Source: Saccharicrinis carchari (GTDB taxonomy: Bacteria; Bacteroidota; Bacteroidia; Bacteroidales; Marinilabiliaceae). From it: a stretch of 64,000 bases of DNA. The stretch is taken from positions 186,001-250,000 of the forward strand of contig NZ_FXTB01000005.1 in assembly GCF_900182605.1 (NCBI RefSeq), given 5' to 3'. The notes under the pieces are model-generated. The model did no database searches, had not been told where the DNA came from, and was given only the letters and a program-made list of their open reading frames with translations. Position numbers and translations under genes: made by a program. This document shows positions 1 to 64,000 of the stretch, in pieces. How positions within the stretch are numbered: position 1 is the stretch's first letter; each line of letters opens with the position of its first letter.

Positions 1-1259
1 CTTCCGGCAATTAGTGCCAAAACAAAAAATACAAAATATAAAATAGCCCTTTTTTGCTGTAATATTAATTTTTTCTGCAGGCCTGTTTCGATGTTAAGCT
101 GCTGTATCCTGGCTTTGGATTTATCGGCTTCGTGTTTGGCTCTTACCACTGTGATATGGCGTAAGCTGGCTTCGTTAAAAATACTGTCTTTGTAGGTTTG
201 TGCAACCTTTAAGTGGCCGATGGCGCTTTGTAGCTGATTGGTTTTTTCGTAACATCTTGCCAATAACCTAGAACAGGCTTCGATTTGGTACTTAGAGCCT
301 ATTTCTACGGCAATATTCAATCCTTCCTTAAGGTGCTCTATGGCTCTTGCGTAGTCGTACACCTGCAAGTATGTTTCCCCTAACATTGAATAACTTACCG
401 ATACATTTATTTTATCCCGTGTTTTTTCGTTCAGCACCAATGCTTGCTTTAAATATTTGAGCGCCTTACTGAAGTCGTTTTTAAGTCGATAAGTATCCCC
501 AATACTGTTATAGCAAATGGCATAACCTACTTCCGAGTTTATTTGCTTATTGTATTCGAGCGATTGGTAAAAGTACACTAATGCGGAGTCTAGCTGGCCG
601 GTAAATTTTAAGGCTTCCCCTATATTATTGGTGTTTATGGCAAGCCCTAAAATATTATTTTGTTGCACAGCAATGTCAAACGACTTTTTAAAGTATTCGA
701 TAGAGGCATGGTATCGTTTAAGCCCCAGGTAAACATTGCCAATTCCATTCAAGGCTACGCTTAGCTGGAAGGTGTCATTTACCTGTTCTGCAAGTTCCAT
801 CGCTTCCATGTGCATTTGCATGGCTTGGCTATTTTCATCTACCCTGCGATAAATAACTGCTGCCATATTGATGTAATTGGACAAAAGTGCTGTGTCTCCA
901 ATTTTTTTGGCCAGCTCAAGCGCTTGGTTGGCATATTTTATGGCTTCGCCGTACTCCGACCTGTTTCGGTACCTTTTGCTTGCCATGGTAAATATTTCGG
1001 CCAATGACTTATTAAAACCATTTTTTTGGGCGAGCTCTTCTGCTTCCAATAAAAACTGATCAAAAGCCATGGCCGTATTCGTATTGTCATCGTAGTAAAT
1101 TTTTGACCGATTAATCAGGTTGGCCACCACCACAGAATCAGTTTCGCGTATGGAAAGCGGAACGTCGGCCTGCAGCTGCCCTTCTTGAATTGCACCCTCG
1201 TTTAAAGTGCAAGCACCAAAAATTGTCAATGAAATAAAAATGTATATATATTTGTTCAC
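1..1259 (-). CDS. TPR-repeat lipoprotein/sensor-type protein, 3' end beyond the window
   Basis: The frame is open from a GTG at 1259 to the window edge, about 419 codons. A TAG codon lies directly upstream of the GTG in frame, so this is the first usable start; the first ATG comes only about 55 codons later. The N-terminus is hydrophobic and ends in a lipobox-like FGAC, suggesting a lipoprotein or export signal. The rest is a run of TPR units (patterns such as ALNGIGNVYLGLKRYHASIEYF and AKALKYLKQAL). The last visible residues begin a transmembrane helix after QQKRA. In Bacteroidota, TPR-TM proteins of this shape continue as histidine kinases or LuxR-type regulators, but that domain is outside the window, so the function is open. 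Confidence 0.8.
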   Translation of the reverse strand, partial: MNKYIYIFISLTIFGACTLNEGAIQEGQLQADVPLSIRETDSVVVANLINRSKIYYDDNTNTAMAFDQFLLEAEELAQKNGFNKSLAEIFTMASKRYRNRSEYGEAIKYANQALELAKKIGDTALLSNYINMAAVIYRRVDENSQAMQMHMEAMELAEQVNDTFQLSVALNGIGNVYLGLKRYHASIEYFKKSFDIAVQQNNILGLAINTNNIGEALKFTGQLDSALVYFYQSLEYNKQINSEVGYAICYNSIGDTYRLKNDFSKALKYLKQALVLNEKTRDKINVSVSYSMLGETYLQVYDYARAIEHLKEGLNIAVEIGSKYQIEACSRLLARCYEKTNQLQSAIGHLKVAQTYKDSIFNEASLRHITVVRAKHEADKSKARIQQLNIETGLQKKLILQQKRAILYFVFFVLALIAG

Positions 1260-1333
1260 CTACAATTATTTTTAGGGTATTTATTTTAAAAAATCAGCCA
1301 TCCTGAATTATTTGGTTCAAAACACTATCGCTT

Positions 1334-1939
1334 TTAGTTTTTTAGTGCCATAATACGACTGATATATTTACCTATGATATCAAATTCCAGATTAACAATG
1401 CTACCCGGTTTTAATTGATGAAAGTTGGTGAACTCATGCGTGTAAGGGATGATGGCAACCGAAAACCTATCCTCTTTGCTGTTAACCACCGTAAGACTCA
1501 CACCGTTTACGGTTACCGAACCTTTCTCAACAGTCATGTAACCCTGGGCAGCCTTTTCCTTATTTATTTTATACTGAAATGTGTAATACCAACTTCCGTC
1601 AACTTCCTCTACCTCAATGCACTCCGCTGTTTGATCTACATGCCCCTGAACGATGTGTCCATCCAACCTCCCATTCATCAGCATGCTCCGTTCCAAGTTC
1701 ACTTTATCGCCAATTTTTAAAACACCCAGGTTTGATTTATCAAGTGTTTCCTGTATAGCTGTAACGGTATAAGTACGATCCGTTTTTTCTACCACGGTTA
1801 AACATACCCCATTGTGTGCTATGCTCTGATCTATTTTTAACTCATTCACAAATGAGCACTCCATGGTAATATGAAGGTTACTTTGTTCTTTTTTGAGCCC
1901 TGTTACTACAGCAGCTTCTTCAACAATTCCTGAAAACAT
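1334..1939 (-). CDS. ribE: riboflavin synthase, alpha subunit
   Basis: The 201-residue protein has the family's usual length and the characteristic start MFSGIVEE. It contains the two tandem lumazine-binding barrels: the first carries NGVCLTV near residue 43 and the second NGVSLTV near residue 145. The enzyme dismutates two 6,7-dimethyl-8-ribityllumazine molecules to riboflavin plus the pyrimidine precursor, the last step of riboflavin synthesis in the cytoplasm. It stands alone here, with no other rib genes nearby, and I see no FMN riboswitch in the upstream gap. Identification is secure. Confidence 0.95.
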   Translation of the reverse strand: MFSGIVEEAAVVTGLKKEQSNLHITMECSFVNELKIDQSIAHNGVCLTVVEKTDRTYTVTAIQETLDKSNLGVLKIGDKVNLERSMLMNGRLDGHIVQGHVDQTAECIEVEEVDGSWYYTFQYKINKEKAAQGYMTVEKGSVTVNGVSLTVVNSKEDRFSVAIIPYTHEFTNFHQLKPGSIVNLEFDIIGKYISRIMALKN

Positions 1940-2303
1940 ATCTTTATATTTTTGTAAGCTTAGAGTCTCAAAAATAAAACTATTATTTGAATAATAGGCT
2001 AAATTATAGCATCAAGCATGCGCTCAGCTTCTTAAGCTTACTTTTTATGCGGTATTGATGCGATATAAGGATGGGAAAATTATAAAATCCGAACCTTTTC
2101 CTTTTGATCTTCGTTATTTTAAACGATAAAAGTTAAAGCAAGCGGTATTTTTTGTTTCTTTGATTTTATGAAACGGGAAAGCTTTAATTTTAATGCCTTT
2201 TAGTTTTAAAAAGTAATCGATAGTGTTACGGGTAAATTAGGTGCTGTAAAACCATAGCCCGAACCCCAAATAAAATATAAAACTTAACCGGTAAAGTATA
2301 AAT
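1940..2303. other. divergent intergenic region, 364 bp
   Basis: AT-rich gap between two divergently transcribed genes (ribE and the dehydratase). It should contain both promoters. I could not find a clean TAnnTTTG box, a structured RNA or an open frame of interest. Confidence 0.6.
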
Positions 2304-3314
2304 ATGATTTTAGTTACAGGAGGTACGGGCTTGGTGGGCGCTCATTTATTGTATCACCTTCTTTTGAGTGGTTCAAAAGTCCGGGCTTTAAAACGCAGCT
2401 CTTCCAACATTAACAAAACGCGTTTTGTATTTGAGTTTTATGGTGACGAGACCCTCCATTTGTTTGAAGAGATAGAATGGATAGAAGGCGATTTGCTTGA
2501 CTACGAATCGCTGGAGCTGGCACTTGCCGACGCTAAAACGGTATATCATACCGGAGCTTTGGTTTCGTTTAACCCATCACTCAGGAATCATATGATGGAG
2601 GTAAACGAAGAGGGAACGGCCAATTTGGTGAATGCATGCGTTGAGAAGGGGGTGGAGAAGTTTTGCTACGTAAGTTCTATTGCTACATTGGGAAACTCTA
2701 AAAACGGTGAAACGATAGATGAGTTTTCGTATTGGCAAGGGGGGAAAAATCACTCGGCATACAGCCTGAGTAAATTTAGGGCAGAGATGCAGGTATGGCG
2801 TGCCACCAAAGAAGGGCTGAACGCAATAGTAGTAAACCCATCGGTAATTCTGGGGCCGGGAAACTGGAAACAGGGAAGTTTAAAAATAATAGATACGGTT
2901 TATAAAGGTTTGCTGTTTTACACCTCGGGCGGAACTGGCTTTGTAGATGTTAGGGATGTGGTTAGTGCCATGATAAAACTGACCAAAAGCAATGCAGTTA
3001 ATGAGCGTTTTATACTAAATGGAGCTAACCTTTCATTTAAATCGTTATTTGCACAAATAGCTCAATCGCTACAAGTACGACCCCCTAAATTTCGCGCAGG
3101 TGCACAACTTGTTGGGATAGCCTGGCGATACGAATGGCTAAAAAACTTTCTGTTTGGCACTGAACCGCTTATTACCAAAGATTCCGCCAGATCATCCTTA
3201 AAAAGGACGGTCTTTTCGGGGGCTTTGATTTCAAAAACCATTGACTTTGATTATACACCGATAGAAAAAACAATTAAAGATACGACGCAATATTATTTGA
3301 ACACCAAGCAGTAA
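2304..3314 (+). CDS. NAD(P)-dependent epimerase/dehydratase, dihydroflavonol-4-reductase-like
   Basis: Extended short-chain dehydrogenase of 336 residues. The N-terminal Rossmann signature is VTGGTGLVGAHL (residues 4-15). The catalytic serine is in YVSSIAT and the YxxxK motif is YSLSK (about residues 152-156). The middle region with NPSVILGPGNW is typical of DFR/3-beta-HSD-like enzymes. Such proteins act in the cytoplasm on nucleotide sugars, sterol-like or polyketide substrates; the substrate cannot be read from sequence. It is monocistronic and faces the DUF502 gene. The family assignment is firm, the specific reaction unknown. Confidence 0.88.
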   Translation: MILVTGGTGLVGAHLLYHLLLSGSKVRALKRSSSNINKTRFVFEFYGDETLHLFEEIEWIEGDLLDYESLELALADAKTVYHTGALVSFNPSLRNHMMEVNEEGTANLVNACVEKGVEKFCYVSSIATLGNSKNGETIDEFSYWQGGKNHSAYSLSKFRAEMQVWRATKEGLNAIVVNPSVILGPGNWKQGSLKIIDTVYKGLLFYTSGGTGFVDVRDVVSAMIKLTKSNAVNERFILNGANLSFKSLFAQIAQSLQVRPPKFRAGAQLVGIAWRYEWLKNFLFGTEPLITKDSARSSLKRTVFSGALISKTIDFDYTPIEKTIKDTTQYYLNTKQ

Positions 3315-3356
3315 TCGATTAACTTACCAAAATATTTTTGTGTGTCATTGATGTTT

Positions 3357-3935
3357 TTATATCTCAGATACCCCCCCGGAAACAATATATTTCATCACAT
3401 CAGCCGAATTGGCTTTTAAGGGTATAATTTGCTTCTTAGGCACAGCATACATTTCGCCCAACATACCGTAGGAGCTGGGCAAATAAACACCTACCATATC
3501 GTCCAAGCCTAAATTGCTGAGGTTGTTGCTGGTGATAAACCCAAATCGATGCAGTAATCCGGCCTCATCGAGCTTAACAATTACCGGCTGGTTAAACTTT
3601 TTTTCACCTCCCACAAAGGCCGAAAGTAAATCCTTTACCGACGTATATATCATTTTAACCAAGGGCGCCTTTTTCATGGTTTTATCGTAAGCCAACGAAA
3701 TAGGCGAAGAAATCATCCGTTGGCCAACATACCCTATTAAAGTAACCAGCATTAGTATCAGTATCAATCCTAAGCCGGGGAAATTATATTTAGATAGAAA
3801 ACCCTCTTGAAAAAACGCACGATCGCGGAGCAGGCTATCTATCCATACAATGGAAACCACAATTATATAAACGGTAACAGCCAATGGTGCTATGTAAAGC
3901 AGCCCCTGTAAAAAATAACGGATTAATCGCCTCAT
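3357..3935 (-). CDS. DUF502 family membrane protein
   Basis: Protein of 192 residues with two N-terminal transmembrane helices (about 8-30 and 51-71), followed by a soluble domain. The pattern GLLYIAPLAVTVYIIV near the start and the later VYLPSSYGMLGEMYAVPK match the DUF502 family, which is widespread in Bacteroidota and other bacteria and has no established function. It converges on the dehydratase gene and is followed by small conserved genes on the same strand. Confidence 0.85.
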   Translation of the reverse strand: MRRLIRYFLQGLLYIAPLAVTVYIIVVSIVWIDSLLRDRAFFQEGFLSKYNFPGLGLILILMLVTLIGYVGQRMISSPISLAYDKTMKKAPLVKMIYTSVKDLLSAFVGGEKKFNQPVIVKLDEAGLLHRFGFITSNNLSNLGLDDMVGVYLPSSYGMLGEMYAVPKKQIIPLKANSADVMKYIVSGGVSEI

Positions 3936-3991
3936 TTATTTAAATTTAGTAATGAATAAACACAAACAGTATTACCAAAACAAGCTCATGC

Positions 3992-4345
3992 TTAGCATAA
4001 GGCCAGCTTTTCCTTTTGTTTTTTTGTGAGTTTTGATACCACCAAATCATAGGAGTGATCTATCATTTGCATTACAAAGTCCGGTTTTAGGCTACCGTCC
4101 ATTTGTACCGTGTTCCAATGTACCTTACTCATATGGTATCCCGGTTGGATGGATTCATACTGTTCCCTGAGTTGGATGGCTTTTTCCGGGTCGCACTTTA
4201 AGTTAATAGACAGATCACCCTCTAAATTGGTGAGGGCAAACATTTTTCCCATCACTTTAAAAACAAGGGTAACCTGGTCGAAGGGAAGTGCTTCACTGGT
4301 GCCTTTTTTTAACAGACAATAATTACGTATTTCTTCTATATTCAT
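3992..4345 (-). CDS. MmcQ/YjbR family protein (DUF419)
   Basis: Small soluble protein of 117 residues, the usual size of the family. The hallmark pattern is visible: an N-terminal helix (IEEIRNYCLLKKGTSEALPF), a central K-x-MGKMFAL segment and SKVHWNTVQ. Members adopt a CyaY-like fold and are suggested to bind DNA or ligands, but the cellular role is not established. It lies between DUF502 and YraN genes on the same strand with short gaps, possibly one transcript. Confidence 0.88.
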   Translation of the reverse strand: MNIEEIRNYCLLKKGTSEALPFDQVTLVFKVMGKMFALTNLEGDLSINLKCDPEKAIQLREQYESIQPGYHMSKVHWNTVQMDGSLKPDFVMQMIDHSYDLVVSKLTKKQKEKLALC

Positions 4346-4411
4346 AATTAATGGGGAAGATTTTTTTTATAAAAGTACTTTTTTTGAGATGTTAATAATA
4401 ATTTTTTACGA

Positions 4412-4777
4412 CTAATTGACCGGAGGATAAAAGGCTTCAGTAATATGCTCTATTTTCCAATCGTTATTTTCCGGGGTAAGGGCAATCACATCGAACCTCA
4501 CTTCTAAATCAATATTGTTTTGCATAATATAGGCTTCGGTGGCATCTACCAAAAAACGTATTTTCGCGTTAGTGATAGATTCTTCGGGCAATTCCCAATC
4601 GTCGTTGGTTCGGGTTTTAATTTCTACGATAACCAACAAATCTTCTTTTTGGGCAATCAAATCAATCTCCTTGTGCTTATAATACCAGTTCTGTTCTAAA
4701 ATCTTGTAGCCTATGCCGGCCATATATTTAACGGCAACCCGTTCTCCCTGCTTACCTAGTTCGTTATGTTCTGCCAT
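4412..4777 (-). CDS. YraN family endonuclease-like protein (UPF0102)
   Basis: Protein of 121 residues with the UPF0102 layout: N-terminal GKQGERVAVKYM helix, then KEIDLIAQ and VIVEIKTR, which supply the acidic and lysine residues of a PD-(D/E)XK nuclease-like core (Asp about 39, Glu-Ile-Lys about 52-54). The family resembles Holliday-junction resolvases but its biological substrate is not proven. Length and motif spacing are normal, so the gene appears intact. Confidence 0.9.
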   Translation of the reverse strand: MAEHNELGKQGERVAVKYMAGIGYKILEQNWYYKHKEIDLIAQKEDLLVIVEIKTRTNDDWELPEESITNAKIRFLVDATEAYIMQNNIDLEVRFDVIALTPENNDWKIEHITEAFYPPVN

Positions 4778-4871
4778 GGTTTAATTTTTCGTTAAGCTTA
4801 AAATACGATATTATTTTTTATCGCACAATACGCTTTCAAAAGGGCTGTTTTATGTTAATATAGGATGATTT

Positions 4872-5654
4872 TTATTTCAAAAGCAATACTATAGCGGATA
4901 AAGCAATTACACCTATCACAAAAATTCGATAGGCTTTTTCGGGGATGTACTGTACAATTTTTTTACCGGCAAAGGCTCCCGCTAACAAAATGGGGAGCAT
5001 AACAAAGTTTAACTGTAAGGTACTGGTGGATATCGATTGCCAATAAAAAAAATGAATAGGTAGCTTTATGGTGTTAAGGATAAGATAAAAATAGGCTCCG
5101 GTACCTATAAAAACATTTTTGGGTAAGCGCATGCTCATTAAATACAGATTGAAAATAGGCCCTGCCGCATTCCCTATCATGGTGGCAAAACCACCGGAAA
5201 AACCCAAGGAATGGGTAAACCATTTATTATTTGTAAGCGCTGTTTTTTGTCCCGATATATCGCGGTAAACAATAATGGCAAGGCATACCAAAATAGATAC
5301 GGCAATACTTGTTCTGAATTGTTGATCGTTGATGTACTTACCTATCAGCATAGCTATTACCAAACCAACCATAGTCCATGGAAACAGGCGTTTAATGTGG
5401 CTCCACTGCGCATTTCGGCGATAATAAATTAATGCAAAGGCATCGCCAAAAATTAAAAAAGGTAATAAAATGCCAACTGAGGACATGCCACCGTAAAGTA
5501 TTGCCAATATGGGGATATTGATCATGGCAAATCCTTTTAGCCCGGATTTACTCAAACCGGTAATTAAGGCACATAGTGCTGTAATAAACCAGGTATTCCA
5601 GTCGGTTTGTAAAGGATTTACAAAGGATGATATCATGTGTACAAAGGAAGCCAA
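4872..5654 (-). CDS. sulfite exporter TauE/SafE family permease
   Basis: Polytopic membrane protein of 260 residues with about seven to eight hydrophobic helices. The GLSKSGLKGFAMINIPILA segment near residue 34 and GGFATMIGNAAGPIFNLYL near residue 155 are the paired glycine-rich repeats of the TauE/SafE family. Members export sulfite, sulfoacetate or other small organosulfur anions through the inner membrane. No sulfur genes adjoin it, so the substrate is undetermined. Confidence 0.9.
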   Translation of the reverse strand: MASFVHMISSFVNPLQTDWNTWFITALCALITGLSKSGLKGFAMINIPILAILYGGMSSVGILLPFLIFGDAFALIYYRRNAQWSHIKRLFPWTMVGLVIAMLIGKYINDQQFRTSIAVSILVCLAIIVYRDISGQKTALTNNKWFTHSLGFSGGFATMIGNAAGPIFNLYLMSMRLPKNVFIGTGAYFYLILNTIKLPIHFFYWQSISTSTLQLNFVMLPILLAGAFAGKKIVQYIPEKAYRIFVIGVIALSAIVLLLK

Positions 5655-5849
5655 TTATTTTAAACCCGGGAAATTATTTACTATCGGATGTTGTTAGCCG
5701 GGTGGGGCTGTTATTTTAACCGCTTGCTTTTGGCATTTAAAATGCGGAGTGTCTATCCGTTCCTAATTGTGTGAGGGGAGGAAGTGATTTTGACGTCTAT
5801 ATAGATACTGGATTACTAAGCACATTATTTTTATTAAATTTTATTTGTT

Positions 5850-6233
5850 ATGAAAGGTTTATTATCAGGGTTAGTATTGCTGATGGTCCTCGTTACCATT
5901 CCGCTGCAGGCACAAAATCAACGGGGACAGCGCAACACAGGCACTCCCGAAGAAATGGCCGCAAAGCAGACCGAGCGCATGAAACAAAACTTAGGGCTGA
6001 GCCTGGAGCAAACAACAAAGGTGGAAGCGATTAACCTTAAGTTTGTGAAGAAGCAACGGGAAATTCGAAAAGCCCCGGGACAGGACAGAACCGCCATGCG
6101 CGAGGCTATGGCCCAAGTACGAAAAGATCGTCAGTTGGAACTAAAATCCGTATTGAGCGCAGATCAATTTAAAAAAATGATCGACTGGGAAAAGGAAATG
6201 ATTCAACGAAGAGGTAAAGGCCAAAGAAAGTAG
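5850..6233 (+). CDS. small secreted Spy/LTXXQ-like helical protein
   Basis: 127 residues with a signal peptide ending near LQAQ (residues 1-21), then a charged helical domain. MKQNLGLSLEQTTKVEAINLKF and LKSVLSADQFKKM look like the paired LTxxQ-type motifs of Spy/CpxP-related periplasmic proteins that are common in Bacteroidota. A periplasmic chaperone-like or metal-responsive role is inference. The protein ends in a very basic tail (RRGKGQRK). It is followed by a strong hairpin terminator. Confidence 0.75.
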   Translation: MKGLLSGLVLLMVLVTIPLQAQNQRGQRNTGTPEEMAAKQTERMKQNLGLSLEQTTKVEAINLKFVKKQREIRKAPGQDRTAMREAMAQVRKDRQLELKSVLSADQFKKMIDWEKEMIQRRGKGQRK

Positions 6234-6279
6234 AATTTGCGGAAAGATTTGCTTTGGTAATTTTTGATGCTTTGTATGT

Positions 6280-6330
6280 ATTTCAATTTTAAAGCCCCGT
6301 CAGGATTTGACAGGGCTTTAAAATTGAAAT
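6280..6330. terminator. bidirectional hairpin terminator between convergent genes
   Basis: A 23-bp stem (6280-6302 against 6308-6330) with a single C-A mismatch and a five-base loop. The GC core AAAGCCC/GGGCTTT is flanked by A/T tracts on both sides. It sits between the plus-strand Spy-like gene and the minus-strand DoxX gene, as expected for a shared terminator. Confidence 0.88.
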
Positions 6331-6336
6331 AATGGA

Positions 6337-6768
6337 TTATCCGATTTTTTTGGATATCCAATTGTCAACCGAATATTTACCGGCACCTACAATGATAATG
6401 GCAAGATAAATAGTAGCATAAAGCAAGGGTAACTCTTGCCGCGCGAAAGGATCTTGTGCATGAAATACAAATGCCGCAACCAACATGGTAATAAGCAAGG
6501 GGATGGCCGACAGGCGGGTGGCAATACCCAGCATTAATAATATGGAGCAAAAGAATTCGGCAAAAACCGTTAGTGCCAAAGAGGCTGTAACGCCTATCCC
6601 TATGGGGTCGGCAAATTGAATAGGCTCGTCGCCCAGTAGCAATAAAAATTTACTGTAACCGTGGGTGAGCATTAAAAGGCCAACAGAAATTCTTAGCAAT
6701 AGCAAAGCAACTGAAATTGCAATGGGATAGCCAGCCGTGTATAAAATTTTATGAAGTAATCGAGTCAT
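6337..6768 (-). CDS. DoxX family membrane protein
   Basis: About 143 residues with four hydrophobic segments. LLLLRISVGLLMLTHGYSKF is the typical DoxX opening and a late segment around ADKY-like GAGKYSVDNW completes the fold. I start at the MTRLLHK methionine: an earlier methionine exists 13 codons upstream, but it would overlap the end of the preceding lipoprotein gene. DoxX proteins are small inner-membrane components linked to redox or oxidative-stress complexes; the partner is unknown. Two other genes of related theme (NlpE/META, DoxD) lie directly upstream on the same strand. Confidence 0.85.
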   Translation of the reverse strand: MTRLLHKILYTAGYPIAISVALLLLRISVGLLMLTHGYSKFLLLLGDEPIQFADPIGIGVTASLALTVFAEFFCSILLMLGIATRLSAIPLLITMLVAAFVFHAQDPFARQELPLLYATIYLAIIIVGAGKYSVDNWISKKIG

Positions 6769-6787
6769 ATTTTTTGGTTTGCAATTT

Positions 6788-7561
6788 TCAATTCTTGACA
6801 AGCTCAAACTTGGCTAACGGAGCCATTCTGGCTTTGTTCAGTGACAAGGTAGTTTCTGTTACACTTAAGTTGTCGGCCGTGCTAATGGCATCGATAAATT
6901 CGCGTTCCATACCATCGTCTTCCGGGCAGGATATCAGGGTAGCGGCGCCGGGTGAAGTGATTAATTGAAACTGATGACGAATGGTGTAATCAAAAAGTAA
7001 ATTGTTGCAATTGGCCTTAGCTTCAATTCTATTTTCTTTGGAATGAAAAATAATATAATGCGTTTCGGCACTTCCCTCAACAGCTTTACCGTTTAGCTCC
7101 TTGAGCTCCCATCGTTTGTTTTCGACATTTAAATTACCATTTTTAGTTAAAACGTAATGCGAAGCCAATTCTCCTTCTATGGCCTTGCCCTGCCTATCTA
7201 ATTGACGCACCTGGTTTTCCTCCACTTTAAAAATCACAGGCGAACTATCTTTGTCTGCTTCTTCCAATTCAATATTGTTGCCCTTCCAGCTAAATTTACC
7301 TTCCAGGGTATATTCTGATTCGTCTTCCTCTAAGTATAGGCGGGTTAAAACATAATTTAAATCAGCTGTTAAGGTCAGTTCCGTTTCAATACCGGGGCAC
7401 GAAGCACAGGGGGTAACTCCATAATAGGTTCCTTCCCAGTCAAGAGCGTTTTGCGCGCTGTGTGTATCAACAGTTGTTTTTTTGTCGGTTTTTTTTGTTC
7501 TGTTACACGAGGTAAGCAAAACAGCCGTCACCGTGGCCACTACAAATAATAATTTTTTCAT
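6788..7561 (-). CDS. lipoprotein with NlpE-like and META/HslJ domains
   Basis: About 257 residues from the MKKLLFVV start; the signal peptide ends at a clear lipobox LTSC (Cys19). The first domain carries TYYGVTPCASCPGIETELTL, the CxxC signature of the NlpE N-terminal beta-barrel. The second half (RWELKELNGKAV ... ITSPGAATLISCPED) is a META/HslJ domain. The same NlpE-META fusion is frequent in Bacteroidota and is thought to act at the envelope; in enterobacteria NlpE signals to Cpx, but no Cpx system is visible here. An upstream in-frame ATG exists 15 codons earlier but lacks a signal sequence. Confidence 0.87.
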   Translation of the reverse strand: MKKLLFVVATVTAVLLTSCNRTKKTDKKTTVDTHSAQNALDWEGTYYGVTPCASCPGIETELTLTADLNYVLTRLYLEEDESEYTLEGKFSWKGNNIELEEADKDSSPVIFKVEENQVRQLDRQGKAIEGELASHYVLTKNGNLNVENKRWELKELNGKAVEGSAETHYIIFHSKENRIEAKANCNNLLFDYTIRHQFQLITSPGAATLISCPEDDGMEREFIDAISTADNLSVTETTLSLNKARMAPLAKFELVKN

Positions 7562-7610
7562 AATATGTTTTTTCGTAAAAATGATTTTTCTATATGGATT
7601 ATCCACTGCA

Positions 7611-7618
7611 CAAAATTA
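7611..7618 (-). promoter_or_regulatory. possible -7 box for the NlpE/META gene
   Basis: Minus-strand TAATTTTG fits the Bacteroidota TAnnTTTG -7 consensus about 50 bp upstream of the chosen start. I did not find a well-spaced -33 TTG, so this is tentative. Confidence 0.4.
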
Positions 7619-7702
7619 AATATATGGCGTTCAACCACCACTCAAATTTTGCGTGTATCGGGTACAAAAGTAAGCATCTGTAGCCAAATAAAACAATAGT
7701 TT

Positions 7703-7756
7703 AAAAAAACCTCCCTAACAGAAATTTTCATTTAATAAAACTTCCTGAGGGAGGTT
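7703..7756 (-). terminator. intrinsic terminator downstream of the DoxD/DoxA gene
   Basis: On the minus strand AACCTCCCT pairs with AGGGAGGTT across a roughly 30-base loop and is followed by seven U residues (plus-strand A run 7703-7709). It lies just beyond the stop of the DoxD-like gene. Confidence 0.7.
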
Positions 7757-7782
7757 GTAAGCGTAAAATAAAGAAATAGAGA

Positions 7783-8790
7783 TTATCTGACAATTTGATG
7801 CACCCAACTTGCCCCGCTAATATCGGTTATTTTTAAACGGTACTTACCTTTGGGCAGCTTAGTGACCGATGGGTGCTGGATGCTAATTTTAGCTTTGGCG
7901 CCCAGTGGCACCACCAGGCTATGCTTGCCGGGTTTTACCTTTGCCACATAATAATTTTCTACCTGCATCCATTTTAGTGATGCCAGCTCATCCTGCGAAA
8001 GGTTGAATACGTTATTATTCTGCCCGTCGTTTAATTCCATGCCGATTATCCAGGCGCCATAAACATCTACTCCTTCGGTTCTGAATACATCAAAAGAAAT
8101 TTGGTTGCCCATAAATTGTCCCTCGCTAATTTCTAACTTAGGTTTTACCGATTTGTTGTGCAGTGTACCCCACAGCCCACCATGAAATACCTGGTTGGTA
8201 AATAGAGTCATTGCGAGGATGAAAAGCGAGCCTGCCAAAACAATCTTAGGAAAAATACGATCTTTTATGGGCAAAGTGCCCGATCCTATCCATGGGAACC
8301 ATTTTTTTTGGCTTATCCAATGCTTTTTTTGCATCAGGTAATTATCTATTGAGTACATACCGCTTCCTGATAGAAACAACATAAAGCCGGATGCGATACC
8401 CAAAACACCAATCTGCCACTCATCCAGGCAGGTGGTGCCTATCCAGCCCGAGCCCAGCAATATACCCATTGCTAAACCAAATATACCTACACTCATCAAT
8501 CGGGTAAAAAAACCCAACATAATAAAAAGTCCTACAATGCCCTCTACTATGGTAAATATTACCATAGCCCACCACAAAGTATCGGGGTTTTCTACTAAAT
8601 ACTGAATAATGGGTTTTATACCCAAAGCATTGGGTAGGAAGTGATTGAATTTTTCACCGATATAGCCACCTACTTCGGGATCTAATTTATTAGCTAAAAT
8701 TGTTCTGCGAAAGAAAGCGGAAAAATACGTCCAGCCAATAACCAGACGCACCGCAAGGGCCAGAAGCCCTGAGTCATTTTTTATTTTCAT
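7783..8790 (-). CDS. TQO small subunit-like DoxD/DoxA fusion membrane protein
   Basis: 335 residues. The N-terminal half (1-150) has four membrane helices with LALAVRLVIGWTYFSAFFRR and a GSGWIGTTCLDEWQIG segment typical of DoxD. After another hydrophobic segment (about 186-202) the C-terminal part, beginning around NQVFHGGLWGTLHNKSV, resembles the extracytoplasmic DoxA domain. In Acidianus, DoxD and DoxA form thiosulfate:quinone oxidoreductase; in Bacteroidota the fused form is common and its substrate unproven. It sits in a row with the NlpE/META and DoxX genes, suggesting a shared envelope redox theme. Confidence 0.83.
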   Translation of the reverse strand: MKIKNDSGLLALAVRLVIGWTYFSAFFRRTILANKLDPEVGGYIGEKFNHFLPNALGIKPIIQYLVENPDTLWWAMVIFTIVEGIVGLFIMLGFFTRLMSVGIFGLAMGILLGSGWIGTTCLDEWQIGVLGIASGFMLFLSGSGMYSIDNYLMQKKHWISQKKWFPWIGSGTLPIKDRIFPKIVLAGSLFILAMTLFTNQVFHGGLWGTLHNKSVKPKLEISEGQFMGNQISFDVFRTEGVDVYGAWIIGMELNDGQNNNVFNLSQDELASLKWMQVENYYVAKVKPGKHSLVVPLGAKAKISIQHPSVTKLPKGKYRLKITDISGASWVHQIVR

Positions 8791-8867
8791 CTTACTGTGT
8801 GTTAATCGTTAAAAATCACCTCATTTTCAGGGGTATTAGCTTACTCTGTTTCAATCAAAAGAATTGA

Positions 8868-9248
8868 TTACAGATAAACCTTGAAATTTTGATATAAGAT
8901 GTAATAAGGAATGGGTGGTGTAAGTCTGTTTCCTACGTAATTTTTGGCGAATGCCAGCTTATCCGATTCAACAAAACAAAGAGAAGATGGTATTAAAGTA
9001 GGGGTAGCCTCTAATTTTATTTTGGTGGAAATTTTGGAAGACCTATTTGAAAACTTTTCGCGCTCAAAAGCAGTGCAAGAAGCCTTAATTAAACTGGTCT
9101 TGCTTGGGTTGAGTACCTCGGTTTGTTTAAGGCTCAAGGAGGCCTGCACGGCATTGCGCACATTACAGGGCACAAGTATAAACAGTAATATAAGGATGCC
9201 AACACCCAAATATACCATGCCTTTATCTGTATTTTCATTCCGCCTCAT
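8868..9248 (-). CDS. hypothetical single-pass membrane protein
   Basis: About 126 residues from the MRRNENTDKG start (a methionine 12 codons upstream is also possible). It has one clear transmembrane helix (MVYLGVGILILLFILVPC, residues 11-28) flanked by basic residues, then a polar serine/lysine-rich domain. I recognise no family. It is divergent from ilvA. A plus-strand frame over the same DNA has no membrane segment or promoter and is less convincing. Confidence 0.5.
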   Translation of the reverse strand: MRRNENTDKGMVYLGVGILILLFILVPCNVRNAVQASLSLKQTEVLNPSKTSLIKASCTAFEREKFSNRSSKISTKIKLEATPTLIPSSLCFVESDKLAFAKNYVGNRLTPPIPYYILYQNFKVYL

Positions 9249-9393
9249 GCAACAAACATAAGGTTTTATCTCCACGTTTGCCACTATACATTAGTAAGGC
9301 TTGTTGTAATTTGTTAATTTATTTTAAAAAATGCCGATACTTATATCGGTTTAAAATGGTCGCTTCATAAATACAATTAAACTCATTTTATCC

Positions 9394-9401
9394 TACCTTT
9401 G
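9394..9401 (+). promoter_or_regulatory. ilvA promoter -7 box
   Basis: TACCTTTG matches the Bacteroidota -7 consensus TAnnTTTG exactly and lies 14 bp before the ATG, implying a short leader. The -33 element is poorly conserved. Confidence 0.7.
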
Positions 9402-9415
9402 CAAAAAATATAAAT

Positions 9416-10675
9416 ATGGGTAGAAAATCCACATACTTTCCACAGATTAAAGATATAATAGCAGCATCGGATCGGCTAAAGGGTGTGATAAAACGAACAG
9501 CATTAGAACTTAACCCTACCTACTCCGAAAAATATGAAGCCAACGTTTATTTTAAACGCGAGGATCAGCAGGTGGTGCGCTCCTACAAAATACGGGGTGC
9601 CTATAACAAAATGGCCTCCATGCCCCTACAGGATATCAAATGCGGCGTTGTTTGTGCCAGTGCCGGCAACCATGCCCAGGGTGTAGCCATGTCGTGTTTT
9701 ATTTTAAAGGTGAAGGGCATCATTTTTATGCCAACCACCACCCCGTCGCAAAAGATAAAAAGAGTAAAAACATTGGGCAAAGAGTGGGTTGAAGTAATGC
9801 TGGTGGGCGATACCTTCGATGATGCCAACAGTAATGCTTTGGAATACAGCAGGCAAAATCAGTTGTCCTTTATTCCGCCCTTCGACGACAAGAAAGTGAT
9901 TGAAGGTCAAGGCACTATTGGTATCGAGATTATGGAGGATTTGCCCGAAGTAGATTTTGTGTTTATACCCATTGGTGGTGGTGGGCTAACAGCAGGATTA
10001 AGCACCTACATTAAACAAGTTTCGCCAAAAGTAAAACTGATAGGCGTTGAGCCCGAAGGAGCGGCAGCCATGAAAAAATCCATGGAAACAGGTGAGGTTT
10101 TTGCTCTGCACGAAATTGACAATTTTGTGGATGGAGCGGCCGTGCGGCGACCGGGTGAATACACTTTTCCGCTATGCCAAAAATATCTCGACGATATAAC
10201 AACAGTACCCGAGGGTAAAGTGTGCACCAAAATATTGGAACTTTATAACAACGAAGCCATTGTTGCTGAGCCGGCCGGTGTTTTGTCCGTTGCCGCGTTG
10301 GAGCAATACAAAGAACAGATAAAAGGTAAAAACGTGGTGTGTATCATCAGTGGTGGCAACAACGATATTACCCGCACGGAAGAAATTAAAGAACGGTCCT
10401 TGTTGTACGAAGGTTTAAAGCATTATTTTATCGTTCGATTCCCGCAACGTGCCGGAGCACTAAAAGATTTTGTGAACGACATTCTGGGACCTAACGACAG
10501 CATCGTTCATTTTGAGTATTCAAAAAAGATTAACCGTGAAAAAGGCCCCGCACTCGTGGGCATAGAACTAAAAGATCCCGCCGACTTTGAACCACTAATG
10601 GAAAGAATGAAAGCCCGTAACTTTTATGGGGAGTACCTCAATAAAAACTTTAACTTATTTGAGTATTTAATTTGA
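9416..10675 (+). CDS. ilvA: threonine ammonia-lyase (biosynthetic threonine dehydratase)
   Basis: 419 residues, the length of the shorter single-ACT class. The PLP lysine is in VRSYKIRGAYNKM (Lys about 59), the phosphate-binding loop is IPIGGGGLTAGL and the substrate loop CASAGNHAQGVA is intact. The last 85 residues (YFIVRFPQRAGALKDFVNDIL) are the ACT-like regulatory domain that senses isoleucine in this family. The enzyme deaminates L-threonine to 2-oxobutanoate, the entry to isoleucine synthesis. It is transcribed alone from a short-leader promoter. Confidence 0.95.
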   Translation: MGRKSTYFPQIKDIIAASDRLKGVIKRTALELNPTYSEKYEANVYFKREDQQVVRSYKIRGAYNKMASMPLQDIKCGVVCASAGNHAQGVAMSCFILKVKGIIFMPTTTPSQKIKRVKTLGKEWVEVMLVGDTFDDANSNALEYSRQNQLSFIPPFDDKKVIEGQGTIGIEIMEDLPEVDFVFIPIGGGGLTAGLSTYIKQVSPKVKLIGVEPEGAAAMKKSMETGEVFALHEIDNFVDGAAVRRPGEYTFPLCQKYLDDITTVPEGKVCTKILELYNNEAIVAEPAGVLSVAALEQYKEQIKGKNVVCIISGGNNDITRTEEIKERSLLYEGLKHYFIVRFPQRAGALKDFVNDILGPNDSIVHFEYSKKINREKGPALVGIELKDPADFEPLMERMKARNFYGEYLNKNFNLFEYLI

Positions 10676-10865
10676 CGTTGAATACCAGTAGTTACCGGGA
10701 GTAGCAATAATTCCTGAATCAAGGTTCGGCCTGCTGAGTTAAATATTCAGTATCAGGATGGGCAGCCAATAATTTGGGCTAAATAGGCTGAGGCTATTGA
10801 TATTCTGTTACGCTTTTTTCAACTGTTTTACCTCTAAATCCGTTATACAGCAAAAGAGAAGTGTA

Positions 10866-11270
10866 ATGAATAATAAAAATAATGAGCCGATATTATTATA
10901 CGACGGAGAATGCGGCCTGTGCAGTTTTGCCGTCCAGTTTATTCTGCGCTACGAAAAGGATAAACGCTTAAAGTTCGCCACGCTGCAATCGGATTGGGCC
11001 AAAGGTATCTTGCAGAATTCAGCGGATGCACCACCAAATCTCGATTCGGTGGTGCTACTGCAAAATAATAGCATTTATATTAAAAGCAGGGCCTTAACCC
11101 GCTTAACGCCCTACTTAAAATTTCCCTTCAACCTACTGGCCATATTTAAAATAATCCCCCCTTTTGTTGCCGATCCGCTTTACGATTGGGTGGCCCGTAA
11201 CAGGCAACGTTTTTTTAAACCGCGATGCGTTATTATCAGTAAGGAGCAGGAAGGTAGGTTTGTGGGGTGA
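10866..11270 (+). CDS. thiol-disulfide oxidoreductase DCC family protein
   Basis: About 134 residues starting at MNNKNNEP; upstream in-frame codons to 10797 lack family similarity. The signature ILLYDGECGLCSFAVQFI contains the DxxCxxC motif that names the DCC family, and the body (LTRLTPYLKFPFNLLAIFKIIPP) matches its usual helices. The family is thioredoxin-like but its substrate is not established. The stop codon falls within a few bases of an RHS gene remnant on the other strand, so the last few residues may have been altered by that junction. Confidence 0.85.
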   Translation: MNNKNNEPILLYDGECGLCSFAVQFILRYEKDKRLKFATLQSDWAKGILQNSADAPPNLDSVVLLQNNSIYIKSRALTRLTPYLKFPFNLLAIFKIIPPFVADPLYDWVARNRQRFFKPRCVIISKEQEGRFVG

Positions 11271-11271
11271 G

Positions 11272-11512
11272 GAGCTCCTACTCCTGCTCCTATCCCAATC
11301 CCGATTTTCGCAATCAAAGCCAATGCTACCCAGAATATTTCTCCTGTAGGGTCAGTATAAACCAACGGATTATTCAAACCATACGCATACCTGTTGTAAT
11401 TCACCAATTGCCTGGCGATTGCAACCGGGGGTCGGGACTTAGGGAGCTACTTATAGCGGGATCATATACACGTCCGCTCATGTTAATTAGTGCAAACCCA
11501 TCCAAATGCTAA
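11272..11512 (-). pseudogene. C-terminal remnant of an RHS-repeat core protein
   Basis: Read on the minus strand, the DNA encodes HLDGFALINMSGRVYDP, then SPDPRLQSPGN and NYNRYAYGLNNPLVYTDPTGEIF, which is the RHS-repeat-associated core consensus. The two parts are in different frames (shift near 11405) and a TAG precedes the first. Only the end of the core and a short hydrophobic tail (WVALALIAKIGIGIGAG) remain. No large upstream RHS gene is present, so this is a remnant rather than a toxin. Confidence 0.85.
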
Positions 11513-11520
11513 GGCGGGGC

Positions 11521-11700
11521 AGGCTGTGCAGGGTATAACCCCGGCTAGCGAACCACGATGTCCGTGTGTCGGCCAATGACCAGTCGACGGGGTTACGCCG
11601 GTTTCACTCCCGAATTCTATGGCGGGATTTCCGTTAGAGCCGGACAAGAGTTCAACCAACCCAACTGCCTACGTAAACTTGTCAATTGGGGGTTTCTCTG
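11521..11700. other. GC-rich block of unknown origin inside the decayed island
   Basis: About 180 bp that is clearly more GC-rich than the DNA on either side, with several short inverted pairs (for example CCCCGGCTAGCG-type segments) and no convincing frame. It lies between the RHS remnant and the CHC2 fragment. It could be part of a structured RNA or of another mobile element; I do not recognise it. Confidence 0.4.
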
Positions 11701-11708
11701 AACACGGG

Positions 11709-11846
11709 TCATAGGCATATTTTTAAGCTTGGTTCTTTTTCTTCATGGAAAGGGCATTTGAGCATCCCGTTTCGGTTGGCTTGTAAACCGTAGTGTTTTA
11801 GAACTGTTTCTATTTTCAGCCTCTGTTTTATCTCGCTTATTTCCAT
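11709..11846 (-). pseudogene. N-terminal fragment of a CHC2 zinc-finger primase-type protein
   Basis: The 45-residue frame starts MEISEIKQRLKIETVLKHYG and reaches MLKCPFHEEKEPSLKI before ending. This is the beginning of the CHC2 zinc finger (C-x2-H part visible) of DnaG-like/Toprim proteins carried on Bacteroidota mobile elements. The remaining zinc ligands and the catalytic Toprim domain are missing, and the sequence changes to the GC-rich block just past the end, so it is a truncated remnant. Confidence 0.8.
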
Positions 11847-11930
11847 GATGAAAAAAGTTTTAAAAATTTCACACTTGTGTATTATAGGACACAAAACAAT
11901 AAAATAACACCCTTGCAGCAAGCAATTATA

Positions 11931-11959
11931 TTGTTTAATTTTGTATTACCTTATCTTTG
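11931..11959 (+). promoter_or_regulatory. promoter of the XRE regulator pseudogene
   Basis: TTG at 11931-11933, an 18-base spacer and TATCTTTG at 11952-11959 form a good Bacteroidota -33/-7 pair. The regulator's ATG follows at 11998. Confidence 0.7.
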
Positions 11960-11997
11960 TAAAATCAATGTATTATCGTACAGAATAAGGTTTGATT

Positions 11998-12336
11998 ATG
12001 CTTAAAATAGGTGATAAAATTGCACAGCTCTGAAAAGGCAAAAATTGGTCGCAGTCCGATTTAGCTAAAGCAACCGAAGCTTCGCGAGAAGCTATCGGCA
12101 AGTTTGAGCGTAGCGAAGTTGTTCCTTCTGTAGAAGTAGCAAAAAGAATTGCGGATATTTTTGACGTTACACTTGATTATCTCGTAAATGATAAAACAAA
12201 GCCCTCTATTGATAAGCAGACAGTACAAAAGCTTATGGATATTGAGACCTTAAAAGATACAGATAAAGGTCATTTATTTGCCTTAATTGATGCTTACCTG
12301 AGAGACGCTAAAACAAGATTGGCTTACGGTTCTTAA
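11998..12336 (+). pseudogene. XRE-family HTH regulator interrupted by one stop codon
   Basis: The frame from ATG 11998 to TAA 12336 (112 codons) reads as an HTH_3 regulator: MLKIGDKIAQL, then KGKNWSQSDLAKATEASREAIGKFE and VTLDYLV, with a helical C-terminal tail. Codon 12 (12031-12033) is TGA where the family normally has arginine, consistent with a CGA-to-TGA change. Everything else is intact and the promoter remains, so inactivation looks recent. A restart at a downstream codon would lose helix 1. Confidence 0.85.
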
Positions 12337-12347
12337 AATGTAAAATT

Positions 12348-12575
12348 ATGGAAGCTGCAAATTTAAACATAAACTTACCCCTTAATTTCAACCAGGTTGT
12401 TGACCTTGTAAAGCAATAGCCTTATAAAGAAAAACTTAAATTAAGCGAAGTGTTAAAAAAAGAGACAAAGCAAAAACCGGAGTACAATAACATATTGACC
12501 CATCTTGCAAGTGAAAAAGTGTTAGCCAAAGACTGGCTGTTACCTGAAGAAGATGAAGCATGGAAAGATTTGTAA
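12348..12575 (+). pseudogene. antitoxin of a PIN-type toxin-antitoxin pair, interrupted by one stop codon
   Basis: 76 codons beginning MEAANLNINLPLNFNQVVDLVKQ and ending ASEKVLAKDWLLPEEDEAW, a pattern I know from small Bacteroidota antitoxins encoded next to PIN-domain toxins. Codon 24 (12417-12419) is TAG where a leucine is usual. The expected toxin gene does not follow: after the stop only short frames are present. It lies 11 bp after the XRE pseudogene, so the two may have shared a transcript. Confidence 0.7.
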
Positions 12576-12905
12576 AAGCCCCGGTTATTGCCCCATTGGA
12601 AAACTTGCCGCCTAGCGTTGCCAGTTATATCTTCCCTTGAAGCTTGGGAGAGCGTACTGGCAGCACAATCACTATTTAATAAAAAACATCCCTTTATAAC
12701 ATTCTTTACCAGTCACAAATGTTTTGCCCTCCATTAATTTAGGCTTAAATACATAATTAGTATAGTACTTTTCGTTTGGTACAAGAATAGTAGCCGTCTG
12801 CGGGCTGCAAATTTTTCAAGTCACAGAAAGGCTAAAGCGGGCTACAACCCTTGAACTTACAACTGTTTCGGCTATTATTTTTGTACATTGTTGGCATTTC
12901 GTGCT
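12576..12905. other. gap after the antitoxin remnant; possible C-terminal gene remnant
   Basis: About 330 bp without an intact gene. A minus-strand frame of about 45 codons ending with TAG at 12672-12674 reads ICSPQTATILVPNEKYYTNY and then MEGKTFVTGKECYKGMFFIK; its composition is protein-like and it may be the tail of a lost gene. I cannot name a family. The missing toxin of the antitoxin pair is not recognisable here. Confidence 0.4.
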
Positions 12906-13898
12906 TTATTCATCGCCTTTCAGCCTTTTAATTTCTTTATCGAAATCAGATTCATAGTTCTTATCTTGAATCATTCTGTATTTGCCGTATTCTTGTTCTG
13001 CTTTTAATTTTGCCTCTAAAGCTGAAATCTTTCCTTTGTCTTTAAGAATCGGGAAACTTGATAATTCCAAAAACTGATGCAAGAAATTAATCCATTCTTC
13101 CATTGTCGTTGGAATTTGTCTTTCGGCTCTGCTTTCAGCTAAATCGAGATATGCTGAAACAATCCTATTGAGCTCTTTAATATGCTGTTCATTCAAATAG
13201 TTCTTAGCAATAGAAACATCAGATTTTAGAATTTTCCCATCAGGTGCATGCTTCCAATTTGATAATCCCATATACAATTTCTTAGCATCTGCTGAAGTGT
13301 AAATTATCTCGGCAGCTGTTTTCCCAGTTATTGCCCAATGAAGTTTATTTTGAACTGACGCAAAGAAATCTTTTGTCAAAAAATCAGAATTGTCGTAGTC
13401 TAATGAAAGCGCATAGATGTCAGTTATTTTTTGATAAAATCGCCTTTCACTAGCCCGAATTTCACGAATCCTTTCAAGTAACTCATCAAAATAATCTTTT
13501 CCGAAATGCTTACCCTGTTTTAAACGTTCATCATCTAATACGAACCCTTTGGTTATAAACTCTTTTAAAACTTTTGTAGCCCAAATCCTGAATTTGGTTG
13601 CCTTGCTTGAATTAACTCGATATCCAACCGCAATGATGGTGTCAAGGTTATAAAATGTTGTCTTGTATTTTTTTCCATCCTCGGCAGTATGTTCCATAAT
13701 GGAACTAACTGAACCTTCAACTAATTCGCCACTCCCAAAGATGTTTTTTAAATGTTTTGTTATTGCAGGTCTCTGAACTCCAAACAACTCGGAAATCTTC
13801 TTTTGAGTCATCCAAAAAGTTTCATCGTGATAGAGAACCTCAATTTTTACTTTTCCATCATCTCCTTGGTAAAATATGATTTCAGATTCTTTTGCCAT
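12906..13898 (-). CDS. RhuM family protein (virulence RhuM)
   Basis: 330 residues with the RhuM layout. The N-terminal DNA-binding-like part (IIFYQGDDGKVKIEVLYHDE, TFWMTQKKISELFGVQRPAITKHL) is followed by the conserved YNLDTIIAVGYRVNS and FRIWATKVLKEFITKGFVLDD. The C-terminal half is helical. RhuM proteins are found next to restriction systems, toxins and other mobile defence cargo; their biochemical activity is not established. Here it is the only intact gene in a decayed island, and its ATG abuts the stop of a broken lipoprotein gene. Confidence 0.9.
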   Translation of the reverse strand: MAKESEIIFYQGDDGKVKIEVLYHDETFWMTQKKISELFGVQRPAITKHLKNIFGSGELVEGSVSSIMEHTAEDGKKYKTTFYNLDTIIAVGYRVNSSKATKFRIWATKVLKEFITKGFVLDDERLKQGKHFGKDYFDELLERIREIRASERRFYQKITDIYALSLDYDNSDFLTKDFFASVQNKLHWAITGKTAAEIIYTSADAKKLYMGLSNWKHAPDGKILKSDVSIAKNYLNEQHIKELNRIVSAYLDLAESRAERQIPTTMEEWINFLHQFLELSSFPILKDKGKISALEAKLKAEQEYGKYRMIQDKNYESDFDKEIKRLKGDE

Positions 13899-14314
13899 TC
13901 ATTTTTTTCTTTCAAAAATAACCTTTTTCGCCGAACTTTCTTTTATGTCCTGCGGTTTCTCAGCATGAATGCCAACTTTGAAATAAAAACAAGTATCAAG
14001 ATTTTTACTAAACATTAATGAATGCAAAGTATCATCCTTTATTATTTCACACCTTAAAAGACTAAAATTTATGATGTTATTTACTTTTGAAAACTCTAGA
14101 TAATATGAGGTGTCATTACTTAAGTAAACATAATTATAAATTATATGATTATCAGATCCTAATTAATGATTAAGGTGCCAAGAAATACTAATTTTTTTTA
14201 TTTGTTCATGTTTCTCTAATAATTGATTTAAATCATCATCAGAGTTAGACTTACATGACCACAGTAAACATAGAAAGAAAAATATAATACGATATTGCTT
14301 TTTAGTATAATCAT
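13899..14314 (-). pseudogene. small lipoprotein gene with a poly-A frameshift and a premature stop
   Basis: The ATG at 14314 overlaps the stop of the upstream CPBP-like frame as ATGA. Reading on, adding one A to the A5 run after codon 4 would join the start to KQYRIIFFFLCLLWSC, a good lipoprotein signal with lipobox LWSC. The frame then meets TAA at 14163-14165 but stays open afterwards to TGA at 13899, encoding NYVYLSNDTSYYLEFSKVNN and more. Two lesions in a frame with clear lipoprotein design indicate a pseudogene. No family recognised. Confidence 0.7.
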
Positions 14315-14666
14315 TTGAATATGTGCTTTTTAAAGTGGTTATTTTTTAATATGGTCTGTAATCTTTTCAAAGCAAAGAATATAAATATGCAAGACCCGAA
14401 AGCGATAAATCCCAAAACTATTATAAAAAAAGGATTGGCTGATACCTGCTCGTGACTTTCTATATATTGCCGCACATGGGGCACTAAAAAGCCTGTGGAA
14501 TTGGCGAAAGTATGAATCCCAATGCATAACCATAAATTATTGGTTTTATAGTAAATCCATCCTAAAATTTAACAAGAAGCAGTGATAAAGAGCCTGCTAA
14601 AAGTATGTAGCCTGCAATAAATATGCAACTTTGCAAAATATTTCTTGGATAACACGTTTTCTTCAT
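14311..14666 (-). pseudogene. CPBP (CAAX protease)-like membrane protein fragment with a frameshift
   Basis: From ATG 14666 the frame gives a hydrophobic stretch (CIFIAGYILLAGSLSLLLVKF) and stops near 14565. In a neighbouring frame it continues GWIYYKTNNLWLCIGIHTFAN, the end region of CPBP proteases with the HxxxN-type motif, then a final helix and TGA at 14311. The EExxxR catalytic motif is absent, so even the restored product would be only part of the family. It directly follows the intact CPBP gene at 14683, suggesting a decayed tandem relative. Confidence 0.65.
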
Positions 14667-14682
14667 TTTCAACAAATTAGTT

Positions 14683-15456
14683 TTACAAGGAAGATGAATG
14701 TTTATTCTTACCCATAAACCTAAGAATGTGTAATACTAATATCACACTGAGCAATACCATTATAACATAAAACAATGAATTTAGCGGGCTCATAGAAAAT
14801 TCTTGAATCCGGGTAGTTTGCGAATAAAAATTAATCAGCACATGCAGAACAATGGGTGCCCACAGAGATTTTGTTTTATCATAAACCCAACAAAACAGTA
14901 TTCCATAAACAAACAAAAAACTCAAATCGGAAAAATTAAAATGAACCCCGGCAAAAAGCATACTTGATATAATCACCGATATCCAGAATGAATAATTTTC
15001 CTTTAGTAATTTGAAAATTACACCTCTAAAAATGAGTTCTTCCATAATAGGCGCAATAAGTATTTTCCCCATTGAGAAAACAACAAATGACACGGAAAAC
15101 GATTCCAATCCGGGCAAAAAGACCGTTGCTCTGCGATGGATTAGATTGTCAAAAAACAACCCGGGATGGCTGAATAAAGGAAGAATAAACCAAATAATTA
15201 TGCTAAAAACAACTAAAAGCATCAAAGTTTGAAAACTTAATGGGCTAAATTTATATCTAAGGTTAAGTGAATGTTTCCGATTAAAATAATATACTACAGG
15301 TATATTAGCTAACGACCCCGAGGCCATCAATAACGAAACAAAAGTTGCAGACAGCACTATCCCTAAAATCTGGGGGACAGTTCCAAATAAAAATAGAAAT
15401 ATGGCGGGTGCAATAACACTGAGGGCTGCTACGAATATTACATATATTATTTTCAT
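14683..15456 (-). CDS. CPBP family intramembrane metalloprotease
   Basis: 257 residues with about seven membrane helices. The catalytic motifs are present: EELIFR (Glu139, Glu140, Arg144), a histidine in AGVHFNF (His172) and HVLIN (His205, Asn209). These bind the metal in the Abi/CAAX-protease family. In bacteriocin loci such proteins give self-immunity or process peptides; a similar role here is inference from its place at the downstream end of the peptide-secretion cluster. A copy of the cluster's intergenic repeat lies between it and the next gene upstream. Confidence 0.88.
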   Translation of the reverse strand: MKIIYVIFVAALSVIAPAIFLFLFGTVPQILGIVLSATFVSLLMASGSLANIPVVYYFNRKHSLNLRYKFSPLSFQTLMLLVVFSIIIWFILPLFSHPGLFFDNLIHRRATVFLPGLESFSVSFVVFSMGKILIAPIMEELIFRGVIFKLLKENYSFWISVIISSMLFAGVHFNFSDLSFLFVYGILFCWVYDKTKSLWAPIVLHVLINFYSQTTRIQEFSMSPLNSLFYVIMVLLSVILVLHILRFMGKNKHSSSL

Positions 15457-15490
15457 AAATTGTTATTGTGGATTGATAATTCGCTTTTTG

Positions 15491-15582
15491 CATTTCCACT
15501 AAACGCAGCAAATGTTAAGCTATCGACTTGTTGCTAGCATGGCCTGCCAGGCTTGGCCATGGCAAACAGGTAAATATTTTTA
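15491..15582. repeat. cluster intergenic repeat, copy A (truncated)
   Basis: Shares CATTTCCACT, ACGCAGCAAATG, GCCAGGCTTGGCCATGG and CAAACAGGTAAATATTTTT with copies at 18581 and 27330. The inner part can fold (CTTGTTGC with GCAAACAGG-type arms). It ends at the stop codon of the adjacent aspartyl protease gene. Confidence 0.8.
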
Positions 15583-16971
15583 TTGTTCAGGTCTTTTTCT
15601 GATGTGTAGGTAATATTCTCCAATTTCTGTTTCTTGTCTTTTTATCCAATCAAATAGTGGGGATTCTTTTATTAAAAATGGGTAATTAACAAAAGTATCG
15701 GGGAGCTCGATGTTCTTTTGTTTCTTTAATTTTTGCGAAATAACACTATCTTTACCTTTTACCGTTATTACATTATAATCATTTTGAAAATAGAACTCAG
15801 CCATTATTTTTCGATAATTAGAGGCAACAAACCTGTAGGAATTGTCTTTTTCGACCCACCTATCATGAAAATAAGATTCGTTTCTTTTATACACCTCATT
15901 GTTATTTATTACCAGCACGGTATCGCCAAGGCTAATGCCTGGTTCCAGATTATTGCGTAAATGAGAGATGATAGGTTGTGTATTATAATTGGAAATGCCC
16001 ACCCCTGATGAATTAATAACGTAATTGATATTCTTGTAATAATCAGTTGTTTTATATTGTTGTTTTTCTCCAAAATAAATTCTTTGGTTTATATAGTCGA
16101 TGATTACATTGTTAAAACGTTTTAAAAAATCAAGCCCCAATACGTTGTCTTTATTAGAATTGATTTGGATCATTTCATCTTCAAAAGCATGGTTGGCCAC
16201 CTCGAGACCGGCGATGGAATAATAGACCTGCTTTTCATAAAGAATATCATTTTTTTCAAAAATATTATTCCCTGCATTTTTCCCAAGGACATCCCATTTT
16301 TGTAAGTGATGTAGTTTGTTTTTAAGTGCGCTTTGGTCTTTGTTAATCAGTGCAAACCCTGACAGTCCTGTATCTATAATAAAATCAGTTTCAATCCCAT
16401 TTACTTGAACTGTAATTACAGGACGCTTGTTTTTGAGCCTAAACGGAATGCCCGGAAGTTTTGGTTTAAACCTCTCGATAGAGTCCGTTATTTGAATGTG
16501 TTTGTTGGCAAAATCAATTTTCCATATCAAATTTTCCAGAATATCCCCTCCTAATAAACCATCATAATGCCTGATTGGGTAACTTAAGAAATGACAATTG
16601 GAAAACTCAATTTCAGAAAGCATAAAATTGTCAATTAAAACTTCTGCTGCTTCAAATGTATTACCGTCAATATCTTCAAAAACACTATTTTTTTTTAAAT
16701 CATGCGAAGGAATATTTGTATTAATCATTGTTCCATCTGCCCCTGTATCAAACCCGAACGTATATTGTTTGCCGTTAATAATACATTTTGTAAATATTGT
16801 TGTCCCTTCCTGATTAAATATGAGTGGAATTGTATCTGTTTTATTGTTTAGTTGAAACGTCATAGCACTTGGTTGCTTTCTCGAGCCAGAGGTGCAAGCA
16901 AACAAAATTACAAATGAGAGTGAAATGCAAAGATTTACCCAAAGGTGTTTTGTGGTTTTTAATATTGCCAT
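15580..16971 (-). CDS. retropepsin-like aspartyl protease lipoprotein, copy 1
   Basis: 463 residues with a signal peptide and lipobox LFAC (Cys26). Two retropepsin-like domains each carry a DTG triad: FDTGADG at 75-77 and IIDTGLSG at 200-202. Each domain has the later hydrophobic-glycine flap partner (GLLGGDIL near 138; VLGLDFL near 275). The C-terminal third looks PDZ-like (LEPGISLGDTVLVINNNEVY). It should be an envelope-anchored peptidase. The first roughly 250 codons are almost identical in DNA to the gene at 25349-26737, while the last part has diverged. Confidence 0.87.
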   Translation of the reverse strand: MAILKTTKHLWVNLCISLSFVILFACTSGSRKQPSAMTFQLNNKTDTIPLIFNQEGTTIFTKCIINGKQYTFGFDTGADGTMINTNIPSHDLKKNSVFEDIDGNTFEAAEVLIDNFMLSEIEFSNCHFLSYPIRHYDGLLGGDILENLIWKIDFANKHIQITDSIERFKPKLPGIPFRLKNKRPVITVQVNGIETDFIIDTGLSGFALINKDQSALKNKLHHLQKWDVLGKNAGNNIFEKNDILYEKQVYYSIAGLEVANHAFEDEMIQINSNKDNVLGLDFLKRFNNVIIDYINQRIYFGEKQQYKTTDYYKNINYVINSSGVGISNYNTQPIISHLRNNLEPGISLGDTVLVINNNEVYKRNESYFHDRWVEKDNSYRFVASNYRKIMAEFYFQNDYNVITVKGKDSVISQKLKKQKNIELPDTFVNYPFLIKESPLFDWIKRQETEIGEYYLHIRKRPEQ

Positions 16972-17018
16972 TGTATATCGCTAATTAATTATGATTAAAC
17001 TCAATTTTTGTAATATCC

Positions 17019-18497
17019 TTATTCATCTTCCGGGGGTATATTTGACACCGTTTGTTCTTTACCATTTTTATAGAACGTTACTGTTTGTTCCTTGCCCATT
17101 AGGGTTGACCATGGAATGCCCATCCATAAGTTTTTTAAATCAAAGCGTATGGCGGAAAATCCATATTTAAAATCATCTGATGAAAAACCATAGGCTAAAG
17201 CTGGGAGTGGACTCATTTGTGTGTCGCGCACAGCGCTGACCGATTCAATTTTTCCGTGTTTTAGAAAATGCAAAATTGCTTTATTTCCACGGCTAAAGGT
17301 ATTTAGCACCTCTGCTTTCTGCCTGATTGTATCTTCCTCCACATAAAACTTTGTACGGCTATCTGTTTCAATAATTTTATCCATTGTTGCCTCGTTAAAA
17401 AGCATATTGTCGATACCAACCAGTGTGTCGCCCGCTTGTATATTTTCATAGGCTTGTCGATATTGTAGGGCATGAATTGTAAAAGGCACCGATTTATTTA
17501 GTTGCATCCCCAGCGAGTTGATGCGCTTGTAAAAAAGATTGAGGTATGCAGCAGGCACATCTTTAACCCTTTTCCCGGAAAATTTTACGAAATCAATGTC
17601 ATCGGGGAATGTAAACCAGATAATGGAAGCCGGGTAATCAATAGTTATGGATGCAAAACGGCGTATGAACACGGTGCCAATAAGATTATAGTTTACGCCG
17701 TTATTGTATGCAACAATTGTATGGGCAATCTTTTTATCTCCCAGGCTAAAGTTGGCTAAAACACAGACAACAGAATCTTTTAGCGGATTTGATTTTGTCG
17801 AGAATAGTCCGATGCTCCCATCTATCCATATTTGGTTATCGTCTTTAACCTTATCCTCTAAGTGAGCACTCGGAGTACCAATATTAATTTCGCCCGAATA
17901 GCCGGAATCGAAAAGGAATGTATCCTTTTTCCCTGCCAAAGTTTCTGCGAAGTAAATGCAATTGTATTGTAAATCAAAAGGGATGCATTCCCCTTCAGGC
18001 TCAAACGCTCCTGAACTTTTTGCCAGCATAATCTTTTTCCGAACGTTATCAATCTTTACACAGAAGTTGCGTAATAGGTCACCCCCAATAATGCCATCAG
18101 CATTAAAATTCAGTGAATCGAGCATAGCACAGGTCAAATTTTTTATGATTACACCTCCCCATTCAATGTGCTTTACTTTTGTCGTAGGCAACTTTCGTGT
18201 AATTCCTTTGGAGTCGGCAGCTGTTGTAGTCGTATTTGCCCCCAACAGGCTGTTGTTGGTTGGGACAATGCTCATGGATGCTCCTGTGTCAATAATCAGA
18301 CTGAGGGTATCTTCTAAAATAACAGCCTTGGTAATCATGTTTCCACTAATACAATAGTGGAAAGGAATTTCAACAACTTGTTGCTCTTTGGGAAATTCAA
18401 TGGATAATTCCTGCTCGCTACAACTAAGCAAGCAAAATGTTGAAATTGCTGTAAGGAGAAGAAAGGCTAAGTTTTTTTTGCGTTTTGTGTTTTTCAT
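17019..18497 (-). CDS. retropepsin-like aspartyl protease lipoprotein, divergent paralogue
   Basis: 492 residues; signal peptide with lipobox LLSC (Cys26). Two domains with active-site motifs IIDTGAS (70-72) and LFDSGYSG (197-199), each followed by an ADGIIGGDLL- or NLIGTVFI-type segment. A PDZ-like region (QAGDTLVGIDNMLF) and a beta-rich tail follow. It has the same architecture as the neighbouring copy but is clearly divergent. It shares the minus-strand direction of the cluster and lies about 50 bp upstream of copy 1, so they are probably cotranscribed. Confidence 0.85.
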   Translation of the reverse strand: MKNTKRKKNLAFLLLTAISTFCLLSCSEQELSIEFPKEQQVVEIPFHYCISGNMITKAVILEDTLSLIIDTGASMSIVPTNNSLLGANTTTTAADSKGITRKLPTTKVKHIEWGGVIIKNLTCAMLDSLNFNADGIIGGDLLRNFCVKIDNVRKKIMLAKSSGAFEPEGECIPFDLQYNCIYFAETLAGKKDTFLFDSGYSGEINIGTPSAHLEDKVKDDNQIWIDGSIGLFSTKSNPLKDSVVCVLANFSLGDKKIAHTIVAYNNGVNYNLIGTVFIRRFASITIDYPASIIWFTFPDDIDFVKFSGKRVKDVPAAYLNLFYKRINSLGMQLNKSVPFTIHALQYRQAYENIQAGDTLVGIDNMLFNEATMDKIIETDSRTKFYVEEDTIRQKAEVLNTFSRGNKAILHFLKHGKIESVSAVRDTQMSPLPALAYGFSSDDFKYGFSAIRFDLKNLWMGIPWSTLMGKEQTVTFYKNGKEQTVSNIPPEDE

Positions 18498-18580
18498 GTT
18501 TTAAACGTATAAGTATGCAGCCGGGCCGCCCCGGCAGAATGTCCCTTGATAGTTCGTTTCGTTTAATAAAACGTATTATG

Positions 18581-18699
18581 CATTGCCACTATCGCTGCAA
18601 ATGCCAAGATATGGGGATGTTGCTTGTATGGCCCGCCAGGCAGGACCATGGCAAAATAGCAAATGATTTTTTACCCGTCTGCATCCATCTATATTTTTT
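18581..18699. repeat. cluster intergenic repeat, copy B
   Basis: Shares CATTGCCACT, GCAAATGCCAAG, GTATGGCCCGCCAGGC, CCATGGCAAAA, TTTTTTACCCGTCTGCATCCATCT with copies A and C, but is the most divergent. It sits between the aspartyl protease gene and the CPBP gene at 18699. Confidence 0.75.
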
Positions 18700-19451
18700 T
18701 AATTTAAAAAACCCTTTACCCTATGCCAGCCAGTTTTAAAAAACAGGAAACTTAGCATTGTCATTGAAACACCGGCAATTATGTAATATGTTGGCGATTG
18801 CAAAAGAGCACTGTTAGCATTGAAGAAATCTTTCCATAAAGTGTTTTCAATCGCAATTATTCCATTGTACAGTACATGGATAAGTATTAACAAGGTGCCA
18901 TTTTTTAGAATATAATATAACCTTACCAAAACCAATGAAAAGATAAATAAACTGACATGCGCATAAAAACTTCCAAAATGAATTAAGGCAAAATAGATAG
19001 ATATGATAATGGCTATAATCCAGAAATTTAGTCTATGTTTAAATTTGTTTATAATCAATATTCGGAAACCCATTTCCTCGAAAATGGGCGTTAACAATAC
19101 AAAGAATATAATTTGATAAGGATTTCTGTTCCAGCCATAAACCGTTGCATTTTCCATATCTATATTATGGATAAATATCATACTTATGTGTAATGCGAAT
19201 ACTATGAGGAGTGCAAGCACTAAATCTTTCCAAGTTGGTATTTTAAAACTTGATTTTAGCCTTAGGTCTTTGTAGAATATCAATAAGAATATGACAAAAG
19301 TAACATAAGACCATAGCTGCGGCCATTTAAGCAACGATAAGTCAATATTCCCAACAATATAGACGAGTATCCCTGATAATACTGGATATATCAAAAGTAT
19401 TAATACCATTAATATGAATGCGTACATTTTTTTCAAAATTTTATCGTTCAT
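18699..19451 (-). CDS. CPBP family intramembrane metalloprotease
   Basis: 250 residues with roughly eight hydrophobic helices. The motif EEMGFR (Glu125, Glu126, Arg130) and IHFG (His158) mark the Abi/CAAX protease active site; HVLYNGI near 214 supplies the third motif. Cellular role in the cluster is unknown; immunity against, or trimming of, a secreted peptide is the usual proposal for such context. It follows the next CPBP gene by about 60 bp. Confidence 0.85.
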   Translation of the reverse strand: MNDKILKKMYAFILMVLILLIYPVLSGILVYIVGNIDLSLLKWPQLWSYVTFVIFLLIFYKDLRLKSSFKIPTWKDLVLALLIVFALHISMIFIHNIDMENATVYGWNRNPYQIIFFVLLTPIFEEMGFRILIINKFKHRLNFWIIAIIISIYFALIHFGSFYAHVSLFIFSLVLVRLYYILKNGTLLILIHVLYNGIIAIENTLWKDFFNANSALLQSPTYYIIAGVSMTMLSFLFFKTGWHRVKGFLN

Positions 19452-19511
19452 GGATTATATTGTTTATGAATCTCTACCCAAGGCTTGTCTTTAAAAGATA
19501 TATAAAAGCTA

Positions 19512-20252
19512 TCAGGGAGAAACCGAGCGATTAGGCCCTTTGATAATCTTGTAAACGAAAAATAAAAAATAAATGCCGGAAACAGCAAGTATTGGATATG
19601 CATAGGCTATGGGTAAATTGAGGATAGAAATAAAAAAATATGTTAGGTTGATTAAAAAATGTGCCGCAATGGAGTAAAGGATGTTATTGGTGTATAGAAA
19701 AATAAATCCTAAAAACAACCCGCTAAAAAAGTGTAAAAGAAGCACTCGCCAAATATCTATGTACATGGCATTGTAATGCCAAAAAGCAAAAAGCAAAGCA
19801 TTGATAAAAAGAGCAAGCATTACATTTATTCCCTTTTTTCTAAGGTAATCGAGCAGCCAGGCTCTAAAAAGTACCTCCTCGCTCCAAGTGGCAATAAACA
19901 AAGCACTTATGATTCTCAATATCCCAAATTCCCTTGCCACAAGGTACTGTGGCTCGCCTTCAGTCCATAGATGACCAATTGCAATGCTGATCAACGAATA
20001 TGCGACACACCAAAAAATAAATGCTATATTAAAACTGTTATCTTTAAAGAGGTTTATATTAATACTGCCTTTTTTGCGGAGGATAACGATGAGGTAAACG
20101 ACAACTACGATTCGTCCAATATGACTTGCAAAGGCTACCTGCTGAGGCATCAGATTAGTTAATGATAGGAGTAAAACTGTAATGGCTGCTTCTAAAATAA
20201 AAGTTACCAATAAAGGGAGTAGTGCAATTGACAGTATTTTAATAATTTTCAT
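19512..20252 (-). CDS. CPBP family intramembrane metalloprotease
   Basis: About 246 residues from MKIIKIL; a start ten codons upstream (20282) would overlap the glycosyltransferase stop and cannot be excluded. The catalytic motif is WSEEVLFRAW, followed by FAFWHYNAM (second motif) and AAHFLINL (third). About seven membrane helices. Together with its neighbour and the one at 14683 it makes three intact CPBP genes in one cluster, which is unusual. Confidence 0.85.
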   Translation of the reverse strand: MKIIKILSIALLPLLVTFILEAAITVLLLSLTNLMPQQVAFASHIGRIVVVVYLIVILRKKGSININLFKDNSFNIAFIFWCVAYSLISIAIGHLWTEGEPQYLVAREFGILRIISALFIATWSEEVLFRAWLLDYLRKKGINVMLALFINALLFAFWHYNAMYIDIWRVLLLHFFSGLFLGFIFLYTNNILYSIAAHFLINLTYFFISILNLPIAYAYPILAVSGIYFLFFVYKIIKGPNRSVSP

Positions 20253-20263
20253 AATATTAGATT

Positions 20264-21043
20264 TTAACTTTTCCATGTCCATGTATCTATATAATCATGC
20301 ATTTCGGCTGTTTTCATACTACACACTTTTATCAGTTCATTTACATTGTTTTTATCCCTTTCGGTATAACCGCAGGCTGAATTGATACCACGGGGATGGT
20401 ACAAATGAAACAAGGGCCCTTTGATTCGTGCAATAGGTTCTTGAAGAATTTCCATACGTTTTAAACGTTCAGCATCTTCCGGCCCCCAACCATAAAAATT
20501 TTCATTCTCCCCTCCCGCTTGTAAGTAACGATCTTTATTTACGATAAAAGCTCCTCCTACAGAAGGTCGGCCCAAAGCTGTGGGCACATCTGTCGTATTT
20601 TCATCTGTTAGGTTTAAAAAGGAGGTCATATTATATCTCACCTGATTACTTTGTTTTGCACCTAAAAACAAAAAACGTCCATCATATGGGTAACAAAGCG
20701 TAATTCCATTATTGATGGCATTGATGCCATCTTTTATTTGTTTAGCATTCAAAATAACATCTGTATCCCATATTCCTACTTTATCGGTTTCGGACATTTT
20801 CAATAATTTATTTAAATAATGCGTTCTATGAAGTATGGGATTATCGTCATGAATAAAGACATACTTTATCCTGTCTTCTCGTTCTTTAAAAAAATATTGC
20901 CGTTTGCTATCCGCTTCCAAAATAATTATAAATGCACTTGTCGTTTCAAGTATTGAGAATAAAACAATATCCAGATTCTCTTTTCGTTCTTTACAATCAA
21001 TTCTGACGGGTATAACAATAGTCAGTTCAGCAGTTACATCCAT
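20264..21043 (-). CDS. GT-A glycosyltransferase, galactosyltransferase-like
   Basis: 259 residues, no membrane segment. The fold markers are LTIVIPVRIDCKERKENLD at the start, the metal-binding DxD in GIWDTDVIL (about residues 89-95) and the C-terminal NFYGWGPEDAERLKR, which matches the acceptor/metal motif of beta-1,4-galactosyltransferase-type families. It should transfer a sugar from a nucleotide donor in the cytoplasm. Its ATG lies inside the end of the LanC-like gene (10-bp overlap), so the two are translationally linked. Peptide glycosylation is a plausible but unproven role. Confidence 0.82.
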   Translation of the reverse strand: MDVTAELTIVIPVRIDCKERKENLDIVLFSILETTSAFIIILEADSKRQYFFKEREDRIKYVFIHDDNPILHRTHYLNKLLKMSETDKVGIWDTDVILNAKQIKDGINAINNGITLCYPYDGRFLFLGAKQSNQVRYNMTSFLNLTDENTTDVPTALGRPSVGGAFIVNKDRYLQAGGENENFYGWGPEDAERLKRMEILQEPIARIKGPLFHLYHPRGINSACGYTERDKNNVNELIKVCSMKTAEMHDYIDTWTWKS

Positions 21044-21735
21044 GGTTTCAAAACTTTTAATGAATTTATCCCTAATAATTCATAGTTATCAGATATCAGG
21101 CAATTGAAATCAATTATTTTCCGTAAGCAGAGGTTTATTAGTTTTTCTACTTTATAATTGAATATGTTTAATTTCTGTAACCTACAAAGCAAGAAATAGG
21201 CATCGTTATAATTATGTCTATCTTTTGTATTTAGGAGTGTAGTCTCCATCCAATCAATCCAATAAATCAAGTATTCTTTAAGTTTCAAGGTAGCCATATC
21301 ATCAGCCTTATCTGGCCTGTGTTTTAGGCGGTAATACAGATAGTAACCAACACCGCAAATGCCTTTTTTTAGGTTGATTGTATCGGTAGGACGTGATTCG
21401 ATGATGTTTTGTGCCACGAGATCTATTTCTGATAACATTTCATCGTTGTCTGCATCCGCAAACCCTTTACTGATAATATACTCGAATCCGCAAGCGATTC
21501 CCAACAACCCATTGTCAAAACAAAACGGCATTTTATAAGAAACTTGTTCGTAAATGGCATCAATCAAATTAAATGCTTCGTTATTATATTTTTCATTTTG
21601 CGTTATTCGTGCAGCATGCAACAAATAAATGGCAATGCCCATTTTCCCATTCCAAAGACCAATATCCGAGCAGCATTTCCCTTTTTCTATTAGGCGGTCG
21701 GTATATTCGTTTAAAAACATGTATTGCTCTTCCAT
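21034..21735 (-). CDS. LanC-like protein without visible zinc ligands
   Basis: 233 residues, shorter than the roughly 400 of LanC cyclases. The repeated helix-glycine motifs of the LanC alpha/alpha toroid are present: IGLWNGKMGIAIYLLH, DNGLLGIACGFEYI and LKKGICGVGYYLYYRL. I see neither the W-C-x-G nor the C-H-G zinc motifs that LanC needs for thioether cyclisation. The gene overlaps the glycosyltransferase downstream and follows the HlyD gene by about 80 bp. It may be a scaffold or chaperone for the modifying enzymes rather than a cyclase. Confidence 0.75.
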   Translation of the reverse strand: MEEQYMFLNEYTDRLIEKGKCCSDIGLWNGKMGIAIYLLHAARITQNEKYNNEAFNLIDAIYEQVSYKMPFCFDNGLLGIACGFEYIISKGFADADNDEMLSEIDLVAQNIIESRPTDTINLKKGICGVGYYLYYRLKHRPDKADDMATLKLKEYLIYWIDWMETTLLNTKDRHNYNDAYFLLCRLQKLNIFNYKVEKLINLCLRKIIDFNCLISDNYELLGINSLKVLKPWM

Positions 21736-21813
21736 TTTTTTGATGGTTAAAAATTAATTTATTTGCCGATATAAAAACGCTCCGCTAAAAAAACAAAGCA
21801 TGCGCAATAATAT

Positions 21814-23118
21814 CTACATTTGTACTTTCTCCTCAAAAACCGCCCTGAGGGGGTTGAAAAAGCGCATCAGCAAACTCAAATCATCGGTTAAAATTTCTGC
21901 ACTGCCCATTAACTGTTGCACCCTGGGCAGCTTTTCGCCGTAAGATGTAACAAGGCCGTCGGCGAGAACCACGTCGGCACTGTACAGCAATTCGTTGGGG
22001 ACTTTTGAGATGCCGGACAAATGGCCAACGAGCATCCCGAACTCCTGATAAGGGTAATTGTGCAATTTAATATTCACGCGTTGCCCTTCCTTAACTTTCC
22101 CTGAATTTTGAATAGGGAATTGCAAACGCACTTTTACTTTCATGGAGTCGTCGGGAACGACGGAGAGAACCATTTCGCCGGTTTTAACGTTTTGGTTGCG
22201 GCTCCAAAAAGTGGTAAAACTCACAATGCCGTCAACGGGGGCCACAATCAAATAATTTTGTTTCCAGGCTTCTATCCGCGACTTTAACAAGTATATGTTT
22301 TGAGTCAATCGTACAACAAATTGTTGTTTGTCGGCTTTGTGTTTCAGTTCCATCTTTGTTAAATCATAACCCAGTTGTTCCAATGCCGCGCTACTATTCA
22401 CAATATCTATATCCATATCTACCAATACCGATCTAAATTGGAGTATGTTCTGATAACTTTGTTCATATTCGCTTTCGGCAATCAGCTCTTGGTCAAATAT
22501 AATGGAGTCGCGCCTGTATCTCTTTTCGGCCAGTTTAAATTGCTGTTCTAACAAAGTCCTTTTTTGTATCAATTGATGCAGATACTCCCGCTGAACGATT
22601 TCTTTTTTACGCAACGATTTATGCTCCTCTTCAAAAAAGCCCGAATTAAGGAAGCGATACAATTCGGTATAATTGATAATCAGTTCGGAATAGTTTTGTT
22701 GAATGTCGCCCAATACGAGCTTATCCTTAAAAAACGACGGATGCCGGACTGTTGAATCAACATTGTTTAAGGTAATGGAGTCGAGCATTGAAATATAATC
22801 AGTCAATACCCTAATATCTTTAAACCTGGCCGTTGATTCCAATAGGATAAGTACCTTATCTTTTACAACGCTTTGACCTTCCTCAACAAATACCTCTTCA
22901 ATTTTACCATTCATCCGGGCCATAAGATTAGCGGGCGGGTTTATGCTTGTAATCTCAGCGGATGCGGGTACTATGTCAGGGTACTTTACAAAACCCGACA
23001 CCACAATAATCAACATTAAAAATAGGAAGAAGAAGCTTACCCCCCATCTCATTATCCGCGACGGGCGATAATTATAAATCTTATCTCTGTATATCTGTCT
23101 TAACTGAACATCTGACAT
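21814..23118 (-). CDS. HlyD family membrane fusion protein of a peptide exporter
   Basis: 434 residues. A short cytoplasmic N-terminus is followed by one membrane helix (about 25-45), the lipoyl-like half AEITSINPPANLMARMNGKIEEVFVEEGQSV, a long coiled-coil hairpin (about 150-280) and the returning barrel VAPVDGIVSFTTFW plus VKVRLQFP. It should bridge the PCAT in the inner membrane to a TolC-type outer-membrane channel, which is not encoded here. The gene lies 20 bp downstream of the PCAT, as in characterised export pairs. Confidence 0.9.
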   Translation of the reverse strand: MSDVQLRQIYRDKIYNYRPSRIMRWGVSFFFLFLMLIIVVSGFVKYPDIVPASAEITSINPPANLMARMNGKIEEVFVEEGQSVVKDKVLILLESTARFKDIRVLTDYISMLDSITLNNVDSTVRHPSFFKDKLVLGDIQQNYSELIINYTELYRFLNSGFFEEEHKSLRKKEIVQREYLHQLIQKRTLLEQQFKLAEKRYRRDSIIFDQELIAESEYEQSYQNILQFRSVLVDMDIDIVNSSAALEQLGYDLTKMELKHKADKQQFVVRLTQNIYLLKSRIEAWKQNYLIVAPVDGIVSFTTFWSRNQNVKTGEMVLSVVPDDSMKVKVRLQFPIQNSGKVKEGQRVNIKLHNYPYQEFGMLVGHLSGISKVPNELLYSADVVLADGLVTSYGEKLPRVQQLMGSAEILTDDLSLLMRFFNPLRAVFEEKVQM

Positions 23119-23138
23119 AACTCACTTTTTTGAATCTA

Positions 23139-25328
23139 TTAATCTAATTCGAGTTGGTTGGCCACCAGGTTATAGTAAATTCCTTTTAGCTTTATCAGTT
23201 CCTCGTGTGTGCCCTGTTCAGCAACCCTTCCTTTATCTAGGACCACAATATTGTGGGCATTTTTTACCGTGCTCAGGCGATGAGCAATTACGATGGCCGT
23301 TTTGCCTTCCAGTATTTTTTCCAGGTTCTTCGATATTTTTCGTTCGTTATTGGCATCGAGGGAGTTGGTTGCCTCGTCCAGGAAAATAAAATCGGGGTCT
23401 TTATAAATGGCCCTGGCAATAAGTATCCGTTGCTTCTGCCCCTGGCTCACGCCGGACCCATTTGTGCCTAATGGCGTATAAAGCTTGAGCGGACGCTCGT
23501 TGACAAACTCCTCGATGTTGGCCAATCGGATGGCGCTGAGCAATTGCTTTTTATCCACATTCGTATCTTCATCTTCCAGGGTAATGTTGTATAAAATAGT
23601 ATCGTTAAAAAGCTTGCCGTCCTGTAAAACGGCACCGCATGTGTTGCGCCACCTGTAAAGTTCAATACTGTCTAACGGCACGCCGCCAATATCAATTTCG
23701 CCTTGTGTGGGATCGTAAAACCGCAATAGTATTTTTATCAGCGTGGTTTTACCGCTTCCGCTCTCTCCAACTATAGCCGTAACCTTGCCTTGGGGTATGT
23801 GTAAATTAATATTATCCAATACCTTGTTTAGGTTGGGGTTATAATGAAAATCCAGTCCCCTTATGTCAATCCCCTTATCTAAGGGAACGGGCATATTAGA
23901 TTTCGATTGCTCCGGCTCCTCGTCCAGGATGACTTCGTTAACGCGTTTGAGGCTGATTTTTGCAAATTGCAACGAATGTACAAAGCCTATCATACTTTTG
24001 ATGGGCGCATTTAACTGGCCCAAAATATATTGGGCCGCCATCATCATCCCCAGGGTCATTGTGCCCTCAATTACGTTGAGCGCAGCAATATAGGTAATGA
24101 ATATACCCTGCGTATGTATAATAAATGTGGCGCCGGTTGCCTCTATCTGGTTTAGGTCCATATTTTTTACCCTTAAGCCATATATTTTGTAGCGGCTAAA
24201 TTCCCATTTCCAACGGCGCCGGTTGGCTATGTTGTTCACCTTTATCTCGTTTATGCTTTCCAATAGCTCCAATAGCTCGTTTTGGTTTGTTGTACGCGAC
24301 TCAAAAAGTTGGTTGTCCAATTTTTTGCGTTGCTTTAAAAACAGGAATATCCATCCGGTATAAACAGCATTGCCAATCATAAACACCATAAACATATTGC
24401 TCTCGTAGTAGAGCATCAGCAAGCTGTAAACAATGAACAGCAGTATGTTGATAAAAATGCCCAAAAAGGTGGACATGATAAACGATTGGATGCGGTCGTG
24501 ATCGGCAATACGCGTCAACAGGTCGCTGACCATTTTTCGTTCGAAAAACGGAATGGGCAAGCGCAATGTTTTACGCAAAAAATCGCTTACCATGCTCATA
24601 TTTACGCGCTCCGAAATGTACAGCATTAAACGGCTTTGAATAAATCCCGATGCCATGGAACTAATGGCAAGGATAAGCCCGGCTGCCAACATGATGTTGA
24701 TAAACTGGATGTTGCCCGATCCAATACCAAAATCAACGATGGCCTGCGAAATAAAGGGCGAAAGCAAACCGATAAAAATGCCGGCCACCATCCCCACGAT
24801 AACTTGTGCCAGGTATTTATGGTGCGGCTTCAGGTATTTCATAAAGTGCCGGAACGATGCTTTGGTCTCTGTATCTTCCTGATCGTAAAACTCCGGGGTG
24901 GGCTCCAGCACCAAAACGGCGCCCACGCCATTGGGCATTTCCCATGCCTCCCTAAATTCTTTGTACTTATAGCTTATCAGTCCCTGTGCAGGGTCCGAAA
25001 CATAAATTTTGTTGCGGGTTATTTTATACACCACCACAAAATGTTTTTGTTTCCAATGTACCACCAGGGGCAAGGGCATTTTTGCAATAAAATCCTCAAA
25101 GCCCACCTTGATAGCCAGGGTGCGGAAGCCCATATCCTCGGCCGCTCGTCCAATATCGAACAGCGAAACACCCTCGCGGGTGATATAACAACGATCGCGC
25201 AGGTATTTTAATGAAAAGGTTTTACGGTAATACCTGGAGATAATCTTCAGGCAAGCCGGCCCGCAATCCATCTGGTCGTGTTGTATGTAGGTGGGGAACT
25301 GAGTTATTTTATGCAATGATTTTCTCAC
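23139..25328 (-). CDS. peptidase-containing ABC transporter (PCAT, C39 family)
   Basis: 729 residues. The N-terminal C39 peptidase has its oxyanion glutamine (Gln16), QMDCGPACL with catalytic Cys22, KHFVVVYK with His96 and SDPAQG with Asp112. Six membrane helices follow (about 165-430), then the ATPase: Walker A GESGSGKTT, signature VSQGQKQR (variant of LSGGQ), Walker B FIFLDEATNSLD and H-loop AHRLST. It should cut a double-glycine leader and export the product. The precursor gene and HlyD partner adjoin it. All catalytic residues are present. Confidence 0.95.
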   Translation of the reverse strand: MRKSLHKITQFPTYIQHDQMDCGPACLKIISRYYRKTFSLKYLRDRCYITREGVSLFDIGRAAEDMGFRTLAIKVGFEDFIAKMPLPLVVHWKQKHFVVVYKITRNKIYVSDPAQGLISYKYKEFREAWEMPNGVGAVLVLEPTPEFYDQEDTETKASFRHFMKYLKPHHKYLAQVIVGMVAGIFIGLLSPFISQAIVDFGIGSGNIQFINIMLAAGLILAISSMASGFIQSRLMLYISERVNMSMVSDFLRKTLRLPIPFFERKMVSDLLTRIADHDRIQSFIMSTFLGIFINILLFIVYSLLMLYYESNMFMVFMIGNAVYTGWIFLFLKQRKKLDNQLFESRTTNQNELLELLESINEIKVNNIANRRRWKWEFSRYKIYGLRVKNMDLNQIEATGATFIIHTQGIFITYIAALNVIEGTMTLGMMMAAQYILGQLNAPIKSMIGFVHSLQFAKISLKRVNEVILDEEPEQSKSNMPVPLDKGIDIRGLDFHYNPNLNKVLDNINLHIPQGKVTAIVGESGSGKTTLIKILLRFYDPTQGEIDIGGVPLDSIELYRWRNTCGAVLQDGKLFNDTILYNITLEDEDTNVDKKQLLSAIRLANIEEFVNERPLKLYTPLGTNGSGVSQGQKQRILIARAIYKDPDFIFLDEATNSLDANNERKISKNLEKILEGKTAIVIAHRLSTVKNAHNIVVLDKGRVAEQGTHEELIKLKGIYYNLVANQLELD

Positions 25329-25348
25329 ATTAGGGGCTTATATTTTTA

Positions 25349-26737
25349 TTATTCATGTCTATTTATAATGTGTAGATAATATTCTCCAATTTCTGTTTCT
25401 TGTCTTTTTATCCAATCAAATAGTGGCGATTCATTTATTAACAATGGATAATTGATAAATGTATCAGGAAGTTCGACGACCTCATTTTTTTGTAACTTTT
25501 TTAAGACAACACCATCTTTACCTTTTACCTTTATTACATTGTAGTCATTTTCAAAATAAAACTCGGCCATTACTTTTCTATAATTAGAAGCTACAAACCT
25601 GTGGTATTTATCTTCTTTGACCATCCTATCGTGAAAATAAGAACTATTTCTTTTATAAACTTCATTGTTATTAATTTCCAGCACGGTATCGCCAAGGCTA
25701 ATGCCTGGTTCCAGATTATTGCGTAAATGAGAGATGATGGGTTGTATATTATAATTGGAAATGCCCACCCCTGATGAATTAATAAAGTAATTGATATTCT
25801 TGTAATAATCAGTTGTTTTATATTGCTGTTTTTCACCAAAATAAATTCTTTGGTTTATATAGTCGATGATTACATTGTGAAAACGTTTTAAAAAATCAAG
25901 CCCCAATACGGTGTCTTTATTAGAATTGATTTGGATCATTTCACCTTCAAAAGTATGGCTGGCTACTTCGAGACCGGCGATGGAATAATAGACCTGCTTT
26001 TCATAAAGAATATCATTTTTTTCAAAAATATTATTCCCTGCATTTTTCCCAAGGACATCCCATTTTTGTAAGTGATGTAGTTTGTTTTTAAGTGCGCTTT
26101 GGTCTTTGTTAATCAGTGCAAACCCTGACAGTCCTGTATCTATAATAAAATCAGTTTCAATCCCATTTACTTGAACTGTAATTACAGGACGCTTGTTTTT
26201 GAGCCTAAACGGAATGCCCGGAAGTTTTGGTTTAAACCTCTCGATAGAGTCCGTTATTTGAATGTGTTTGTTGGCAAAATCAATTTTCCATATCAAATTT
26301 TCCAGAATATCCCCTCCTAATAAACCATCATAATGCCTGATTGGGTAACTTAAGAAATGACAATTGGAAAACTCAATTTCAGAAAGCATAAAATTGTCAA
26401 TTAAAACTTCTGCTGCTTCAAATGTATTACCGTCAATATCTTCAAAAACACTATTTTTTTTTAAATCATGCGAAGGAATATTTGTATTAATCATTGTTCC
26501 ATCTGCCCCTGTATCAAACCCGAACGTATATTGTTTGCCGTTAATAATACATTTTGTAAATATTGTTGTCCCTTCCTGATTAAATATGAGTGGAATTGTA
26601 TCTGTTTTATTGTTTAGTTGAAACGTCATAGCACTTGGTTGCTTTCTCGAGCCAGAGGTGCAAGCAAACAAAATTACAAATGAGAGTGAAATGCAAAGAT
26701 TTACCCAAAGGTGTTTTTTAGTTTTTAATATTGCCAT
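25349..26737 (-). CDS. retropepsin-like aspartyl protease lipoprotein, copy 2
   Basis: About 462 residues from MAILKTKKH; in-frame codons upstream belong to the precursor gene region on another reading frame and are not used. Lipobox Cys26, two DTG motifs (75-77 and 200-202) and the same flap and PDZ-like segments as the gene at 15580. The first two thirds are nearly identical at DNA level to that copy, the last third is roughly three-quarters identical. It lies between the precursor and the exporter, directly after a terminator-like hairpin, so low-level readthrough expression is likely. Confidence 0.87.
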   Translation of the reverse strand: MAILKTKKHLWVNLCISLSFVILFACTSGSRKQPSAMTFQLNNKTDTIPLIFNQEGTTIFTKCIINGKQYTFGFDTGADGTMINTNIPSHDLKKNSVFEDIDGNTFEAAEVLIDNFMLSEIEFSNCHFLSYPIRHYDGLLGGDILENLIWKIDFANKHIQITDSIERFKPKLPGIPFRLKNKRPVITVQVNGIETDFIIDTGLSGFALINKDQSALKNKLHHLQKWDVLGKNAGNNIFEKNDILYEKQVYYSIAGLEVASHTFEGEMIQINSNKDTVLGLDFLKRFHNVIIDYINQRIYFGEKQQYKTTDYYKNINYFINSSGVGISNYNIQPIISHLRNNLEPGISLGDTVLEINNNEVYKRNSSYFHDRMVKEDKYHRFVASNYRKVMAEFYFENDYNVIKVKGKDGVVLKKLQKNEVVELPDTFINYPLLINESPLFDWIKRQETEIGEYYLHIINRHE

Positions 26738-26751
26738 AACTTTTAAAATTA

Positions 26752-26774
26752 AAGCAGGGGGTAACCCCCTGCTT
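26752..26774 (-). terminator. strong hairpin terminator/attenuator behind the precursor gene
   Basis: AAGCAGGGGG and CCCCCTGCTT form a perfect 10-bp, GC-rich stem with a three-base loop, followed on the minus strand by TAATTTT. It lies between the precursor stop and the aspartyl protease start, a position that would set a high ratio of precursor to processing and export genes. Confidence 0.85.
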
Positions 26775-26780
26775 ATTACT

Positions 26781-27152
26781 TTAGTTGCCACCATAAAAAT
26801 GTGTAATTCCAGTTGGACCATACGTAGTTCCATTCGCACCAATAGAATCAGCTCTCTGAATATGAGTGGAATCCGGTGCCGGCTGACTACCGTTGTTAAT
26901 AATTGTTGTATTGTTGAAACCGACAGTAGTGGTCGTATTATTGTTTATACCACTGTTGCCACTGTTGTTTCCACCTCCATCATCTTGGCCACTGCCTGAA
27001 CCATACGCTACTGCTGCTCCAACTATCAACCGATACAACCATGCTGGTGGGGCTGCACCTCCTATCAAAGTCATCTGTTCATTTTCTCCAATCATAGGAA
27101 ACTCATCCTTTATCCTGTTAATTCTCAGTTTTTTCAATTTTCTCTTTTCCAT
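26781..27152 (-). CDS. double-glycine leader precursor peptide with Asn/Thr/Gly-rich core
   Basis: 123 residues. The first 32 form a leader: Lys/Leu-rich MEKRKLKKLRINRIKDEF, then ENEQMTLIGG, closely resembling the Bacteroidota GG-type natural-product precursor leaders. Cleavage after Gly32 is predicted. The core starts AAPPAWLYRLIVGAAVAYG, a hydrophobic segment, and continues as a Gly/Asn/Thr-rich stretch (NNSGNSGINNNTTTTVG, FNNTTIINNGS) with no cysteine at all, ending HFYGGN. The exporter and possible modifying enzymes follow on the same strand. The core is longer than most RiPP cores; product identity is unknown. Confidence 0.85.
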   Translation of the reverse strand: MEKRKLKKLRINRIKDEFPMIGENEQMTLIGGAAPPAWLYRLIVGAAVAYGSGSGQDDGGGNNSGNSGINNNTTTTVGFNNTTIINNGSQPAPDSTHIQRADSIGANGTTYGPTGITHFYGGN

Positions 27153-27329
27153 AATGTTTTATTTTTTTCCGAACCATTCATAGGCTGTATTTTATGAATA
27201 AAGTTCAGATAAACCCCGACTTAGTTGAAGTTAAACTTTTTTCTTAAAAAGTTTCTACTGAACCTTAGTCGCTGTTGTAGACAGAAATAATTCTCTAATT
27301 ATTTGGGAGGGATTCATAAATCGTTTTCA

Positions 27330-27445
27330 CATTTCCACTTACGCAGCAAATGCCAAGCTATCGGCCTGTTGCTGGCATGGCGCGCCAGGCTTGGCCATGG
27401 CAAACAGGTAAATATTTTTTACCTGTCCGCATCCATCTTTATTTT
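27330..27445. repeat. cluster intergenic repeat, copy C (fullest copy)
   Basis: Longest copy of the 90-120 bp repeat, located between the inverted arms. It contains nested palindromes: CCTGTTGC with GCAAACAGG, TGGCGCGCCA, and ACAGGTAAA with TTTACCTGT. The other copies are at 15491 and 18581. Confidence 0.8.
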
Positions 27446-27447
27446 TC

Positions 27448-27535
27448 TATCTTTGCCAACAACTGCATTAGTTTGTGGTTTATTATTATGTGCGAACCGG
27501 GGTGTAGGTGGCAAGCCGGCTCCGGTTCTTTATTT
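27448..27535 (+). ncRNA. candidate small transcript inside the inverted-repeat element
   Basis: A TATCTTTG -7 box at 27448-27455 is followed about 40 bp later by a hairpin GAACCGG...CCGGTTC and then TTTATTTTAG, which could end a short plus-strand RNA. A tiny frame starting at the ATG at 27488 also fits. No -33 element was found, so evidence is weak. Confidence 0.3.
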
Positions 27536-27692
27536 TAGCCCAAATAATTGACTACGTCGAACGTTGTTTCAAGAATTATTCCTACCTCCGGTAGCGACTA
27601 AGTTTCACTAATAATTTTTTTCAAAAATTAAAGTTCAGCTATATCGGGGCTAACCTGAACTTTATTCATATTTTTGACAGTTTATGAATAGT

Positions 27693-29252
27693 TCAGGTTA
27701 GTTTTATTTTATCCAATTCGTATAGATTTGATGTGTCGTCCAACAGATAATCATAACCCGGCAAATCCTGATTTTTATCTTCCTCAATATACATCCGGTG
27801 TTTTTTTACGCGATTCGATTCTTTAAGTGATCCGTGGTCTTTGAACAAGACTTTACTGATTAGGATGTTTTTAAAATAGGGACATGCGGCAAAATGAAGT
27901 TTCTTTTTATGTGTACTTATGCTGGCATGACCAATGGGCCTGAACATCCTGTAAATTTTTAGGACACCCTTATCGGAATAGGGAAGACCTTTGTAGATGT
28001 CCTTGTTCCCCCATAGGTACACCCCACTAAAAGCCACCACATCAACCTTCGGGTCATCCTCAAAGGCTGCAAAATCCACAAAGCGTTTATCAAAACGTTC
28101 GTCGATGTCCATAAAACAAAGCCACTCGGCTTTAAAAAAGGAAGCCAGGTTGAGCAGAATGTTACGGTTTTCCAAATCGTTAAAGCCATCCCGCTTTTTC
28201 TTTGCTTTTAGCAGTATTTTATCATGTTGTGCCAGTTCCCAGGTGTCGTCGGTACTTTCGTCGTCTAATACAATAATGCCGTCGAAGTATTTGGTCATAT
28301 CTTTTAGAAAGCCGGGCATAAACTCCGTTTCGTTATAGGCCTGGCAAAGGAGCAGTTTTTTGTGCTTTTTAGTAAAAACGGCAGGGTCTTTTATTTCATG
28401 TTCCATGAAGCCCTCAAGGTATTTGCGGCACATTTCTTCGGCGTAGATGTTGTTTTGCCAATCGTAAACTACCTTGTTAAACTCCCTACCCCAGCTATTG
28501 CCATTAACTTTTGCACGAACAGGATAATAAAACGTTTTTAATTCTTTGGCACTAAAACTATTGGTTTTGGCAAAGCGCTCCTTCATCATGAGTTTTTCTT
28601 CGCGGTGGAGAGATTTTGCGTGGGGCACCTTTAATTGCTTGATGCCGGCCATATGCAATCGCCTGCGGATATTGTCATCCTCGCCACCCCAAACCTTAAA
28701 CTGTTCATCGAAGGCACCTATTTGTTCCATTGCTGTTTTTTCAACCATAAGGCTACCATAATGCATCCAATCAAACTGGTGCAGGTTATGGGGTGTTACT
28801 TGGCTGTTATTTTCCACAAAGGCTACTGTTCCCGTTGCGTAATGGCCCGGATAGTTTTCCAACAGTTGCCTGAGTTGAAAAATAACATCGGTATGAAATT
28901 CCACTTCCGGGTCGGATATCAGGATGTACTTTTTTGTGGCGTGGCGGATGCCCACGTTCAGCACGGGAGCATGATTTCGTGGCTCATGCGGCTGCGTGTT
29001 TACAATTACTTTCCAATTGATGAACGGATAGTTTTTTATCAATTCAAGTAAACCCTCCTGCTCTGTGGGTTCATCCATTACAACAAGCACTTCGATACCG
29101 TTGCGTTGCAGGTAAGGGGCATTCTTTGGTAGCACTTTTTTAAATGCCCCCAGCTTACGATAGAATGACATGACCACGCTTACCTCAAAGTTATGGGCTA
29201 CGCTCTGGTTAAATTGTTGAATTGCGCGGTATGATTTCTTTTTACTGTTCAT
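27693..29252 (-). CDS. two-domain GT-A glycosyltransferase
   Basis: About 519 residues from MNSKKKSY; a start 14 codons upstream is also open. The N-terminal GT2-like domain has SVVMSFYRKLGAF, ILISDPEVEFH and the galactosyltransferase-type motif FKVWGGEDDNIRRRL. A second glycosyltransferase-like domain starts around residue 300 (LLLCQAYNETEFMPGFLKD, IIVLDDESTDDTWEL, LCFMDIDERFD), resembling GT92/GT2 cores. Both domains keep acidic DxD-type residues. The last codons lie inside a hairpin. It follows the GT-B gene by about 90 bp and precedes the precursor gene, so peptide or glycan modification is possible. Confidence 0.8.
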   Translation of the reverse strand: MNSKKKSYRAIQQFNQSVAHNFEVSVVMSFYRKLGAFKKVLPKNAPYLQRNGIEVLVVMDEPTEQEGLLELIKNYPFINWKVIVNTQPHEPRNHAPVLNVGIRHATKKYILISDPEVEFHTDVIFQLRQLLENYPGHYATGTVAFVENNSQVTPHNLHQFDWMHYGSLMVEKTAMEQIGAFDEQFKVWGGEDDNIRRRLHMAGIKQLKVPHAKSLHREEKLMMKERFAKTNSFSAKELKTFYYPVRAKVNGNSWGREFNKVVYDWQNNIYAEEMCRKYLEGFMEHEIKDPAVFTKKHKKLLLCQAYNETEFMPGFLKDMTKYFDGIIVLDDESTDDTWELAQHDKILLKAKKKRDGFNDLENRNILLNLASFFKAEWLCFMDIDERFDKRFVDFAAFEDDPKVDVVAFSGVYLWGNKDIYKGLPYSDKGVLKIYRMFRPIGHASISTHKKKLHFAACPYFKNILISKVLFKDHGSLKESNRVKKHRMYIEEDKNQDLPGYDYLLDDTSNLYELDKIKLT

Positions 29253-29343
29253 GTGTTCAAAATTTAGCAGGTTTCTGACAACTAGTCCAATCATTAATCA
29301 GGCCTCCCGAGTAGCCTAATTATTTGCTCCGGCCATGCCGGTT

Positions 29344-30618
29344 TCATGTGGCAACTAAAATTTTTTCATGAACCAAATCTTGGACAAATTCTGCGAACAT
29401 TTCAGGTTCTTCTTCATATCCACTTGCTGTCAGTGCTTTTTTCATCTCTATCCCTTTACCAAAAAGGTGTATAATTTCCGCCTCTTCTTTTTCAAAATGG
29501 CTGTGTACATATCCGGTTTGGATATTGTTTAGTACATATTTATCCTGCGTGAGCAGCAGTAGTTGCCACGCACCTGATAATTTGAGTTTCATGGTCCAAA
29601 AATCATTTTTCAACTGCTCGTGGGTATTTACTGTACGTTGTAAAAAGTCCAGCAAGGCCTTCTCTTGTTTTGCAGATTCTTTTTTAAGTAACTGGTGGTT
29701 TTCTTTTACCATTTTATTTACCCGCTCACTTCCCCATTCCAATAGGTCAAGCACATTGTCCATCAATAGTTTTTCGGGGATGTGCTCACCCAGTTCGCCG
29801 CCTATCCTGCCCTGAAAATGATTATGATACTGAACTAGAAAGTTCTCCCGGTTTAATAACCCCCCATAGCCTCGCTCCCCGGCAACAATTACCGGTTTGC
29901 CTAAAGCGATTGCCTTTAGGGCGGCATTGCTACTACCGACCACTATGTCCGTTTCGGCAATCAAATGATCTATATCGATTCCTTTTTGGGCTATGACTTT
30001 AATATTAGGATTCAGCATTTTACGCAGCGCCATATTGTCCGAAACAACTTTGATGTCGAAGTTCAACAATTTATTTAGCCAGGGGGCTATTTGATAAAAA
30101 GGAGAAAAGAAGAGGTTCTGATGATGGATAATGACCAGTACCCTGGGCTTGTTCGAATTGTTTAGACGATACTTTTTAAAGGCCGGTATGGTAACAGCGA
30201 TTCGCCATGGAAATACAATATCTTGCTGTAAGAGCATTGCCGGAAAATTACGGGGTGGGGTAATAAGTACTAATTTGTTTACATGCCTCTGGTTCATGGG
30301 ATATTCCTTGGCAAAAGTTTGAGCATCCATCATGCAAACCGTTGGAATATCATTTCGCTTGGCCAAGGCTTTAAGCTGCCCGCTACCTGTTGTATTGTAG
30401 GTAAGCATTAGGTCGTAATGCGCTAGTTTAAGTTTATTTGGTTCACTAAAGGTTAGCTGTTTGATCGCACTTAGCGAATTATCCGTTAAATTAATTCGCC
30501 TGTTCTTTCGCAGTGCTAAGGTGGGTTCGCTCCCACTACGAGCCAGCACGCCTAATATGGTATTCAGCATGTTGGCATCATCATCGGTTCGGATATGGCC
30601 TAGGAAAAGAATATTCAT
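29344..30618 (-). CDS. GT-B-like glycosyltransferase with a possible PqqD/RRE-like C-terminal domain
   Basis: 424 residues, no membrane segment. The first 330 residues show two Rossmann-like halves: MNILFLGHIRTDDDANMLN, then VLVIIHHQNLFFSPFYQI and ETDIVVGSSNAALKAIALGKPVIVAG, the latter being the donor-binding end of GT-B or CDP-glycerol transferase-like proteins. The last 80 residues (from about KLSGAWQLLLL) read as a short strand pair and three helices ending FVQDLVHEKILVAT, a pattern like PqqD-type winged helices that bind leader peptides. This last point is inference. First gene of the minus-strand run. Confidence 0.65.
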   Translation of the reverse strand: MNILFLGHIRTDDDANMLNTILGVLARSGSEPTLALRKNRRINLTDNSLSAIKQLTFSEPNKLKLAHYDLMLTYNTTGSGQLKALAKRNDIPTVCMMDAQTFAKEYPMNQRHVNKLVLITPPRNFPAMLLQQDIVFPWRIAVTIPAFKKYRLNNSNKPRVLVIIHHQNLFFSPFYQIAPWLNKLLNFDIKVVSDNMALRKMLNPNIKVIAQKGIDIDHLIAETDIVVGSSNAALKAIALGKPVIVAGERGYGGLLNRENFLVQYHNHFQGRIGGELGEHIPEKLLMDNVLDLLEWGSERVNKMVKENHQLLKKESAKQEKALLDFLQRTVNTHEQLKNDFWTMKLKLSGAWQLLLLTQDKYVLNNIQTGYVHSHFEKEEAEIIHLFGKGIEMKKALTASGYEEEPEMFAEFVQDLVHEKILVAT

Positions 30619-30856
30619 CAGGATTAGGTTTCAATTTTTACATTACCGTTTTTGATATTATGTTCAGATTGAAATATAAGAATTTGTTTGATATAATAAA
30701 ACAGATGTAATTAAATTGTGTCCTCTATTTTAACTTATTCCTGACAAGCCAAGCTCAAGTTATTTAATAAAAACATTGAAAATGAAGTAACTTAATTAAG
30801 GGTTAATACGTACAAAATTTTAGTTGGAAGTCTTTATTAACCAAAACTACTTTATC

Positions 30857-31048
30857 ATGTTAGAGCATCAGAAAAAAGTTTTGTTGGGTCTGGCAAAAAA
30901 CCCTTATCAGTTCCGGAAGGAGATTATCAAATCCTTTGGATGGTTGAACCGGGAACAAGCTGAAGATTTATACAACTGGGTAAAAAAGGAAATGGGTTCG
31001 TATTATACGCAGTTGGTACATGAAGCACTGTACAGCATGTCCGCTTAA
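30857..31048 (+). CDS. small conserved-looking hypothetical protein
   Basis: About 63 residues from MLEHQKKVLLGLAKN; eleven upstream codons are also open but lack protein character. Predicted helical and charged (FRKEIIKSFGWLNREQAEDLYNWVKKEMG). I cannot name a family. It is divergent from the glycosyltransferases and ends about 90 bp before the trp leader. Confidence 0.6.
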   Translation: MLEHQKKVLLGLAKNPYQFRKEIIKSFGWLNREQAEDLYNWVKKEMGSYYTQLVHEALYSMSA

Positions 31049-31087
31049 ATTAATATGAAAAAAAACAGCTGTGTGACAAATTAAATT

Positions 31088-31117
31088 TTGATATTACAAA
31101 AAATATCGTAAAATTTG
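31088..31117 (+). promoter_or_regulatory. candidate trp operon promoter
   Basis: TTG at 31088-31090 and TAAAATTTG at 31109-31117 resemble the -33 and -7 boxes; the -7 has one extra base compared with TAnnTTTG. The trp leader ATG follows at 31142. Confidence 0.5.
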
Positions 31118-31141
31118 CGGTCGTTAACAATTCATAAGTAA

Positions 31142-31219
31142 ATGACAGCAATTACAAACAAAATAGCAATGAGCAATACATGGTGGTGGCACTGGCTTTT
31201 TCTGAACTCGGAGAGGTGA
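31142..31219 (+). CDS. trpL: trp operon leader peptide
   Basis: 25 residues: MTAITNKIAMSNT, then four tryptophans in WWWHW, then LFLNSER. Four Trp codons in five positions, close upstream of a terminator hairpin and trpE, are the hallmark of transcription attenuation by ribosome stalling. A base-pairing AATAGC (31162-31167) with GCTATT (31228-31233) could form the early pause hairpin around the Trp codons. When charged tRNA-Trp is scarce the ribosome would stall and prevent terminator formation. The leader was too short for normal gene calling. Confidence 0.88.
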   Translation: MTAITNKIAMSNTWWWHWLFLNSER

Positions 31220-31251
31220 GACGCTGCGCTATTATAAATTAAAAATATTAA

Positions 31252-31288
31252 AATGGCTTGCCGATACTTCGGTAAGCCATTTTTTTTA
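31252..31288 (+). terminator. trp attenuator terminator
   Basis: AATGGCTTGCCGA pairs with TCGGTAAGCCATT (13 bp with one G-T pair), tetraloop TACT, followed by an uninterrupted T run. It lies 32 bp after the leader stop and 30 bp before trpE. Confidence 0.92.
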
Positions 31289-31318
31289 TGCTAAAATCTA
31301 TTTAAAAAACACAAAGGA

Positions 31319-32734
31319 ATGAAATCGATAAATATTATTAGCACAGCTCAAAAGGTTCCTGCCAATATAGCCGATATTATTACTCCGGTAAGTATTTACA
31401 TGAAACTGCGCGATTTATACCCCGGCACCATCTTGCTCGAAAGCTCCGATTATCATGGTAACACCAATTCGCAATCTTTTATCTGCTTTGAGCCCATGGC
31501 CGAGTTTAAGGTCGCACAGGGAGATGTAGAAGTGCTGCTGCCCTGTGGAACCATTGTTAAAGGCGAAAAGCCCGAGGTAAAAGACATACCTGCACAATTG
31601 GATGATTTTTTAAACATGTTTAACGTGGTAGGTGCGAAAAATGGCCCTAAGGTAAACGGTGTATTTGGATATTCATCGTACGATGCCGTTCAGCATTTTG
31701 AATCCATTACCTTTAAAAATGAGGTGTCGCCCGAATATGAGATTCCGGAGATACGATATAATTATTACAGGTACATCCTCGCGTTCGACCATTTTACCAA
31801 TCAGCTTAACCTGATTGAAAACTTGCCTGAAAACGAAGAGAGCAAATGGGTATCCATAATGGATTTGTTATACAACCGTACGGTGCCCGGCTTTAAATTT
31901 CAGCCCGATGGTAATGAGGTGTCCAACAACACCGACGAGGAATATATCGATATGGTAAAAAAAGGAATAGACCATTGTTTTAAGGGCGATGTATTTCAGC
32001 TGGTGCTGTCGCGGCAGTTCAAGCGTAAATATATTGGCGATGAGTTTAACGTATATCGGGCACTGCGCAACATTAATCCCTCACCCTATCTTTATTTTTT
32101 TGATTATGGAGGGTATAAAATCTTAGGCTCCTCGCCCGAAGCACAGCTGATTATCGATAAGGGCGAGGCGACCATCAATCCCATTGCAGGTACCTTTAAA
32201 CGCACTGGAAAGGATATTAAGGATCGCGAGCTGGCCGAGCAGCTAAGCAACGACCCCAAAGAAAATGCCGAGCATGTGATGTTGGTGGATTTAGCGCGAA
32301 ACGACCTAAGCCGCAACTGCGAAAAAGTGAGGGTAAAAACCTATAAGGAAGTGCAGTATTATTCGCACGTGTTGCACCTGGTTTCGGATGTTAGAGGCCA
32401 GCTGAAACAAGGTGCCAACACCTGCCGGGTGATGGCAGATACCTTTCCGGCCGGCACCCTTTCCGGAGCACCCAAATACAGGGCTATGGAATTGATTGAT
32501 AGATATGAAAATCAAAATCGTAGTTATTATGGAGGATGCATTGGCATGTTGGGCTTTGATGGTTCTTTTAATCAAGCCATTATGATTCGTTCCTTTCTAT
32601 GTAAAAACAATACCTTATTCTATCAGGCTGGTGCGGGCATTGTGTCGCAATCAGTGCCTGAAAACGAACTGGCCGAAGTAAATAATAAATTGGGCGCTCT
32701 TAAAAAAGCAGTTGAACTGGCCACCGAGTTTTAA
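31319..32734 (+). CDS. trpE: anthranilate synthase component I
   Basis: 471 residues, usual length. The tryptophan-binding LLESSD segment lies near residue 40, and the catalytic end carries SPEAQLIIDKGEATINPIAGT, DPKENAEHVMLVDLARNDLSR and PAGTLSGAPKYRAMELID. It converts chorismate and ammonia (from TrpG) to anthranilate. First structural gene after the WWWHW attenuator, so it is the main point of trp control here. Confidence 0.96.
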   Translation: MKSINIISTAQKVPANIADIITPVSIYMKLRDLYPGTILLESSDYHGNTNSQSFICFEPMAEFKVAQGDVEVLLPCGTIVKGEKPEVKDIPAQLDDFLNMFNVVGAKNGPKVNGVFGYSSYDAVQHFESITFKNEVSPEYEIPEIRYNYYRYILAFDHFTNQLNLIENLPENEESKWVSIMDLLYNRTVPGFKFQPDGNEVSNNTDEEYIDMVKKGIDHCFKGDVFQLVLSRQFKRKYIGDEFNVYRALRNINPSPYLYFFDYGGYKILGSSPEAQLIIDKGEATINPIAGTFKRTGKDIKDRELAEQLSNDPKENAEHVMLVDLARNDLSRNCEKVRVKTYKEVQYYSHVLHLVSDVRGQLKQGANTCRVMADTFPAGTLSGAPKYRAMELIDRYENQNRSYYGGCIGMLGFDGSFNQAIMIRSFLCKNNTLFYQAGAGIVSQSVPENELAEVNNKLGALKKAVELATEF

Positions 32735-32917
32735 AGTACGCATTGACGCTGTAAATTATCCATATTAATGCAAGTTAGCATACAAAAGAATAGCCTATTC
32801 CGTTTAGCGGGAATAAAAATAACGCCGTGTCTCTGTGCCTTTGTGTTCACAGCTCCACTTTGCTACAGTCAGGTTATCTAATAATCTCTAATCTAACAAT
32901 CTCATATCTATTTAAAG
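32735..32917. repeat. trpE-trpG intergenic region with CTTTGTG-type repeat
   Basis: Includes GTGTCTCTGTGCCTTTGTGTTCAC, short copies of a CTTTGTG/CTCTGTG-rich repeat found at several other intergenic sites in this window, and a run of TCTAATCT-type units just before trpG. Confidence 0.45.
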
Positions 32918-33490
32918 ATGAAAAAAATATTAGTTCTCGACAATTACGATTCCTTCACCTACAACCTTGTTCATTACATCGAGGAGATTGTAGGCCACAA
33001 TATTGATGTGTTCCGTAACGATCAAATATCCCTGGATGATGTGGTACCATACGACAAGATTTTGCTTTCGCCGGGGCCGGGCGTACCAAAAGATGCCGGC
33101 ATATTGATTCCCTTGATAAAAAAATATGGCAGCAGTAAAAGTATTCTGGGTGTTTGTCTGGGGCATCAGGGTATTGCCGAAGCGTACGGTGGTTCCATAT
33201 TAAACCTCCCAAGCGTATATCACGGTGTAGCCACCTCCGTAAGCATTACCGATGATTCGGAACCGCTGTTTAAGGAGGTGCCCAACACGATAAATGCAGG
33301 CCGGTATCATTCGTGGGCTGTAAACGAAAAGGATTTGCCTGGGTGTTTTCAGGTAACATCGCGCGACGACCAAGGCGAGATAATGAGTATGCGCCATAAA
33401 AAGTATGATTTGCGCGGAGTACAGTTTCATCCGGAATCCATCCTTACCGAACACGGCAAAACAATGATGCGAAACTGGTTAGCAATTTAG
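32918..33490 (+). CDS. trpG: anthranilate synthase component II (glutamine amidotransferase)
   Basis: 190 residues, class I glutamine amidotransferase. The nucleophile is in LGVCLGHQGIAEAYGG (Cys about 80), the His/Glu pair in VQFHPESILTEHG (His about 170, Glu about 172), and the oxyanion region in LLSPGPGVPKDAG. It supplies ammonia to TrpE. Not fused to trpD here. Confidence 0.95.
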   Translation: MKKILVLDNYDSFTYNLVHYIEEIVGHNIDVFRNDQISLDDVVPYDKILLSPGPGVPKDAGILIPLIKKYGSSKSILGVCLGHQGIAEAYGGSILNLPSVYHGVATSVSITDDSEPLFKEVPNTINAGRYHSWAVNEKDLPGCFQVTSRDDQGEIMSMRHKKYDLRGVQFHPESILTEHGKTMMRNWLAI

Positions 33491-33592
33491 TATTGCGAGC
33501 GCGACTCAAATTCGCACCCGTAATCGGCTAAGCAATTCAATCATCTCTTTTTATCTATAATCTCTTGTCTCATTATCTAACCGTCTAAATCA

Positions 33593-34585
33593 ATGAAAGA
33601 AATACTAAAAAGACTCTTTGAGCACAAAACGCTAACGCAAGCCGAAGCCAAAGAGGTACTCATCAACATAGCGCGCGAAAAATACAACAGCTCTCAAGTT
33701 GTTGCCTTTCTCTCGGTTTATATGATGCGGCCCATCAGCGTGCAGGAATTGGGTGGTTTTAGGGATGCGCTGTTGGAGCTTTGTCGTCGCATTGACCTCT
33801 CGGAGTTTGATGCCATTGACATTGTGGGAACCGGCGGCGACGGAAAAAACACCTTTAATATTTCTACCTTGTCGTCGTTTGTTGTGGCCGGGGCGGGCTA
33901 CAAAGTTACCAAGCACGGTAATTATGGGGTGTCCTCGGCCTGCGGTTCATCCAACGTAATGGAATATTTAGGCTATCAATTCACTGCCAAATCGGACGCC
34001 TTGAAAAGACAAGCCGACAAGGCCGGTATTTGCTTTTTACATGCGCCCTTATTTCATCCGGCCATGAAAGCTGTAGCCCCTTACAGAAAAGATTTGGGAC
34101 TAAAAACCTTTTTTAACATGCTGGGGCCCTTAGTTAATCCGTCCTTTCCTAAAAGTCAGTTCCTTGGTGTTTATAGCTTGCAGTTGGCACGTTTGTATCA
34201 ATATCTTTTTCAGGATACCGATAATAATTATGCCATCATCCATAGTTTAGACGGTTATGATGAAATTTCGCTGACCGGAGATTTTAAAGCCATCACCAAC
34301 CTGGGTGAGCAGCTATTTTCGCCGGAGCAATTGGGTTTTGAAAGATTGAAGCAAGAGGATATCTTTGGTGGTGATACGGTGTCTGAGGCAGCCAAAATTT
34401 TTACCGACATTTTAAACGGCAACGGCACCTCCACACAGAACGCGGCTGTATTTGCCAACGCAGCGATGGCCATACAATGTATCGACAAAAACAAAACCAT
34501 AGAAGAAGCTATTGGCTTAGCCAAAGAATCTTTGCTATCGGGTAGTGCCAGGAAGGTTTTACAAACTTTAATAAACGTACAATGA
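33593..34585 (+). CDS. trpD: anthranilate phosphoribosyltransferase
   Basis: 330 residues. The PRPP-binding GTGGDGKNTFNIST (about residues 81-94), the KHGNYGVSSACGSSNVMEYLG segment and the MLGPLVNPS motif identify TrpD. It transfers phosphoribose to anthranilate. Its end overlaps trpC by an ATGA, indicating translational coupling. Confidence 0.95.
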   Translation: MKEILKRLFEHKTLTQAEAKEVLINIAREKYNSSQVVAFLSVYMMRPISVQELGGFRDALLELCRRIDLSEFDAIDIVGTGGDGKNTFNISTLSSFVVAGAGYKVTKHGNYGVSSACGSSNVMEYLGYQFTAKSDALKRQADKAGICFLHAPLFHPAMKAVAPYRKDLGLKTFFNMLGPLVNPSFPKSQFLGVYSLQLARLYQYLFQDTDNNYAIIHSLDGYDEISLTGDFKAITNLGEQLFSPEQLGFERLKQEDIFGGDTVSEAAKIFTDILNGNGTSTQNAAVFANAAMAIQCIDKNKTIEEAIGLAKESLLSGSARKVLQTLINVQ

Positions 34586-35373
34586 ATATCTTAGATAAAA
34601 TAGTTGCCCGCAAAAAGATAGAGGTTGCACAGCAGCAAGACTACACTTCTATTGAGAAGCTTAAAACCTACGATTTCTTTAAAAAAGAGGTGCCTTCGTT
34701 AAAAAGTTATTTGCATGACGACAAACACAACGGAATTATTTCAGAATTTAAAAGAAGCTCACCGTCCAAAGGGGTCATCAACAGTTTGTCAACTGTTGAG
34801 CAGGTGATTCCATTATATGAAAAGGCTGGTGTAAGCGGTATTTCCGTGCTCACTGATTCGGAGTTCTTCGGAGGTAACAAAAGCGATTTGGTGGTCGCAC
34901 GCAAGGTGAGTACCGTACCTGTTTTACGAAAAGATTTTATGATTGCGGACTATCAGATTTATGAAGCTAAGGCCATAGGTGCCAGTGCCATATTGTTAAT
35001 CGCTGCCATACTATCCCATAACCAGGCCCTTCAAATGTCGCAATTGGCTAAGGATTTGGGTCTGGATATTTTAATGGAGGTGCACAATAAGGAGGAGCTC
35101 GACATTGTAAATCCCATGGTAGATGTAGTGGGGGTGAACAACCGAAACCTAAAAACATTTGAGGTGAGCTTGCAGCAAAGTATCGATTTAGCTGCCGCCA
35201 TGCCCTCCGATGTGGTTAAAATATCCGAGAGTGGAATTTATTCCGTAGAAGATATTTTACTGTTGAGGCAGCATGGTTTCCGGGGATTTTTGATAGGTGA
35301 GAACTTTATGCGCACCAAAAATCCCGGACAAGCCTGTATTGATTTTTCCGAAAGCATTAAACAAAAGGCATGA
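34582..35373 (+). CDS. trpC: indole-3-glycerol-phosphate synthase
   Basis: 263 residues, (beta/alpha)8 barrel. Catalytic elements are IISEFKRSSPSKGVIN (Lys about 57), VLRKDFMIADYQIYEA, LMEVHNKEELD, VGVNNRNLKTFEV and KISESGIYSVEDI. It closes CdRP to indole-3-glycerol phosphate. Overlaps both trpD and trpF by ATGA. Confidence 0.96.
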   Translation: MNILDKIVARKKIEVAQQQDYTSIEKLKTYDFFKKEVPSLKSYLHDDKHNGIISEFKRSSPSKGVINSLSTVEQVIPLYEKAGVSGISVLTDSEFFGGNKSDLVVARKVSTVPVLRKDFMIADYQIYEAKAIGASAILLIAAILSHNQALQMSQLAKDLGLDILMEVHNKEELDIVNPMVDVVGVNNRNLKTFEVSLQQSIDLAAAMPSDVVKISESGIYSVEDILLLRQHGFRGFLIGENFMRTKNPGQACIDFSESIKQKA

Positions 35374-36002
35374 AGCACATCCCAAAAATAAAAGTATGTG
35401 GAATGCGCGATGCCACAAATATCCAAGCCATTGCGGAGCTTAATCCGGATTACTTGGGCTTTATTTTTTACCCAAAATCGCCCCGCTACCTGGACACTGA
35501 TTTTGCGCCGGAAATCATACATCACCTGCCCCAAGGCATAAAACGTACCGGTGTTTTTGTAAATACCACAGAACAGATAATCAAAGACGCTGTTATAAAA
35601 TATGGCTTGCATGCCGTTCAGTTGCATGGAAACGAATCGCCGGAGTTTTGCCTTAAAGCAAAGCAAATGGGTGTGGAAGTAATCAAAGCTTTTCAAATTG
35701 ATGAGCACTTTGATTTTAACACCCTCAGCAATTATACTAAGGCCTGCGACTTTTATCTTTTTGATACAAAAACAAAAGCCTACGGTGGCAGCGGACAAAA
35801 ATTCGATTGGCGAATACTGGAAAAATACGATAAGCAAAAACCGATATTCTTAAGCGGGGGAATTACAGCGGAGGATGTACCAGTTATATTAAATTTACCG
35901 CAACTTAATATTTATGCCGTAGATATCAACAGCAAATTTGAAATAAAACCCGGGTTGAAAGATGTGGACTTGGTAAAGGGTTTTATTAGGAGGATGAGGT
36001 AA
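35370..36002 (+). CDS. trpF: phosphoribosylanthranilate isomerase
   Basis: 210 residues. IKVCGMRDATNI holds the catalytic cysteine (about residue 11) and FLSGGITAEDV and AVDINSKFEIKPGLKD form the phosphate-binding and catalytic-aspartate region. It carries out the Amadori rearrangement of PRA to CdRP. Encoded separately from trpC, as usual in Bacteroidota. Confidence 0.95.
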   Translation: MKHIPKIKVCGMRDATNIQAIAELNPDYLGFIFYPKSPRYLDTDFAPEIIHHLPQGIKRTGVFVNTTEQIIKDAVIKYGLHAVQLHGNESPEFCLKAKQMGVEVIKAFQIDEHFDFNTLSNYTKACDFYLFDTKTKAYGGSGQKFDWRILEKYDKQKPIFLSGGITAEDVPVILNLPQLNIYAVDINSKFEIKPGLKDVDLVKGFIRRMR

Positions 36003-36402
36003 AGATACAATAGCCATTGGATGAAGATTGCGAAGCAAAGTTTATCTGTTAGCAGTCTTTGGTATTTGGAGAAGCTTTTTTTGTTAAACAACTTCTTTCC
36101 CAATGTAATTAGTGCATAAGAGGTTTTAATTAGTAGAGGGCTAACTTCCGCCTCAGAGAATTTCCGTGAATAAAATCAGCTTAGGTGGCGTTGAAAAATC
36201 CGGGCTGTTTGAACGTAGTGAGTTTCCGGATTTTAGCCAACTAATCTGATTTTTAACAAATTATCTGCAGCGGCGGCCTTTTTTGCTTACTTTTTGGGGC
36301 TGTAGCCAAAAAGTAAGAGCCTGTGCGGCTTGAGCACTAAATAAATATTTAAACGTGTTACCGGGCAACAGTATAAAGTAATAATGTAAAAAATGACCAA
36401 CA
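36003..36402 (+). repeat. trpF-trpB gap with a double-hairpin intergenic repeat
   Basis: The 400-bp gap holds two palindromes: AAAATCCGG/CCGGATTTT (36195-36203 with 36226-36234) and a perfect 12-bp CTTACTTTTTGG/CCAAAAAGTAAG hairpin (36286-36297 with 36306-36317). The pattern resembles a dispersed intergenic repeat I know from Bacteroidota genomes. Not followed by a U tract, so probably not a strong terminator. Confidence 0.6.
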
Positions 36403-37590
36403 ATGAAATCAAAATATAACGCAGACGAACAAGGGATGTATGGCCGTTTTGGCGGTGCGTGGATTCCGGAAATGTTACAACCCAATATTGATAATCTTAG
36501 AAAGGTTTACCTGGATATTATCAACACAGCGGAGTTTCAAAAGGAATATGTGGCACTGCTAAAGGATTACGTAGGGCGCCCTACGCCTTTGTATTATGCC
36601 AAACGATTGTCGCAAAAATACAATACCCACGTATATTTAAAGCGCGAGGATTTGAATCATACCGGGGCGCACAAAATAAACAACACCATAGGGCAGATAT
36701 TGGTGGCACGCAAGATGGGCAAAAAAAGGATTATTGCCGAAACAGGTGCCGGACAACATGGGGTGGCCACAGCTACAGCATGTGCTTTGATGGGCTTGCA
36801 ATGCGTGGTTTATATGGGTGCACTCGATATTGAGCGTCAGGCTCCCAATGTAGCACGTATGAAAATGCTGGGTGCCCAAGTAATAGCTGCCACTTCGGGC
36901 AATCAAACCCTAAAAGATGCTACTAACGAGGCCTTGCGCGATTGGATATGCCATCCCGAAGATACCTTTTATATCATTGGCTCCGTTGTGGGACCGCATC
37001 CTTATCCCGATATGGTGACACGCTTCCAGAGCATCATCAGCCAGGAGCTTAAAGCGCAGTTTAAAGAAAAAACAGGCAGCGAATATCCCGATTATGTGGT
37101 GGCCTGTGTAGGGGGCGGCAGCAATGCCTCCGGTAGTTTTTATCATTTTCTGGATGATGAGCAGGTAAAGCTGGTGGCCGTGGAAGCTTCGGGTTTAGGC
37201 ATCCATTCGGGCGAAACGGCTGCAACCATTGCCTTAGGCGAGGTGGGTATCATCCACGGAAGCAAGACATTTTTAATGCAGGACGAGGATGGACAGATAG
37301 TGGAGCCTTACTCCATTTCGGCAGGCCTGGACTATCCCGGCATAGGTCCGCAACATGCGCATTTAAAGGATACCGATAGAGCCATCTTTTTAGATGCCAC
37401 CGACCAGGAGGCGCTGGATTTTGCGCTGGAAGTCACCCGTCTGGAGGGAATCATCCCGGCCATGGAATCGGCACATGCTTTTGTTGCGCTCACCAAATTA
37501 AATATTGCCCCGGAGCAATCGGTAGTTATCACCATGTCAGGGCGGGGCGATAAGGATATGAGTACCTACATGGAGCGTTTTAAACTTTAA
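36403..37590 (+). CDS. trpB: tryptophan synthase beta subunit
   Basis: 395 residues. PLP lysine in REDLNHTGAHKINNTIGQ (Lys about 86), AETGAGQHGVATATACAL, the phosphate loop CVGGGSNASGSFYHF and SAGLDYPGIGPQHA identify the TrpB1 class. It condenses indole (from TrpA) with serine to tryptophan. Separated from trpF by a repeat-filled gap and from lysE by 4 bp. Confidence 0.96.
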   Translation: MKSKYNADEQGMYGRFGGAWIPEMLQPNIDNLRKVYLDIINTAEFQKEYVALLKDYVGRPTPLYYAKRLSQKYNTHVYLKREDLNHTGAHKINNTIGQILVARKMGKKRIIAETGAGQHGVATATACALMGLQCVVYMGALDIERQAPNVARMKMLGAQVIAATSGNQTLKDATNEALRDWICHPEDTFYIIGSVVGPHPYPDMVTRFQSIISQELKAQFKEKTGSEYPDYVVACVGGGSNASGSFYHFLDDEQVKLVAVEASGLGIHSGETAATIALGEVGIIHGSKTFLMQDEDGQIVEPYSISAGLDYPGIGPQHAHLKDTDRAIFLDATDQEALDFALEVTRLEGIIPAMESAHAFVALTKLNIAPEQSVVITMSGRGDKDMSTYMERFKL

Positions 37591-37594
37591 AATC

Positions 37595-38224
37595 ATGGAG
37601 CTTGCAGCCACATTATCGTTTTTGGGAGCAGCCATTTTGCTTACCTTAATGCCGGGGCCGGATAATATATTCGTACTCACCGAAAGCCTTACCAAAGGCC
37701 AGCGCAACGGTTTTGCCATTTCGGTAGGGCTTTGTTCTGGTGTGCTGGTGCATACTTTGGCGGCGGCAACGGGGGTTTCCATCATCATACAAAAATCGGC
37801 TTTGGCTTTTTCCGTTGTTAAATATTTGGGAGCGGCCTACCTGTTTTACATGGCCTATCAGGCTTACAACGAAAAACGCCTGGAAATTGAGGTGAAACGC
37901 AAACCCGTGGAACACGAAACAAGCTTTTTAAAACTGGCCCGAAAAGGTTTTTTAATGAATGTGCTAAACCCAAAGGTGGCACTGTTTTTTATGGCTCTGC
38001 TGCCGCAGTTTGTGGTAACGGATGGTTTTTCAGTTACGGTGCAAATGATTATCCTGGGTATTATTTTCATGCTCCAAGGCCTTGTTATCTTTGGGTTGAT
38101 CTCGCTCTTGTCGGGCAAACTATCGAAATATTTGAACAGCGCCAGATTTTGGAAGATAACAAAATATGGTAAAGTGAGCGTGCTGGCTCTGTTGGGATTG
38201 GGCTTGGCAATGGCCAGGAAGTAA
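37595..38224 (+). CDS. LysE/RhtB family amino-acid exporter
   Basis: 209 residues with about six membrane helices. The opening LGAAILLTLMPGPDNIFVLTESLTKG with GPDN and the ISVGLCSGVLVHTLAAA stretch are typical LysE/RhtB signatures. These inner-membrane proteins export amino acids such as lysine, threonine or homoserine. Because it starts 4 bp after trpB and before trpA, export of tryptophan or a related aromatic compound is a possibility, not shown. Confidence 0.9.
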   Translation: MELAATLSFLGAAILLTLMPGPDNIFVLTESLTKGQRNGFAISVGLCSGVLVHTLAAATGVSIIIQKSALAFSVVKYLGAAYLFYMAYQAYNEKRLEIEVKRKPVEHETSFLKLARKGFLMNVLNPKVALFFMALLPQFVVTDGFSVTVQMIILGIIFMLQGLVIFGLISLLSGKLSKYLNSARFWKITKYGKVSVLALLGLGLAMARK

Positions 38225-38261
38225 GTTTAGGATGTTGCCGGTCCTTGTAAAATAATTTATT

Positions 38262-38519
38262 ATGGATGCAGAATTGAAAATAAAGATAGATAAAGATGTA
38301 ATTGATAAAGCTAAAGGTTATGCGTTTTTACATAGGATAAGCCTTTCGAGAATGATAGAATCATATCTTAAATCGTTAATTGATATGGAATCATCCGAAC
38401 CAAAAGATGAAATCGAAATTTCTTCTTCTGTAAAAAGTATGTCAACAGGCGTTCAAATGCCTATGCTTTTAGATTATAAAAAAGAGATTGGAGATTATTT
38501 ATTAGAGAAATACAAATGA
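38262..38519 (+). CDS. DUF6364-like RHH antitoxin-type protein, orphan
   Basis: 85 residues. The N-terminus (LKIKIDKDVIDKAKGYAFLHRISLSRMIESYL) has the ribbon-helix-helix shape of DUF6364 antitoxin-like proteins that usually precede a PIN toxin gene. No PIN toxin follows; the overlapping ATG opens only a 22-codon frame. It may bind its own promoter or be a relic. It interrupts the trp operon between lysE and trpA. Confidence 0.75.
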   Translation: MDAELKIKIDKDVIDKAKGYAFLHRISLSRMIESYLKSLIDMESSEPKDEIEISSSVKSMSTGVQMPMLLDYKKEIGDYLLEKYK

Positions 38520-38835
38520 TTTTGTTACAGCCCGGGTTCTTCTTGGAAATGTATGATTTATCCCATACTGTTTGTGAATATTAACCACGCTGTACACAAA
38601 GGCGACACAATGTTCGCAATGTTTCTTTGCGTTCTTTGTTTATGCATTGCGCCCTTTGCGTTTACTATTTAGCCACCATGTTCACGAAGAAGGCACTATG
38701 CACACCATGATTCTTTGTGATCTTTGTGCCTCTATGGTTAATTTTTTTGCACCATGTTCCCAAAGAAATCAGCATCAATTATCAGCAAATAACAATACCT
38801 ATAATTTTTAAAACGAACACCAACAATATTTCAAT
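38520..38835. repeat. CTTTGTG-type intergenic repeat before trpA
   Basis: About 180 bp (38580-38760) of imperfect direct units such as TTTCTTTGCGTTCTTTG, TGATTCTTTGTGATCTTTGTGCC and CACCATGTTC. Similar units occur near 32830, 43370 and 44085. No gene is evident. Confidence 0.55.
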
Positions 38836-39606
38836 ATGAATCGCATACAACAATTGTTTCAAGATAAAAAAGATATCCTGTCTATTTATTTTACTGCGGG
38901 CTACCCAAATTTAGAAGATACCCTTCCGGTTTTGGAATCGCTTGAAGAAGCGGGCGTGGGCGTGGTGGAAATAGGCATCCCTTTTTCTGACCCTTTGGCC
39001 GATGGACCAACGATACAACATAGCGGCCAAACGGCTCTTAACAATGGCATGAGCCTTAAGGTGCTGTTTGAGCAGTTGGCCAATGTGCGCTCAAAAATTA
39101 AAATGCCCTTAGTATTAATGGGATATATTAATAACGTTCATAAATATGGCATTGAGTCTTTTGCCAAAAAATGCAGCGAGGTGGGCATCGATGCTGTCAT
39201 ACTCCCCGATCTGCCCTTTCAGGAGTATTTAAACCATTACAAGGATACCTTCGACAAATACGGAGTGAGTAATATTTTTTTAATCACGCCCCAAACACCC
39301 AACGAAAGGATAAAACTGATTGACAAAAATACCAACGCTTTTATCTATATGGTTTCGTCGGCTGCCGTTACCGGGGTAAAAAAGGGAATTAGTGAGGCAC
39401 AGTTGGCTTATTTCGACAGGGTGAAAAAGCTCAACCTAAAAAATCCCGTGCTCATCGGCTTTGGCATCAGCGATAAAACATCCTATCAGGAAACCTGTAA
39501 ATATGCCGATGGCGCCATTATTGGAAGTGCCTTTGTTAAGCTATTGGCTCAGCCAGGCGACCTGCATACCAATATTAAGTCGTTTGTAAAGGACATCATA
39601 GGATAG
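38836..39606 (+). CDS. trpA: tryptophan synthase alpha subunit
   Basis: 256 residues. The catalytic glutamate is in VVEIGIPFSDPLADGPTIQ (Glu about 47) and the aspartate in PDLPFQEY; VSSAAVTGVKKG and GFGISDKTSYQ form the phosphate site. It cleaves indole-glycerol phosphate to indole for TrpB. It ends the trp set and is separated from trpB by two extra genes and a repeat. Confidence 0.96.
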   Translation: MNRIQQLFQDKKDILSIYFTAGYPNLEDTLPVLESLEEAGVGVVEIGIPFSDPLADGPTIQHSGQTALNNGMSLKVLFEQLANVRSKIKMPLVLMGYINNVHKYGIESFAKKCSEVGIDAVILPDLPFQEYLNHYKDTFDKYGVSNIFLITPQTPNERIKLIDKNTNAFIYMVSSAAVTGVKKGISEAQLAYFDRVKKLNLKNPVLIGFGISDKTSYQETCKYADGAIIGSAFVKLLAQPGDLHTNIKSFVKDIIG

Positions 39607-39680
39607 CAAGGTTTAATTGCTATATTTCATGAAACCATGACAAATATCACGCAATAATTTCAGGTCTTACAATAAATAAG

Positions 39681-39688
39681 TATTTTTG
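39681..39688 (+). promoter_or_regulatory. possible purU promoter -7 box
   Basis: TATTTTTG matches TAnnTTTG about 57 bp before the purU start. No convincing -33 TTG at the right distance. Confidence 0.5.
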
Positions 39689-39744
39689 CCGCATCAAAAA
39701 AAATCAGCAAATATCCCAGCAATTTTAGCACAATATTCAGCCGA

Positions 39745-40611
39745 ATGGAAAATAACGAAAACACAGCTATCATAAAAATTCATTGTCCCGACCAAAAGGG
39801 GATTGTGGCCAGGGTAACCGATTTTATCAACCTTCACCACGGTAATATTATTAGCGTAGATCAACATGTGGATCACGAAGATAATCTTTTTTCGATGCGC
39901 GTATCCTGGGATCTGAGAGGGTTCAATATGCCCCGCGAAGAAATACGACCCACATTTCAAAAGTTCCTGGGCGATCCTTATCAAATGAAATGGACTTTAA
40001 ATTTTACCGATGAGGTTCCCAGAATGGCCATTTTCGTGTCAAAAGCTTCGCACTGTTTATACGATTTATTGGCGCGTTACCAAAGTGGAGAGTTCAAGGT
40101 GAAAATTCCGGTGGTCATCGGAAATCACAATATCCTTGAGCCGGTGGCCAGGCAATTCGGAATAGACTTTGTACACATACCTATCACCGCCGAAACCAAA
40201 GCCGAACAGGAAAAAAAAGAAATTGAGATATTACAAAGCTACAAAATTGATTTTGTTGTGCTGGCCAGATACATGCAAGTGTTGTCACAGGATTTTATCA
40301 ATCATTATCCCGAAAAGGTAATTAACATACACCATTCCTTTTTGCCGGCTTTTGCCGGTGCCAGACCCTACCATGCCGCCCACAAACGGGGTGTTAAAAT
40401 TATTGGGGCAACCAGTCATTATGTTACTTCCGATTTGGATGCCGGCCCTATTATTGAACAGGATATTGCGCGGATATCGCATCACGATTCAGTTAAAGAC
40501 CTTATTCAAAAAGGTAAGGACGTGGAAAAGATAGTATTGTCCAGAGCTGTTAAAGCCCATATTGAACGTAAGACTTTGGTGTATAAAAACAGAACCATAA
40601 TTTTTAATTAG
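39745..40611 (+). CDS. purU: formyltetrahydrofolate deformylase
   Basis: 288 residues: N-terminal ACT domain (AIIKIHCPDQKGIVARVTDFI) and C-terminal formyltransferase-like domain with INIHHSFLPAFAGARPYHAAHKRGVK, which carries the catalytic His/Asn set, and the later SDLDAGPIIEQD (catalytic Asp). It hydrolyses 10-formyl-THF to THF and formate, supplying formate or balancing one-carbon pools. The next gene follows by 7 bp. Confidence 0.94.
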   Translation: MENNENTAIIKIHCPDQKGIVARVTDFINLHHGNIISVDQHVDHEDNLFSMRVSWDLRGFNMPREEIRPTFQKFLGDPYQMKWTLNFTDEVPRMAIFVSKASHCLYDLLARYQSGEFKVKIPVVIGNHNILEPVARQFGIDFVHIPITAETKAEQEKKEIEILQSYKIDFVVLARYMQVLSQDFINHYPEKVINIHHSFLPAFAGARPYHAAHKRGVKIIGATSHYVTSDLDAGPIIEQDIARISHHDSVKDLIQKGKDVEKIVLSRAVKAHIERKTLVYKNRTIIFN

Positions 40612-40618
40612 CACAACT

Positions 40619-41146
40619 ATGTTTAAAGTTTTTTGCTTAATAGTCGCGATAAGTATGTTTTCAATGGCAACAGAAGCCGCGGAAAATAAAAATGACAGAG
40701 GGTATATTGTTAAAGTAGGCGATATGGCGCCGGATTTTATCACTACCCTGGATAATGGAAAAACTTTTAAATTGTCCGACCACAGAGGCAAGGTGGTGAT
40801 GCTTCAGTTTACGGCCAGTTGGTGTGGCGTATGCCGCAAGGAGATGCCTTTTATCGAAAAGGAAATATGGCAGATGCATAAGGATAAGGGTCTGGTACTG
40901 ATTGGTGTTGACAGGGACGAGCCACTTGAAAAACTGAAAGCATTGAGCGAAGCAACGGGTATTACCTATCCGTTGGCATTGGATCCGGGAGGCGATATTT
41001 TTGAGTTGTACGCGCTCAAAAAATCGGGCATAACACGCAATGTAATTATAGATAGAGAGGGTAAAATTGTATATCTCACCCGCCTGTTTAAGCGCCAGGA
41101 GTTTGACGATATGAAAGCAAAAATTGAAAGGTTATTAAAGGAATGA
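40619..41146 (+). CDS. TlpA/AhpC-TSA family thiol-disulfide protein
   Basis: 175 residues with a signal peptide (about 1-20, ending ATEAAE). The redoxin domain contains QFTASWCGVCRKEMPF, giving the CxxC redox pair near residues 74-77, and the cis-proline region TRNVIIDREGKIVYL. It should act in the periplasm as a reductant or resistance protein, as in Bacteroidota TlpA-like families. It is followed by a hairpin terminator. Confidence 0.9.
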   Translation: MFKVFCLIVAISMFSMATEAAENKNDRGYIVKVGDMAPDFITTLDNGKTFKLSDHRGKVVMLQFTASWCGVCRKEMPFIEKEIWQMHKDKGLVLIGVDRDEPLEKLKALSEATGITYPLALDPGGDIFELYALKKSGITRNVIIDREGKIVYLTRLFKRQEFDDMKAKIERLLKE

Positions 41147-41151
41147 ATTAA

Positions 41152-41204
41152 GGAACGGTTCTTTATCCGCATAGCGCAAAATAAGGAACCGTTCCCTGTT
41201 TTAG
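41152..41204 (+). terminator. terminator behind the TlpA-like gene
   Basis: GGAACGGTTCTTTAT and ATAAGGAACCGTTCC pair over 14 of 15 positions across a roughly 19-base loop, then CTGTTTTAG. It separates the purU pair from the his genes. Confidence 0.7.
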
Positions 41205-41261
41205 CCTGTTTTTTTAACAGACCATTCTCTATTGCTTGCCTGTATTAAGTATAAAAAACGA

Positions 41262-41861
41262 ATGAAAATAGCCATCATAAAATATAATGCCGGAAACATC
41301 CGCTCGGTAAGTTTTGCCTTGGATCGTTTGGGCGTAGAACATAATATTACGGCGCATCCTGAAGAAATAAAAAATGCCGATAAGGTAATATTCCCGGGGG
41401 TAGGGGAGGCCAGTTCTACCATGCGCTATCTTAAAGATAATAAGCTGGATCAGTTAATCGTAAATCTAAAGCAACCCGTTTTGGGTATTTGTTTGGGTAT
41501 GCAGCTTATGTGCAGTCACTCCGAAGAGGGCGATGTGCCTTGTTTGGGTATATTTGATGAGCCGGTAAAAAAGTTCGTGCTGCCCTATCCTAATACAAAG
41601 AATATTAAAGTGCCACACATGGGCTGGAACACCATCACGGCGGTCAACAGTCAATTGTTTGATGCTTCATTGGAAGGCGAATACGTGTATTTTGTGCATA
41701 GTTATTATGTGGCACGGGGCCGACATACGGCGGCAACTACCCCATATATTTTACCATTCAGTTCGGCCTTACATAAGGATAATTTTTACGCAACGCAGTT
41801 CCATCCCGAAAAGAGTGGTGATGCAGGTTCACGAATAGTAGAAAATTTTATAAAACTATAA
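41262..41861 (+). CDS. hisH: imidazole glycerol phosphate synthase, glutaminase subunit
   Basis: 199 residues from [12 protein letters not shown] (ten upstream codons excluded because homologues start here). [17 protein letters not shown] holds the catalytic cysteine (Cys about 77) and [12 protein letters not shown] the His/Glu pair. It feeds ammonia to HisF. One base separates it from hisA. Confidence 0.95.
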
Positions 41862-41862
41862 A

Positions 41863-42588
41863 ATGGCATTAATAGATATAATCCCGGCAATAGACATTAT
41901 CGATGGCAAGTGTGTAAGATTGAGTCAGGGCGATTATGCGCAAAAAAAGGTGTATAACGAAAACCCACTCGAAGTAGCGCAGATGTTTCAGGATCACGGA
42001 ATAAAAAGGTTGCACCTGGTAGATTTGGATGGTGCAAAAGCAGGCCACATTATCAATTATAAAGTGTTGGAAAGCATAGCAACAAAAACCAATTTGCTGA
42101 TTGATTTTGGAGGAGGCTTAAAAACCGACGAAGATTTGAAGATTGCCTTTGGTAGTGGAGCACAGATGATTACGGGAGGAAGCATTGCAGTAAAAAACAA
42201 ACCCGTTTTTACCAAATGGATAGAGAGATATGGTGCTGATAAAATTATTCTGGGCGCCGACGTAAAAGATGAGATGATTGCCGTATCCGGGTGGACAGAG
42301 ACCTCTGACCTTAAATTGATTCCTTTTATAAAGGACTACATATCCAACGGAATTACTAAGGTTATATGTACCGACATCAGTAAAGATGGTATGTTGCAAG
42401 GGCCGGCAACAACTCTCTATAAAAAGATATTAACCGAATTTCCTGATTTATACCTCGTGGCCAGCGGTGGGCTTAGCAGCTTGCACGATATTAACCAATT
42501 GATTGAAGCCAAGGTGCCCGCTGTAATAACCGGTAAAGCTATTTACGAAGGAAAGATAAGTTTAAAACAGTTAGAAAAATACGCATAA
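41863..42588 (+). CDS. hisA: phosphoribosylformimino-AICAR phosphate isomerase (ProFAR isomerase)
   Basis: 241 residues, half-barrel duplication. [20 protein letters not shown] with catalytic Asp8 and [14 protein letters not shown] with the second aspartate identify HisA. It performs an Amadori rearrangement in histidine synthesis. The stop overlaps the hisF start (TAATG). Confidence 0.95.
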
Positions 42589-43346
42589 TGTTGGCAAAGA
42601 GAATTATTCCCTGTTTGGATATAAAAAACGGGATGACCGTTAAAGGAATTAAGTTTGTCGGTATCAAAGAAGTGGGTGATCCTGTGGAGCTGGGTGCTTT
42701 ATATGCGCAGCAAGGTGCCGATGAATTGGTGTTTCTGGATATTACCGCCACCCACGAAGGACGCAAAACATTTGTGGATCTCGTAAAACGCATTGCCCAA
42801 CACATCAACATCCCCTTTACCGTTGGTGGGGGTATCAGCGAAATAAAAGATGCCGAAGCGCTCCTGAACGCCGGAGCGGATAAAATTAGCATCAATTCCT
42901 CTGCCGTTAAAAATCCACAGCTTATCAACGATATGGCACTTAATTTTGGAAGCCAGTTTGTAGTGGTGGCTATCGATGCCAAACATTTCGACGGCGACGA
43001 ATGGATAGTGACCGTAAACGGAGGTCGCATCCCTACCGAAAAACGACTGTTCCCCTGGGCTAAAGAAGCGGAGGAAAGAGGTGCCGGCGAAATACTCTTT
43101 ACTTCCATGGATCACGACGGGGTGAAGCAAGGTTTTGCTAATGAAGCCTTGGCCAGGATGTCGGAAGATTTATCCATACCCATTATCGCCAGTGGCGGAG
43201 CGGGCAGCATGGAGCACTTTAAAGACGTTTTTACCCTGGGAAAAGCCGATGCCGGACTGGCAGCCAGCATTTTCCACTACAAAGAAATCGCCATCCCCGA
43301 TTTAAAACGCTATTTGATGGCCGAGGGAATAAACGTAAGATTGTAA
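42588..43346 (+). CDS. hisF: imidazole glycerol phosphate synthase, cyclase subunit
   Basis: 252 residues. [20 protein letters not shown] (Asp about 11) and [14 protein letters not shown] (Asp about 129) are the catalytic motifs, and the (beta/alpha)8 phosphate sites VGGGI and ASGGAGS are intact. It forms the HisH-HisF complex. Confidence 0.96.
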
Positions 43347-43418
43347 AAGAAAAATTCAAACCATAATAACACCCTGTGCCGCAGTGCCTCCGTGTTTATC
43401 ATCATGATACTATAAGCC

Positions 43419-44015
43419 ATGAAAATAGATTTTGAAAAATTAGGGAATGGTCTGGTTCCGGCCATCATTCAGGATGCGAATACCAATAAAGTATTGATGC
43501 TCGGTTTTATGAATCAGGAAGCCTTTGATAAAACACGGGCAGAAGGTAAGGTCACTTTTTATAGCCGCACCAAGCAGCGCCTATGGACCAAAGGCGAAGA
43601 GTCGGGTAATTTTTTAAATGTGGTTTCTGCAAGCATCGATTGTGATAAGGATACCCTGTTGATTAAAGCCAATCCGGTGGGGCCTGTTTGCCATACCGGT
43701 GCCGATACTTGTTTCAATGAAAGCAACGAGGCCGATATCACATTTCTTACGCACCTCCAGGATTTTATAGATCAACGCAAACAAGAGATGCCCGAAGGCT
43801 CCTACACTACTTCTCTTTTTAACAAGGGAACGCGTACCATTACTCAAAAAGTTGGTGAAGAAGCCATTGAAACGGTGATTGGGGCCATGGCCAACGATGA
43901 TGAAAACTTTCTGTACGAAGGAGCCGATCTCCTGTACCACCTTATCGTATTGTTGACCCACAAAGGATACCGCATCGAGGATTTGGCAAGGGAATTAAAG
44001 AGGAGGCATAAGTAG
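43419..44015 (+). CDS. hisIE: bifunctional PR-AMP cyclohydrolase / PR-ATP pyrophosphatase
   Basis: 198 residues, fused HisI (1-110) and HisE (about 115-198). The zinc-binding HisI segment has FYSRTKQRLWTKGEESGNFL and SIDCDKDTLL with CHTGADTCF. HisE carries QKVGEEAIETVIGA and DLLYHLIVLL. The other his genes (G, D, C, B) are not in the window. Confidence 0.95.
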   Translation: MKIDFEKLGNGLVPAIIQDANTNKVLMLGFMNQEAFDKTRAEGKVTFYSRTKQRLWTKGEESGNFLNVVSASIDCDKDTLLIKANPVGPVCHTGADTCFNESNEADITFLTHLQDFIDQRKQEMPEGSYTTSLFNKGTRTITQKVGEEAIETVIGAMANDDENFLYEGADLLYHLIVLLTHKGYRIEDLARELKRRHK

Positions 44016-44373
44016 GAGTAGTATGAAGATGGGTATGTACTTGTACCGCCGGTCGCAATACACATTTTTTTGCCCAGCTAACCTATCTCTGTGTACGCCG
44101 TGCTTCTTTGAAAAGTGAATGGAGGTTGGTTTAAGCCGTGCTTTTCAACTTTGTTCTTAGCAACATATCTATCACATTACCCTCTGTGTTAAATTTTTGA
44201 ATGCTGCACTGCACGTTGGTGTTTTAGTTTTTAACACAGAGGATTTTAACTACGTTAATAACGGGTAGAAGTTCTTAGGTTTTTTTACGAAATCTAAACG
44301 CGGCACGTGTTGGCTATGCCAAAAAAATAGAATAAATTTGCGCCTTATAAAAATATGTTAACCTCTTAAAAAA
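44016..44373. other. hisIE-purF gap with inverted repeat
   Basis: 358 bp without a gene. It contains CTCTGTG/CTTTG-type repeat units near 44085 and a perfect inverted pair CCTCTGTGTTAAA (44181-44193) with TTTAACACAGAGG (44230-44242) that may act as a terminator for the his run. The purF promoter is at its downstream end. Confidence 0.6.
44310..44340 (+). promoter_or_regulatory. purF promoter
   Basis: TTG at 44310-44312, a 20-base spacer and TAAATTTG at 44333-44340 form a good Bacteroidota -33/-7 pair, 33 bp before the ATG. Confidence 0.75.
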
Positions 44374-46275
44374 ATGAGTGATCAAATAAAGCACGAGTGT
44401 GGTTTCGTATTAATCAGGTTACGCAAGCCCTTGGAGTATTACAAAGAGAAGTACGGCACCTGGAAGTACGGACTGCATAAGCTTTACCTCTTAATGGAGA
44501 AGCAGCACAACAGAGGGCAGGATGGCGCCGGGGTAGCCAGCTTAAAGCTCGATCAGAAATCGGGTACCAAATACCTTTCTCGTAGGCGTTCTAACAAAAG
44601 TAATCCCATTCAGGATGTTTTTCAGGGTATTAACGATTCCATAGCAAAAGTAAATGGAAGTAATACTGATTTAATCAATGATCCTATATGGGCTAAAGGA
44701 AACGTACCTTTTTGTGCAGAGCTTTATTTGGGACACCTGCGTTATGGAACTTTTGGGCGTAGCAGTATCGATTATGTGCATCCCGTAATGCGCGAAAACA
44801 ACTGGCGCTCGCGTAACCTCGTGCTGGCAGGCAACTTTAACCTCACCAATGTAGATGAGATATTCCGTAACCTTGAAGATCTGGGACAGCACCCCAAAGA
44901 TTTTACGGATACGGTGACTATGCTCGAAAACCTGGGGCATTTTCTGGATGAGGAAAACCAATTACTCTTTCGTCAATATAAAAACGAGGGATACAGTAAT
45001 CGCGAGATATCGCATAAGATAGAGGACAGCCTTGATGTAAAACAAATACTTGAACGATCCAGTCGCAAGTGGGATGGCGGATATGTAGTAGCCGGTATGT
45101 TTGGCCATGGCGATGCCTTTGTTACGCGCGACCCCTGGGGTATACGTCCGGCATCTTATTACATCGACGATGAGGTAGTAGTGGTGGCCTCGGAGCGGGC
45201 TGTAATTCAAACGGCTATGAATGTGGCGTATCGCGATGTGCAGGAACTTAAGCCCGGATACGCGCTGGTAGTAAAAAAGAATGGCGAGGTATCTGAAGAA
45301 CTGGTGCGCGTGCCACAGGAGCGCAGATCTTGTTCCTTCGAGCGTATTTACTTCTCGCGTGGCAGCGATAAAGATATCTATCAGGAACGGAAGATGCTGG
45401 GGCGGCTCCTGGCCCCCATCTTGCTTAAGATGGTGGATTACGATCTGGATAAAACCGTGTTCTCCTACATCCCCAATACTGCCGAAACAGCTTTTTACGG
45501 CATGGTGGGTGCGATAAGGGAAGAGTGCGATAAAAATAAAATGGAACAGATTAAGCAATTGGGAGCGGATATTACAGACCAAAAGTTGCAGGACATCATC
45601 CAAAAAGAACCCAGGATAGAGAAGATTGCGGTGAAAGACGTTAAGATGCGTACCTTTATCGCCGACGACCAAAGTCGTGACGATCTGGTGGCGCACGTAT
45701 ATGATGTAACTTACGGTGTGGTAAAAAATCAGGAGGATACATTAGTTATCATTGATGACTCAATTGTTAGAGGCACTACACTTAAAAAGAGTATCCTAAG
45801 CATTTTGGACAGGCTGCACCCCAAAAAGATTATTATCGTTTCGTCGGCCCCTCAAATCAGGTACCCGGATTGTTACGGAATAGATATGGCCAAGCTGGGT
45901 GATTTTTGTGCTTTCCAGGCTGCCATCGCCTTACTAAAGGAGAGGGGCATGCAGCAGGTAATTGATGAGGTGTATAAAAAATGTAAGGAGCAGCAAAACC
46001 TGCCAAAAGAGGAGATTGTAAATTACGTAAAAGAAATATACAAACCATTTACAGCGCAAGAGGTTTCGGACAAAATTGCCGAAATGCTAACACCGGACAA
46101 TATTGATGCCGAAGTGGCTATTGTGTATCAAACCATTGAAAACCTGCACATAGCCTGCCCCAACGATAAAGGGGACTGGTACTTTACAGGCAATTACCCC
46201 ACCCCGGGTGGTAATAAAGTGGTAAACACCTCCTATATTAATTTTATAGAAGGGGTAAATTCCAGAGCGTATTAA
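44374..46275 (+). CDS. PurF-type amidophosphoribosyltransferase
   Basis: 633 residues, longer than the usual roughly 500. The N-terminal class II glutaminase begins MSDQIKHECGF, with the putative nucleophile Cys9 that would need removal of eight residues, then EKQHNRGQDGAG and YLGHLRYGTFG. The PRPP-binding domain has TLVIIDDSIVRGTTLKKSIL. The reaction expected is PRPP plus glutamine to phosphoribosylamine, the first purine step. The extra length comes from insertions in the glutaminase half and a C-terminal extension. A second, canonical PurF may exist elsewhere, so I leave the symbol blank. Confidence 0.88.
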   Translation: MSDQIKHECGFVLIRLRKPLEYYKEKYGTWKYGLHKLYLLMEKQHNRGQDGAGVASLKLDQKSGTKYLSRRRSNKSNPIQDVFQGINDSIAKVNGSNTDLINDPIWAKGNVPFCAELYLGHLRYGTFGRSSIDYVHPVMRENNWRSRNLVLAGNFNLTNVDEIFRNLEDLGQHPKDFTDTVTMLENLGHFLDEENQLLFRQYKNEGYSNREISHKIEDSLDVKQILERSSRKWDGGYVVAGMFGHGDAFVTRDPWGIRPASYYIDDEVVVVASERAVIQTAMNVAYRDVQELKPGYALVVKKNGEVSEELVRVPQERRSCSFERIYFSRGSDKDIYQERKMLGRLLAPILLKMVDYDLDKTVFSYIPNTAETAFYGMVGAIREECDKNKMEQIKQLGADITDQKLQDIIQKEPRIEKIAVKDVKMRTFIADDQSRDDLVAHVYDVTYGVVKNQEDTLVIIDDSIVRGTTLKKSILSILDRLHPKKIIIVSSAPQIRYPDCYGIDMAKLGDFCAFQAAIALLKERGMQQVIDEVYKKCKEQQNLPKEEIVNYVKEIYKPFTAQEVSDKIAEMLTPDNIDAEVAIVYQTIENLHIACPNDKGDWYFTGNYPTPGGNKVVNTSYINFIEGVNSRAY

Positions 46276-46294
46276 TTCTACTAAGTTTGTATTT

Positions 46295-46894
46295 ATGAAG
46301 GGACGGGCCGAGAAAGTGCTTTTCTGTTATTTTAAGCTGTATGGCTTAAAATATACCAGCCGTATCCAACAAAAATTACTCGAAATTAGTAGATATTATC
46401 CGCAATGCTCGATAAGAAAAATTTGTTCAGGTACTATTTTATTAGGACTAATTTTGCATGCAACATCGTGCAGTAAGCAGGAAGATTCGGACACAATACC
46501 ACCAGGGCAAGTAACGGGGGTGACAGTCCAAGCACTAAATAGTGCCGTTTTGTTGAAATGGATTAATCCTTCTGATGAAGATTTTGCATTTACAATAATT
46601 TCGTATGGAGCGGTTTTATATGGCGATACACCAAAAGAAGTGACCTATAAGAATGAGAAGAAAGTTGAAAATTTAATAAATGGTACGCAATATACGTTTG
46701 AGCTTTGTGCGGTTGATTATGACGGAAATATTTCTGAGCCTGTTTCTGTAAAGGCTACTCCGGATAAATATATAACTGTTATTCAAAGAAAAGATATTAA
46801 AGATGAAACATTTGGTGGGCTAAATACAATGTTTCCGATACATACAGTTATCAACAACATTAATTTGTACGCAAACAAAGAAAGTTTACCTTAA
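46295..46894 (+). CDS. FN3-domain lipoprotein, start uncertain
   Basis: The frame of 199 codons has lipobox-like ATSC about 58 residues in, after ICSGTILLGLILH. Normally the signal peptide would start much closer, so the N-terminal 35 or so codons may be untranslated or shifted. After it comes a fibronectin type III domain (PGQVTGVTVQALNSAVLLKWINPSDED ... YTFELCAVDYDGNISEPVSVKATP). The function of such surface lipoproteins is unknown; adhesion or cell-wall interaction is common. Confidence 0.6.
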   Translation: MKGRAEKVLFCYFKLYGLKYTSRIQQKLLEISRYYPQCSIRKICSGTILLGLILHATSCSKQEDSDTIPPGQVTGVTVQALNSAVLLKWINPSDEDFAFTIISYGAVLYGDTPKEVTYKNEKKVENLINGTQYTFELCAVDYDGNISEPVSVKATPDKYITVIQRKDIKDETFGGLNTMFPIHTVINNINLYANKESLP

Positions 46895-47034
46895 AAAAGT
46901 TATTGATTCGTATAGATTGTCATAAGAGTCGGTTTAAATTATAATTTTTCTGCTATTACTCTCGTTACACCCAAAGGGAACAAAATGCGCTTAAAATAAA
47001 TAAAAACCAGATTCAATATATCTTATCAGTTTTT

Positions 47035-48183
47035 CTACCGCTCCTCCAATATCCTTTTTGCTGTAGAAACGTAACTGAATATCTCTGCCGGATGATGGTT
47101 TATATACCTGTTGTTGCGCTCATGGCCCAAACGGACCACAACGGCATTGTGATTTTTTAACGCAAATATATACTGCCCGTAAATGCCCCGGGCATACGGT
47201 ATTGTATCGCCTTCGTGATGTAGGATCCACCATTGATAGCCGTAAAAGTCAACCGGTTTTTTATCTTCGTGGTGTACCAAGTGCCTAGCCGGAGAAATAG
47301 ATTCCTTAATGTATTTAGTCGGTACCAATTGTTTTCCGTTCATCATGCCATTATTGAGTATTAGTTTTCCTAAGCGTGCAAAATCCCTTGCATTGCTGTT
47401 AAAGCAGCAATATGCTTTTTCGTCGCCTCTATTTTTATCTAAACTCCAAAGAGCCGCTTTTTCTGCCCCAAGTGGTGTCCATAGTTTTTCGGAGGCATAG
47501 GCCGATAATGATTTTCCGGTAGCTTTTTTAAGGATAAGGGATAGCAACTGCGTATCGCCACTTTTATAATGGAACTCCTTGCCGGGAGTTTCTATCACAG
47601 TAAGGTTTTTCACCAATTGATTTACCTTTTTTCCATAATAGGCTTTGGTGGTGATCGAAAATGGGTTGGCATAGCTTTCGTTCCAGTTGAGTCCCGAGCT
47701 CATGGTAAGCAAATGCTTTATTTTAAGTTGCTTGTTTGGTGGCGTATTGTATTCCGGGATAAAATCCCCTACGGCTTGCTCCACATCTTCGATAAGACCT
47801 TCGTCAATGGCAACGCCTATAAGCAGACCTACAATGCTTTTGGCGGCAGAGAAGGAGTTAGACAGTGAGCCGGGACCATACCCATCCCAATACTCTTCGT
47901 AAACGATGGCGTTATTTTGAATAATAAGATAAGCTACCGATTTGTAATGTTCCAGGGTATCGCGTTCCGATTTTAGCAGACTGTGTTGCATATAATCGGA
48001 GGCCAATTCCCAGGGGATGGGACTGTTGGCTTTTACCTCTCTGTTCTCAAAAATTCGATGATCCTGGATGCCCGGAAACAAATAGCGGATGGAATTTTGC
48101 AGATACGCGGGCAAAAGTGCATAGGAAGCTATGAGCATGGTAGGCACGGCAACAATCCAGGCGGTAGGTTTATTCCACTTCAT
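47035..48183 (-). CDS. serine hydrolase, beta-lactamase/NylB-like family
   Basis: About 382 residues from MKWNKPTAW, whose ATG overlaps the oxidoreductase stop (ATGA). An N-terminal hydrophobic helix anchors it. The catalytic motif is FSAAKSIVGLLIG (S-x-x-K), followed by HLLTMSSGLNWNESYANPF and HYKSGDTQLLSLIL, features of 6-aminohexanoate-dimer hydrolase/EstB-type S12 members. Substrate unknown; likely an envelope esterase or amidase. Confidence 0.88.
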   Translation of the reverse strand: MKWNKPTAWIVAVPTMLIASYALLPAYLQNSIRYLFPGIQDHRIFENREVKANSPIPWELASDYMQHSLLKSERDTLEHYKSVAYLIIQNNAIVYEEYWDGYGPGSLSNSFSAAKSIVGLLIGVAIDEGLIEDVEQAVGDFIPEYNTPPNKQLKIKHLLTMSSGLNWNESYANPFSITTKAYYGKKVNQLVKNLTVIETPGKEFHYKSGDTQLLSLILKKATGKSLSAYASEKLWTPLGAEKAALWSLDKNRGDEKAYCCFNSNARDFARLGKLILNNGMMNGKQLVPTKYIKESISPARHLVHHEDKKPVDFYGYQWWILHHEGDTIPYARGIYGQYIFALKNHNAVVVRLGHERNNRYINHHPAEIFSYVSTAKRILEER

Positions 48184-49670
48184 CGCTTCACCTCCGGCTT
48201 CCATTCTTTAAATTTGATAAATTCCGGAAAAGCCTCCGGTTTGTAGATGGACTTGCCACTTAGTGTTCGCAGGCACTCTTGGATTCCTTCGGCCAGACTG
48301 GGGTGGGGGTAAAAGATGCGCAGCACTTCAACCAGGCTGTTGCCCTGATTGATTAGGTGTGCCACCGAAACAATATAGGCCGAAGCTTGTGGCCCACCGG
48401 CGCGCATGCCCAGTATTTTGGGTTCGTCGCCATTGCTCACAATAATTTTAATAAAACCCATGGTGCTGCGCATGGCAATGGCTCGGTTAACCAATTGGTT
48501 GGAGTAATAAGCTACTTTATAGGGCGTATTTGCTGCGCGCAATTGCTTTTCATTGCGCCCCACCGACGCTACCTCCGGCTTAAAGAACATGAGGGTGGAC
48601 ATATGCGAATAGTCCATCGGATAGCAGGGCGTATCGGCTATCTGTTCCGACGCGAGTCTGCCCTGAAACTCTGCTACACTGTAGAGTTGTGCATGTCCTG
48701 TAATATCGCCTGCGGCATAAATATGGCATGTATTGTTGGCATCGCGCAATACGCAATGGTCGGCAATTTCCAGGGTACCCCGCTCGGTGGTTGTTACGCC
48801 AATCTCCTCCAGTCCTAAATTGTCTGTGTTCGGCACCCTGCCGATGGCCACAAGTGCCACATCTACTTCAATCACCTTGCTGTGGCCATCATCGTAATCC
48901 AGGATTACCTCCAGATGGTTTGGATGTTTGTTAATGGTTCGTAGGTGTGCCGTATGGTGAATGATAACCCCATTGTCTTCCAGATTTTTGGACACAAAGG
49001 AACTCACGTCGTCATCTTCGTAGGGTAATACCCGGTTGGCTCTATCGAGCAAGTGCACTTCGGTTTGTTTAAAGTTGCTAAATATGGTGGCCATTTCGCA
49101 ACCTATGATTCCCGAACCAACGATGAGCATGCGCTCCGGAAACTTGGTGAGCTTCAGCAAATCATCGGAATCGATAATTCTTTCGTGGTCGATATCCAGG
49201 CCCGGCGCATGGCGTGGACGAGCCCCGGTAGCAATCACAAAGCTTTTTGCTTTCAGGGTTTCCGTGCCTTGTTTTCCGGTGACGGATATGGTATGGGAAT
49301 CGATAAATTTTGCCCAGCCTCTTTTTAAGCATAAAGAGCCGGGGTAAGGTTTTCCATCCGAAAAAGTCTCTATTTGGCTCAACATCTGATATTGCTTTTC
49401 CTTAGCGGCCTGCATCACCGTTTTTATCACCTGCCCAAAGTCAACGCTCAGACTTCCCGATCGGTATCCCCTGTCGGTACGGGCGGCGACGGCATAATCC
49501 ATGCTTAGCTCGTACATCGTTTTGGAGGTGAGGGCACCATTCATAACACCTGCCCCGCCCAGGTGAGCCCCTTCCACAATGCAAATACTTAAACCAAAAT
49601 CCAATGCCCGCATGGCCGCCGAAAAACCGGCCGGCCCTGAGCCTATAACTATTAAATCGTAATTTTTCAT
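48180..49670 (-). CDS. FAD-dependent pyridine-nucleotide oxidoreductase lacking the redox cysteines
   Basis: 496 residues in the lipoamide dehydrogenase/SthA fold. FAD and NAD sites are intact: VIGSGPAGFSAAMRA, LIVGSGIIGCEMATIF and IYAAGDITG, and the C-terminal active-site YPHPSLAEGIQE is present. The usual GGTCLNVGCIPSK position reads LGGAGVMNGALTSKTM, so both redox-active cysteines are absent. It therefore cannot act as a disulfide reductase; transhydrogenase-like hydride transfer is more likely. Coupled to the serine hydrolase by ATGA. Confidence 0.88.
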   Translation of the reverse strand: MKNYDLIVIGSGPAGFSAAMRALDFGLSICIVEGAHLGGAGVMNGALTSKTMYELSMDYAVAARTDRGYRSGSLSVDFGQVIKTVMQAAKEKQYQMLSQIETFSDGKPYPGSLCLKRGWAKFIDSHTISVTGKQGTETLKAKSFVIATGARPRHAPGLDIDHERIIDSDDLLKLTKFPERMLIVGSGIIGCEMATIFSNFKQTEVHLLDRANRVLPYEDDDVSSFVSKNLEDNGVIIHHTAHLRTINKHPNHLEVILDYDDGHSKVIEVDVALVAIGRVPNTDNLGLEEIGVTTTERGTLEIADHCVLRDANNTCHIYAAGDITGHAQLYSVAEFQGRLASEQIADTPCYPMDYSHMSTLMFFKPEVASVGRNEKQLRAANTPYKVAYYSNQLVNRAIAMRSTMGFIKIIVSNGDEPKILGMRAGGPQASAYIVSVAHLINQGNSLVEVLRIFYPHPSLAEGIQECLRTLSGKSIYKPEAFPEFIKFKEWKPEVKR

Positions 49671-49674
49671 TCGC

Positions 49675-49911
49675 TTATTTCTTACCCCAATTCATAATCC
49701 GATAAACCACCCTAAGCACCAGCCAATACATAATGCCCAAAAAACCCAAATCGAACCAAAGTATAAATTCTTGCTCGGTAATGGATTTTACCGAGAAGGC
49801 ATGATAAATTGTGTAGGGAATAAGGTTGAAGGAGTTAGGCCTCAGCATCAGCAATGCCAATGGAATAATAATTATCAGCGGATAAATGTAAAGCAGTATT
49901 TTGTTCTTCAT
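49675..49911 (-). CDS. small two-helix membrane protein
   Basis: 78 residues with two hydrophobic helices (about 5-22 and 47-70) and a polar linker. I recognise no family. It lies 4 bp upstream of the oxidoreductase gene, so it is probably cotranscribed with it and the serine hydrolase. Confidence 0.65.
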   Translation of the reverse strand: MKNKILLYIYPLIIIIPLALLMLRPNSFNLIPYTIYHAFSVKSITEQEFILWFDLGFLGIMYWLVLRVVYRIMNWGKK

Positions 49912-50297
49912 TAGTTTGGTCTACTTATTTCGTCCGGTTCTCTAATTCAATATGGTTTGTCATGTAATCAGTTATAAAGATAAATAAAAAATGTTAGTCT
50001 CCCTTAGATCATGATTTACGAATTGAAATCACGTTTGTTTTTCGCAAACAATTAAGCTTGTATTTGTTTCAGGTCATTTTAAATGTTAAATTTAAAAGCA
50101 CCCATGTGCTTTCTCATGCCACTTAAATCTCGGAGAAATATTTGATTGGTTTTCCCCTTCATGCCTTACGATACGCGTTATACCAAATGCGATTCTCCAC
50201 CTGCGGTCTGCTATCAGCTAAATCTACTTTCTAACATTCGGAGCGATGCTACCTCCCGGCACTTATCCTTTAATTGGGTGCGAAATCATCCGCCATA
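49912..50297. other. intergenic region, 386 bp
   Basis: No gene. A small hairpin AAAGCAC-N4-GTGCTTT lies near 50095-50112 and is followed by T on the minus strand, so it may terminate the minus-strand gene upstream. Nothing else stands out. Confidence 0.5.
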
Positions 50298-52949
50298 TCA
50301 TTCCACTACCTCATTTATATTCACCATTTTTTTGCTATGGTCGCGGTCGTAATCAAAAAGCATGTCGCCGTTTGCGGCCAGGCTTACCGAATTTAACTTG
50401 TACCATACAATGGCCTTGCCTACATGTACGCCATTTAAAAATTTAAGTTGATAGGCATTCGAGGCAGTTTCTATTATTTGCAGGTTACTGTTATTTTGTA
50501 TGCGCATCGAAAATAAGGATACCTTTTTGCCTTTGTAGGTCTCCACCTGCACTACGCCGCCCTTGTTGGCTACAAACTGCATGCTGAGGAGTCCCTTATA
50601 TACATCGGGGTTTTGTTTTCTGAAATTGGGATTGTGCTTTTGCAAGAGGTTGCGAACGGTTAGTCCGGACATGCTGCCCCCATTTTTCGACAATAGTTTT
50701 ATGGCTGCAAAGAGGCTGGCCATATGGCGATTCACATCCAGTTTTTGAAAATTTTTAAGGTGCAATTCCAGTTGATCTTCGGCACGGTAAGTTGCTGCGG
50801 ACATGGTGATGGGAACATCCTTTGTGAGGCCTTCTATCTCGCCCACGATACCGCGTACCACTACTTCGTTATTGGAATCCACCGTAATATCTGATGCAAA
50901 ACGAACCCTGTTGATGGGGAACGACAGCAGATCTATTTTTGTGCCATCGGGGCGGTATTTGCCATAAAAAGCCAGCTTTTTTCCTTCAGGTACTTTAAAG
51001 TTAATGCTCTCGCTTAAAATAGCCTGCCCTTTGTTCGATAATCCCAGCATCAGATGGGCCGGGGATTCGCTGTTACCTATGCGCTGCTGGTTAATGCCGA
51101 TGGAACCCGCGTAATTAATGAGAGCATAAACGTTGCCTTGTTTGCCTAAGTTAAAAGCCTGAGAAAAAGCATAGTTGGAGCATTGCAGGGGAACGAACCA
51201 TTCCAATAGGCCTGTTGCATCAAAGGTGGCAAACCAAAGATCGCGTGTGCCGGCTGCTGCGCGGTAGGTTCTTCCATTGATGATAACATTATCCTGAAAC
51301 CAACCCGAAGCGATGTATTTACCATTCTCGGCCATTTGTCGTTCACCTATAAATATTTTACCCTCGTTATCTTTCTGTAACCATTGGGCTATCATCTGCC
51401 ACATATTACCGCTTTGCCTGTTGTTGTTAATTTTAATGGCTATAGGCTGGTATCCTTCAAACTCCGGCATTACCGCTCCTATAGGTGCATTAATAAAGGT
51501 AGGGTCGCAGATGGTGTAGGTTTGTCCGGCCACTTCAAAGCTGTATCCCTCAACCGGACGGGTAAAAGAAACTGCGGCAGCCATGTGGCTAAAATAAGTC
51601 AAGGCCACTACGTCCAAGCCCAGCAGGTCGCTTACCAGTCGGGTAAACAATACGGTACGGTCTTCGCAGTCGGAGTAGGGGTAATAGAAAATCTCGTCGG
51701 GGAAAAACATCTTTTCTTTGCCAAACTGGTCGCGATCGGTTTTGTACTCAAAGGAGTTGTGCAGATAATTCAGCAAGTAGCTCACCGCTTCGGTTTCTGT
51801 CATGCCATCCATGCGTGTTTGAATATATGTGTACAGTTTATCTTTTACCGGGCCCTGCATGGCAGCATTTAAATATACCGTGTTATCGGTTTGTGGATAG
51901 CTGGCCAAAAAAGCCATCACGGTCTTGTCCATTGGTAGCGTTAAGGTTTCGCCATCGTTGGGCAATTTTGTGCCTTTGTTTATAGCGTTGGTTTCATCGG
52001 TAAAATTTAAACTGTAGGGCAGATGCAGATCTATTTTCCTTGCGGCGCCGCCAAAGTTATCTTCGTAAGTATATATTTTTTTCTTGTCCAGTTGCTTGTC
52101 TATAAGATAGTAATTGGTTCCGGCAATACTGTAATAAGGGCGCTCGAATACCTGCTGCATAAAAGGGAGCATCAGGTAAACAGTGTTAGCGCTGTATCCT
52201 ATCTTGGCCTGATAGCCTGCTTGGTTGAGCATGGCCCATTTCCACATAGTGCGGTTGTTGGAGGAAGTAAAGAGCTGCTTGGCAGATTTGTCAATGAGCT
52301 GATAAATACCCCAGTCGTTGAGGTTGGTTTGTTGCGCATAAGCATGCAACGATTCAATATATATAGGATAGTAGGTGTCGGTAAAATCATCCCAATAGGA
52401 GGCAAAGCTCTTGGGCTTAACCGTCGAGAGTTTCAGGCTTGATGTGCGACTGTCTACAAAAAGAGGAGCAGCACTCCCAAAGAAATCTATCTTTAGTGAC
52501 TGTTTGTACTTTTCCATTCCTTCGGGGCTGGCTATGGGGGGAGCAATAGAATAAGCGGGCGCATCTTCCAACACTATTTTAGGGGCGATGAACTTAGCCG
52601 GTTTATCAACTTTGTCTGGTAGGCTTGCATCAACCTTAGGCTCAAACCGGGGCTGATCGATGGGCTTGGGCACTTCAACGGGCTTCACCTCTTTTTCAGT
52701 CTGCGCCACTTCTTTAAAGCCCCTTTTCAAATAGCTTTCAAAGGCGGCGTTCATGCGTTTCATCTTGTCGTCGTAATCCTTTTGCATACGTTGCATCCTT
52801 TTGGCATAGTCCTGCTCCATAGCTTGCCGCCTGGCTTCATACGCCCGGTTCATTTTTTCAAAAGGATCCTTTTCGGTAAGCTGGGCATAGGTCAATTGAC
52901 CGATGAATATTGCTGCTATTAGTAGAATAAGATGTTTTTGCATGGACAT
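50298..52949 (-). CDS. large secreted transglutaminase-like protein
   Basis: 883 residues. Signal peptide with cleavage near LTYAQ (residue 22), then a charged coiled-coil segment (about 25-85, EARRQAMEQDYAKRMQRMQ) and a proline/lysine linker. The central domain has the transglutaminase-like triad pattern: YSDCEDRTVLF (Cys), YFSHMAAAVSF (His) and YTICDPTF (Asp). The rest is beta-rich. The fold fits a cysteine peptidase or amidase acting outside the inner membrane, but no precise function is known. Confidence 0.78.
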   Translation of the reverse strand: MSMQKHLILLIAAIFIGQLTYAQLTEKDPFEKMNRAYEARRQAMEQDYAKRMQRMQKDYDDKMKRMNAAFESYLKRGFKEVAQTEKEVKPVEVPKPIDQPRFEPKVDASLPDKVDKPAKFIAPKIVLEDAPAYSIAPPIASPEGMEKYKQSLKIDFFGSAAPLFVDSRTSSLKLSTVKPKSFASYWDDFTDTYYPIYIESLHAYAQQTNLNDWGIYQLIDKSAKQLFTSSNNRTMWKWAMLNQAGYQAKIGYSANTVYLMLPFMQQVFERPYYSIAGTNYYLIDKQLDKKKIYTYEDNFGGAARKIDLHLPYSLNFTDETNAINKGTKLPNDGETLTLPMDKTVMAFLASYPQTDNTVYLNAAMQGPVKDKLYTYIQTRMDGMTETEAVSYLLNYLHNSFEYKTDRDQFGKEKMFFPDEIFYYPYSDCEDRTVLFTRLVSDLLGLDVVALTYFSHMAAAVSFTRPVEGYSFEVAGQTYTICDPTFINAPIGAVMPEFEGYQPIAIKINNNRQSGNMWQMIAQWLQKDNEGKIFIGERQMAENGKYIASGWFQDNVIINGRTYRAAAGTRDLWFATFDATGLLEWFVPLQCSNYAFSQAFNLGKQGNVYALINYAGSIGINQQRIGNSESPAHLMLGLSNKGQAILSESINFKVPEGKKLAFYGKYRPDGTKIDLLSFPINRVRFASDITVDSNNEVVVRGIVGEIEGLTKDVPITMSAATYRAEDQLELHLKNFQKLDVNRHMASLFAAIKLLSKNGGSMSGLTVRNLLQKHNPNFRKQNPDVYKGLLSMQFVANKGGVVQVETYKGKKVSLFSMRIQNNSNLQIIETASNAYQLKFLNGVHVGKAIVWYKLNSVSLAANGDMLFDYDRDHSKKMVNINEVVE

Positions 52950-53259
52950 GATATTTTGTTTTAGGGGTAAAGATATTCCGAAATGAATTAAAATGAAAGG
53001 GAACTTAAAACAGAAGCTATGGTTTAAGTTGATATTCTCCCTGTAAAAAATGTAAAGGCATACAAGTTAGCGGCAAACTTACCGCGTAGGTAATAAAACA
53101 GAGGCGGTATTAAAAAAAATGAACTGCTCACCATCGTTTATAAAAGCCAATAACAAGGCTGAAGCAGCTATGATAATACCGGGAAATTATGTTGCGTATT
53201 TGTTTTAATATAAAATGGCTCTCATCCCGCTACGGACAAACAAGCGATATTTGTTATTT
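52950..53259. other. intergenic region, 310 bp
   Basis: No gene. Near 52970 the minus strand has TATCTTTA, a near match to the -7 box, which may start the large upstream gene. No repeat or RNA recognised. Confidence 0.45.
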
Positions 53260-53769
53260 TCAAATAAAAAAGCGCCATTGCTTGTTTGCCCATTCCAATC
53301 CTGCATACGCCACACCAATCCTCTCCGATTTTTTAATTGAAAGCTGATCCAATTTCGTTGGCCGCTCTAGCCATATCCTTTCCGATAGATTTAAATCTTC
53401 GCCATAAAAACTTTTATCCAGCTGCAAAGCTTTGCCCACACGCCCGGGGCCCTTTATGTTCTCGAGTCCTCTAATCAGAATCGCTTGTGGCTGTCCGGCT
53501 TCACCGCTCACGATGTTGAGGAGCCAATACATACCGTAAATCAGGTAAACGTATAGGCTGCCTCCTTGGTGATACATTACTTCGGTACGTTTGGTGCGTC
53601 CTTTACTGGCATGGCAGGCCAAATCCTCTTCGCCACGGTATGCCTCCACCTCGGTAATTTTAGCACGCAATTCGGAACCATCGTCAAACCGTCGTACCAA
53701 AATTTTGCCCAGCAAATCTTTGGATAACGCAATGACGTCCTGTCTGTAATAATCACCTATAATCCGCAT
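53260..53769 (-). CDS. 3-methyladenine (alkyladenine) DNA glycosylase
   Basis: 169 residues, the short MPG/AAG class. ITEVEAYRGEEDLACHASKGRTKRTEVMY holds the catalytic glutamate and the intercalating region; YLIYGMYWLLNIV and ILIRGLE are further conserved patches. It removes alkylated and deaminated purines in base-excision repair. The gene points away from rplM and appears monocistronic. Confidence 0.94.
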   Translation of the reverse strand: MRIIGDYYRQDVIALSKDLLGKILVRRFDDGSELRAKITEVEAYRGEEDLACHASKGRTKRTEVMYHQGGSLYVYLIYGMYWLLNIVSGEAGQPQAILIRGLENIKGPGRVGKALQLDKSFYGEDLNLSERIWLERPTKLDQLSIKKSERIGVAYAGLEWANKQWRFFI

Positions 53770-53996
53770 TTATTTATTTTTTCTCTATTGTCTGTTATAA
53801 ATTACTTATATGTTTAACATATAGCCATTGTTAATTATTTAGTTGGCAATAAATATAATTAATTGTGGTCACACATAGGTTTCTCTTTAATCCGTTTCCA
53901 CTAATATAAGCAGCCATTTTTACGATAAGTGTAAGAAAGCCAGAAGGCTTAAAATAAAAAAGCATTCAAAAAAAATACATTTCTTTTTTGTTTTTA

Positions 53997-54027
53997 TTGC
54001 CGAACAAGAAAATAAACCTTACTTTTG
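53997..54027 (+). promoter_or_regulatory. rplM-rpsI promoter
   Basis: TTG at 53997-53999, 20-base spacer, TACTTTTG at 54020-54027. This is a strong match to Bacteroidota housekeeping promoters. Confidence 0.8.
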
Positions 54028-54033
54028 CGCCCG

Positions 54034-54194
54034 ATTATTATTCATGCCGAACAGATATAAGGCAATGTAACTGAATGATTTATTTGGCGTTTACGATGGG
54101 AAGTGAGTGTCGATAAGTTTGTTAGTTAGACTGTTATGCTGTTTGAAGCTGTCATTGTAATAATATTTGGTTTAATTTTTTAACAAAGAAGACT
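54034..54194 (+). promoter_or_regulatory. rplM 5' leader, possible autoregulatory RNA
   Basis: About 160 nt between the predicted transcription start and the rplM start codon, long for this genome. Ribosomal protein leaders in many bacteria bind the first protein of the operon. I see short complementary segments but could not establish a fold. Confidence 0.35.
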
Positions 54195-54650
54195 GTGAAT
54201 ACTTTAAGTTACAAAACAGTATCGGCAAACAAAGCAACCGCTAACAAAGAGTGGGTTGTGGTAGATGCAAAAGACATGGTTGTAGGTCGTTTGGCTTCGA
54301 AGGTGGCAAAATTGCTGCGCGGTAAGTACAAACCCAACTTTACACCACACGTAGACTGCGGGGATAACGTGATTATCCTAAACGCAGACAAAGTTCGTTT
54401 AACAGGTAACAAGTGGGAACAAAGAACTTTCTATTTCCACTCCGGATATCCGGGCGGTCGTACCGATGTTACCCCTGCACAATTGTTTGCCAGAAGTCCG
54501 GAGCGACTTGTAGAGAGAGCTGTAAAAGGCATGTTGCCAAAAACTCGTTTGGGACGCCAGTTGTTCCGTAATTTATTTGTGTATGCGGGAGCAGAACACA
54601 AGCAAGAGGCACAAAAGCCAAAAACAATTGATTTAAACTTATATAAGTGA
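54195..54650 (+). CDS. rplM: 50S ribosomal protein L13
   Basis: 151 residues starting at GTG with MNTLSYKTVSANKATANKEW. Motifs VVDAKDMVVGRLASKVAKLLRGK and YFHSGYPGG are the L13 signature. First gene of the conserved rplM-rpsI operon; its stop is next to the rpsI start region. Confidence 0.96.
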   Translation: MNTLSYKTVSANKATANKEWVVVDAKDMVVGRLASKVAKLLRGKYKPNFTPHVDCGDNVIILNADKVRLTGNKWEQRTFYFHSGYPGGRTDVTPAQLFARSPERLVERAVKGMLPKTRLGRQLFRNLFVYAGAEHKQEAQKPKTIDLNLYK

Positions 54651-54655
54651 TGAGC

Positions 54656-55042
54656 ATGGAAGTAACAAACGCAATCGGTAGAAGAAAGTCGGCAGTGGCT
54701 CGTATCTACTTAGGCGAAGGTAAAGGACAAATTACCATCAACAAGCGTGAGCTTAAGGATTACTTTCCGGCGCCTACCTTACAATATATCGTAACACAGC
54801 CCTTGAACACTTTGGGAGTGCTTGAGAATTATGATATTAAAGTAAATATCTACGGTGGAGGAAGTAAAGGACAAGCGGAAGCGATAAGACTAGCTATTTC
54901 GCGCGCCCTCGTTAAAATTGATGAGGAAAACAAACCGGCTTTAAAAGCACAAGGGTTTATGACTCGCGACGCAAGAGTTGTTGAGCGTAAAAAACCAGGA
55001 CAGCCTAAAGCACGTAAGAAATTTCAATTTAGTAAACGTTAA
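54656..55042 (+). CDS. rpsI: 30S ribosomal protein S9
   Basis: 128 residues from MEVTNAIGRRKSAVARIYL; two earlier in-frame starts (GTG 54647 and ATG 54650) overlap the rplM stop and are less likely. The signature YFPAPTLQYIVTQPL and the conserved C-terminal basic tail FQFSKR are present. It follows rplM with essentially no gap. Confidence 0.96.
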   Translation: MEVTNAIGRRKSAVARIYLGEGKGQITINKRELKDYFPAPTLQYIVTQPLNTLGVLENYDIKVNIYGGGSKGQAEAIRLAISRALVKIDEENKPALKAQGFMTRDARVVERKKPGQPKARKKFQFSKR

Positions 55043-55238
55043 AACTTTTCGGGTGCGTTTAGTATCTAAACTGCTCAGATTCATCTTAGTTAGAAAGTGC
55101 ATAAAATTAGAAAGTGAAAAGTTAAAAAGTGCAGTTTTTTCGCCTTACTTTTCACTTTATAAACTTTCTGTTTTCACTAAGTATTGACTACTGGGGAGTT
55201 GATATTTACAGAATGTAAACGACTTTTAAAAAACAAAA

Positions 55239-56195
55239 ATGGCAAGAACAAATTTTGATGAATTACTAGAGGCCGGTGTACACTTCGGTCACTTAAAAAG
55301 AAAATGGAATCCGGCAATGGCGCCTTATATTTTTATGGAGCGCAACGGTATCCACATTATTGATCTTCATAAAACGGCAGCCAAGATTGATGAGGCAGCC
55401 GAGGCCTTAAAGCAAATTGCAAAATCGGGACGTAAAATATTATTCGTGGCTACTAAAAAACAAGCCAAGGAAATTATAGCCGAAAAAATGAAGGCCATTA
55501 ACATGCCCTACGTTTCGGAACGATGGGCAGGAGGTATGCTTACTAACTTCCCTACTATCCGTAAGGCAGTTAAAAAAATGACGACCATCGACAAGATGAT
55601 GGCAGATCCGAGTGCCTGGAAAAACCTTTCGAAAAGAGAGCGTTTGCAAATCACCCGTCAAAGGGCGAAGTTAGAAAAAACACTGGGTAGTATCTCTGAT
55701 CTTACACGCCTACCGGCAGCCATGTTTGTTATTGACGTAATGAAGGAGAACATTGCGGTGCGAGAGGCCAATAAGCTGAATATTCCTGTGTTTGGAATGG
55801 TAGATACCAACTCTAACCCAATAGGGCTTGACTTTGTTATACCTGCTAACGACGATGCCTCCAAGTCTATTGAACTCATTACCGATATCATGGTAAAAGC
55901 TATTGAGGAAGGGCTGAATGAGAGAAAAGTGGAGCGCGAATACGAAGCCGCAGCCAAGAAGGACAAGCCGGCAAAAAAGGAAACAGCCAAGAAAACGAGG
56001 ATACCTGCTAAGGACAAGGCACCTAAGGAGGATGCTGCAGAAGCCAAAGCTACGGACGAAAAAGCGCCAAAAGTAGAAGCCAAGGATGAAAAAGCGCCGG
56101 AGGCGGAACTCAAGAAGGAGAAAGCAACAGGCGAAACTACACCCGAAGTAAAAGCTACAGAGGCTTCTTCGAAAGAAGATGAGAAAACAGAATAA
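55239..56195 (+). CDS. rpsB: 30S ribosomal protein S2 with low-complexity C-terminal extension
   Basis: 318 residues against a usual 230-280. The S2 core (LLEAGVHFGHLKRKWNPAM, VATKKQAKEII, ERWAGGMLTNFPTI, FGMVDTNSNP) is complete to about residue 230. The last 85 residues are Lys/Glu/Ala-rich and disordered (for example AKKDKPAKKETAKKTRIP). Such tails occur in some Bacteroidota S2 proteins. Separated from rpsI by about 200 bp with inverted A/T-rich segments. Confidence 0.96.
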   Translation: MARTNFDELLEAGVHFGHLKRKWNPAMAPYIFMERNGIHIIDLHKTAAKIDEAAEALKQIAKSGRKILFVATKKQAKEIIAEKMKAINMPYVSERWAGGMLTNFPTIRKAVKKMTTIDKMMADPSAWKNLSKRERLQITRQRAKLEKTLGSISDLTRLPAAMFVIDVMKENIAVREANKLNIPVFGMVDTNSNPIGLDFVIPANDDASKSIELITDIMVKAIEEGLNERKVEREYEAAAKKDKPAKKETAKKTRIPAKDKAPKEDAAEAKATDEKAPKVEAKDEKAPEAELKKEKATGETTPEVKATEASSKEDEKTE

Positions 56196-56224
56196 TTGAT
56201 TTAATAATCTAAACAAATCGTATT

Positions 56225-57049
56225 ATGGCTATTAAAGCTGCTGATGTAAGCAAACTCAGAAAAATGACCGGTGCCGGTATGATGGACTGCAAGAAGGCAT
56301 TAACCGAAACCGATGGCGATTTTGATGCTGCCGTAGAATATATCCGCAAAAAAGGTCAGGCAATGGCGAGCAAGCGTGCCGATCGTGAAACTACAGAAGG
56401 GGCTACCAGAGCAATGGTAAGTGCCGATGGTAAAAAAGGTGCCGTTTTAGTTTTGAAATGCGAAACAGATTTTGTTGGAAAAAATGAGAGCTTTGTAGCT
56501 TTAACCGACTCTATCCTGGAAACGGCACTTAAAAGCGATGCCACAAATGTGGATGCTGTTTTGGAGCTCACACTGAATGGTTTATCCATTAAAGATGTAA
56601 TTACCGAGCAAATTGGTGTTATAGGTGAGAAAATTGAAATTGCTAATTATGCCGTGCTTACTGCAGAACACGTGGTACCTTACATTCATCCCGGCAACCA
56701 ACTTTCGGTTATCGTAGGCTTTAATCAGGCCGGCTTCCCCGAGCAGGTGGGCAAGGATGTGGCTATGCAAGTTGCCGCTATGGCGCCTGTAGGTGTAGAT
56801 AAAGAATCAGTGCCGGCCGACATTGTGGAGCAAGAACTAAGGATAGGCAGAGACAAAGCAAAGGAGGAAGGTAAGCCTGAAGCTATGCTGGATAAGATTG
56901 CACAAGGACGTCTTGGTAAATTCTTTAAAGAATCTACTTTGTTAGAGCAGGATTTTGTTAAAGACAATAAAAAGTCTATCAAGCAATACCTGGAAGAAAG
57001 CAGTAAAGGTCTTACAGTTACAGATTTTAAGCGTTTTTCTTTAAGCTAA
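56225..57049 (+). CDS. tsf: elongation factor Ts
   Basis: 274 residues. N-terminal UBA-like domain with VSKLRKMTGAGMMDCKKALTETDGDF and the core motif KCETDFVGKNESFVAL. It catalyses GDP/GTP exchange on EF-Tu. Second gene of the rpsB-tsf operon, followed by a strong terminator. Confidence 0.96.
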   Translation: MAIKAADVSKLRKMTGAGMMDCKKALTETDGDFDAAVEYIRKKGQAMASKRADRETTEGATRAMVSADGKKGAVLVLKCETDFVGKNESFVALTDSILETALKSDATNVDAVLELTLNGLSIKDVITEQIGVIGEKIEIANYAVLTAEHVVPYIHPGNQLSVIVGFNQAGFPEQVGKDVAMQVAAMAPVGVDKESVPADIVEQELRIGRDKAKEEGKPEAMLDKIAQGRLGKFFKESTLLEQDFVKDNKKSIKQYLEESSKGLTVTDFKRFSLS

Positions 57050-57071
57050 AGAATAACACTTACAATATATT

Positions 57072-57104
57072 ATCCCGGTTCTGCATGCAGAACCGGGATT
57101 TTTA
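57072..57104 (+). terminator. rpsB-tsf terminator
   Basis: Perfect palindrome ATCCCGGTTCTGCA/TGCAGAACCGGGAT followed by TTTTT, 22 bp behind the tsf stop. Confidence 0.95.
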
Positions 57105-57265
57105 CTTTTAGCCCTTATATGATACTTACACAGATATTGCAATAATTATTGCAGGAAATTTACCACTGCTCGGCATAAAAAAGTTGTATTTTAGTACTTA
57201 CCAAAAAAATATAAAGGTTACCCCAGCAAAGTTGGTTCTACTAGTTAAACCCGTCATAGCTTGCC

Positions 57266-57706
57266 ATGCAAAAACTCAATTTACCTACATATACATTTAC
57301 CGTATCCGATACAGGCGGAAAAAAAAAGATATTTGATAGGATACGAAAAAAAATGGTGACCCTGACCCCGGAAGAATGGGTGCGACAAAATTTTATTCTT
57401 TATTTGTCAACAAACAAGGGTTATCCACTTTCGTTGATGGCGGTTGAAGCTAATGTGAATATCAATGGCTTGAGCCAGCGTGCCGATATTGTTGTGTACA
57501 ACACGCGCCGCTTACCTGCTTTAATAGTAGAGTGCAAAGCACCTTCGGTAAAAATAACCCAATCAGTATTTGAGCAGGCATTGCGCTATAATATAAAGCT
57601 ACAAACCAGTTTGGTTTGTGTTACCAACGGTTTACAACATTATTGCGCCAAATTACATGGGGGTGGAGGGTATACGTTTTTAGAAGAAATACCGTGTTAT
57701 AAATAA
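57266..57706 (+). CDS. HsdR N-terminal domain protein, stand-alone
   Basis: 146 residues carrying only the N-terminal nuclease domain of type I restriction enzyme R subunits. QRADIVVYNTRRLPALIVECKAP gives the D...ExK motif of the PD-(D/E)XK fold. No HsdM or HsdS gene is near, so this is the single-domain form widespread in Bacteroidota; its role is unknown but not a complete restriction system. Confidence 0.87.
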   Translation: MQKLNLPTYTFTVSDTGGKKKIFDRIRKKMVTLTPEEWVRQNFILYLSTNKGYPLSLMAVEANVNINGLSQRADIVVYNTRRLPALIVECKAPSVKITQSVFEQALRYNIKLQTSLVCVTNGLQHYCAKLHGGGGYTFLEEIPCYK

Positions 57707-57745
57707 ACTAAGTTTGTGTAGGCCTGCGCCATTCGTAAGCCTTCC

Positions 57746-58261
57746 TTATCTATTTAGCAGCTGATAAAAACCCTCATCGATATATTCCCGCCCCACTTTG
57801 CGCCATTGTTTTTTGATGCCGGCACGTATAAATCCCTTGCTTTGGAATAGATGGATGCTTTTTTTGTTATTGACAGCTATGGAGCAATAGAGTTGATGGA
57901 TACCCAAAGTGTTAAAACAGTAGTCGATAAAGAGATCCAGCCCCATAGCGGCATAACCTCTGTCGCGGAAAGCCTTATGCACCATGATACCCACTCCTGC
58001 ACGACTGTGGTAGGGGTCGAAATCGAACATGTCGATGATGCCGACCGTTTTAGGACTGTCCCCTTCGGTTTCTATCATCAGCCTTAGCTCTTTCGATTGG
58101 TATATATCCAAATTAATACCCTTTAAATATTGCGTTAGCTGTTGTTTACTAAAAGGCTTCAACGTTTCGGAATATACCCACAACTCCATGTCGTTTTCCC
58201 ATTGATACAACAAATCTACATCAGCGGGCTCTACGGCTCTTAAGGCTACGGTTTCATTCAC
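57746..58261 (-). CDS. GNAT family N-acetyltransferase (RimJ/RimL type)
   Basis: 171 residues. The acetyl-CoA-binding AGVGIMVHKAFRDRGYAAMGL, the acceptor-side LRAVEPADVDLLYQW and the NNKKSIHLFQSKGFIRAG end are typical of RimJ/RimL-like acetyltransferases. Substrate unknown. One base separates it from the next minus-strand gene. Confidence 0.88.
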   Translation of the reverse strand: MNETVALRAVEPADVDLLYQWENDMELWVYSETLKPFSKQQLTQYLKGINLDIYQSKELRLMIETEGDSPKTVGIIDMFDFDPYHSRAGVGIMVHKAFRDRGYAAMGLDLFIDYCFNTLGIHQLYCSIAVNNKKSIHLFQSKGFIRAGIKKQWRKVGREYIDEGFYQLLNR

Positions 58262-58262
58262 T

Positions 58263-60197
58263 TCAATCCTCCGCTTTCATTTTATCCAACTGCCAGAAAT
58301 AACGCACAAACGGGTCGTCGTATCCCGTGGCTTCTATTACTTTATGCTTTGCTTTTTTTGCGTCTTTAAAGCTGTTAAAACTGCCATATACATAGCGATA
58401 ATTGCCATCATTGCCTTTGTACAGCATTATCTTATCCTTGTCCAGTTGCCTATAAGCATCGTAATTATCCAATGGTTTTTTTAGGGTTACAAACTGTACG
58501 GTGTATTTACCCCTGACCATTGTAGCGGCTTTATCCGTATCTGTAACCTCGTCCTTACCGGTTTTGGTTTCTGTTTTTACCGCTGCCAGCAATCCTTTCA
58601 CCATCACATCCTCTGTTTCTACCGATTGCGATTGGTTTAAATAGGTCATGTCGCGGCTAACTGTTAGGCTACTCACTGTATTTTCTATATTTTCACCCAT
58701 TATTTCGATGTCGTAAGTTTTTTCGGCTTCCAGAATAAACATGTATTTACCCGACACCGGATTGGGACTATACTCGCCTACTAAGTGGTCTGTTCCCTTC
58801 TCTTTAACCTGTATTAATACATCATCCCAGGCATACTCCCTGCCTGCATTAAGCTTGCCTTTTATAACGGCCAGACGTTCTATTTCCGGTTGTTCGTATT
58901 CTATGGCATACAGATCCGAACCGCCGTAATTTTCTTCAAAGCGTGAGGATGCCATGTAGGCTCTGTTTTCTGCCGCGGTAGGCACAAAAAAGAAATCATC
59001 GTCGGGGGTATTGATCGGGTAGCCCATATTAACGGGTTCGCTCCAAGAGCTATCCGCTTTCATCCGGCTGTAAAAAATGTCGAAATTACCCATGGTATTG
59101 TGCCCCTCAGAACTAAAAAACAAGGTTTTACCATCCGGGTGAATCATAGGTGTTTCTTCGTCATACGGGGTATTAATATCCGGTCCCAGGCTTTTTGGAG
59201 TACCCCATTTGCCGTTGGGTAATTTGCGTACCATATAAATATCCAAGCCACCCTCTCCACCTTTTCTGTCACTGGTGAAAAATAGCATTGATTTATCGGC
59301 ATTGATGGAAGCGTGGGTTTCGTTGTAGCGGCTGTTAATTCCTTGGGGCAGCATAAAAGGCTCGCTCCATATTTCGCCGTCAAACTCGCTCACATAAAGG
59401 TTTTGGCCGTCAAAATCGCTGCGTAGCAGATACAGTTCACTCCCGTCTGCCGAAAGGCATAAAGCCGACTCATGGCTGTCTCTTTTCTGCACCTCTTTAA
59501 TCACCTTTGCTTTGCCCCACTTTTCATTTTCTTTTTTGGCTGTATATATCTTTTCTGAAAATTGTCCATCGTTTAACATTTGGGAGTAGGATGATTTACG
59601 CCGTGAGGTAAAGATAACGATTGATTCATCGGCACTTACTAGTGGGCTGTGGTCATCGTAGCTTGAATTTATCGTGCTTCCGAGGTTATGTACTTCGAGC
59701 TTAACAGGATTTTTCATAAATTTTATCCCGTTGTTGCTTATTTCTATTTCGCGGCTTATCATTTCTCTCAACTCTGTTTCATCCTCATCTGTAAAATCAA
59801 GCATCTTGTGGTACACGCCCAATGCATCCTTATACCGATAGAGCATCTGCATACTTTTAGCCTTCGATAGGTGCAAATCTACACCTAACTCGGTATAATA
59901 ATTCTCGGGCTTTAAAAGCTCCACTGCTTTAGAAAAATACACCAATGCCGAATCGTGTCCTCCCTTTGCATTAAGGTATGAATGGCCCAGATTGTAAAGC
60001 ACATTTATGTTTTCCGGTTCCTCTTCAGCTACTCTTTTAAACAAAGGGATGGCTTGTTCATAATCTTCCTTTTCGGCAAACGAAACCGCAAGGTTAAACA
60101 TTTTAGTCACACTCGGATTATTGTTTTGCCCCGAAAGCGACTGAATTGAAAGCAACAGAGCTATACAGACAGCGAATAGGTTAGATTTAGCAGACAT
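58263..60197 (-). CDS. PorE-like TPR/PD40 protein with a SPOR-like C-terminus
   Basis: About 644 residues from MSAKSNLFAV, with a signal peptide ending near LSGQ. The order is TPR region (about 25-150), a WD40-like PD40 beta-propeller (DESIVIFTSRRKSS, KSMLFFTSDRKGGEGGLDIY, TLFFSSEGHNTMGNFDIFYS), a short carboxypeptidase-regulatory-like domain (IKGKLNAGREYAWDDVLIQVK) and a final SPOR-like domain (YTVQFVTLKKP ... YRYVYGSFNSFKDAKKA). The usual OmpA-like domain of PorE is absent. The gene follows the second PD40 gene at 60288. Confidence 0.8.
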   Translation of the reverse strand: MSAKSNLFAVCIALLLSIQSLSGQNNNPSVTKMFNLAVSFAEKEDYEQAIPLFKRVAEEEPENINVLYNLGHSYLNAKGGHDSALVYFSKAVELLKPENYYTELGVDLHLSKAKSMQMLYRYKDALGVYHKMLDFTDEDETELREMISREIEISNNGIKFMKNPVKLEVHNLGSTINSSYDDHSPLVSADESIVIFTSRRKSSYSQMLNDGQFSEKIYTAKKENEKWGKAKVIKEVQKRDSHESALCLSADGSELYLLRSDFDGQNLYVSEFDGEIWSEPFMLPQGINSRYNETHASINADKSMLFFTSDRKGGEGGLDIYMVRKLPNGKWGTPKSLGPDINTPYDEETPMIHPDGKTLFFSSEGHNTMGNFDIFYSRMKADSSWSEPVNMGYPINTPDDDFFFVPTAAENRAYMASSRFEENYGGSDLYAIEYEQPEIERLAVIKGKLNAGREYAWDDVLIQVKEKGTDHLVGEYSPNPVSGKYMFILEAEKTYDIEIMGENIENTVSSLTVSRDMTYLNQSQSVETEDVMVKGLLAAVKTETKTGKDEVTDTDKAATMVRGKYTVQFVTLKKPLDNYDAYRQLDKDKIMLYKGNDGNYRYVYGSFNSFKDAKKAKHKVIEATGYDDPFVRYFWQLDKMKAED

Positions 60198-60287
60198 TAT
60201 ATACAGGTTTTTGAGTTTTTGAAACGAAAGTGCAAAATACCATTTATAGCGCAAACGGCCATGCCATCATCTCCTTAAAAATATAAT

Positions 60288-61880
60288 TTACTGGTTCGTA
60301 TTTACTTTTAAAACTAAAGGATCAAGATAAAAGGTGTGTTTTTTTCGAGCAAAGGTATTTTCGGCTGGAATATTAAAGTCTTTAATAACCGTTTTATGTC
60401 CTTCCATTTCTATTTCCATGTTATAATGGGCACCGGCAGGAAGAATAAAAATGTATTTTCCATTATTAGGACTGGGACGATAAACGCCTTCAACCTCACC
60501 ACTATTTTTATTAGTTACTGTTATTTTTGCGTTGGCAGCAGGCTCACCATCCGGACGAAACAGAAATCCACCGGCCACGGTTAATGCATTGGGATGGTTA
60601 CTGGGAAACTCAATCAAGTATATATCTGCTCCTCCAAATCCTTTATCCCGCCGCGAGGCATAGTATACTCTTTGCTCGTCGATGGTAGGGGCATAAAACA
60701 GGTCGTCAAATGGGGTGTTGATTGGATAACCAATATTCAGCACATTTCCCCAGTTACCCGCGGTATCTATGCCGGCTTTAAATATATCGTAACCCCCCAT
60801 AGAGCGATGCCCCTCAGAACTAAAATATAAAGTTTTTCCATTGGGATGGATATAAGGACTTTCCTCGTCGTATTCAGTATTTATTTTCTCGCCCATATTG
60901 CGTACTTTTCCCCAACTACCATCAGGCAGTTTGTTCACACAATAGATATCCTTGCCTCCATATCCACCGGCACGATCACTGGTAAAGTATAAGGTGTTTC
61001 CATCTATCGAAAAGGAGGCGTGTGTTTCATTGGCCATTGTATTGATGGGGGAGGGTAATTTTTCAAGCTCGCCCCAATTGTTGTTTTTAAAGTAGCTGGT
61101 GTGTATATTGCCAACTCCTGCTTCACTTTTGTAGATAAGTAAGGTGCTGCCATCGGACGAAATTCCTATGGTAGCACTGTTGCCCTGGGTATTAAAACCG
61201 ATACCCCTTGAGGTAATCCATTGGCCATCGCGCCAATGCGAAAAATACACGTTTTCGTATGTCGTAGCAGCCTTATGGGTAGCAGATGCTACGGGTTTTC
61301 TTGTTGAGGTGAATAAGAGCATATCCTCGTGTAAATTTACTACGGGACTGTGTTCGTCGTACTTCGTATTGATAAAGGGTCCGAGATTGGTAATTCTAAA
61401 ATCTACAGGATGCTTTTTAAGCGCTAAAGCATTTTTGTTGTATATTATTTCGCGCTGAATCTTTTTTTTGGCTGCACTTTGTTTGCTTGCGATTTGCTTT
61501 TTTAACTTTTCAAAAAGCTCCAATGCTTCTGCAAAGCGATAACCAAGATGGTACGCCTGTCCAAGGTAGAACCTGGCTTCGATGGCTTGGGTACTTTTTT
61601 TATTTTTAAGCGGGTATTTTTGAACTGCCTCCTCCAATAATTCTATTGATTTTTCGATATGATTTTCCGAAAATAGAAAACACTCTCCAGCTTTAAATAA
61701 GATATACCTATCGTTGGGATATTCTTTTAACAAGCGGTTGTAAATAGCCGAGGCATCCTGGTAATTATCAAGCTGTAACAAGTCCTCAGCTTTAAGTATT
61801 TCCTTTTTGTATGCACGTTGCTGTGCACTCATGCTCGTAACCCAAAAAAGTGACAACAGTAAAATAAATATTTTTTGCAT
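60288..61880 (-). CDS. PorE-like TPR/PD40 protein without OmpA domain
   Basis: 530 residues. Signal peptide ending near SMSAQ, TPR region (about 20-140), then PD40 blades (DMLLFTSTRKPVA, NTLYFTSDRAGGYGGKDIYC, TLYFSSEGHRSMGGYDIFKA) and a carboxypeptidase-regulatory domain at the end (GGFLFRPDGEPAANAKITV). It shares its architecture with the downstream gene but lacks the SPOR end. In PorE of type IX secretion an OmpA domain follows; here it does not. Confidence 0.82.
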   Translation of the reverse strand: MQKIFILLLSLFWVTSMSAQQRAYKKEILKAEDLLQLDNYQDASAIYNRLLKEYPNDRYILFKAGECFLFSENHIEKSIELLEEAVQKYPLKNKKSTQAIEARFYLGQAYHLGYRFAEALELFEKLKKQIASKQSAAKKKIQREIIYNKNALALKKHPVDFRITNLGPFINTKYDEHSPVVNLHEDMLLFTSTRKPVASATHKAATTYENVYFSHWRDGQWITSRGIGFNTQGNSATIGISSDGSTLLIYKSEAGVGNIHTSYFKNNNWGELEKLPSPINTMANETHASFSIDGNTLYFTSDRAGGYGGKDIYCVNKLPDGSWGKVRNMGEKINTEYDEESPYIHPNGKTLYFSSEGHRSMGGYDIFKAGIDTAGNWGNVLNIGYPINTPFDDLFYAPTIDEQRVYYASRRDKGFGGADIYLIEFPSNHPNALTVAGGFLFRPDGEPAANAKITVTNKNSGEVEGVYRPSPNNGKYIFILPAGAHYNMEIEMEGHKTVIKDFNIPAENTFARKKHTFYLDPLVLKVNTNQ

Positions 61881-61981
61881 AGGGGCAATAACTTAGTCCA
61901 CGTTTCGCATAACCTTAGTGTGGCTACCATTCAAATCTATATAAAAATAGATATTTGTTTTTATTCTGCAATACTTTTTTG

Positions 61982-63136
61982 TTAAAGTGCAATTGTTTGA
62001 CCTTGAATAAGCTTATTGTCGCTACCAAGCATAACTTTTGCCTGCAAATCTAAAAAACGATAATTAAATTTACATTTGTACGTATCCATTGTTTTTATCA
62101 TCTGTTTATACGGCATTAGTCCTTGCACAAAAACAAGCGTACCCTGTTGCTCCATAGCCGGGTCAGTTATTGTTTTAACTACAAATTTCTTTTCAAGTTG
62201 CTGCATCAAATCTTCAGGGGCAGGATAGTTGTGTAAAAATAATAGTGTGGGTTGGTTGGCAACAGGGTTTTGAGCCTTGTTTTTAAGTAGAGCATGTTTG
62301 AAAGTGGACAGTGCGCTGGCTACAAATACCCCCAGGTAAATAAAAACCTTTAAAACAATTCCGTAGCTTTTGCTAAAGTGCTTATGGGCAAATTGAACCA
62401 TGGCTTTGTAAAATCTATTTACATAGGTTTTATCTTTTATGGTGCTCTCTCCTTTAAAATGAATGATACTCGATTCGGAAAAGTAGTAATTGGCGTAGGC
62501 ATGTTTTGTTACACGGTAAGATAGGTCGATATCTTCGCCATACATAAAAAAATCTTCGTCCAACAAGCCTACCTTATCCAGAACACTCTTTTTAAAAAGC
62601 ATAAAGGCTCCGGCAAGCACTTCTATTTTACTGTTTTTGTTTGGGCTTAGATAACCTTTGTGGTATTCGGCAAATATTTTTGAAGTAGGAAATAAAGCAG
62701 CCAGTCCCGACATTTTTGTTAGAGCGGTCCATGGCGACGGCACACCACGTTTTGATTCGGGAAGGAATAGGCCTGAACCGTCGATCATGCGAATACCCAT
62801 TCCACCCGCATCCTTGGTGTTTTGCATAAAAGCGATGGTTTTGGTAAAGGTGTCTTCTGCTACAACGGTATCCGGGTTCAGTATTAAAATATATTTCCCG
62901 TGAGCCTTGCGGATAGCCTGATTGTTGGCTTTGGCAAAGCCCGGGTTGACCTGATTGGCAATAAGTTTACAGGCAGGAAACTCTTTGGCCACCATAGCTG
63001 CGGCACCATCGGAAGAATTATTGTCTACCACAAACACCTCAGCCGTAATAGTCGTGCAAGCCGCAAAAACCGAATTCAGGGTCAGCCGTAGAAAATCTAC
63101 GGCATTATAACTGACTATTACAACAGATAAATCCAA
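61982..63136 (-). CDS. GT2 family glycosyltransferase (rhamnosyltransferase-like)
   Basis: 384 residues. The GT-A core has MDLSVVIVSYNAVDFLRLTL, VVDNNSSDGAAAM and LILNPDTVV (the D-x-D-type site), with the late motif FFMYGEDIDLSYRV. A single membrane helix (about 265-283) follows, then a cytoplasmic tail. It likely adds sugars to cell-surface glycans. The next gene lies 5 bp upstream. Confidence 0.88.
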   Translation of the reverse strand: MDLSVVIVSYNAVDFLRLTLNSVFAACTTITAEVFVVDNNSSDGAAAMVAKEFPACKLIANQVNPGFAKANNQAIRKAHGKYILILNPDTVVAEDTFTKTIAFMQNTKDAGGMGIRMIDGSGLFLPESKRGVPSPWTALTKMSGLAALFPTSKIFAEYHKGYLSPNKNSKIEVLAGAFMLFKKSVLDKVGLLDEDFFMYGEDIDLSYRVTKHAYANYYFSESSIIHFKGESTIKDKTYVNRFYKAMVQFAHKHFSKSYGIVLKVFIYLGVFVASALSTFKHALLKNKAQNPVANQPTLLFLHNYPAPEDLMQQLEKKFVVKTITDPAMEQQGTLVFVQGLMPYKQMIKTMDTYKCKFNYRFLDLQAKVMLGSDNKLIQGQTIAL

Positions 63137-63141
63137 TAGGG

Positions 63142-63576
63142 CTATTCTTTACAAAATAAAGTTTTAAAAAAATTACACCACGGGCGTCTTGCTGCCCGCT
63201 CCATTCTCTGTTTAATTTTCCTGGTCTCCTCATCGTTGCCCAATCCAAGCTCCTGCCAAATTTCGCCCCAACCATAAAAACCACCTACATTACGGTCATC
63301 GATAAACAAGTCGGCATTAATTTTTCGGCTCGATTCGTTCTCGTTAAAAATCTCTTCAGGATAACTCTTGTTTACCGCAAAAAATTCTATTCCTCGTTTT
63401 TGGCAATATGCAACGGCTTCATCCAGTTCGTGACCGGAGCGGTAGGTCCATAAAATTAATAAATGACCGGCTTTCTGCATCGCTTTTAGGGTGTCGAACG
63501 CAAAAAGCATTTCTTTCCCTATGCGAGGATATCTATGCTCAACGATGGTCCCATCAAAATCAACGGCTATAGTCAT
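63142..63576 (-). CDS. small HAD-family hydrolase, BT0820-like
   Basis: 144 residues. HAD motif I is AVDFDGTIVEHRYP, the second motif is ILWTYRSG and the acidic FIDDRNVGG is motif IV. Compact Bacteroidota HADs of this type lack a cap domain; substrate unknown. It is followed by the glycosyltransferase with a 5-bp gap. Confidence 0.87.
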   Translation of the reverse strand: MTIAVDFDGTIVEHRYPRIGKEMLFAFDTLKAMQKAGHLLILWTYRSGHELDEAVAYCQKRGIEFFAVNKSYPEEIFNENESSRKINADLFIDDRNVGGFYGWGEIWQELGLGNDEETRKIKQRMERAARRPWCNFFKTLFCKE

Positions 63577-63607
63577 GTATATTTTTATCGTTTAAAATTA
63601 TATAAAT

Positions 63608-63982
63608 TTATTTTACTTGCTCTGCCAATAGTTCTGATTCCTCATCATCCAGTTCTAAATCGCTTATTATGCGCTGTTTGGTAGGTGCATGTATGATAAA
63701 CAGTACAAACACCACCGCAAACATGTATAAAAACGATTTGTCGGCAGCTACCAGATAAGCCATCATCGCCAATAGACCAATCCCCTCGAGCAAGGCTATG
63801 CGTACCACAAAGGCCAATTGGAACATAGCTATTTTTTTACTCAAGGTCAATGAGCGATTGATATGCTTTATTTTTTTGAAATAAAAAATATGACTCACCG
63901 GAATACCCACTAACAAAGCCATGATAACTACAGCTTTTAATACGTTGAGCGTTTGCAAATCGAATATTGCAAATGCCCCCAT
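63608..63982 (-). CDS. membrane protein of unknown function
   Basis: 124 residues with about three or four hydrophobic helices (for example VLKAVVIMALLVGIPVSHIF and FLYMFAVVFVLFII) and a polar acidic C-terminus. I recognise no family. It lies at the window edge, 30 bp upstream of the HAD gene on the same strand. Confidence 0.7.
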   Translation of the reverse strand: MGAFAIFDLQTLNVLKAVVIMALLVGIPVSHIFYFKKIKHINRSLTLSKKIAMFQLAFVVRIALLEGIGLLAMMAYLVAADKSFLYMFAVVFVLFIIHAPTKQRIISDLELDDEESELLAEQVK

Positions 63983-64000
63983 TTTAAAAACTATAATAAC

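What the first reader, a model, noticed from the sequence alone, without database searches (positions are those of the whole stretch)
14683..30618. Candidate undescribed peptide-secretion/RiPP-like cluster
A double-glycine precursor, PCAT exporter with complete C39 triad, HlyD partner, LanC-like protein, three glycosyltransferase-like enzymes, three two-domain retropepsin lipoproteins and three CPBP proteases lie on one strand with short gaps or overlaps. PCAT/HlyD/GG-leader systems are known; the combination with paired retropepsin lipoproteins, a zinc-less LanC-like protein and sugar transferases, and no radical SAM or dehydratase, is not one I can match. Function of the whole is inference.
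Basis: partly seen in the sequence, partly recalled or inferred. Interest (0 to 1): 0.88.

Follow-up and report, generated by a model that had tools for sequence, protein, structure and literature searches.

The report
Secreted-peptide cluster with partner protease lipoproteins
This is a gene cluster of a Bacteroidota bacterium for making, probably sugar-coating and exporting a small peptide; it belongs to a widespread, barely described family of such clusters in which the peptide gene is often followed directly by a surface-type protein (a retrovirus-like protease or a beta-propeller) that may protect the producer or process the peptide.

Summary
In detail: 13 co-directional genes at 30618-14683 (minus strand). 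The core PCAT-HlyD-zinc-less LanC-like-GT (galactosyltransferase type) is a conserved cassette across Bacteroidota: 46 GT relatives found, LanC-like gene within 200 bp in 36, all four genes contiguous in 16 (Hoylesella, Capnocytophaga, Algoriphagus). None of 46 LanC-like partners has the LanC zinc motif. Zinc-less LanC-like proteins in GG-leader clusters with rSAM and glycosyltransferase genes were reported in 2023 (PMC10352776), so that part is not new. New here: a two-domain retropepsin sits directly downstream of a GG precursor in eight pairs from six genomes, B. fragilis included; elsewhere that slot holds a 6-bladed beta-propeller lipoprotein; orphan arrays of both exist. The window's variant is unusual: its precursor core has no cysteine (28 of 29 relatives have three or more) and it lacks the rSAM and VKOR enzymes of relatives. 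Best reading: an exported, probably glycosylated GG peptide, with retropepsins and CPBP proteases as immunity or processing partners. Anatomy is well supported; function is inferred. GT_C is not a proven glycosyltransferase. Retropepsin-PCAT proximity in general is only background.

The parts
29344..30618 (-). GT_C, 424 aa; possible GT-B-type nucleotide-sugar enzyme, unproven; first gene of the run
   Evidence: No Pfam or PDB match; no full-length relative in 396 phylum genomes, only local matches of 49-87 residues; AF2 single-sequence model poor, pLDDT 40.7; 49 nt before GT_B
27693..29294 (-). GT_B, 533 aa, two GT2-type domains
   Evidence: PF00535 E=5.3e-15, two stretches; Glyco_transf_7C E=5.4e-8; PF13704 E=1.6e-7; weak SunS peptide S-glycosyltransferase similarity E=6.3e-6, far below cut-off
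26781..27152 (-). Precursor, 123 aa: GG leader (...ENEQMTLIGG, 32 aa) and 91-aa core without Cys, rich in G/N/T/A/S
   Evidence: no Pfam/NCBIfam hit; leader resembles that of L041 2747-3514; matched by the local precursor HMM (the window sequence was one of its seeds)
25349..26737 (-). RP3: two-domain retropepsin with PDZ-like tail, probable lipoprotein; directly downstream of precursor (43 nt)
   Evidence: PF13975 E=9.1e-13 on the longer ORF 25349-26842; both DTG motifs; GISLGDTVLEIN
23139..25328 (-). PCAT: C39 peptidase plus ABC exporter, GTG start
   Evidence: (bacteriocin transporter 4ry2 E=1.1e-102, ComA 8hf4), C22/H96/D112
21814..23118 (-). HlyD-family membrane fusion protein
21034..21735 (-). 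LanC-like, 233 aa, part of a LanC barrel, no zinc motif
   Evidence: PF05147 positions 6-126/350; AF2 pLDDT 91.2; Foldseek top hits LanCL2, GCR2, MadC, LanCL1, NisC, TMq 0.50-0.61; 233-aa orthologues in Hoylesella, 62-68% id
20264..21043 (-). GT_A, 259 aa, beta-1,4-galactosyltransferase-type C-terminal region, DTD motif
   Evidence: PF02709 E=5.9e-7; B4GalT7 4irp E=4.5e-5 with profile A1; overlaps LanC-like gene by 10 nt
19512..20282 (-). CPBP3 intramembrane protease
   Evidence: PF02517 E=1.9e-17, motifs complete
18699..19451 (-). CPBP2 intramembrane protease
   Evidence: PF02517 E=7.8e-13, motifs complete
17019..18497 (-). RP2: divergent two-domain retropepsin lipoprotein (lipobox LLSC), no precursor of its own
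   Evidence: PF13650 E=1.5e-5; DTG and DSG
15580..16971 (-). RP1: near-copy of RP3 (94.9% DNA identity), no precursor of its own
14683..15456 (-). CPBP1 intramembrane protease
   Evidence: PF02517 E=5e-24, motifs complete
15503..15581 (-). 79-nt element, copy 1, before CPBP1
   Evidence: matches found only in this cluster in the whole genome
18592..18670 (-). 79-nt element, copy 2 (73%), before RP2
27341..27419 (-). 79-nt element, copy 3 (91%), before precursor

Best explanation
A Bacteroidota GG-leader peptide system. The 123-aa precursor is made in the cytoplasm; the C39 domain of the PCAT cuts after Gly-Gly (residue 32) and the PCAT-HlyD pair exports the 91-aa core. Before export the core, which has no cysteine but many Ser, Thr and Asn, is most likely glycosylated by GT_A and possibly GT_B, with the zinc-less LanC-like protein serving GT_A as a peptide-holding subunit rather than as a cyclase. 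Outside the inner membrane the cognate partner of the peptide is the retropepsin-PDZ lipoprotein encoded directly after it; I think it most likely protects the producer by binding or cutting the peptide. RP1, RP2 and the three CPBP proteases would be further immunity genes. Shown: gene content, order, intact catalytic motifs, missing zinc motif and missing maturases, the cassette and the precursor-retropepsin pairing elsewhere. Inferred: glycosylation, the LanC-like role, immunity, antagonistic activity.
For: PCAT with full C39 triad and ATPase motifs. Cassette: LanC-like gene within 200 bp of GT_A, same strand, in 36 of 46 GT_A relatives; PCAT-HlyD-LanC-like-GT_A contiguous in 16. 0 of 46 LanC-like partners carry the CHG zinc motif, so the subfamily is not expected to be a lanthionine cyclase; the fold is still LanC-like. 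No Cys in the core; 28 of 29 relative cores have at least three. Precursor followed directly by a retropepsin in window, L037/L144, L180 (B. fragilis), L193, L195 (twice), L209 (twice); in the GT_A set, which was not chosen by retropepsin, 2 pairs against about 0.02 expected, P about 2e-4 (the retropepsin density used is my estimate). Beta-propeller lipoproteins fill the same slot; L193 has one precursor with each kind; L210 has an array BP-BP-RP-RP-BP without a precursor, as expected of orphan immunity genes. A 79-nt element is shared by the precursor, RP2 and CPBP1 units and not found elsewhere in the genome. Some CPBP (CAAX) proteases are reported to give bacteriocin immunity (stated in PMC9298176).
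Against: No glycosylated product or antibacterial activity is shown for any member. The precursor-linked retropepsins are a minority: only 2 of 46 GT_A loci have one, and the 29 best-scoring retropepsin loci outside this genome in a phylum-wide sample lie next to no GG precursor; across the order, retropepsins near PCATs are at background. In PMC9298176 the CPBP protease SilX was not needed for immunity but apparently for signal-peptide processing. GT_A could build sugar on a carrier, not on the peptide.
Confidence: 0.5

Rival explanations
1. The retropepsin is a maturation enzyme: after PCAT cuts the leader and exports the core, the periplasmic or outer-membrane retropepsin-PDZ protein trims the peptide to its active form; orphan copies process other peptides.
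For: Immediately downstream, one per precursor, both catalytic Asp kept in every copy aligned, PDZ-like tail of the kind that binds C-termini in other periplasmic proteases; the window core is long (91 aa), longer than most relatives.
Against: The same slot is often taken by a beta-propeller, which is not expected to be a protease; arrays of partners occur without any precursor (L210).
Confidence: 0.3
2. The peptide is a signal or a surface-displayed glycopeptide (adhesin-like, matrix), not an antimicrobial; retropepsin and beta-propeller lipoproteins are its receptors or anchors.
For: PMC10352776 calls the proteins after the two B. fragilis precursors of BGC5 'putative signaling protein'; the low-complexity N/T/S/G core resembles glycosylated linkers; two D(S/T)(A/I/L/V/M/T) motifs of the Bacteroides O-glycosylation type (motif from my own knowledge).
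Against: Three CPBP proteases and orphan partner arrays fit conflict systems better; no kinase/regulator pair lies in the cluster.
Confidence: 0.2
3. A decayed or minimal RiPP locus: it once held rSAM maturases like its Hoylesella and Capnocytophaga relatives, lost them, and now exports an unmodified peptide; GT_A and the LanC-like gene are leftovers.
For: Closest cassettes (L137, L139) carry rSAM and pseudo-rSAM genes; the window has none.
Against: Catalytic motifs are intact, the genes overlap in one operon, and 20 of 23 GT_A loci with a PCAT within 6 kb have no rSAM detected by my HMM, so rSAM-less cassettes are common.
Confidence: 0.12
4. Chance adjacency: retropepsin and CPBP genes are common accessory genes that happened to land beside a PCAT operon.
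For: Retropepsin-PCAT proximity in the order sample is near background; CPBP genes are common.
Against: Eight direct precursor-retropepsin pairs in six genomes with diverged sequences; RP3 lies inside the operon between precursor and PCAT with gaps of 43 and 20 nt.
Confidence: 0.05

Closest known systems
Bacteroidales RiPP clusters BGC3-5 of PMC10352776 (2023), especially B. fragilis BGC5
   Same: Precursors with GG-motif residues, zinc-less LanC-like proteins without LanB, CAZymes or glycosyltransferases (BGC3, BGC5); [quoted passage not shown] fragilis L180 is shown here to be a retropepsin (that L180 is the same cluster type is my inference)
   Different: They contain rSAM and pseudo-rSAM enzymes; BGC3 and BGC5 lack a PCAT. 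The window has no rSAM, a Cys-free core, three retropepsins and three CPBP proteases
PCAT-exported class II bacteriocins and microcins (colicin V type)
   Same: GG leader, C39-ABC exporter, HlyD-type partner; immunity genes typically adjacent (own knowledge)
   Different: Here sugar-transferase and LanC-like genes are added and the putative partners are retropepsins
Class I lanthipeptides of Bacteroidota
   Same: LanC fold, GG-type leader, PCAT; in L129 a LanC-like plus GT_A pair sits beside a true LanB/LanC locus
   Different: No LanB, no zinc site, no cysteine in the core
Glycocins (SunS type)
   Same: GG leader, PCAT, GT2-type enzyme; GT_B has a weak SunS match
   Different: No cysteine, so no S-glycosylation or disulfides; GT_A is of the galactosyltransferase 7C type
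Two-domain bacterial retropepsins (PDB 9iy9 'Exported protein'; single-domain ApRick 5c9b)
   Same: Two DTG half-sites on one chain, E=3.3e-10 to 9iy9
   Different: Probable lipoprotein with PDZ-like tail, encoded next to a GG precursor

Membership tests
PCAT-exported GG-leader peptide system | C39 peptidase-ABC exporter with Cys-His-Asp triad | tested here: met
   C22, H96, D112, Walker A and signature motif
PCAT-exported GG-leader peptide system | Short precursor with double-glycine leader in the same operon | tested here: met
   26781-27152...MTLIGG|AAPP
PCAT-exported GG-leader peptide system | Leader is cut at GG and the core is secreted | not testable with these tools
   Needs mass spectrometry
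Class I lanthipeptide cluster | LanB dehydratase | tested here: not met
   All genes of the cluster scanned; none matches PF04738
Class I lanthipeptide cluster | Zinc site (C, C-H) of LanC | tested here: not met
   The Pfam match ends before that half; family-wide 0 of 46 with CHG
Class I lanthipeptide cluster | Cys in precursor core | tested here: not met
   0 Cys in 91 aa
TIGR04149 / GG-Bacteroidales rSAM RiPP system | rSAM maturase (and pseudo-rSAM partner) | tested here: not met
   None in 14683-30618
TIGR04149 / GG-Bacteroidales rSAM RiPP system | Precursor matches TIGR04149 | tested here: not met
   No NCBIfam hit at E<=0.1
Glycocin | Dedicated peptide glycosyltransferase of SunS family | tested here: inconclusive
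   GT_B vs TIGR04195 E=6.3e-6, 25.3 bits against cut-off 350
Glycocin | Disulfide-bonded core | tested here: not met
   No Cys in core
PCAT-HlyD-LanC-like-GT_A cassette (described here) | The four genes contiguous and co-directional | tested here: met
   Window 25328-20264; 16 of 46 relatives the same
Precursor-retropepsin pair (described here) | Two-domain retropepsin directly downstream of a GG precursor | tested here: met
   43-nt gap; eight pairs in six genomes including the window

The most novel reading that the evidence does not exclude
A Bacteroidota class of glycosylated GG-peptides in which a zinc-less LanC-like half-barrel acts as the substrate-holding subunit of a galactosyltransferase, and in which each exported peptide has its own interchangeable lipoprotein partner (retropepsin-PDZ or beta-propeller) serving as immunity: immunity proteins with a retroviral-protease fold, which to my knowledge are not described for any bacteriocin.
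Probability: 0.25. Interest if true: 0.85.

Novelty: new variant of a known kind. Interest (0 to 1): 0.62.

Why it matters
Zinc-less LanC-like proteins in gut Bacteroidales have been listed as puzzling cyclases or dismissed as glucanase-like (PMC10352776). Showing that they form a fixed pair with one galactosyltransferase-type enzyme behind a PCAT gives them a testable role. The precursor-retropepsin/beta-propeller pairing gives a handle for naming, finding and testing the immunity or processing partner of many orphan Bacteroidota peptides, including one of B. fragilis; the 2023 survey found no homologue of any described immunity protein.

Tried and rejected
Genome-wide test of retropepsin near PCAT in 149 order genomes: only own genome (two loci) and G212 (8 kb), near chance, so I do not claim a general PCAT-retropepsin link (intersection made by eye, list cut at the weak end). 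Phylum search with a retropepsin profile: the 29 best loci outside the genome have no GG precursor beside them. GT_C: no full-length relatives, no Pfam, no PDB sequence match, poor fold model; an RRE/PqqD-like C-terminus was suspected from the sequence but Pfam gave nothing. Regulatory RNA: no Rfam match, and the 79-nt element does not fold better than shuffles. Bacteroides-type promoter pattern not above chance. Invertible promoter suspected from an inverted repeat upstream of the precursor; more likely terminator-like hairpins, not pursued. N-glycosylation sequons in the core: 7 against 2.2 expected, but clustered NNTT runs inflate this, so not used as evidence. CPBP association in relatives: only scattered hits. 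Plasmid hits for GT_A: the Parabacteroides records carry chromosomal housekeeping genes and look like assembly fragments, so no claim of mobility. First genome-contig scan with the LanC-like protein found nothing. My early query file had RP3 in a wrong frame (corrected); RP1, 93% identical, carried those searches.
Full report
Observation. The window region 14683-30618 holds thirteen genes on the minus strand in the order GT_C, GT_B, precursor, RP3, PCAT, HlyD, LanC-like, GT_A, CPBP3, CPBP2, RP2, RP1, CPBP1. From the precursor to CPBP2 the gaps are 20-78 nt or overlaps of 10-19 nt; 540 nt separate GT_B from the precursor. Pfam confirms the C39 peptidase and ABC domains, HlyD, three CPBP (Rce1-like) proteases, three retropepsins, a partial LanC-like domain and two GT2/7C-type transferases. 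The third transferase, GT_C, has no family or structure match and cannot be called a glycosyltransferase on this evidence. The cluster is accessory: the LanC-like protein, GT_C and close retropepsin relatives are missing from the eight other genomes of the genus that were searched.

The cassette. A profile of GT_A found 46 loci in named genomes. In 36 a LanC-like gene lies within 200 bp on the same strand, and in 16 the order PCAT-HlyD-LanC-like-GT_A is exactly that of the window: Hoylesella enoeca and H. timonensis (GT_A 64-65% identical, LanC-like also 233 aa), Capnocytophaga felis, many Algoriphagus, Cyclobacterium, Rhodohalobacter. So the 233-aa LanC-like protein is a conserved short form, not a broken gene. 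None of 46 LanC-like partners has the CHG zinc motif. The AlphaFold model is confident (pLDDT 91) and its best solved matches are LanC proteins (LanCL2, GCR2, MadC, LanCL1, nisin cyclase) at TM 0.50-0.61 over the query, that is, part of the barrel (E-values 0.002-0.02). In L129 a LanC-like plus GT_A pair stands beside a complete class I lanthipeptide locus that has its own full LanC and LanB, which again separates the LanC-like pair from cyclisation.

What relatives add and the window lacks. Hoylesella and Capnocytophaga carry rSAM and pseudo-rSAM enzymes; Algoriphagus and MAG16 carry VKOR-thioredoxin proteins. These fit Cys-rich cores: of 29 precursor cores in the GT_A set, 28 have three or more Cys and one has none. 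The window core has no Cys and is rich in Gly, Asn, Thr, Ala and Ser. Absence of both cysteines and maturases is consistent, and leaves glycosylation as the only modification that the gene content predicts. This is inference.

The partner slot. In the window the gene directly after the precursor is the retropepsin RP3. The same arrangement occurs in the Marinilabiliaceae MAG16 (L037/L144), in B. fragilis Q1F2 (L180), in L193, twice in L195 (precursor-retropepsin-precursor-retropepsin-rSAM) and twice in L209: eight pairs in six genomes. L193, L195 and L209 were found through the retropepsin and so are not independent of it; L144 and L180 came from the GT_A scan, where about 0.02 pairs would be expected by chance (P about 2e-4, with a retropepsin density that I estimated). 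Both D[TS]G-type sites keep their Asp and Gly in all aligned copies. Several copies match PDZ models (L193, L195) and the window's RP1 and RP3 show the same GISLGDTVLxIN signature. In Algoriphagus, Capnocytophaga and others the slot is filled by a 6-bladed beta-propeller lipoprotein; L193 has one precursor with each kind. Arrays of these partners without a precursor exist (L210: BP-BP-RP-RP-BP), as do orphan retropepsins in the window (RP1, RP2). Immunity genes behave this way, but so could processing or receptor proteins.

Known or new. PMC10352776 (2023) reports Bacteroidales clusters with GG-type precursors, LanC-like proteins without zinc motifs and without LanB, glycosyltransferases and rSAM enzymes, and notes that in the B. 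[quoted passage not shown] I infer, but did not verify on their figure, that these are the retropepsin-PDZ proteins seen in L180. I found no paper in the held library that links retropepsins or beta-propellers to GG precursors. The finding is therefore a new variant of a known kind with one new general pattern.

Limits. A general retropepsin-PCAT association is not supported, nor is a phylum-wide link of this retropepsin type to precursors; the pairing is real but sporadic. The CPBP proteases are unique to the window among the GT_A loci apart from one possible case (L167). The 79-nt element before precursor, RP2 and CPBP1, with matches nowhere else in the genome, suggests that these units belong together or were copied together. 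Function of the product is unknown; immunity is my preferred reading, at about even odds.

Noticed in passing
L071 (G000:C3:230000-249900), 8003-8362, 12035-12370 and 14622-14819: Second PCAT/HlyD locus of the same genome; small proteins end in a GG-leader motif plus about 15-25 residues (e.g. SGEELQAVNGGFAKFKTL...), and one of them (12035-12370) begins with an HTH_11 domain (PF08279 E=1.2e-6): a possible DNA-binding protein with a built-in exportable peptide. A retropepsin lies 4 kb downstream of the PCAT gene.
   Followed up: partly
L129 6409-8595, L063 6531-8744, L062 3187-4026: LanB dehydratase genes (PF04738 E=7.9e-137, 1.3e-146, 1.8e-56) next to PCATs in three genomes of the window's order; PMC10352776 reported LanB as absent from the Bacteroidales genomes it screened (whether these fall in the same order by that naming is not known).
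   Followed up: partly
window 12906-13898: RhuM-family gene (PF13310 E=2e-109; PADLOC candidate PDC-S05 E=4.5e-149) 0.8 kb beyond the cluster end; possible sign of an accessory island.
   Followed up: no
L210 5640-12058: Tandem array of three beta-propeller and two retropepsin lipoproteins without any GG precursor in the 20 kb.
   Followed up: partly
L046 7452-11147: In a congener, a 633-aa retropepsin, a 274-aa lipoprotein-like protein and a CPBP protease form a unit without a PCAT.
   Followed up: no
L037 9403-12236: The MAG16 cluster also has a sulfotransferase and an APS kinase between glycosyltransferases, hinting at a sulfated sugar on its product.
   Followed up: no
window 27193-27240 and 27623-27670: 48-nt inverted repeat (81%) flanking the region upstream of the precursor; terminator-like hairpins or a remnant of an invertible segment.
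   Followed up: partly
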